This document shows positions 1-32,025 of a stretch of DNA of 32,025 bases, piece by piece; the first letter of the stretch is position 1; the number at the start of each line of letters is the position of its first letter. Below the pieces are notes generated by a model that saw only the letters and a program-made list of their open reading frames with translations, was not told where the DNA came from and searched no databases. A program made the position numbers and the translations under genes. This stretch comes from Chrysochromulina tobinii (taxonomy: Eukaryota; Haptophyta; Prymnesiales; Chrysochromulinaceae), in the NCBI GenBank assembly GCA_001275005.1, contig JWZX01003049.1, positions 1 through 32,025 of the forward strand. The letters are read 5' to 3'.

Positions 1-110
1 GTTTACGCGAGCGGTAGTACGTATACACAGCGGGTGCGTATACGTACCCCCTCGCGTATACACAGGTTTCTGCGTATACGCACCCCCGTCCGCGTAAACA
101 CAGGAAACGA
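1..110. repeat. Imperfect GTATACACAG-type short tandem repeat
   Basis: The core GTATACACAG occurs at about 21 and 56 and as GTAAACACAG at about 94, a spacing of 35-38 nt. Between the cores lie palindromic GCGTATACGC-like stretches followed by runs of four or five C. This is a low-copy imperfect tandem array with short inverted repeats. It lies downstream of the 3' end of the prolyl hydroxylase gene and extends to the window edge. No function can be assigned. The stretch from 111 to 286 shows nothing recognisable. Confidence 0.6.
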
Positions 111-286
111 CAAACCGTAATGAATCGTACGGCTGCGAGGCGTGGATGCCGGGTACGTCCGTGCCGTACGCTACTTTGCAGTCGCCACACTATTTCTGAC
201 CATGACCTCTCCAAAGGCCAGCTACAGTCCCGACTCGCTAGCACGACAAACGCACGGAAAGCTGCACTGACGCCTTGAGCATTTCC

Positions 287-1333
287 TCAGCCAGCCAACG
301 CTTTCGCAGCTCCGGCCTGGAGGCCAGGGAAGTGGCGTGCCTCGGCCTCCGGGTCGTAACGTATACTCGCAGTGTCCTCTGTGTGCATCCAGACCGTTAG
401 GGCCCAGCGGTGGGTCGCCTCGTCGCCCGACGTGGCGAAGGATGGACAGACAGCGTGCACCATCGAGTCCGACCAAAACGCGAGCAGCCGGCCGCCCACG
501 GGCGCGATGTCGACGAAGCGGTGGCCGTCGGCATCGGCACCGGCGCTGACTGTGCCATCTGGCGCGCCGGCTGGTGGGCCCCCGTCCCCATCCACAAACA
601 TGCGAAAGCAGCCACCATCCTCCAAAGAATACTGTGGCGTTTGCAGGTAGACGATCACGGTGAGCTTGCGATCGTCGCGACCAGAGTTGTCGTAGTGCTT
701 CTGGTAATGGCTCCCCTCCCCCAAGCATACAGCGAGCTTGTTCGTATGGACCCTCGCGGACAACGCGGCCTCGGGAAAGCGCTCGTTGATCAAGGCGGGA
801 AGGCTCGAGACCAGTGCGACGCAGTATTCTGTCAAGCGAGGCGCAAGCTCGTACTCCGTGCCGCCGACAAGGTTGTAAGACATGACGTTGACCTTCTTGT
901 ATGTGACCACCTGCGCAGACTCCCCGTCCCAACGCGTGGACTCGGACGCATACATTTTGTTGCCGTGCAGCAGCGAGACGCACTCGGACCGCAAGATCGA
1001 AACCGTCTCGGCGGGCAAGAAGTTGTCGACCAGCGCAAAGCCACGCTGGGCAAGCCCATCTGCAACTGCCGCGGCGTGATGCCTGGCAGCTGCCTGGACC
1101 AGCTGCAGGTGCCTCGCACGCTGCTGCTCGTTGGATTCATTTGGAGAGGCGTGACGCTCTATCCTCGGGGATCGCGGTTCCATCTTCCGCTTCTTTGGTG
1201 GACTAGGACCACGCATGAGGATGCAGCCTGACCCAGCATGTGGACTTGCAACACGGAAGGAGGGATGCAACGAAACAAAGCCGTGCGCGACTGCGGCAAA
1301 GAGGAGCACCATCGGCAGCAGGTTACGTGACAT
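287..1333 (-). CDS. PHD/EGLN-type prolyl 4-hydroxylase (2-oxoglutarate/Fe(II) dioxygenase)
   Basis: Single-exon gene for about 348 aa from ATG 1333; the frame is open further upstream but without another ATG. The enzyme should hydroxylate prolines using O2, 2-oxoglutarate and Fe(II). The double-stranded beta-helix core shows an HYD iron motif (H213, D215), a distal iron His (H293, in MVHAVCP) and R309 in RWALTVW, the expected 2-oxoglutarate salt-bridge residue. The order HYDNSGRDDRKLTVIVYL, then DGGCFRMF, then RLLAFWSD, then TVW matches animal EGLN/PHD oxygen sensors and Dictyostelium PhyA (a Skp1 hydroxylase) better than collagen P4H. The N-terminus begins with a hydrophobic signal-like segment (residues 1-20, LLPMVLLFAAVAHGF). 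A basic PPKKRKMEP stretch lies near residue 45, so a start at ATG 1216 giving a nuclear or cytosolic form is also possible. The substrate is unknown. Confidence 0.85.
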   Translation of the reverse strand: MSRNLLPMVLLFAAVAHGFVSLHPSFRVASPHAGSGCILMRGPSPPKKRKMEPRSPRIERHASPNESNEQQRARHLQLVQAAARHHAAAVADGLAQRGFALVDNFLPAETVSILRSECVSLLHGNKMYASESTRWDGESAQVVTYKKVNVMSYNLVGGTEYELAPRLTEYCVALVSSLPALINERFPEAALSARVHTNKLAVCLGEGSHYQKHYDNSGRDDRKLTVIVYLQTPQYSLEDGGCFRMFVDGDGGPPAGAPDGTVSAGADADGHRFVDIAPVGGRLLAFWSDSMVHAVCPSFATSGDEATHRWALTVWMHTEDTASIRYDPEAEARHFPGLQAGAAKALAG

Positions 1334-1534
1334 TCGCCGCCGCCAGCCCGCTCCAGCGTGACCCTGTGCAGTTCTAAACCATGGCGCGGAGCCACTCCGC
1401 GGAATTCTGGATCGGGTTGTGAATTCTCGAAATAGCTGTGTGAAGACTTTACTGTAACCATTGGCTGTGAATACCTGTACATGTGCGGAAGACCTCTCGC
1501 TCAACCCTCGATCGCACGTTCACGGGATCATCGA

Positions 1535-4500
1535 TCATGGAGCATGCACATCGCTCGGCTTCCGGCCCTTGCTCTCCGTCGTCGCCACCGTGCCCTCCTC
1601 ATTGCTTTCTCGCGCCTCGCGCAGCTGATCGCGCAGCCTCACGCGCTCCCAGTCGTTGGTCGATAGGATGGTCGACCCGTCCCCACTCCGCATGTGGTAC
1701 AGCCCACGGACGACTTCGTCAGCCTCGACGAGCCGCTTGATCTCGAGGCGCACGCAGCGGGAGAGGCTCACCTGCTCGCGCTTGAGCTCCTCCACGCGTG
1801 AGCGACTGTACAGCAGGCGCGCGAGCATGGGGCGCAGGTCTCGTAGGGCGATCATGCCCGACTCGACCGAGATGACTCCTATGTACCTGATGAGGGAGTC
1901 AATCAGGTGTCATCAGAGGTCGTCAATCTACTGTCGTAGGTCACGAAGAGGTCATCAAAAGGTCATCAAGAGCCCCTCATGGTTCATCCGTGGCTATAAT
2001 GTACGAGGCGAGAGGCGCGATCATGAGCAGCGTGATCACGTCGTGCGCCGACATCGAGGTGCACGCCAGCAGGAGCGCTGCATAAGAGAGCCAAACCTGA
2101 GGGACGGAGGCAATTAGATGTGTCATCAGAGGTCATCAAGAGGCACTCATGGTTCATCCGCCTAGGAGCACCATACAAGGGGCACCGCGACCTGATGAGG
2201 GAGGCAATCAGAGGCCATCAGAGGCCATCAGAGTCAATCAGAGGAGCGCCATACAAGGGGCACCGCGACCACCGCAAACTTGAGCTTCTCGGAGAGGAGC
2301 ACGTCGTGCCCCGTCCGTTTGACCGTTGAGGAGGCCAGAGCCACCCGCTGCCGCCATCTGGAGCACGCGAGGGCGGCGAGACGGATGCACTCAGAGGCAC
2401 TCAGAGGCACTCAGAGCCTATCAGAGCCAATCAGAGCCAATCAGAGCCACTCGGAACCAATCAGAGCCAATCAGAGTTCATCAGAGCCAATCAGAGCCCA
2501 TCAGAGCCAATCAGAGCCAATCAGAGCCCATCAGAGCCCATCAGAGCTCTTCAGAGCCAATCAGAGCCCATCAGAGCCCATAACAGTTCATCAGAGCCAA
2601 TCTCACTTTGACCACGCGAGGGCGGCGAGGCCCACGGGCGCGTTGAGGATGATCGAGGGCACCGACGCGATCATGAGCATCACGAACATGTGTCCTATGG
2701 TGAAGAGCGTCGCACCCACCGGAGCACGCTCGAGCGTTGGCACCTGCGAGTCACGCAGCCCGAGCCGCCGCAGCTCCTGGTCGTACCTGAGGAGGGAGGC
2801 AATTAGGTGTCATCAGAGGTCATTAAGAGGCAATCAGCTCCTGGTCGTACCGGCGCAGCCTTTGCATGAGCTCGGCCAGCTCGCGCTGACGAAGCAGCGC
2901 CTTGAGCTCGCGCAGCTCGGTCGCCACGTCACTCGCCTCGCTCGAGCCGCCGTCGCCCACGGCGGCGGCAGCGACGCCGTGGGCAGCCGGAGCGCCGCCG
3001 CTGTTGCCGCCGTTGCCGCCGCCGTTGCCGCCGCCGTTGCCGCCGTTGCCGCCGCCGTTGCCGCCGCCGTTGCCGCCGTTGCCGCCGCCGTTGCCGCCGT
3101 CGAGTTGTCGGAGGAGTCGTCGGATGCCGAAGGCAAAGCGGCGGTCAAGGTCCTGGCGCACGGCCGATTCAAGCTTGCCCGACATGCCCGGACCGCACCA
3201 GAGCCGGCGTACCACGTGGACCAGCTGCAGCTCCTCAAAGGACGAGACGGGCACGATCACGTCCCGCATGGCTCGCTCGATGCGGGCGAGCAGCGCCGTG
3301 CATGCGCGCTGCCGACGCTCGCCACCATGCGCGTGCTCCGCCTTCTCGGCCTTGGAGGCCAGGATGGGCGGCCCCACATGCACAGTCACCTTGGCGGAAC
3401 GGAACACATGCCCGCGGAAGTAGGACAGCCCGACGGGTACGATGGGCACCTGAAGCTGCGCACTGAGGGCGAGGAGCGCCACGCCCGGCTTGAGCTCCAG
3501 CAGGTCGGTGCGGTCGTGCGAGCCGCCCTCTGGGAAGATGCCTAGGCACGCGCCCCTGTCGAGCGCCTTGACCACGTCGGGAAACACCTTGTCATAGTCG
3601 CCACGGGGCAGCACGCGGTATGCGCCGCTTGCGGGCAGCGTCCAGCCAGCGTCGCCGCACGCGTGTTCATGGCGTGTGCCCAAGGCACCGTGTTGCTCAA
3701 CAAGACGCTCATATGGAGGCAAGACGGGCGAAGATGTAGGCAAACTGGCCAAGGGCGCCGGAGGCAAGACGGGCGACGCGGTTGGCGAGCTGGCGCAGGG
3801 TGGCTGCGCGAGGCGCACAAAGCATACTGCGTTGCTCTCGATCGCCGTCACGCGCCAGACCCAAGTGAGCGTCGGCCTGCGCCCGTCGACGAAACTCAGC
3901 TTGTCCCCACACCCAAGCTCCGTGCAGAAGCGGCAAGCCTCGCTGCCAACGAGCCGATAGAGATCCGCACGTGGCTCCTCGGGCTGCCCGTCAGCGGCGG
4001 CATCGCCGCCTGTGGTGCGGCCGCCCTCAGTGGGCTCGGTGGTCTCGCGCGAGGTGGCGGCGGCGGGCTCGGCGCGCAGCTGCAGCAAGGCGCCCGAACC
4101 TGCGAAGGCAACATCTTGCGGGCGCGTGACCGGCACAGCCGCCATCGCTCGCGCAAAAAAGCCGATGATCGGGTGTGTGTACGACTTGCGTGCGATGAGG
4201 AAGCTGATGCGCCGCTGCGGGCACGCACACATGACGCACATGCCGTCGATGAACTGGTTGAAATGATTGGCGACCAGGATGGCTGGCCCGTGCTGCGGGA
4301 TGTTCTCCATGCCGATGACATCGATGCGGCTGATGAAGATGGAGAGCATCGAGTTGAAGAACACACGGCCGGAGTAGAAGACGAGGCTCTGGAGGTCTTG
4401 TAGCACGGCCAACACGAGAAAACAAACAAAGGCCCATCCGAATGCCACGCGGCCCCACTCGGCCAAGCCCGCAAGCGTGCACAAGCGCTTCACCGGGTTG

Positions 4501-4778
4501 AGCGTGTCGAACGAGAGCATGATGAGCACGACGAGGATGAAGAGGTGCATCGTAGTACTCGTCGTTGAGCCGAGCACCTGGCTGCTTGGACGAGGGCGCG
4601 GAAAGGTGAGCTCGTCCTCCTCCTCCTCCTCTGGAACTTTCGGCTCAGCCATTCCAGGCACCTCCACCGGCTCCGGAATATTCGGCTCAGCCGTTCCAGG
4701 CACCTCCACTGGCGGCAGGCTTAACGAAGGTTTGTGCGGTGGCTTTGGCTCGCTCCTTGGCGGGCCAGCCCAGTCCAT
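1535..4778 (-). CDS. Gat/SCT1-type glycerol-3-phosphate (or DHAP) acyltransferase, six exons
   Basis: ER membrane enzyme for the first acylation of glycerolipid synthesis. Proposed exons on the minus strand are 4778-2851, 2786-2607, 2357-2270, 2191-2177, 2096-2005 and 1886-1535. They join in frame to 884 aa. The catalytic motif NHFNQFID (H172, D178) has the H-x5-D spacing of yeast Gat1/Gat2, and FPEGGSHDRTDL (about 415-426) is the second acyltransferase motif. Membrane segments are seen near 78-90 and 112-127. A pair encoded by exons 2-5 (LFTIGHMFVMLMIASVPSII, then KFAVVAVPLVW to LLLACTSM) and a basic C-terminal tail match the family order. Between the motifs lies a long insert (235-390) with Pro-rich repeats, and after residue 560 a Gly-Asn repeat. 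The N-terminus has a doubled VEVPG.AEP and an acidic run. All five introns appear real because only splicing joins the family-like segments. Start and stop are well defined. Confidence 0.85.
1887..2004 (-). mobile_element. Introner-like intron 5 of the acyltransferase gene
   Basis: 118-nt intron starting GTACATTATAG and ending CTCCCTCATCAG. The next exon begins GTACATAGG, so a short, partly diverged copy of the donor sequence lies just after the acceptor. The body carries repeated TGATGACC and CTGATTGAC units like its sister introns. Joining TC to G gives Ser-Tyr-Ile-Gly across the junction and keeps the frame. The weak flank duplication suggests an older insertion. Confidence 0.75.
2097..2176 (-). 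mobile_element. Introner-like intron 4 of the acyltransferase gene
   Basis: 80-nt intron from GTATGGTGC to CCGTCCCTCAG. The body holds TTGATGACC, CTCTGATGACAC and CTAATTGCC, matching the 3' half of intron 1. The flanks (GTATGG at the donor, GTTTGG after the acceptor) are only loosely similar. Splicing joins VAVPL to VWLSYAALLLACTSM in frame, forming a membrane segment. Introns 3 and 4 may instead be removed as one unit, which gives the same protein. Confidence 0.7.
2192..2269 (-). mobile_element. Introner-like intron 3 with about 29-nt flanking duplication
   Basis: 78-nt intron beginning GTCGCGGTGCCCC and ending CTCCCTCATCAG. The sequence GTCGCGGTGCCCCTTGTATG is present both at the donor and directly after the acceptor. 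Similarity extends over about 29 nt with one mismatch. The insert itself is about 50 nt of CTCTGATGGC/CTCTGATTGC units. The second flank copy supplies a 15-nt exon (2191-2177) followed by intron 4. This is one of the clearest target-site-duplication structures in the window. Confidence 0.8.
2358..2606 (-). mobile_element. Introner-like intron 2, expanded by a minisatellite
   Basis: 249-nt intron with donor GTGAGATT and acceptor CTCCAG. A 17-nt duplicate, CTCGCCGCCCTCGCGTG, lies just before the donor in the exon and again just before the acceptor inside the intron. Without the insert the site would read GCG TGC TCC AGA TGG; spliced it reads GCG TGG TCA AAA TGG. Both have the same length and frame, differing as Cys-Ser-Arg versus Trp-Ser-Lys. 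The core is a 10-bp minisatellite. Confidence 0.8.
2388..2600. repeat. 10-bp minisatellite (TCAGAGCCAA unit, about 20 copies)
   Basis: On the plus strand the unit TCAGAGCC(A/C)A is repeated about 20 times with few variants (TCAGAGGCAC at one end; GTTCA, GCTCT and CACTCGGAA variants inside). On the gene strand each unit reads about TTGGCTCTGA, the same unit found two to four times in the other introner-like introns. The array lies wholly within intron 2 of the acyltransferase gene. Confidence 0.9.
2787..2850 (-). mobile_element. Introner-like intron 1 with 17-nt flanking duplication
   Basis: 64-nt intron from GTACGACCAGGAGCTG to CCTCCCTCCTCAG. The sequence GGTACGACCAGGAGCTG spans the donor and is repeated exactly across the acceptor, where it continues as exon. 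The non-duplicated part is about 48 nt (ATTGCC to CTCAG) with CTCTGATGACACCTAATTGCC. Removal gives RRYDQELRLGLRDSQ in frame. If it is retained, translation stops within the element. Confidence 0.82.
3000..3105. repeat. GCCGCCGTT-type coding microsatellite (Gly-Asn repeat)
   Basis: Alternating GCCGCCGTT/GCCGCCGCCGTT units on the plus strand encode a GGNGGGNGG repeat in the acyltransferase near residues 560-590. It lies in the linker between the acyltransferase core and the C-terminal membrane part. Reading frames on both strands stay open through it, which explains long artefactual ORFs there. Confidence 0.9.
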
Positions 4779-5008
4779 CGACGACGGCGTCCACGAGCTT
4801 CGAGACGCTCACTCCAGGGCTGTGTGTGAATGCACACCTGAATTCAACGAAACTTGGACCCGAAAAAAGTGACAAGTCTTTTTAGAAGTTGCGCCAATTC
4901 ATCTCCGCGCCATTCCGAGCGAAGTGCATGCATGCAAGGAGTGAACCGTCAGTTTCGCAAAACCCTTGTCAAATCGTCTGCACGATCACGCTTGTGTACG
5001 TTTGCACG
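4779..5008. promoter_or_regulatory. Divergent intergenic region between acyltransferase and coiled-coil gene
   Basis: About 230 nt separate the two head-to-head ATGs (4778 minus, 5009 plus), so both promoters should lie here. The stretch is slightly less GC-rich than the flanking coding DNA. No convincing TATA box or other element was identified. The frame of the plus-strand gene is open upstream to about 4889 but offers no in-frame ATG before 5009. Confidence 0.45.
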
Positions 5009-7318
5009 ATGCTCATGACAGACTACCAGCAGCCCACGGGCAGGCTCAACCTAAGATTCGCGGACAAGGTCGCCGACGGCCACCACCAATGGCGCAGCCA
5101 GTCGCAGCCAAATGTTCACCTCAAGGAGCGCTGTGGGGGCGGCGACCTGAACAGCCGAAGTGGCTGCGGCATGTGGAAGCCCAAGGGCGCGCCGTGCCCG
5201 CATTGCCAGCGTACCGCCAAGCAGTTCGGCCTCATTGACACGCAGCAGTCGACGCTGACGCCTATGGCAAAGCTGAGCGCAAGGCTCGGCAAACCCGTCC
5301 ACCTCACGATGCCGAGTGGAGCGCTCATGAAGAGCTCCTCGGTGTTCGCGCTGAGGACGACTGAGGAGCTTCTCAGCGGACGCCGGTACGACAGCACCAC
5401 GGCGCACCTGAGCCACGAGGAGCCGCCGACGCGACGCCCCTCGTCGGCCCAGTCGCTCGCGCCCGGCGGCAACAGTACAGGCCGCCGAAGCCCAGCCGAA
5501 GCTTCAGCGGTGTCGATCTCACCATCGTCTCGATCCGCGCCGATCTTCGAGGACGAGGCGAAGGAGATGAAGACCCTCGCCACCGCCTTGCGAGAGGCGG
5601 CCATGTGTCGCACGGAGTGTGCGCACGCCCTCGACCACCTCGCCTCCGACTTTGAGCGCGAGTTCCGCCCGGGCATTCCATCGCGCCCCGCAGCGAGCTC
5701 TCTCGTCGTCAAGAGTAGCACGATCGCCTCGCGCCTGTCGACGGCGTGCTTCAGCCTCGAGGCGGCCGCGGCGACGTGCCTGCAGATCTCGCGCATCGGC
5801 GCCATCGAGCGCGAGTCGATGATCGACGCGCTGCAGGACGACGCCATCCAATTCGATCATAGGATCGACGAGGCGAAGGCGGCGATGCGTCGCGTCGAGA
5901 TGAGCAAGCTGGACGAGCGCGCGGTGTACGACAAGCAGGCGCGCGCCACGGCGCACGCGATGGCCATCGAGCTCGCGCGCGCAGAGCACAAGATTGACAC
6001 ACTGCGCGCCGAGCTGAGCGCAAGCCGGATCCTCATGGGCAGCGCGCTCGAAGAGGAGCGCGCCAAGGTGGTCGCGCATCTGCGCGCGCAAGCGATCAAG
6101 AGGATGCTCAAGATCGAGCTGGCGCGTAGTTGGACGTCGTGGATGGACACGTACAAGCGAGGCCGGAGGCTCAAACGGCGTGCGCTGCTGCGATTTCGTC
6201 AGGGCGAGCTCAACAAGGCACTGAGCACCTGGGCTCAGGTACGTCCGCCCCCCTTTAGCCCTATACCGCCCCCCGAGAGCCCCCCGATGAGCCCTGAGGA
6301 CCTCGTTGATGACCCTTGATGACACCATCGGTGCCCCTCCGCACGGCCCAGGTACACCCCCCGATGAGCCGCATACGGCGCGCGATCGAGCCATACAAGC
6401 AGCAGATCGCCGACCTGGAGCGCGACCTACGCAAGGAGAAGGCTGCGCATGAGATGACGCGCACGATGCTCGAGGCGCGCGCGTTGACCACGGAGGAGGA
6501 GATGCATCGGCGGCGTGAGGCTGAGAAGCACCATCGCATGCAGCACCTGCTGCAGGTAGCGGTGCGCCGGACGCTCAAGATGGACCTCGCTCGCGGTTGG
6601 ACTCAGTGGCACGACGTGACCAAGCATACCAAGATCAATCGCATGCGCGCGCTCGCCCGCTTCCGCTCGCAGGGGCTGTTCAAGGCGCTGCGCACGTGGC
6701 GCCTCGTGTGCCCGCCGCGACACCTGACGCCCGAGAGCCTGATCATCTGCCAGGAGGCGCTCGAGCGCGAGCGCGCTGCGCACGCCAAGTGCCGCGCGCA
6801 GCTGGTCAAGCTGCGCGAAAAGTGGGAGACGAAGTTCGAAAAGTATCGCGAGGCCGTGCAGACGGCGGCGACGCTCCAGTCTGTGGTGCGTGAGCTGCAG
6901 GCGGTGCTCAAGGAGGCCCTCGACGCCTCCTCGTGGTCTTCCTGCCGGATGGTCCTCTACCACGAGCACCTGCGCTACGTCCCCTCGGCCGCGACGCATG
7001 GGCGCGGCGGCAGGTGGCGTGCAGGCCTCGCGCGCAAGAAAAGGGCGAGATTGATTACGAGATTGATTGCATGCTGTTTGCATGCTGTTTGCATGCTGAT
7101 TGCATGCTGATGGCCTCCTCATCAGGTGGCGTGCAGCCTCGCGCAAGAAGGGCGAGATAGACTCGCGCCTCTCCAACGGCTGGTCCGTCGGGCGCCTCGT
7201 CGACGGCTCCCATCTCGAAAAGGTGCTCACGTGGCCAAGCTCCTTGCGCGACACGCCGTTCGTGCGGAGCGAAGACCTGGTGCCATTCCCCCTGGAGCAC
7301 GAGCGCGCGATGGAGTGA
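5009..7318 (+). CDS. Coiled-coil protein with two Sfi1-like Trp modules, three exons
   Basis: Proposed exons 5009-6238, 6352-7013 and 7126-7318 join in frame to 694 aa. The N-terminus (residues 1-90) has a Cys-rich patch (CGMWKPKGAPCPHC) that could bind metal. The rest is mostly charged helix. A 45-50-residue module occurs twice, near 363-410 and 480-530. Each reads R.LK.(D/E)LAR.W..W, then RALLRFR/RALARFR, then KAL.TW. Its Trp-spaced basic helices recall Sfi1/centrin-binding repeats, so a centriole, basal body or cytoskeletal role is plausible but unproven. The first module ends exactly at intron 1. ATG 5015 is an alternative start. Known family membership: none recognised. Confidence 0.65.
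6239..6351 (+). mobile_element. Introner-like intron 1 of the coiled-coil gene
   Basis: 113-nt intron, GTACGTCC to GGCCCAG, phase 0. The body contains GATGAGCCCTGAGG, GTTGATGACC and TTGATGACACC, related to the other introner bodies. CCCCCCGATGAGCC occurs inside it at 6280-6293 and again at the start of the next exon (6357-6370), while CAGGTAC spans both splice junctions. It is more diverged than the minus-strand examples. Confidence 0.6.
7014..7125 (+). mobile_element. Introner-like intron 2 of the coiled-coil gene
   Basis: 112-nt intron, GTGGCGTGCAGG to GCCTCCTCATCAG. CAGGTGGCGTGCAG spans both junctions, and looser similarity (CCTCGCGC, CAAGAA, GGGCGAGAT) continues for about 40 nt, so the donor flank has diverged by small indels. 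The centre has a three-to-four-fold TTGCATGCTG repeat, then TGATGGCC. Splicing joins AG to GTGG and gives GGRWRAASRKKGEIDS in frame. Confidence 0.78.
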
Positions 7319-7519
7319 GTGAATAAGCGCGTGAATATTGTTTGAGATTGCGTATGTGTTTGTTTGCGGTGGGAGTTGGTACGAACTACATCCACAGTCA
7401 TTGGCTCTGCATCAGCAGCACGCCAGCCGTGGCATCAGCAGACCCTAAGCAGACCCAAGCTAGGTAATTACCTCCACCGTAGCTCTAGCTGGAGCCACGA
7501 ACATTAAGCTGCCAGGCCA

Positions 7520-10390
7520 AATGACATTGCTTGCCACTGAGCTCCTCCTAACCACCAGCTCAGTTGGAAAAGCAGAAGCATCAGCTTGCATGGTTACGTC
7601 GTGCTCCTACGGCCTCTCTTACCTCTCCGCTTCAACCAACAGTCGGTGCAGTTCCTTTGCCACTTTACGCTCTGCTACCGCGTACCATCTTCATCAGACG
7701 CCCTGGCGAGTGCTCTGCGAGAAGGCGGAAGCAACTTTCGACCGCCTGCTTCTGGTCATCTGGTGCGTGGTGGACAAAACCGAGCTTGTGATTCGCATCC
7801 TCAAGAAGTTTGAGCCTGATGATTCGCTCATCCACACGTTCGTGAAGAACAGCTCAAGAACAGCTCGAAGATCGTGAAGAACAGCGGCGAGCTACTCTTC
7901 GAACTGCCGCGATACGACTTATGCTTCGAGCTCTCCAGTGACAACCAACAGCTGTGGTCGAAGAACTTAATTGGCTTCTCCCTCACAGCAAGACTCAGCA
8001 GCTCAAGACGCTCCACGGCTTCTAGCAGTATCTCGTACTTGAGTCGGGCAAGCAGAAGATCCTCATTGTTCCGCGGGGCGACGTGGTGAGAGAAGGTGAG
8101 CGGGTCTTCATCGACGGATCGAGCGCGTGCGACGCCAAGCGTGAAGTCACTGAAGTGCATAGGTATGACGTGCACGAGCGTTTCAAGAGTCTCGAGTCGC
8201 CAGCTGGTCTACAGCTGGTCGGCACTCGGTACTAGCGCGCCTGCTGCTGGCCGCGCTTTCTGCTGCTACTGGCACGGTCGACCATATGCAGGCTCACAGC
8301 AGACCGGCGGAGAGCCGGAGAGTCGGCTATCGAGCTAGTGCGCCAGTGCTGGGTGAATCGTCCGCTCGATTGCGAAGAGAGCAAGCACAGCTCCAGTCCG
8401 TCTCCAACTTTAGCCAGCTCGTGCCCGCCCTTCCTTTGATCTGCCACGAGTTGTACATGAGCGCGCGTGAGATGAGTTTTCTACACGCCCCAGATGCTGA
8501 TCCCCCAGAGAAGCTGGCATTCAACGCGGACGGCGGACCCCGCGACGGAGTATACACACAGCGGAAGCAGGCTATGCAACTCAACGCGCACGAGATGTTG
8601 CGCCCTGACGAGGAAACGCGCTCGCTCGCGCACTTGGTGAGACCGCGCTCGCTAAAGAACCTCGAGCGCAATCTTGACGTCCTGCCTCCGAGTCGGAGGA
8701 GGCCACAGCAAGGTGATCCAAGAGACCGAGGAGACTTTGAAGGCGATGATCACGGAGTCGTCTACGGACTCTTGACCCATCGCTGCCTTTCCCCCTAGTT
8801 GATGTCGCAGACTTTGAAAGCACACAGCCCGGCAAGCACATGTTCACGGAGCTCCGCGATAGCTGGGGGGCGCACCAAAAGATGCTCTCAATCCAGCTTG
8901 CAGCGAAGCACACCATCCTGGCGGATCTCAAGAGACAGCGAGAGACGATTAGCGTCGTCTCGTGCATTCGGGTGCAATGTCCTGCCAACTTCAACATGCG
9001 CCGTGCCGCAAACCGTGTCCGGAATGCAAACCTGGTCCCGCACGTGACACTTCGTGACCTCGCCCGAGTATCGCCCGAGCAGCGCTCCACTCAGCCGAGC
9101 TGCTGCGCTTCAACCCGTTCCTCTCGGTATAGGGGCAGAAGCACAGTAAGGCACAGCTGCACGAGTGGGTGCTTGACTGGCTCAAGTACTGCGTGCTCGA
9201 AGACCAACTAGAGCGCATGCATTCGAGCGCCTTGGCAGCGGCCTCTGCCTCCGCCGCTGCCGCCTTCCAGGAGCTCAAGCGTGAGCTCGAAGAGATCGGG
9301 CGCGAATGGGAGGTGCATGTACACCCGGAGTGAGGAGTGGCTGGTCTTCAAAGTTGAGCAGTAGCTCAAGATCCGGCGGGTGCAGTACATGACAAGGGCA
9401 ATCCCTGTGCCGCTACTCAGCTCAGCATGGGCGAGGGCAAGACGCGCGTCATCCTCCCGATGCTTCAGCTGCACCTGCGCGGCCGGGCAAACTCGTGAGG
9501 ATGCACTTCCTCACTATTCCTCACAAAGCTCCTCGTCGAGGCTTACTTCTTCCTCCACCGTGGACACCTCACCGCCAGCCTGATGAATCGGCGGCTGTGC
9601 CTGCTGCCCTTCCACCGCAAGGTGAAGCTCACGATCAATGACGTGCTACGGATGTACCAAGGGCTGCTGCGCTGCGAGCGAAACGGCGGCGCTGTTTTCT
9701 TCACATCAGAGCACCGTCTTTCACTGCAGCTCAAGGGCCACGAGCTGCGCCTCTCTGAGAAGGGCAGCGGGGCTAATGCGGACAGCTTTGAGCGGATCCG
9801 CGCCAAGCTTGACCAGCTGCACAGCCTGCCGTACCACGATGTGAGAGCGACGAGGAGCTACGCCACCACACAGTTCCAGCTAATCTACGCATGGGGTAAG
9901 CTGCAAGCCTTTGCCGGCGGGGTCCGAGCGATGGATCGCAGCAGAGGCGCTCCTACGCGAAATCCAGCACAATCCTGAGGCGACGATAATCCTCGCCACG
10001 CCCGACGTCTCGAAGCGGCAGAAGCGGCAGCTAAGCGGCAGCCACTCTTCTGGCGCTTGGCCCGCAGGCGCAGGAGGCTGAGTACACGCTGTGGCTGTCC
10101 TCCGCTTCGCAGATGATTAACGATGAGCAGAGGCAGGCGCTCGACTCGGTTGACAAGCTCGATCTGACGAGCGAGCCGCAGCAGCTAGACATGCTCTTTA
10201 CCCTGTGCAAGTACAATATGGCTGCGGTCAACTTCTGGCTCAATAGCTGTGTGCTTCCGCGTGAAACAATGCAGTTCCCCAACCGCCTGTGGCCAACGCG
10301 TTCAACTTGACTGACAATCCCTCAGGCGAGGTGATCGGCTTCTCGGGCACCAAGGACAACAATCCTCGAGCGAACAGCTGTGTGTCTCAG
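7520..10390 (+). pseudogene. Decayed giant DUF3638/DUF3645-type protein gene
   Basis: Colinear fragments of one large protein are spread over all three plus frames with many frameshifts and stops. In order they are: an RLLLVIWCVVDKTELVIRIL segment (about 7750-7805); ELLFELPRYDLCFEL and QYLVLESG with KILIVPRGDVV (about 7890-8090); EVHRYDVHERFKSL (8150-8195); LLRFNPFLS and HEWVLDWLKYCVLEDQLERM (9100-9220); EEWLVFKVEQ-stop-LKIRRVQY (9330-9390); Walker-A-like NPCAATQLSMGEGKTRVIL (about 9397-9453); LTASLMNRRLCLLPFHRKVKL and EHRLSLQLKGHELRLSEKG (9565-9770); and AAVNFWLNSCVLPRETMQFP then GEVIGFSGTKDN (10220-10365). This order matches what I recall of very large DUF3638/DUF3645 proteins in fungi, oomycetes and algae. 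At least one stop (TAG before LKIRR) and a frameshift near 9393 are clear, so it is unlikely to be functional. Its function is unknown in any organism I can cite. Confidence 0.75.
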
Positions 10391-10403
10391 ACCAGCACGA
10401 TCG

Positions 10404-10428
10404 AGGGGAGGGTGGGTCGGAGGGTGGG
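10404..10428 (+). other. G-quadruplex candidate
   Basis: GGGG, GGG, GGG, GG, GGG and GGG runs separated by one or two nucleotides occur here on the plus strand, enough for a four-tract quadruplex with short loops. It lies just past the last recognisable codons of the decayed gene. Confidence 0.55.
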
Positions 10429-10455
10429 AGGCAGCGTGTGAGACATATGGGCTAG

Positions 10456-10545
10456 GCTACATGGGGACGCTCACGGCTCACCCAGGCTGTCTGTGGGGGG
10501 CTGGGGGCTTGGGTACATGGGGACGCTCACCCAGGCTGCTGTGGC
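10456..10545. repeat. Two-copy direct repeat of TACATGGGGACGCTCAC
   Basis: TACATGGGGACGCTCAC followed by CCAGGCTG occurs at about 10458 (with a seven-base insert GGCTCAC) and at about 10514. The repeats flank a G-rich stretch. The region 10391-10750 holds no recognisable gene and serves as the upstream region of the DUF1992 gene. Confidence 0.6.
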
Positions 10546-10855
10546 TGGGTTAAACTGAACAACCATGTCCTACCATGTCACGTGTGTGTGTCTGCGTGAA
10601 ACTGGTCCTACCGACAGTACACCGCGAAGCGCGCGCTAGCCCGCCCCTGTTTAGGGGCGGCATGGTGGCTGCTCACGCGACCACTCAGCACTGGCGATTA
10701 TCAGATCGCATGAACGTTTCACAGCGTACAGCAGCGTTGTACAGCGATCGATGAACGCGTCCCAAGAGAGACTGAGGTGCGTGTCTGTGAACTCCTCCTG
10801 GTACCAACTCACAGTGAAAAGGTCGTGCGTGCCCGGAACTTTCCTTCCCCGAAGC

Positions 10856-12424
10856 ATGCGGGCAACTGGCTCACTCGCCGCGAAAGGTTCACTCGCCGCG
10901 TCGCGTGCGAGCGTCTGTGCACGAGTGAGGCGCCTGTGCACGAGTGACACGCGCGGAGCTGCGCTGGGCGCGTACGGTGGAAAGGGTAGCAAGGGCAGCG
11001 GCAAGTCGCTCATGGGCTCGAAGGCACGTGGGCGAGGAGCGCACCTCACCATGGAAGAGCTTGCGGCCCTTGAGCGCGGCGAGCTGCAGGCTGACCTCGA
11101 TCTGGATGCGGGCGATGTGCTGATGGAGGTGCTGGCAGAGGACCATCGCCACAGGAAGGACTCGAGGAGCCTCGAGTTCCTCGAGGGCGGTTCCTCGAGG
11201 GCTGGTGGCGCCAACGACGAGGAGGTCCGGCGAGCTGAGCCGAGGATTGCGCATCGCCAATACCTCACAGACGCGGGCGTTGGGCCAGGTACCATGTTCC
11301 AGCGGCAGCAAGCCGCGCAGCAGCGGCGCCTTGAAATCGCCCAATCGAATGCATTCGACTACCACATGCCTCAGGAGGCGAAGGCAGCGCGCGAGCACGA
11401 GCGCCGTTCGCGGGCCAAGATGCGCGAGCACGACGTTGTGGAGAACCGCATTCAAGAGGCGATGTCGACTGGCGCGTTTGACAATCTGCCCGGGGCAGGG
11501 AAGCCTCTCAAGCGCGAGGAGAATGTCTTCGAGCAGATCTCCGGTGATGCGATGGCCCATCGGATTCTGAAGAACGCAGGCATCGCTCCGGGTTGGGTGG
11601 AGCAGCGCAAGGAGATCCGCGCCGCGCTCGCCAAGGCGCGCATCGAGCTCGCCCTCGACTGGGCCTCGTGCGTGCCCGTGTGGCCGCTGCCACCTCCGCC
11701 ACCCGAGATGGCTACGTTTGCCATCGGTACCGATGTGCAGCCCGCGTCGGCCGAGCCGAAGGTCGTCGATGCGGCTCCGCCCGGCGCCGCCAGCGGCGGC
11801 TGGCGCATCTACCGCGCCCCGGCAGAGCTCCAAGACACACCAGACCCCGATGCCACCAGGACTGCGGCTGCGGCGGACGCGGCGCCCAGGACGGCGGACG
11901 AGGCGCCAGTAGCGGCGACGGCCTCAGCGTCGGCTGCGGAGGAGGCAGAGCCCTCGGAGGATGAGCTCAAAGCCCGGGAGCAGGCAGCCGCGGCGGCCGC
12001 GGCACTGGCCAAAGCACAGGCCGCCGAGATGGCGAACGCGGCCGCGGCGAGCGGTCCACAGCCGTTACATTGGGCGGCGTCCATCGCACGCTTCCATGAA
12101 GAGCTCAAGGTCGTCAACAAGATGATCGACTCTTTCAACCTGAGCGTGCCTGCCTCGTGGCAACAGATACACAAGCTCCAGCCTGCAGCTGAGCTCACGC
12201 GCGCGCTCCACGAGGCGCCGCAGCGCGTGCAGGAGCTCAAGGCCGAGCGGCGCAGCCTACGCGCCGAGGCCGAGGCGCTCGCTGCCTCGTCGAGCAGCGC
12301 GGGCAGGAGCGCCATGGGAGCGGCTGCACTATTTGGCGGCGCCGAGCCCTCGTTTGCGGTGCGACAAGGGCCCTACTTCCCAAACGTCTTCGAGGCCTTG
12401 GCGTCGGCGCTGTTCTCGCGTTGA
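10856..12424 (+). CDS. DUF1992 / DNAJC28-type protein, probably mitochondrial
   Basis: Single-exon gene, 522 aa from ATG 10856. That start is preferred over the in-frame ATG 10751 because it begins an Arg/Ala/Ser-rich presequence (residues 1-33, RATGSLAAKGSLAASRASV) typical of mitochondrial import. The conserved DUF1992 core lies at about 195-265: ENRIQEAMSTGAFDNLPGAG, then KPL, then AHRILKNAGIAPGWVEQRKEI. A second conserved piece near 425-470 (FHEELKVVNKMIDSFNLSVP) matches the C-terminal part of DNAJC28. Between them is an Ala/Pro/Glu-rich insert of more than 100 residues. No J domain (HPD) is visible. The family's biochemical role is poorly known; DNAJC28 has been linked to Golgi/COG biology in animals, and the domain also occurs in bacteria. 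Confidence 0.85.
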   Translation: MRATGSLAAKGSLAASRASVCARVRRLCTSDTRGAALGAYGGKGSKGSGKSLMGSKARGRGAHLTMEELAALERGELQADLDLDAGDVLMEVLAEDHRHRKDSRSLEFLEGGSSRAGGANDEEVRRAEPRIAHRQYLTDAGVGPGTMFQRQQAAQQRRLEIAQSNAFDYHMPQEAKAAREHERRSRAKMREHDVVENRIQEAMSTGAFDNLPGAGKPLKREENVFEQISGDAMAHRILKNAGIAPGWVEQRKEIRAALAKARIELALDWASCVPVWPLPPPPPEMATFAIGTDVQPASAEPKVVDAAPPGAASGGWRIYRAPAELQDTPDPDATRTAAAADAAPRTADEAPVAATASASAAEEAEPSEDELKAREQAAAAAAALAKAQAAEMANAAAASGPQPLHWAASIARFHEELKVVNKMIDSFNLSVPASWQQIHKLQPAAELTRALHEAPQRVQELKAERRSLRAEAEALAASSSSAGRSAMGAAALFGGAEPSFAVRQGPYFPNVFEALASALFSR

Positions 12425-13074
12425 ACTTCCCTATGCGGTCTCACGCCGCGCATATCGGGAAATGTTTACCGCGCGAATGAATTGGAAATGTCCTAGTGGC
12501 CGGGCTCGCACGCAATTGCTCGCACGGCTGGTGGGGCGGAGTTGCTTCTTGTCGGGGTAAACGAGAACAATAAGGACGAATTACGAATCCGAACCCCGTG
12601 CGGTGTATGCTGTATCCGTCGGTCCGGTCCAATCTCGCAAAACGCATGCGCGAAGACCGACCCGGCACGACGCACATCCCACCCCACCTCTGTATGTCAG
12701 CTGTCTCCTCGCGTCGCCGGCTGTATCACAAGACACAAGCCGGCGCGAAGAGAGCCTTTCTCTGAGAGACGCGGATTACCCGTAGTTGTGCGTCCTCGTC
12801 CTGGCGCCGTCGGTCTTCCCTGGCGCGCGATTACATGTAAGGAGCCGCGAACCGGTTGAGGTGCACGTTGGGTCCTACCGTACGCTGTTATGCTCCGGCC
12901 TCGCGAGTCGCGTACGTTCATCGTTGCTCCCGTCCTCCTTGACGCCTTTTTCTTTTCTTGCGTGACGATGCCAAATCCCAACTCGTCATCCCGCCGCGTT
13001 CGCGTCGCATCGTCGGACGGCAACGCTGCGCTGCTATTCGCAGCTGGCTCGCGATGCCTTCGTGTTCGTGGCCA
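12425..13074. other. 650-nt convergent intergenic region, no gene seen
   Basis: This region lies between the stops of the DUF1992 gene (+) and the PARP gene (-), so it should hold both 3' untranslated regions and terminators. Short ORFs such as 12542-12859 have no family resemblance or supporting start context. No structured RNA or repeat was recognised. Confidence 0.6.
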
Positions 13075-15324
13075 TTACGTAAAGTCGAATTTGACCTGCA
13101 GCACATAGCGCTGGCGCACCTGGCTCGTGTCGTACACGATGAACTCGTTGTACAGTAGCGAGGTCGGCTGGTCGCCGAGCACGGTGTTCTTGGCGCCCTT
13201 GCCGAGCGGTACCTTGACGTGAGGCTCGCCGGGGAGCGTCGTATCTTCAGACGGATCGGGCGCCGTGCGGCCCTGGCCCCAGGTCGAGTCTGCCTTGGCC
13301 TTGCGGCACGACTTCTCGGCCTCGTACTCGGCGGCTGTGCGTACGTATTGTTGGCCAAGCGCCACCTCGGAGAGAAGCATCACGGCCGCCGGCTCCTGGC
13401 GCGAGGCGAAGCAGTAGTTGGCGCTCTTGCTCGACATGTCGGCGAAGTAGACGCCCTTGCCGAACATGTAGCCCGTCGACGGCGCCTCGGGCGGCGCGAT
13501 GCGCAGGCCCTGTGAGATGATGCCACACCAGTTCGTCAGGCGCGAGCCGTGCCAAAGCAGCTGCCGGTTTCCGATGGCGGAGGTGAACCTGGCGGCCTCG
13601 CCCTCTCGCTCAATCTCGAAGGCTTGCTCGAGCACGAGCGAGTACGTGTTGTGCGTGCTCGCGTGCGTGTTCTGAAGGTACCGGTTGAGGAGCGCGTGCA
13701 GCGGCGAGCCCTTGTCGATGGGCGTGAGCTGCGCCTTGAGCTGCGCGTAACGCGCGTCGACTGGGTGCACGTCGCAGCCGAGGCCCTTGGTGTCGATGAC
13801 GCGTGAGGCGAGCTCGATCTCACCGAGGGCCTCGAGCATGTCGATCTTGTCCTTGAGCATCTGCGCCGTCTCGATTGGAGGCAGCCGTTGGCGCTTCTCG
13901 GTCGTGTGCGGGATCACGCTGTAGAAGCGGTTGGAGAGCTCGACGATCTGCTTGTACGCGGGCGAGGAGGCATCGACGTCGACGGCGCCCATGCTCTTGC
14001 CCTCGAGCTGCTTGCCCGAGGCACCGCCCGCGACGGCGCCGCCATTCGAACGGATGACCTCCCCAAGCTCCCGGAGTGCCTCGTACCCGTCCAGGATGGT
14101 CTTCTTCTTGAGCTTACCCAGAGGCATCTTGGCCGGGTCGAAGCCGATCTCGCGCATCGTGCGCTCCATCATGCGGATGTCGGCGATCTGAGCGACAAAG
14201 CTCTGCACGCGCGGGTCGAGTTTCGACTCGACGGGCTTTGGCGGCGCCAACGCCGGCGCGTCCGTGGACGCCGCCGCAGAGGTCTTCGCCGCGTCCTCGG
14301 CGCCGTCCTCGGTGCCGTAGTCGCGCTCGATGAGGGTGTACTTGCCGGCGACCGGCTCGAAGTCGTGGCGCTCCTGCCACTTGTTCTTCGTCTTGTCGTG
14401 GAACTTAGACTCGAAGTCTTTCTTCGCTGGGCCGAGGCCCATCGGGCCGCGGCACGCGTTCTGGAGATTGCGTTCCTCACCCACACGGCCCCAGCGGTTC
14501 CACGTGTAGTACTGGGGCGGCGTCGCGTCCGTCTCGAGCAGCTGGATGATGTAGTATTTGTTCTTGTTCTGCCCAATGTCCGTCTGGTTGAGCAGCGCGT
14601 CGAACACGTTCTTGCCGTCGTCGTACACATGGCATGCGTTTGCATGCGGGCAAGAGGCGTCGACCGCCGCGCGCCCTTTGACGACCTCGGTGCGCACGCC
14701 GTCGGAGGACCCGCCGCCCGTGCTCGTGTATCGCACCTGGCTCACGCCACCCGCCTTGACCGACTTGGCGCCGACGACCGCGCTGCCGCCCGTGGCCATG
14801 GCCGGTGGCGGCGGTGCGAGTGCCTTTGCAGTCGGTGCGGCGGTGGCGCCCATGCTTTTGGTCCCGCCGCCCGGGAGGTGAGCGGGCTTGGGCGGTGGCT
14901 GTGCCGGTGGATCACCGTTGGCCATGCGGCACACCGGCCGCTGCAGCTTGGCGTTGTCGAGTCGATACTGGAAGAAGTGGAGCACGGACGAGCTTGCGGG
15001 ACCGGAGCCACTCAGGTCGACGCGGTGGTAGTCGCTAATCTTCTCCTCCTTGGCACCCGCTTTCAAGGCCGCCTCGAGAGCGGCAGTGACATCCGGGGGG
15101 TATGGCGTCCACTCGCGCTCAGTTGGGCTCTTGTCGCTCGCCCAGAACCAGGCCGCGGCGCCCACCTTCACTTTCTTGGATTCCTGATCATCATCAGCGT
15201 CAAGGTCGATCGGTTTTCGCTTCTTGTTCGCCTCTGCGAGACGCGCGACGAGGTCCGCCTTGAGTCCTGAGGTGTCCTCGCCAATCGCGGCGAGTTCGGC
15301 GCGCAGCTCTGCCACAGTCGGCAT
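13075..15324 (-). CDS. Poly(ADP-ribose) polymerase with SAP, WWE, WGR, regulatory and catalytic domains
   Basis: Single-exon gene, 749 aa from ATG 15324; the frame upstream lacks another ATG. Nuclear enzyme that builds poly(ADP-ribose) from NAD+ in response to DNA breaks. Domains in order: SAP DNA-binding helix pair (1-35, TVAELRAELAAIGEDTSGLK), a basic NLS-like stretch (about 35-53), a WWE-like domain (58-135, WFWASDK, EWTPYPPDV, QYRLDNAKLQRPVCR), a Pro/Ala linker, a WGR domain (about 215-330; NRWGRVGE near 276-283), the helical regulatory domain (about 368-510) and the ART fold. The catalytic triad is H592 (LWHGSR), Y626 (KGVYFADM) and E727 (LLYNEFIVYD), so chain elongation should be possible. 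It resembles plant and animal PARP2-like enzymes, with the WWE domain added. No zinc fingers are seen. Confidence 0.92.
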   Translation of the reverse strand: MPTVAELRAELAAIGEDTSGLKADLVARLAEANKKRKPIDLDADDDQESKKVKVGAAAWFWASDKSPTEREWTPYPPDVTAALEAALKAGAKEEKISDYHRVDLSGSGPASSSVLHFFQYRLDNAKLQRPVCRMANGDPPAQPPPKPAHLPGGGTKSMGATAAPTAKALAPPPPAMATGGSAVVGAKSVKAGGVSQVRYTSTGGGSSDGVRTEVVKGRAAVDASCPHANACHVYDDGKNVFDALLNQTDIGQNKNKYYIIQLLETDATPPQYYTWNRWGRVGEERNLQNACRGPMGLGPAKKDFESKFHDKTKNKWQERHDFEPVAGKYTLIERDYGTEDGAEDAAKTSAAASTDAPALAPPKPVESKLDPRVQSFVAQIADIRMMERTMREIGFDPAKMPLGKLKKKTILDGYEALRELGEVIRSNGGAVAGGASGKQLEGKSMGAVDVDASSPAYKQIVELSNRFYSVIPHTTEKRQRLPPIETAQMLKDKIDMLEALGEIELASRVIDTKGLGCDVHPVDARYAQLKAQLTPIDKGSPLHALLNRYLQNTHASTHNTYSLVLEQAFEIEREGEAARFTSAIGNRQLLWHGSRLTNWCGIISQGLRIAPPEAPSTGYMFGKGVYFADMSSKSANYCFASRQEPAAVMLLSEVALGQQYVRTAAEYEAEKSCRKAKADSTWGQGRTAPDPSEDTTLPGEPHVKVPLGKGAKNTVLGDQPTSLLYNEFIVYDTSQVRQRYVLQVKFDFT

Positions 15325-15619
15325 TTGCGCTCGTGTGCGGCGCGAGCGCTCGTGGATCCGCTCGTGTGTGCGCGCCGAAGCACCACGCTGTGCTGTGAAC
15401 ACTCGCCGCGAGCGCGGTGCTGCTCCGTGTCTCAAGGGGTCAAGTAAGGTGTGTGTATTCTGAGCGGGCAGTAACAGTGCCGTAGCACCGGTTGTCGCGT
15501 CTTTCGTGTTAACGTTCACACGAACACGCACGTCCACCCCCACACCCTTCACCAAGGTAAACAGGGACCCACACCTCAAGTCATTGTCGCGATGGGAGGC
15601 TTGTGATCAGACTATAAGA

Positions 15620-16897
15620 TCAGACATGCTTAGCTCCTTGATTGAGCGGTTTGAGCTCGCTTTTCTCGCTTCTGAGCTGCACGTACTGACGCATCGCAAA
15701 AGGCGGCGGCAACCGCTCAAGTGGCACGCCCTGCAACGCAATACGATACAGCGAGCCGAAGACTGTGGGCGCAGCCTCAATGCGTGGAATGGCAGCGTAC
15801 ATGCTCCCATAGATCGATTCAAACATGTGGTACGCCATGCGGCCGTAGAATGCATGCGCAACCGCCCCCCGTCCCCCCGTCCGGTCGCACCGAAGGTCGA
15901 CACCAACCCTCGAGCAGCGCAAGTCGGAGGAGCTGCATCCCAGCTGCTCATCAGTCAGTTTGATCGCGGGTAGCCCGTCGTGCCGAACATCAAGCTTCAG
16001 CTCGTGGCTCCGATGCTGTTGCATGTGCTCATGGCGCGTCATGCCGAGTGCATGGCCGTTAGCATGGCCGTTGGCATGGCCGAGAGCTCCCCCCCTTCCG
16101 CTGCCCTCTCCCTGAGGATGCGATGGCGTCCCATCGGGTCGAGTCCCATCGACGCCGCCCGGCTGCTCTAACGGCTGCTCCGAAAGCCGCAGAGATTTGA
16201 TATGGAAGAGGTTGGTGCACTTGTAAGACTGATGCAGAGATGTGCTGTGCGGCGTGAAGCTCTGCGCCCCCGCGAAGCAGTACACGGAGAGGCGGCCCGA
16301 GGCAGCAAAGTGCTTCTTGATGGGCGGGTTGAGAACGTCCGTGATGGCCCATGGCACACGACACGGCACCGGCGTGTTGTTCGACGAGTAGCAGCAGATC
16401 TTGTGCCGTGCCCTCGTGCCGCATCGACGCGTGAGCTGCTGCCGAAACACCGTCCACACCTCCATCATGAAGGCGCTCCCATTCCGCGCAGCAGCAAAAT
16501 TGCTGACGAAATGTTGCTGGCACTCGTGCTCGGTGGTAGGAGTAGGGTCATCTTTTGACCCGTCTTTGGAGATGTAGCTGACGATCTCGTACTGATCCAA
16601 CAGCTTGCGTATTGGGCCGAGCGAGCGGGTGACCAGAAAGTCGAGGTCTGCATACAGGCCGCCGTGCGTCGCGAGCAGGGCCATACGCGCAAAGTCAGAA
16701 GCGGCGACAGCGTACGGGATTCGATCGAACTCTGGCGGAAGATGGACGTATAGGTGGAGGCTGCTCCGGTTCACCGTCCTAATTTCAAAGTCGCGGCCTG
16801 CATGGTGCTGGAAGAGAAGAAGGTGGAGCTGCAAGTAGCGCGGCATCACTGCGTACTCTGACCAGACCCACAAGGGAAGTGGCGACAACGCAGACAT
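15620..16897 (-). CDS. GT32-like glycosyltransferase with a DxD motif
   Basis: Single-exon gene, 425 aa from ATG 16897. It should transfer a sugar from a nucleotide donor, probably in the Golgi. The N-terminal half carries the family order PLPLWVWSEY (7-15), SDFARMALLATHGGLYADLDF (68-87) with DxD at D84/D86, and a DQYEIVSY strand. This matches GT32 (OCH1-like) and the related capsular-polysaccharide Gly_transf_sug group. No transmembrane anchor or signal is visible at the chosen start; an upstream exon could supply it. The C-terminal part has a Gly/His-rich insert (HANGHANGHALG) and a conserved-looking tail with YGRMAYHMFESIYGSMYAAI. Acceptor and donor sugars cannot be predicted. Confidence 0.75.
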   Translation of the reverse strand: MSALSPLPLWVWSEYAVMPRYLQLHLLLFQHHAGRDFEIRTVNRSSLHLYVHLPPEFDRIPYAVAASDFARMALLATHGGLYADLDFLVTRSLGPIRKLLDQYEIVSYISKDGSKDDPTPTTEHECQQHFVSNFAAARNGSAFMMEVWTVFRQQLTRRCGTRARHKICCYSSNNTPVPCRVPWAITDVLNPPIKKHFAASGRLSVYCFAGAQSFTPHSTSLHQSYKCTNLFHIKSLRLSEQPLEQPGGVDGTRPDGTPSHPQGEGSGRGGALGHANGHANGHALGMTRHEHMQQHRSHELKLDVRHDGLPAIKLTDEQLGCSSSDLRCSRVGVDLRCDRTGGRGAVAHAFYGRMAYHMFESIYGSMYAAIPRIEAAPTVFGSLYRIALQGVPLERLPPPFAMRQYVQLRSEKSELKPLNQGAKHV

Positions 16898-17556
16898 CGA
16901 AAAAGGTTCGTAAACGGACAGGGGAGATCGTGTCAGTTCTCAGTTGTCGGGCACGGTTTCCTCTCGCGTTCCTATTTGGCATTATGCATGCTCAAGTTAC
17001 ATGTCGTAAAACAATTGCCTGGCTTGCGGCAACGCCTCAGCAGGCCGCTCAGGACTCCGTGGATGCGATGCGTAGTGGGGACCCAAGCTCTTCCAAGGCC
17101 ACACGACGGAGGAGCCAGCGCAAGCCCGCGCGCGCACGACATATTTTACTCGCACACAGACACACGGTCCCGGTCACTTGCACACGCTCGGCTGCCTCGT
17201 CCCCTCCGCCCTCCGCGCATCGGCGCGCGGACGGGACGAGCGGTGGCTCGTGCGGGTGCCGGGTCCCACGCGCGACGGGAGGTGCGCCGAGGCGTGCGGG
17301 GTGCGGGGGCTGCGGGCGTGCGGCGGTGAGCGAACGTTGAAGGGAGAAGCCAGTTCCAGCCAGAAGCGAGAAGGGGGCTTGACGACCCGTAAGCGTTTTT
17401 TCGTCACCAAAACAAAGCACAGATTCAGCACCTATTTATCCGCGCGCGCTAGCTCGCTCGACGCGCTAGCGGGTAGTTGCCATCCATGTGGGCCCCGTTC
17501 TAGAGTATCATTCTGTGCTGTCGGGCAGCCCACACGCATGCTCTCTCTCTCTCTCT
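16898..17556. other. Intergenic region of about 660 nt, no gene seen
   Basis: It lies between the upstream side of the GT32-like gene and the 3' end of the thioredoxin-fold gene, both on the minus strand. It includes a short CT microsatellite at about 17539-17558 that overlaps the thioredoxin stop region. Small ORFs here show no family resemblance. A missing 5' exon of the glycosyltransferase could lie within 16898-17050, but none was identified. Confidence 0.5.
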
Positions 17557-18222
17557 CTAATCATCCTCCTCCTCCGCGGCGTTCGCCTCCGCAGGAGTCT
17601 CCTCCTCCTCGAGCAGACCATCGGGCAAGTGCGTAGAGATCACCTACGCTCAGAAGATGCGCACATGGCGATGGTTTGAGTGGGCGGGACTGACAAGGAA
17701 AAGCGCTGCGTGGGTCTCAGTGTGCGGCTGGGCTCCGTGGCGCACGCGCGCGCCTTTTGGATCAAAGGCACGTTTACGCCCACAATCGGCTCGGCCACCA
17801 GCTCGCCACCGTTCAAGGCAATGATCGTCGGCCTCGCCTCTTCCTTGTATCTCTCAAACAACTTCTGCTCGTCGGGACTGGAGTAGTTCTCGTTCTTCAA
17901 GTTGGCGCACATCTTCCACAGACGCAGCTTCTTGAACTCACACACATAACTGATGTGAAAGTTCGAAAGCGGGTTCTTCATCGCGTCCGAGGGGCCGCAC
18001 CACTCCGCATAGATCTCCACAACTGCGCGCACAAGCATGGACGCGGAGCACGGATCGCTGAGTCAAGTCGTGGAGGAACTGCGCGCAGGAGAGGCGCCAG
18101 CTTAAGTTGTAGGCGAGCGCACTGTGGAGCATGCCCTCGCTAGCCGCACTGCCGTAGATCTTGTTCCACTTCTCGACCGTGTCGATCTGCTGAAACGTGG
18201 GACCATCGACTGAGAAGCCCAT
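17557..18222 (-). CDS. Thioredoxin-fold protein resembling outer-arm dynein light chain (LC3/TXNDC3 type), three exons
   Basis: Proposed exons 18222-18123, 18022-17754 and 17643-17557 join in frame to 151 aa. The thioredoxin core shows VEKWNKIYG, HIVEIYAEWCGPS (active-site positions 41-45), a cis-Pro context ARPTIIALNGGELV and VGVNVPLIQK. It ends in an acidic tail (LLEEEETPAEANAAEEEDD). Size and order resemble axonemal thioredoxins such as Chlamydomonas LC3 and the N-terminus of TXNDC3/NME8. The second active-site Cys is Ser (WCGPS), so ordinary disulfide reduction is unlikely and a binding or single-Cys role is expected. Intron 1 is GT-AG. Intron 2 appears to be GC-AG, because the GT choice gives an immediate stop. 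The first exon is the least certain; a 5' intron could precede QQIDTVEKW. Confidence 0.65.
17644..17753 (-). other. Putative GC-AG intron 2 of the thioredoxin-fold gene
   Basis: A 110-nt intron with donor AAG|GCGCGC and acceptor GAGCGTAG|GTGATC joins LIQK to VISTHLPDGLLEEEE in frame. The nearest GT donor, eight bases downstream, leads to TGA at the junction. No introner flank duplication is present. The acidic C-terminal exon reads through to a TAG at 17559-17557. Confidence 0.5.
18023..18122 (-). other. Putative GT-AG intron 1 of the thioredoxin-fold gene
   Basis: A 100-nt intron with donor CACA|GTGCGC and acceptor TGCGCGCAG|TTGTGG. It joins GSAASEGMLH to IVEIYAEWCGPS, restoring the hydrophobic strand that precedes the active site. 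Other donor/acceptor pairs do not keep both frame and fold. Confidence 0.5.
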
Positions 18223-18493
18223 AAAACAACGTTCGTTGTGATCCTTGGAACGTCCCACGCGCGTGTGTGAATGTTAACACTGTATCTCAGTACTTTCATC
18301 GCTGCTCTCATCACTGTGCTCTCCCACCCGGGGGCACTCATGCAAAAACAAACGTTCGTGATCAATACGACGCGGCCCGCCACCGCAGGATGGCCGGTGA
18401 CCTCTGTCCGGCGCTCGTCGGTACGACGCCCGTGAAGATTTGTTACGTGCGCGAAACTGACGGGCAAATACCTTTCACTCTCACGAGCGAGAT

Positions 18494-19354
18494 TCACTCC
18501 TTCTTCCCGTCATGACCGGGCGGAAGCTTCTGTTTGGCCGCAAGGAGTTCAGCGAGGAAGTCGTCGTCGTCTGCGCTGAGTCTGGGAGCCTCGACGGGGT
18601 CGCCCCGCTGCACCAGCTTGAAGGCGGCCGTTGGCTGAGGCGGGAGAACCGCGCCCCCCGCGTCCTCCTCGACGCTCACGTTGCCACCGTGCACGGCGCC
18701 CGTGGCGGGGTCGTACACCTGCGCGAGCGAACTCGCGCTCGGGACGTAGGTGCCGGCTGTGCGCGCATTGATGGCCTCGTCCTGCTCCTCCTGCTGGTTG
18801 CGCCGCGCGATCCCGTTCCAGCGATCGACGGGCGACTTTGGGGTCATGAGGAGCATGTTCAGCTTCTTGTCCATGTTTTCGGGGTAGAGCCACGAGCGCG
18901 ATCCCATGCGAAGGGGCATTGTGGAGGCAGTGCCCTCGACGTCGTAATCCTTCAGGACACCCTGCATCCATTTGCGCAGGAACTCGGCCTCGGCCTCGGC
19001 GCGCTTGGCCATGCGCTGAGCGCTCACGCGATCTGCATTCTCGTGCTGCTTGTCCTGGCTGCTGCGCTCGGCGGCAAGCTCGCGCGCGCGGGCCTCTCGG
19101 TACTCCTCACGCCGAGTCTGGTACATTGAGGTGCCCTCGGTGCGCACCTTGGATTTCGCGGCCTCCACACGGCTCGCGACGTAAGCTGCGCGCCGCGCGT
19201 GGAGGTCCTCAGTGACCCACTGGCGCCGGAGGGAAGAGAGCTGCTCCTTGTAGACGCGGCGGTCGGCATTGAAGAAAGTGTCGGTCTTGCCCTTGCCGAG
19301 GTCAATCATCTTCAGCGATGCGCGCTCCGCCAACCAGGCGGCGCGACGACTCAT
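18494..19354 (-). CDS. Coiled-coil protein of unknown function
   Basis: Single-exon gene, 286 aa from ATG 19354. Residues 1-150 are mostly charged helix with many Arg/Glu/Ala (AYVASRVEAAKSKV, REEYREARARELAAERSSQD), then FLRKWMQGVLKDYDVEGT and a less charged C-terminal half (WLYPENMDKKLNMLLM, PKSPVDRWNGIARRNQQEEQ) ending in DDDDFLAELLAAKQKLPPG. I do not recognise the family. It is divergently arranged with the docking-like gene at 19532, so the 177 nt between them (19355-19531) should contain both promoters. A structural, possibly axonemal role fits the neighbours but is only inference. Confidence 0.7.
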   Translation of the reverse strand: MSRRAAWLAERASLKMIDLGKGKTDTFFNADRRVYKEQLSSLRRQWVTEDLHARRAAYVASRVEAAKSKVRTEGTSMYQTRREEYREARARELAAERSSQDKQHENADRVSAQRMAKRAEAEAEFLRKWMQGVLKDYDVEGTASTMPLRMGSRSWLYPENMDKKLNMLLMTPKSPVDRWNGIARRNQQEEQDEAINARTAGTYVPSASSLAQVYDPATGAVHGGNVSVEEDAGGAVLPPQPTAAFKLVQRGDPVEAPRLSADDDDFLAELLAAKQKLPPGHDGKKE

Positions 19355-19531
19355 TGTGCCGAGGTCCACGCGAACGCAGAGAACTCACCCTTTCTTCGAG
19401 TCGGCCACGCAGAAACGCACTAGGCTACATGCACATGTGAAAAGCGTGATAACCCGACCCTCTCCCAGCTTCAACCTTATTTAGAAGCAGTTTGGGGCAA
19501 GTCTTCGAAGCGTTCAGCCCGTTCACCCTCG

Positions 19532-22135
19532 ATGGCCGCGCTCTCGCTGACGCCTCGCGAGACCTCGTCTGGGCTGCGCAAGCCGCGCGCCGCGGCTCCG
19601 GCGGTCGGCGGTTCGCCGCGCGGGGCGCAGCCGCCCAAGGTTGGCTTCCTTCCCGAGGCCCGTGGTGCCAGTGGCGGGGGCAGCAGCAGGCGCCGGCCGT
19701 CGTCGCGCTCGCACGCTCACGACGAGGACGAAACACCGGTCCCGTCACGCGACGAGCTGCGCAACGGCGCGCGTGTTCTGCACGAGCGTAAGCTTCAAAA
19801 ATTGGCGGCGCTGCTCCAGGGTGACCAGATCGTGGACGTCTCAGCGGCCATTCGCGAGCGCACGAAGCTCACGCTCAAGATGGCGTTCGCCAAACCGGAC
19901 ACGGGCGCGGACCTGAACCTCGCGCGCGAGATGGAGCTCCGCCGGCAGCTCGCGCGAATCGAGGAGATGCGAAAGACGTATGACGTGCTGCACGCGGAGG
20001 CCGTGAGCAAGGAGGTCCTCAAGCGAGAGCTCGAGCTCAACTACGCTACAGACCATCTCGGGGTCGCGACAGACCATGAGGAGGTCATCGCAGCCCGACG
20101 TGCGCTGCAGCATGGGCACCACGTGCCCGCGCCGCCGCCGGGCAAGCCGCCGGCCACCGGCTCGAGGCGCTCGACGCCACGAGGCGCCGGGGTGAGCGGC
20201 ACGTCGTCGGCGCCTCTCGATGGCGGCAGCAGCGCTGTGGGCCCGCCCGCCTCGATGAGCTACGACGGCTCCGAGCTGCCGCAACGCTCGCTGGTCGAGA
20301 TCATGTGGGAGGGGGCGACGCCGCGCGCGCTCGAGGAGATGAAGGTGCTCGTGGATCAGGCGAACGAGGCGCTCGCCCAGATGCAGCACGATTGCCAGGC
20401 GTACGCGTACGTGGAGCATCGCACCTTCGAGGCGAACTTCAAGCTGGGCGGGCTGATCGACGCCCAGCGCTCGACGATGGGCGAGCTCGCCAAGGAGGAG
20501 GAGCGGCTGCTCGAGATGCAGGAGGAGGCGAACCAGGCGATGAAAGTGGCCTTGAGGGCTCTCGCGGAGGCCAAGGTCGCGCATGCAGACCAGCAACGAA
20601 ATTACGAGGATATCAAGTGGCAGCGAGCGCAGGTGGGCGCGGACAAGAAGAAGCAAAAGGAGCGTGAGAAGCTGTTCGAAGCTAAGCAGAAGGACTCGCT
20701 CCTCGATGCGCAGGGCGAGCTCGACGAGGAGGCCGAGGAGGCGCTCCGAAAGGAAGCGAGCGAGATCCAGCAGCACGTAGTGATGGCGACGCTCGAAAAG
20801 GAGGCTGCCACCGCGGAGGAGCGCCGTATGGCAGTTATCTTCCAACGACTTCGTCGCGCGACGCACGACCCTGAGTCGATCGCTACGCCGACGGACCTGA
20901 TGATCTCAATGCTCTCGGCCTCGGAGCGCGGAGAAGCGCTCCAGGCGCAGATCAGTGACGGGCAGGAGCTGCAGTCGCTACTGCTCGACGAGCACCACCG
21001 GCTCAAAGGCGAGCTCCAGAAGCATATGTACGGCATCACGTCGTCGACGACGGCGACCGTCGAGGTGGAGCGCGAGATGGCGCCCGCAATCTATGCGTCG
21101 GAATCGCTCATGGCGACAAGCCAGTTCAAGTGCGGGGAGGCCCGCAAGCTGGTGCTTGAGTGCAAGCAAGGCCTCGGGCTGCTCGTGAACCTGGCGCTCG
21201 GCGAGTCAGCCACTAAGATCGTCCCAGACGCGGAGGTGGGCGCCGTACTCGAGCGCGTCGAGAAGCACGTCGTCGCGTGCCTTTCGGTCATCACGGCGCC
21301 CCCACCGCAGCCCTTCCGGCGCGGCGGCCGTGCGCAGACGGTGGCGGAGCGCGCCGCCGAAAAGGCTGAGGAGTTGGAGAGGGCGGCGGAGGCTGAAGAG
21401 CAGTTGGCCTACGAAGAGGCGGCGGAGAGTGCCGCCGCCGAGGCGGAGGCGGCGGCGAGAGCGGCGGACGCGGCGCAGGGCAAGGTGGAGGCAGCTAAGG
21501 CGAACGCTATGAGGATCGCTTCCCAGTCAAACGGAGGCGAAGATCCCGGATCTCCCGGATCTCCCGGCTCGCCCACGCAGGAAGAGGTGGCTTCCTTGGA
21601 CGCCGTCATGAAGGCTGAGAAGGCGGCGAGGCTGGCCAGGGAGAAGGCGGCCGCGGCCGAGGAGAAGGCTGCTAAGGCCAAGGCGGCCGCGAAGCAGACC
21701 TCCGCCGAGCGGAAAGCCGATCGGGCAAAGACTGCCAAGGGCGGTGCAAGCGCCTCTGGGCCATTGCAACCGGGCAGCCCTCACGGCAGCGCTCACGGCA
21801 GCGCCTCCGACGGCCGAGCAGCGGCTGCCGACCCGAAGCAGCTGGCGGAAGCGACGTCGCTCATGCCGAGCAATCCCAACAACGTGCGCGTGGTCACCGA
21901 GGAGGAGATGGAGGAGAGTGTCGAGCAGGCGGACTATGAGGACGATGAGGGGGTCGACGCCGATGGGACGGAGCTGCTGCTCACCCGCAGGCACCGCAGG
22001 AGCTCGGGCCAGGTGCACGAGCCCGGCGAGCGCAGGCGCGCGAAGCGCGTGAACAAAACCGGCGCGCAGGGTGCCGGAAAGCCGCCCCGGAAAATCGGCA
22101 GCGTGTCGCTCAAGCCCCCCCCAAAGTTGTCCTGA
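19532..22135 (+). CDS. Large coiled-coil protein resembling outer dynein arm docking subunits
   Basis: Single-exon gene, 867 aa. After a basic, disordered N-terminus (1-70), long heptad-like helices run from about 80 to 620, broken by a Pro/Gly/Ser linker near 195-240. The segment YAYVEHRTFEANFKLGGLI (about 290-308), the long helices after it, and ARKLVLECKQGLGLLVNLAL with VPDAEVGAVLERVEKHVVAC (about 535-585) resemble the conserved parts of the CCDC63/CCDC114/CCDC151 (ODAD1/ODAD3) group that anchors outer dynein arms on microtubules. The C-terminal 280 residues are Ala/Lys/Glu-rich helix with GSPGSPGSP and HGSAHGSA spacers, then a basic end. Family assignment rests on remembered motifs and needs a profile search. 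The start is a clear ATG just downstream of the divergent promoter. Confidence 0.7.
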   Translation: MAALSLTPRETSSGLRKPRAAAPAVGGSPRGAQPPKVGFLPEARGASGGGSSRRRPSSRSHAHDEDETPVPSRDELRNGARVLHERKLQKLAALLQGDQIVDVSAAIRERTKLTLKMAFAKPDTGADLNLAREMELRRQLARIEEMRKTYDVLHAEAVSKEVLKRELELNYATDHLGVATDHEEVIAARRALQHGHHVPAPPPGKPPATGSRRSTPRGAGVSGTSSAPLDGGSSAVGPPASMSYDGSELPQRSLVEIMWEGATPRALEEMKVLVDQANEALAQMQHDCQAYAYVEHRTFEANFKLGGLIDAQRSTMGELAKEEERLLEMQEEANQAMKVALRALAEAKVAHADQQRNYEDIKWQRAQVGADKKKQKEREKLFEAKQKDSLLDAQGELDEEAEEALRKEASEIQQHVVMATLEKEAATAEERRMAVIFQRLRRATHDPESIATPTDLMISMLSASERGEALQAQISDGQELQSLLLDEHHRLKGELQKHMYGITSSTTATVEVEREMAPAIYASESLMATSQFKCGEARKLVLECKQGLGLLVNLALGESATKIVPDAEVGAVLERVEKHVVACLSVITAPPPQPFRRGGRAQTVAERAAEKAEELERAAEAEEQLAYEEAAESAAAEAEAAARAADAAQGKVEAAKANAMRIASQSNGGEDPGSPGSPGSPTQEEVASLDAVMKAEKAARLAREKAAAAEEKAAKAKAAAKQTSAERKADRAKTAKGGASASGPLQPGSPHGSAHGSASDGRAAAADPKQLAEATSLMPSNPNNVRVVTEEEMEESVEQADYEDDEGVDADGTELLLTRRHRRSSGQVHEPGERRRAKRVNKTGAQGAGKPPRKIGSVSLKPPPKLS

Positions 22136-22586
22136 CACCCTAGGGTGACAGTCTCGTCATTGGACAGTCGCACACAGACCGCAGAGTGCGTGCGTGACTG
22201 AGCGTCGACCGCGATCGCGAACCTCTGGATGCGCGTTCGTTTTGAGACTGACGATGCACATGCATATTCTGCCGATGTGGATTCCGACGCGGCGAACGGG
22301 TCTGGGCGCCGCGCGTTCCGACTCGGTTGCGCGTTGGTCCGTTGGACCCGCGTCTACGAACTACGTTCCGTTTGCGTTCGTTCAGGAACCCGTATTTTTC
22401 TTAAGAACAGTGACACCACACATGTGAGTCGCAGTGGAGGTGCTCTGCTGACATGACAGATAAACAGGACGGATCGCACCGAGGGGCGGACGCTGCGTCA
22501 GTGGAATTAGGTCACATACCGACGCGCGAGCGTGCAGGCGAGAAACGATACTCGACGAGAAGAAGTCTCCACTGCTCCACTCTGAC
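22136..22586. other. 450-nt convergent intergenic region, no gene seen
   Basis: It lies between the stops of the docking-like gene (+) and the permuted papain-like gene (-). No repeat, RNA gene or extra exon was recognised; short ORFs here lack any family features. Confidence 0.6.
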
Positions 22587-23273
22587 TCAACCACCAGTGC
22601 GTCCGTTTGAGGGCACCGGCTCGCACCACCTCGGGATTCCAAGCGTACACTTGATGCGGCCTTCGAATACGCGCTCCACAAAGGTCGCGCAGTTGTCGGC
22701 ACCCGACAGGAGTGAGGCGAGCCCTACGTAACGTTCGCCGTCGAGTCGGCTGATGGCAAGCTCGCGCTCCTTGCCGGCCGACGTGGTGAAGCGCGTGAGC
22801 GCGAGCGCGCCAGCGGAATCGTCCGTCCAAGCGTTTAGCGCCGCGGCCTGCGCCTCGTCGAGCTGGCCAGTGTGGAGCTCTACGATGCGCGCTGCCAGTG
22901 TCTTGTTTGCAGCAGCCCGCGTATACAATGGGTCTGGTGAGACCAGAATCCCCTGGTCTGGTGAGACCATGGGCAAGCCGCTTCGGTAACCTTTTGCGTA
23001 GAATCCTACGGACGCCATCTCGTCTGATGAATACCCAACTAAGAGCGAGATATGCCCCACGTCGATGCCAAGGATGTTTTGTGGTACGCGGACGATGGCG
23101 TAGGGCAGACCTGCACTGTATCGACGGGGCGAGGTGGAAGCTCGCCGCAGCCGCGCGTCAGGCGGTGCGGCCGCGAGTTGAGGGGCGCGGTTGGTGTTCG
23201 ATGCTGCAGCAAACGTGGATAAAACAGCGGCGCGTCGTGCGATCGTGTGCAACCGGATAAAGGTCGAGGCCAT
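22587..23273 (-). CDS. Putative permuted papain-fold (NlpC/P60- or PPPDE-like) protein with targeting peptide
   Basis: Single exon, 228 aa from ATG 23273. The in-frame ATG at 23321 is also possible, but 23273 begins an Arg/Ala/Thr-rich amphipathic presequence (MASTFIRLHTIARRAAVLST) typical of organelle import. The mature part has GHISLLVGYSSDEMASVGFY with H74 at a strand start, LPMVSPDQGILVSPDPLY, and a late SGADNCATFVERVF with C195 at a helix start. A His-first, Cys-second order with an NCATFV helix is what permuted papain-like folds show (LRAT, PPPDE, YiiX, DUF4105 groups). Activity could be peptidase, acyltransferase or amidase-like. I do not recognise the exact family. Confidence 0.6.
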   Translation of the reverse strand: MASTFIRLHTIARRAAVLSTFAAASNTNRAPQLAAAPPDARLRRASTSPRRYSAGLPYAIVRVPQNILGIDVGHISLLVGYSSDEMASVGFYAKGYRSGLPMVSPDQGILVSPDPLYTRAAANKTLAARIVELHTGQLDEAQAAALNAWTDDSAGALALTRFTTSAGKERELAISRLDGERYVGLASLLSGADNCATFVERVFEGRIKCTLGIPRWCEPVPSNGRTGG

Positions 23274-23418
23274 TGCGTCGCGGCCGAGATCGCAAGGAAA
23301 GAGACTGTGAATTACAAACATTGGCTGTGAATGGGCTGCTTTATATTATCGCGAGTGTGAAGAATGACCAAGCTAGGGGCAGGTCTAGGAGAAGCACCTA
23401 AGCAACACGCGTACAGTT

Positions 23419-26400
23419 TCAGATGAGCTTCGCCTCGGCGGCGCTGAGCTTCGCCTGCAGCTCTTCCTTTTCGTTGACGAGCTGTAGGATCTGCTCCGAT
23501 TGCGCCTGCAGCATCATGCGCATTTGCCCCTCATCCTCCGCGTCGATGGTGCCCGGCCCCCGCCCGAGCACGCGCCCCCCGGTGGCGGAACGCACCCATG
23601 GCGCCGCGTCGCGGACTCCATGGCGTGTTTCGCGCGCCTTGGCAAGCTTCACCTCCAGAGCCGTCATCTTCTCAAGCTCGGCGACCCGCTGGACCTTCGC
23701 CTTGCGCTGCAGCCGTTGCTGCTCCGCGAGCTCGTGCCCCAAGGCCACCTTCTCGGCGAGCGCCTGCGCCGCCTCCATCTTGGCACGGCGGAGCTCCGCC
23801 GTGAGCGCCTCCACCTGATGAGGGAGGCCATCAGCATGCACTCAGAGACGCACTCGGACGCAATCAGGCGGAGCGCCGCCGTGAGCGCGGCCGTGAGCGC
23901 CTCCACCCGCGCCAATGCGTGGAGGGTCGAGCGCAGAGGATCCGCGGAGAGGCGATCAGCCGCCACGCCGCTGCCGCCCACCGCTGCGCCGACACCCTGG
24001 GCGCCGCTGCCCTCGGCACGAGCGGACTTGGCGCGAAAGGCAGCGGCGTCGGACTTGAGCTGCTCGATCTCGTCTTGCAGCGCGTCGCGCTGCTGACGGC
24101 AGCGCACAAAATCCGCTTTGGCGCTCAGCAGTGCCATCTCCGCATCCTGCTCGGCGTCTGAACCGTGCGTGGACCCTGGCTTCGCCCAACTCAGCGCGCT
24201 CGCCACGGCGCTACCGTGCGTGGACCCTGGCTTCGCCCAACTCAGCGCGCTCGCCACGGCGCTGGCGGCACTCGCCTCGCCGACGTCAGCGCCGCTCCCC
24301 GGCGCGCGGTCCGCCCAATACGGCGCGCGGTCTGCCTGCAGCCGCCCAGCTGGGATGCGTGCCGCCTCGGCCGCCTCGACCGCCACCATCGCCTCCGCCT
24401 CGGTCAGCTTCCGATGCGCCATCGCCACCTCGCGTTCAGTGGGCCGACCGAACAGTTGGCTCAGGGCGTAGATGCCGCCGGCGCCCGTGCCGGCGCTGAT
24501 GGCCACCGGCACGCGCACGGACGCCGCGCCGCCCGCTGCGCTGCCCTCCGCGCCGTGGTGGGCACTTGCATGCGCGCCCCCCGCCGCCTTACTGGCTGCG
24601 CCGTCCGCCACGCCGCCCGCCGCGCCGCCCGCCTCGCCGCCGTCCGATACGTCCACGGGGTGCGCTGAGACGGGGGCGGCACCCAGTACAGCGCGGTAGG
24701 CGTGCGCGGCCACCTGCGGTGCACCGCTCTTGAGGTACATGTTCGCTGTGGAAAGGAGGAGGGAGACGCGAGGATGCACCATGAAGGCGGCCTCGTACGC
24801 GCCACGTGCGCGCGCTGCATCGCCCACCTCGTTCGCCGCTTTCCCCTCGGCGATCAGCTGATCAGCGAGCTGAGAGGCCGCGCTGCCCCCAATCCCGCCT
24901 CCCCGCCCGTCAACGCCGCCGTCGCGGGCCGCAAGTTGGGCAAGCCTTGCGTGCGCTGCCGCGTGCTCGAGAAGGGATTGGACCCGTGATTGCCCATGCT
25001 CGGCCGTCGCCGCCGCGCGGCTGGCCAACTCATATGCACAGCGCTCGAGGTAGAGGCTCGCCCGTGCGGACGCTTCCTGCTCGGCCGCCACGAGCGTCGC
25101 CAGCTGACCGCGCTGCAGTTGCATGCGGTCAGCTAGCGCCGCATGCTCCGCCGTGAGCCGACCGAGCTCGGCGCGCGCCGTGCTGAGCGCCTGCTCGGCA
25201 CGTTCTCGCGCCGCGAGCTCCTCCTCGCGCCTGGCGATCGCCGCGGCGGCCATCTCCTGCGCCGGCTTGATGGCGGTCTCCGCACGGCTCTGCGCCGCGA
25301 TGGCTGCGGCGAGGTCTGTCTTCTCATCAGCGTTGGCCGTAGCCGAGGCCGCGGCCGAGGCCTCGAGGCAGCTGAGCGCCTCACGGGTCGCCTCGAGCGC
25401 GTCCTTAGCCTGCTCGGCCTCACGCATCGCCCTCGCCACCGCCGCGCGCGCCGCCGCAGCTTCGGCGAGAGCCGCGGCTGCCTCCGCCTCGGCGCTGGCC
25501 GTGTGCTTTGCCTTGAGCTCCGCCTCGAGCTCAAGCAGACCGAGCTCGGCAATGCAAGCTCTCCTCTCGTACTCGAGACGGTCGGCGCGCCTCGAGGCTT
25601 CGAAGTTCGCCTCCTGCATGCTCGCGAGCTGCTTCTCGAGCACCACGGTTCGCGCCTCCGCCGCCACCAGCGCCGTCGCCGTCGCGGCCGCCTCCATTTT
25701 AGGATCGATTCCTTTTTTAGGCTCGCTTCCCTTTTTAGGATCGCTTCCACCGAGCGTCTCCGTCCCCGCACGTCCGTAGTAGCTTTGCGAGTTCCCTGGC
25801 GTGTACTTATACACTGTCTTGCCTTCCTCCGTCTCCTCTTTGAGCTTGCCTTCGGCGAGGAGCTGCTCGAGCAACTTATGCCGAGCCAGCTGCCCCCCGG
25901 TACGTGAACTCGTTCTTCAGCTCGAGGTGCCTGGGCATCAGAGCACCGAGCACGCGCCCGGCGCCGCGCTTGCCACGCTGCTGCTCCTCGATCATCGCCT
26001 CGAGCTCCTCCTCCGTGTCCAAGTCGCGGTCGTCCTCCACGTCCGACGCCGCGTCCGACTCGCCCGACTCGCCTCCGGCCGCTTGATGTGAGGCCGCTTG
26101 ATGTGCCACTCGGCCTGCGCCACCGCCGCCGCGCCGGCCGGCGCTGGCTCGCGGGAAACTCTCGCCCGCCTCCGACCCGACGTCGGACAAGTCGGCGTCG
26201 GTGTCGTCGTCGGCCGTGGGCCAACCTGACGACTCCGCCTCTGACCCGATGGACGACAAGCTGTCGCTCCGACCCGAGTCGCTGCCCGAGTCGCTCGATG
26301 CGAGCGGCTTGCCGCTGGAGCCGTGCTTGTCGTAGTTGCGCAGCCAGCGCGAAGAGAGCGTGAGCACGAGGTCGCCCACGGGCACGCCGTCGTGCAGGAG

Positions 26401-26790
26401 CACGAGCATGAGCTCCTCGCTCACGGCCTCCAGGCTGGCATGCCGTGCGAGGTCCACCTTGGCGCGCCCGAGCGGCCGGAAAGAGCCGGTCTTCTTGCCC
26501 TCTCGGCCGCACAGGAGCGTGAAAGTAGCCTCCTTGGGAAGGTATTGGGCGGCGCCGCGATCGGGGTCGCGGTACATGGTGCACACGAGCGAAAGCTCCT
26601 CGTCATACGAGGCCACGCCGACGCTGCTGGCGGCAAAATCGCGCGTCGAGGCTGCACGATCACCCTTCTTCCACAGAACGCGGTAGCGCACGTCCGGCAA
26701 GAGGGCAATCCCGTCGCGCAGGCTCACCGACCGCACCTGCACAGAGAAGTGGTACTTGAACTTGCCGCCCTTGTGCAGGAACCTCTTCAT
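23419..26790 (-). CDS. NT-C2 domain coiled-coil protein, two exons with an apparent frameshift
   Basis: About 1,090 aa from ATG 26790. The N-terminal 150 residues form an NT-C2 (EEIG1/EHBP1-type) domain: KFKYHFSVQVRSVSLRD, RYRVLWKKGDRA, SLVCTMYRD and DLVLTLSSRWL. Such domains bind membranes or Rab partners. An acidic Ser/Asp-rich linker follows. The frame then breaks within six C's at 25893-25898; one base fewer reads FTYRGQLARHKLLEQLLAEG continuously. The rest is Ala/Glu/Arg coiled coil with a TPR-like stretch (AADQLIAEGKAANEVGD... AFMVHPRVS) and repeats. Intron 23906-23815 joins ALAR to VEALTAELRRAKMEA, and the last exon (23814-23419) continues the coiled coil. The frameshift may be a sequencing error or a real break. 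Confidence 0.7.
23815..23906 (-). mobile_element. Introner-like intron of the NT-C2 coiled-coil gene
   Basis: 92-nt intron from GTGGAGGCGCTCACGGCC to GGCCTCCCTCATCAG, phase 0. GGTGGAGGCGCTCACGGC (18 nt) spans the donor and recurs exactly across the acceptor. A 12-nt GCGCTCACGGC(C/G) duplication follows the donor copy. The body includes TGATTGCG, CTCTGAGTGC and GCTGATGGCC. Splicing restores coiled coil in frame; retention leads into a frame that stops at 23664. Confidence 0.82.
24162..24263. repeat. 51-bp tandem duplication inside the coding region
   Basis: Two nearly identical 51-bp copies begin at 24162 and 24213. On the minus strand they encode ASALSWAKPGSTHGS twice (17 residues per unit). 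Being a multiple of three, the duplication keeps the frame. The near identity suggests it is recent. Confidence 0.9.
25690..25750. repeat. Three 18-bp coding repeats (GSDPKK type)
   Basis: TTTTTAGG(A/C)TCG(C/A)TTCC units on the plus strand encode GSDPKK, GSEPKK and GIDPKM in the NT-C2 coiled-coil protein, just before the long helices begin. Confidence 0.8.
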
Positions 26791-26984
26791 GAACTTGCGA
26801 CTTCGGGCGTGCCGTCCGTGTGAGCGGGTCGCAAGTTCTTGCGAGCACACTTGCCCCCTGCTAGAAACCCCGCCTCGCGCCGCACTGTAACTGCAGCCCC
26901 TTTTCACATACTGTTCACCGATGGACGTGGGTGAAAGTTGGTGGGTTTTGATTGGACGAGAACAAGATCAACTTTTCGTGGGGT

Positions 26985-28068
26985 ATGGAGTTCATCCTCG
27001 GCAGCACCACGAGCAGAACGGCCCCCGTTGCTTCTACCCGAGATGTCCTGCCATTAACGGCCGCCATCAGCATCAAACGCCCCACCGAGTGCATGGTGTG
27101 CATGGAGGCTCCGCGGAAGATCCGCTTCGCGTGCGGCCATCTTGCGTGCTGCGAAAAGTGCACAGCCGAGTGCGTTGTTGGACTATCGATCCCTCGGGCT
27201 TGCCCTTGAATGACGCCTACCGATTGAGATGCAGCTTACAATAGTTCCGCACGTCGACTCTTGCGCTCGCAGCCTGATTGCCACTGCCGACAATCGCGTG
27301 CCGCAGAATGCCTGCCCAATGTGCCGAGCAGAGATCATTGTGTGGGAGCAGTTGGGAGAGGATGACGATGCCTTCACGTATCGCCAGCCCGCTGGGCCAG
27401 TTCCAGGACCGATCAAAACCAAGCCACCGCGGCCGCCCGATCCAGCACGGTCGCCCGATGCAGTGGCACTGGACCAGGAGCCTTTCGTCCTTTTGTTTCG
27501 CGAGAGCGGCAGCGTGGGGATCAGCCTCGCACGCCCTTGGCGAGGGCCTCAGGGGCTGATGCACAGCGTGCGCGATGTGAGCTTCGGCTCACCCGCGGAC
27601 GATCTAGGGTGCCCCACGGGCGGTGTGATCCTGCATGTGAACGGAGTCAGTGTGATCGGCATGTCGCGAGCCGAGGTTCTCCAACGGACTCAGGAGCGGC
27701 CCCTCCGGATCGTGATGCGCCTACCCCTCGCGGGCGAGTGGCCGATCCCCGACCCGCCCAACCAGCCGCCGCTACGAGCCACCGTGATCCCCAAAGGTTG
27801 CTGGGACGTCCAGTATACGGTCACGTTGCCCCCGAGCGTGGTGGCTGGCGAGACGCTCATCGTTGCCATGCCGCCGAAGTACACGGTGCACGTTGCGTTC
27901 GTCGTGCCGCGCACTGTGGCTCCGGGCGCCCAGCTGCTGCTCAAAGTGGCCCCAGAGGATCTTCGGAAGCTGCGCAAAAGCCGAGGCCGTCTGGCGCTGA
28001 TCGCGATGAATATTATTCAGGCGCGGAGGACGGTACGATACTCGATAGCTACTACCCCCACGCTGTAG
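26985..28068 (+). CDS. RING finger-PDZ protein (putative E3 ubiquitin ligase), two exons
   Basis: Exons 26985-27169 and 27273-28068 join in frame to 326 aa. The RING finger, split by the intron, has C36, C39, C50, H52, C55 or C56, C59, C76 and C79 (CMVC, CGHLACCEKC, CPMCR), a C3HC4 pattern that should bind two zinc ions and recruit an E2. A PDZ domain follows (about 132-213; SVGISL near 142-147 as ligand loop, GGVILHVNGVSVIGMSRAEVL). The C-terminal part is beta-rich with two VxAGxxLxVxxP-type motifs (LPPSVVAGETLIVAMP and PRTVAPGAQLLLKVAP). RING plus PDZ recalls animal LNX ligases, but there is only one PDZ and no evidence of orthology. ATG 26985 gives the first in-frame Met; an ATG at 26921 is in another frame. 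Confidence 0.82.
27170..27272 (+). other. GT-AG intron splitting the RING finger
   Basis: 103-nt intron, donor GCCGA|GTGCGTTG and acceptor CGCTCGCAG|CCTGATT. Splicing joins EKCTA-D-LIATADNRVPQNACPMC in frame, placing the last Cys pair at normal RING spacing. It has no flank duplication and no CTCTGATG units, so it is not an introner. Confidence 0.8.
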
Positions 28069-28877
28069 GATCTCTAGGACGTCACGTCGAACGGGACGCG
28101 AAGACCGAAGTCGCGTTGTGCGAAACCCGAAACGAAACACTTACCTCTTTCGTTAGGGGGGAAATTGAGTAAAACACGACCAGTGTGTCGCTCGGTTGCA
28201 ACTTGCAAGCCGGACTTCTTAACCGTTTCGCGGTTCGTTCGCGGATCCTCCGGTCCGCCCCGGCGCCGGCCCCGTGCGCACGGGCCACGGCAGGTCGGAC
28301 GGGGAGACTCGTTTATTATTACGAGTACCGTACGTACCCCCGACCCGGGCACGATCTCTGTTCTCTCTGTCTCTCCTCCACTCGATGTCTCTGCCCCGCA
28401 CTCGTGGTGTGCGCCCTGCGGAAGCAACGAGCGACATGATCCGAGTCGACTCGGCACGAGCACGAGTCGCAGTCCGCGACACGACGCGGGCGCCTTCTCT
28501 TCTTGATGGGCCCGCTTGGGCTTCACACACGCCAAGCCCCGCAGCCACATTCGGCATCTCGCTTCAGAGCACTGGCGTGCCGATCCCCGCGTGTGCTTTC
28601 GCCCTGCCCCGATGCCCGAGTACGGAGAGGCGAGATCACGTCGCGTGGGCGCAGCCACCTTGCTCCCAGCGGGTTCTCTTCGCCTCACACAGTGCACGCG
28701 AGAGGTCCTAGAGAGAGCATCGCAGCATCGGCGATCCTCACCGTCCAGCCAAGCTCGTTCGCTATCGCCCCATGCACTCCCGCGGCGAGCCACTTCATGC
28801 TAGTGTGTCCTTGCCCTGTATGCACCGCGCCTTTCCGCGCTGATATACCGCGCCAGCCTGCGCCGTCGCGGCGCGTC
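28069..28877. other. Convergent intergenic region of about 800 nt, no gene seen
   Basis: It lies between the stops of the RING-PDZ gene (+) and the CAP-H gene (-). ORFs such as the one starting at 28503 run over the CAP-H coding region in an antisense frame and are shadows. No RNA gene or repeat was recognised. Confidence 0.6.
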
Positions 28878-31655
28878 TCACTTGGCGGCCTTGCCTTTCT
28901 TGGCGGCCGCAGGCTTGGTTCCCATCTCGGGCTGTGTGGGGCGCGCCACGTCCCGCAGCCGTACGGCGAGCCCGCCGCGCTCGCCAACGAGCTCGACCGC
29001 ATGGCGCTGGCCCGCCTCTTCAAAGTATTCCTCACCCACCTTGATGAAGCAGTCCACCTTGAGCAACCCGACCTTAAACTTCTCTACCTCCTCCTTGCGG
29101 AACTCATGCTTCTTCCGGAGCGCCTCGCTGAGCGCCTCGTTGAAGAGCTCGGTACCAGAAGCTGGTCGCTCACGCCCAACATTCGTCCACTTGGTTCCGA
29201 GCGCGGGCGGCTCGTTGGCCAGGTGGAGCAGGCAATAAAAGGCCTGCGCAATCGAGATGCTCTCGGGCTTGGCGGGCGGCGGCATCCGCTCGGGCAGCCG
29301 ATGCAAAGCCTGCTGGAAGTCCACCACGCGCGTCGGCGAGCCCGCACCGTCGCCCTGTAGCAGGGTCCACAGATCCTCCTTGAGCTTGCCCACATCCACC
29401 ACTGTCGAGCGGCGTGCGGTGGGCCAATCCTTGGAGCTCACCTGATGAGGGGATTACTCAGAGGTCATCAGTGCCAATCAGAGGTCATCGGGGGCCAATC
29501 CTTGGAGCTCACCTGATGAGGGGATTACTCAGAGGTCATCAGTGCCAATCAGAGGTCATCAGGGCCAATCCTTGGAGCTCACCGCGATCTGCGCCGGCGG
29601 GACGATGGGCGCGGGCGCAGGGGCGCGAGGGCCGGCGCCGGCGCCACCATCCTGCTCGTCCCCGCCACCGATATCCCATCCGCCCTCCTCGTCGGGCCAG
29701 TTGCCGTCGTCGCCGTCGTCGCCCCCGTACGCGTCGACGCCATCGGCTGCGCCCTTGCTCGCTGCACCGGGCTCGGCGGAAGAAGAGGGTCCGTTGGCGA
29801 GGGCCTGGGAGCCGTCGGCGTCCGGGAACAGGCTCTCGGTCCGGCGCTTGGCCTGACGCTGCTGGCGCTGCACGTGCCGCTCGTACGCGATGCGCTTCGA
29901 CGGGCGCTCGAAGAGCGTCTCGAGCGCCGCCATCTGCACTTGGAAGTCGCGCTTGAGCAGTGTCTCAGCCGCCTTGGCCTTGGAGAGCATCGTCTTGGTC
30001 AAGATGGTCGTCCCCTTTGTGTCGAGCGCCGCCGCGTCCTCCAGCTCAAGTACGAGCGCCGCCGCGTTCGAAAAGTCGACCGTGACCGGCTCCTTGGCCT
30101 TGCGCGCCCCCGCACCCGCGCCGGCCGCGCCTCCCGCAGCAGCCGCGCCCACACGGTTCCGGCGTCTCCTCGCTAGCTGCTCCGCCATGCTGCTGCCGCC
30201 CTGGTACCCGTTGCCCTCGAGCCCGCCCCCGTCGAGCTCGAGCTCGTCGCCGGCGTCGTCGATGAGCGATGCGGGGCCCTCGGCATCGACGAGGCCGATG
30301 AGCCCCCCCTGGGACTGCGCCACGCGCTCGTCGGGCTCGTCGGCAGCTCCGGGTCCGTCGTCGCCCCAGCCGTCGGCGCCGTCGTCGGCGAACTCATGAG
30401 CACCAGGGCTCGACAGCGCTGGGGGTGCAACCTCGGGCGCGGCGGCCAGCTCGGGCTCCAGCTCGGGCCCCGGCTCTGGCTCTGGCTCCGGCTCGGGCTC
30501 CGGCTCGGGCTCGAGCTCGAGCTCGAGCTCCGCCTCCGGCTCCTCCTCGCCGTCGTCGGGCTCGCCGTCGGGCCGCCGCTCCGCCCAATACTGTCGGAAG
30601 GCTGTCGCCACCCGGAGCTCCTTTGTCACCGTGGGCAGCAGGCCGACCAGAGCGGCCGCGGGCAGCGGCGCCGGCGGCGCGGCGACCTGCGCCTGAGCCC
30701 GCGCCGCCGCACTCGCCACCTCCGCGTCGCGCGCGTCGAGGACGAGCGTGAGGCCGTCGGCGCCGAGGTCGAGGCTGTGTACCATCAGGCCGCGCGCGCC
30801 CTTGATGCCGTACAGCGCGGAGGTGCGGTAGAAGAACGGGTCGGCGTCGGCGCCGAGTTCGTGCTTATCCATGTTTAGCTTCGACGGGTCGGTCTCCAGG
30901 TACGCGGTCGGGTTCTTGCGCTTGGGCTTCTTGGGCTTCTTGGGCTTCACGATCTTGGACTGGACGAAGTTGAACAGTTCCGTCGCCTTGGCGTCGCTCA
31001 GGTTCAGCTGCGTCGCGATCTCGTGCATGTCGGCGGGACTGGCCGTCTTCTTAGCCTCGGCCATGAGCGCGGTCATCTCTTCCACGACCGACGCCTCCGC
31101 CCACTCGGGCGCGCCCTCGAGGTCGACTGCGCCAGCCTTGGCGCCCTCCTCCTCCTCCTCCTCGTCCGCCGGGTCGTCCACCTTGGCGCCCGGCCGGTCG
31201 ATCATGCGGCGGAGCCGCTCCTGCTGCATCTCGAGCGCATCGACACGCGCCGCGATGATCCGGGAGCCCGCATCGAGCATCATCGCCCCCTTTTGGAAGA
31301 TCTCGATGGTACCGCCGGTGGAGTTGCGGTCCATGTCGCGGATCATCCGGTCCATGTCGTCGATGTTGTACGCATTCAGGAAGGCATTCTTCTTGTTCAC
31401 CTTGTTGTCCATGAAGCGCTTCATCGCGTCGCCGTAACCCTCTAGGCGTCGCTCCTGGCGACCTGGCGTTTCCTTGAGCGGTGACTTCACCTTGGCGAGC
31501 TGCTTCTGCACCGCCGCCTGCGCGGCCTCCTGGCGCTCGTTCTCGTCATCGTTCTCGTCCAGGCCGACGTCACCAGGCAGGAACCCGCCGGACAGGCGGC
31601 GCTTGCCGCCCGACGAGTTGCGCCGGGGGGCGATCACCGGCAGCGGAGAGCTCAT
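28878..31655 (-). CDS. NCAPH: Condensin subunit CAP-H (Barren-type kleisin), two exons
   Basis: The kleisin closes the SMC2/SMC4 ring of condensin I and is needed for mitotic chromosome compaction. Exons 31655-29583 and 29441-28878 join in phase 0 to 878 aa. Family landmarks: NDDENERQEA (about 35-42), NKVNKKNAFLNAYNIDDMD (84-102) with AARVDAL (about 135), KLNMDKHELGADADPFFYRT (259-278) and, after the intron, RSTVVDVGKLKEDLWTLL (702-719) with SISIAQAFYCLLHLANE (752-768), the C-terminal winged-helix region that contacts the SMC head. An acidic Glu-Pro repeat lies near 400. The C-terminus extends beyond the usual end with a charged helix and a Lys/Ala tail. ATGs at 31736 and 31805 are alternative starts. 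Confidence in identity is high. Confidence 0.88.
29442..29582 (-). mobile_element. Tandemly duplicated introner-like intron in CAP-H
   Basis: 141 nt made of two copies (70 and 71 nt) of one unit: GTGAGCTCCAAGGATTGG, then GATGACCTCTGATTGGC, ACTGATGACC and TAATCCCCTCATCAG. The unit start recurs a third time as the first codons of the next exon (VSSKDWP). About 21 nt are shared at all three places, and each copy has its own donor and acceptor. Removal of the whole block keeps phase 0. One extra G separates the copies. Confidence 0.85.
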
Positions 31656-31805
31656 CGCACGGGGCAGGGAGCCGGTGGGGGGCGCGGCGAGTGGGAACCG
31701 CGACGCAGCCCAGTATGACGCTTTGCGGAATCGCATAATAAACTTGCCTACCAGCAACAAGTAGCCGTGTTGCCGAAAGATGGGCGAGTTCGACAAAAGA
31801 ACCAT

Positions 31806-32025
31806 TCTGGAGATTGGACACCAGTACTTGACACGTAGTTACAGCGTGCACATCTGTCATCTCTTCGTCGCGTATAACATGATGGTATGAATCGCACACT
31901 CCGCACTTGCCTCTAGGCCCACAGCGCGCCACGCCGCCACCCATCCCATCGATCGTACCGCGAGCGCCTCAGGCTCACCCGGCGCCTCGGCGTGGCCGCC
32001 CCCCCCCCCCCCCCCCCCCCCCCCC
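31806..32025. other. Upstream of CAP-H and poly-C window end
   Basis: No gene was recognised in the CAP-H upstream region. The last 27 or so bases are an uninterrupted C tract, more typical of a contig edge, sequencing artefact or G/C homopolymer than of normal sequence here. A telomere would show a mixed repeat such as TTAGGG, which is absent. Confidence 0.6.

Follow-up and report, generated by a model that had tools for sequence, protein, structure and literature searches.

A family of introns found in Chrysochromulina tobinii bears on the open questions of where new introns come from and whether introners travel in the form of DNA or RNA. We read end to end a stretch of 32,025 nt (the window), which is the whole of contig C1890 in an assembly of 53.15 Mb and 2,253 contigs. 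An earlier note had proposed nine introns in four genes of the window and regarded them as members of an introner-like family common to at least four unrelated genes. The locus raised the questions of whether these segments are introns, whether they derive from one element, and how such an element enters genes. The GC content of the window is 0.63-0.67. A run of C at 31998-32025 closes the contig and is probably an assembly or sequencing artefact, and positions 1-99 hold an inverted repeat, with 30-nt arms 80% complementary and 39 nt apart, amid short GTATACRC-like repeats. For PARP, the named relative was P0220 (Prymnesium sp. MAG), at 44% over 32% of the query.

Read on the transcript strand, all nine proposed introns have GT as their first and AG as their last letters, and their removal restored one reading frame in each of the four genes. 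The acyltransferase gene, on the minus strand, is broken in all three frames when unspliced and gave one open frame once its five introns were removed. The intron at 1887..2004 ends with the exact 12-nt acceptor CTCCCTCATCAG, and its exon repeat is just GTACAT, 6 nt. The next, at 2097..2176, has the variant acceptor CTCCGTCCCTCAG and an imperfect repeat of about 6 nt, and its first letters belong to the repeat created by the neighboring introner. This neighbor, at 2192..2269, carries an exact 20-nt core (2192-2211 on the plus strand) and an exon repeat of 28 nt with one mismatch, whose first copy lies at 2242-2269 and exon copy at 2164-2191. The introner at 2787..2850 ends with CTCCCTCCTCAG and has an exact 16-nt exon repeat, GTACGACCAGGAGCTG, at 2835-2850 and 2771-2786. 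The intron at 2358..2606 is a sister type, with splice sites recruited in another way: it is an array of 10-nt units that ends with CTCGCGTGCTCCAG, its donor GTGAGATTGG comes from the element, and its acceptor falls within the second copy of an identical 16-nt repeat. At least 41 similar places were found genome-wide.

The remaining three genes gave longer frames when spliced. The plus-strand gene encodes 735 aa spliced versus 477 unspliced. Its intron at 6239..6351, which the earlier note had listed as a probable member, is made of TTGATGACC units, lacks the core, ends with CACGGCCCAG and shows a weak repeat only; the frame nevertheless needs its removal, falling back to 477 aa if it is retained. 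The introner at 7014..7125 in the same gene ends with CCTCCTCATCAG and contains 11-nt units, and its exon repeat is imperfect (7014-7054 versus 7126-7161). In the minus-strand coiled-coil gene (801 aa spliced versus 750 unspliced), the introner at 23815..23906 has the core CTGATGGCCTCCCTCATCAG at 23815-23834 and an exon repeat of about 29 nt, interrupted in the intron copy by 12 additional nt. The minus-strand condensin (PF05786-type) gene encodes 939 aa spliced versus 759 unspliced, and still 759 with one of two tandem units removed; the tandem introner pair (71 + 70 nt) lies at 29442..29582, where a 21-nt exon repeat occurs in three copies, at 29421-29441 (exon), 29492-29512 and 29562-29582. 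Two proposals about these introns held in part. The acceptor thought to be mostly shared was exact or nearly so in seven of the nine and absent from 2358-2606 and 6239-6351. Exon duplications, described as 14 to 29 nt long, were clear and at least 14 nt long in six (those starting at 2192, 2358, 2787, 7014, 23815 and 29442), whereas the other three had only the short or weak matches given above.

Comparison with relatives was consistent with the frames. The spliced acyltransferase aligned without gaps across all five junctions with P0002 (69% identity), and likewise with P0004-P0009 (47-52%). In contrast, P0001 (95% identity to the acyltransferase) ends in ...RRYDQELIAS, its translation running into the 2787-2850 intron, and P0241 (99%, condensin) ends in ...IAVSSKEWP, running into the 29442-29582 intron. 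Close strains thus carry both introns. P0001 and P0241 are plain open-frame calls, and P0002 sits on a 12.4-kb contig; if P0002 is likewise a plain open-frame call, its gene would lack all five introns. Within the acyltransferase, a repeat at 2990-3110 (minus strand) encodes Gly-Gly-Asn runs, and P0001 has fewer of these units, indicating that run length differs between close strains.

We then looked at the family across the assembly. The 20-nt ending CTGATTGCCTCCCTCATCAG was found, with up to 2 mismatches, at 3,302 places in 53 Mb (control, 0), and the 12-nt acceptor CTCCCTCATCAG at 1,799 (reversed control, 6). GT follows the acceptor at 1,208 of the 1,799 places (control, 0), and A, C or T at 213 (control, 6). 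Among the GT-followed motifs, 726 of 1,208 also have TTGC directly ahead, that is TTGCCTCCCTCATCAGGT (control, 0), so that four further letters are common to 60% of them. Chance does not explain the shared letters; the further copies that the earlier note expected from a genome-wide search are numerous, and the family that it saw in four genes is confirmed. In 91 GT-followed copies, the majority letter at each of positions -20 to -9 has a frequency of 0.78-0.97, with just a weak 10-nt rhythm upstream of -20; this table is biased, since the copies were gathered by CTCATCAG, mostly through longer motifs, and 30 loci by TTGCCTCCCTCATCAGGT. The body ahead of the 20-nt ending is variable and often made of repeats of about 10 nt. 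CTGAT in the core resembles a CURAY branch site, with its A 17 nt before the end. Terminal inverted repeats around the core amount to 5 bp only (CTGAT/ATCAG), and a search for viral carriers gave no exact match of TTGCCTCCCTCATCAGGT in viral_contigs. At C815:10204-10326, C127:6589-6684 and C267:12974-13030 the acceptor motif recurs every 21-22 nt, mostly without GT after it; these small arrays are a satellite-like expansion of the core.

Splicing outside the window was assessed on 38 copies with a codon model trained on the window. Both flanks fell in one frame in 28/38 copies when spliced versus 11/38 when unspliced, and sense orientation was apparent in 31/38. Where both flanks looked coding, one frame was obtained in 23/24 spliced versus 7/24 unspliced copies. 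Splicing of the inserted copies would fit both these frames and the alignments of relatives. From 36 spliced open frames listed, we picked ten that looked recognizable and compared them with Pfam (E 0.001). All ten gave a match, differing in kind: asparaginase, AAA, GH3 C-terminal, Fn3-like, UCH, zinc dehydrogenase, DEAD/DEAH, endonuclease/exonuclease, FtsZ C-terminal and VPS13-like, the DEAD/DEAH and VPS13 matches scoring under Pfam's own cut-off. The intron junction lies within the match in nine of the ten and at its end in FtsZ. The window introns are best read as introners in the broad sense, introns of many unrelated genes derived from one element. Two host genes, in L112 (C1396:16860-17360) and at 4886-7320 of the window, encode LARGW..W-type protein repeats (LARGWTAWVETW, LARGWTQWHDV) and are possibly SFI1-like.

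The arrangement of copies was analyzed in a sample of 317,542 bases, about 0.6% of the assembly, which comprised the window plus 110 loci, some of them overlapping in part. The loci came mainly from the first contigs of each match list, and copies without the acceptor motif are under-represented because sampling used that motif. The sample holds 190 different CTCATCAG copies, 92 of them followed by GT. An exon repeat anchored at the junction, with a score of at least 12, was found in 56/92 GT copies compared with 4/92 in a swapped-partner control; the other 36 showed no exon repeat at the score of 12 used. Unanchored alignment at score 13 gave a repeat in 54/74 core copies, against a control, 15/74, that is not low. 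These repeats started at the junction in 38/54, 1-5 nt off in 12/54 and at least 12 nt off in 4/54, where the small offsets resemble mutations of the first letters. The duplication was 12-53 nt long (median, 26) among 36 clean single GT copies, exceeding 12 nt in 35, and the intron 51-229 nt (median, 86.5); G preceded the repeat in 25. Mismatch-free repeats of 12-36 nt were present at twelve loci. The donor is mostly GTRCG.

The usual layout is exon, then a GT-starting copy of the downstream exon followed by body and CAG, then the same exon sequence. The 5' part of the intron is target-derived, and the 5' end of the body varies, in many phases, which led us to reject a fixed 5' end at CTGAT. 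A negative correlation of repeat length with body length (Spearman -0.42, p 0.003, n=47) was discounted, because in some rows of that set the repeat extends into the body. These data support the proposal that the family lies in sense orientation, with exon sequence duplicated at its ends, in many unrelated genes.

Copies not followed by GT also showed repeats (56/98 at score 12; control, 6/98), and many of them are tandem units. Among the copies listed, inspection by eye gave an apparent donor later in the repeat, with 21-27 nt kept in frame, in six of nine (L070, L071, L090, L094 and two L025 copies); L032, L104 and L099 gave no multiple of three. Some copies thus seem to insert whole codons into proteins. 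In L101 the repeat has no GT and adjoins a preceding CACAG, maybe an older acceptor. Tandem units are frequent: 13 of about 100 GT places listed sit 32-92 nt behind another on the same strand, and the 29442-29582 pair is of this kind. The repeat-body-repeat structure lends itself to slippage or unequal crossing-over, and since tandem arrays abut AG to GT, they are natural candidates for stepwise (recursive) splicing. Local spread was rejected, as pairs less than 3 kb apart reached a score of at least 20 in 17.5% of 80 cases versus 14.1% of 3,950 for different contigs; same-gene twins occur on C214 and C172 all the same. In the L093 intron (C180) part of the exon piece is present a second time, and the L028 intron (C66) contains about six 14-nt units made from the upstream exon, signs of repeated local copying at insertion.

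To trace the origin of individual copies, the genome was queried with five introns chosen for their unusual letters. Two had a parent in another gene and one a same-gene twin, and two had no match, the L079 and L028 fillers having no second copy in the genome. The letters GGAACTCGAAAGGATCCGGA of the C19 intron, in an asparaginase gene, occur exactly elsewhere only in an 80-nt tandem array on C395, three times, with one further place at 2 mismatches on C449. On C395, GGAACTCGAAAGGATCCGGA is exon, the end of a 45-nt repeat. Up to CAG, 58 letters of the C19 intron are identical in the C395 array, in part exon in C395. Similarly, CTCCGCCAGCTGTCTGATTGCC in the C107 intron, in an FtsZ gene, has its only other occurrence on C1396, where ATGAACTCCG is exon and part of that locus's own repeat; the two introns share 70 identical letters up to CAG, in part exon in C1396. 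Both copies begin about 17-22 nt inside the parent intron and end at the parent's CAG, in genes unrelated to those of the parents, and each has its own duplication. A foreign exon piece is found in them because the parent intron itself began with a duplicated exon piece. From these matching letters, we read the C19 and C107 introns as 5'-truncated copies of the C395 and C1396 introns, and introner copies thus move between genes. The C214 twins have a common body from GGCTC onward, found in C214 only in the genome search.

That two introns still hold a piece of another gene suggests that spliced-out introns were pasted back into DNA. We propose that the introners spread by copy-and-paste of the intron, probably via excised intron RNA, and give this RNA-like reading as a whole a probability of about 0.6. 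More tentatively, in a strict form that we would put a little short of an even chance, the excised spliceosomal intron RNA itself is the transposition intermediate and is copied into genomic DNA where staggered cuts occur, carrying with it the exon piece acquired by the parent when it was itself inserted. Most copies carry a portable 3' splice module with an exact 3' end (the branch-site-like CTGAT, a short pyrimidine tract and ATCAG). The target would supply the 5' splice site, insertion duplicating 12-53 nt of exon that starts with GT, and the mRNA would be restored by splicing that joins the GT of copy one to the CAG ahead of copy two. The moving unit would be the whole intron, or the part from an internal point through to the 3' splice site. 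We infer that the RNA was copied from its 3' end, halting before the parent's 5' end, and that the copy was joined into a staggered DNA cut, through target-primed reverse transcription or some equivalent form of repair patching. This would leave the 3' junction exact and the 5' junction ragged, with a duplication that is long and variable. Tandem expansion of repeat-body-repeat units and drift of the decamers would follow. Of this scheme, the size and layout of the family, the reading frames and two cross-gene copies with captured exon are observed; conjectural are the RNA intermediate, the enzyme and the sequence of events. Under this proposal, copies stop at the parent's CAG because that intron end is made by splicing.

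An exact 3' end, variable 5' ends with 5' truncation, and long variable target duplications characterize LINEs and SINEs (non-LTR retrotransposons) and are the mark of target-primed RNA copying, as by LINEs. The present family combines variable duplications and an exact 3' end with 5' truncation in the two traced copies. Unlike LINEs and SINEs, it has no 3' poly-A or tail repeat, and the copied unit is a spliceosomal intron ending in CAG. The genome has 26 matches to reverse transcriptase (RVT_1), several of them in open frames of more than 1,800 aa; no core was found in the loci around four of them, and none of the 26 was linked to the introner family.

Alternatively, staggered breaks in exons may have been filled in, duplicating the overhang, and patched by ligation with intron DNA from elsewhere, through template switching or end joining, only patches with a usable CAG beside the exon surviving selection. 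The long variable repeats fit such patching, and repair of staggered breaks has been proposed for the neointrons of Daphnia (PMC4202315). Some 5' junctions share short letters, TG in C107/C1396 and GGCTC in the C214 pair, and the second partial exon copy of L093 and the exon-derived 14-nt units of L028 fit DNA template switching equally well. The exact CAG end could also come from selection for splicing. Against such patching, the inserts are one family with one 3' end, both traced copies end at the parent's CAG, and an overrun past CAG by a multiple of three should sometimes be tolerated, yet 38/54 repeats start at the junction. We consider it unlikely, while leaving it some weight because only inserts ending in CAG may survive in exons and because of the local re-copying in L093 and L028.

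The earlier note had favored a non-autonomous, transposon-like element with target-site duplication as in other algae. A related rival is a MITE-like DNA-transposon introner with CTGAT/ATCAG ends moved by a transposase. The sense layout of the family, with a carried 3' site and a 5' site derived from the duplication, is that of Symbiodinium introners (PMC9860276). Such a transposon is not supported and appears very improbable, as the duplication is of inconstant length (12-53 nt in the clean copies, versus target-site duplications of 3-9 bp), the inverted ends are a mere 5 bp, the 5' ends of the body vary, and two copies begin within the exon-derived stretch of their parents and hold another gene's exon piece. 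Finally, ordinary immobile introns that obey a strict consensus at the 3' splice site, with repeats expanding in place and exons duplicated in tandem, would account for splice signals within CTGAT and CTCATCAG and for the tandem expansion that is clearly active, but hardly for the shared letters from CTGAT to ATCAG, such as TTGC at positions four to one before CTCCCTCATCAG in 60% of GT copies, another gene's exon inside two introns, or P0002 aligning as one uninterrupted protein over five intron sites, and we give this scarcely any credence.

The strict form of the RNA-like reading would, if true, represent retrotransposition of spliceosomal introns straight into DNA, a mode set apart from DNA-transposon introners as well as from reverse splicing into mRNA. 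Since a captured piece of the parent gene makes copies traceable to parent introns, each event can be examined for its truncation, junctions and duplication. We found no description of this layout in the literature searched by title and abstract start, with subscription journals mostly outside. Introners of aquatic eukaryotes, as described in PMC9860276, have duplications of 3-9 bp, and most families are consistent with DNA transposons; the Chrysochromulina family described there has a 4-bp target-site duplication and carries its 5' site. Like those introners, the present family places similar introns in many unrelated genes, and as in Symbiodinium the element carries the 3' site and the target duplication gives the 5' site. 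Codon-adding insertions are likewise known there from Aureococcus introners. Unlike them, it has 12-53-nt repeats, no long inverted ends, a variable 5' end and captured parent exon. The search in PMC9860276 demanded similarity near both splice sites, which is not found here since the 5' part is target-derived and the start of the body varies, and a family of this layout could thus be missed.

In Micromonas introner elements, for which reverse splicing is proposed (PMC3879977), and in fungal introner-like elements (PMC4457414), introns are copied in sense, with intron RNA as the proposed intermediate, as here. No duplicated target exon is expected if an intron reverse-splices into mRNA and recombination follows, whereas our duplications are long and found in 56/92 copies versus 4/92 controls. 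Daphnia neointrons, explained by staggered-break repair, have exon-made direct repeats of 4-12 bp at their ends (PMC4202315); ours resemble them but, compared with that description, have a median repeat of 26 nt and a single shared 3' module. In both length and variability the duplications thus exceed those described for introners (3-9 bp) and for Daphnia neointrons. In PMC11782384, repeats of 4-30 bp near the borders are reported for 213 introns. The introner elements of the protist Amoebophrya are likewise repeated introns and bear direct repeats, but differ in their 3- to 5-nt direct repeats, 8- to 20-nt inverted repeats and non-canonical splice sites, as summarized in PMC7789003. Lastly, the tandem copies of intron plus exon piece recall the intron-bearing repeats of Cryptococcus (PMC2395259), which, as that source describes them, reflect local duplication within one gene only, whereas here dispersal between genes occurs too.
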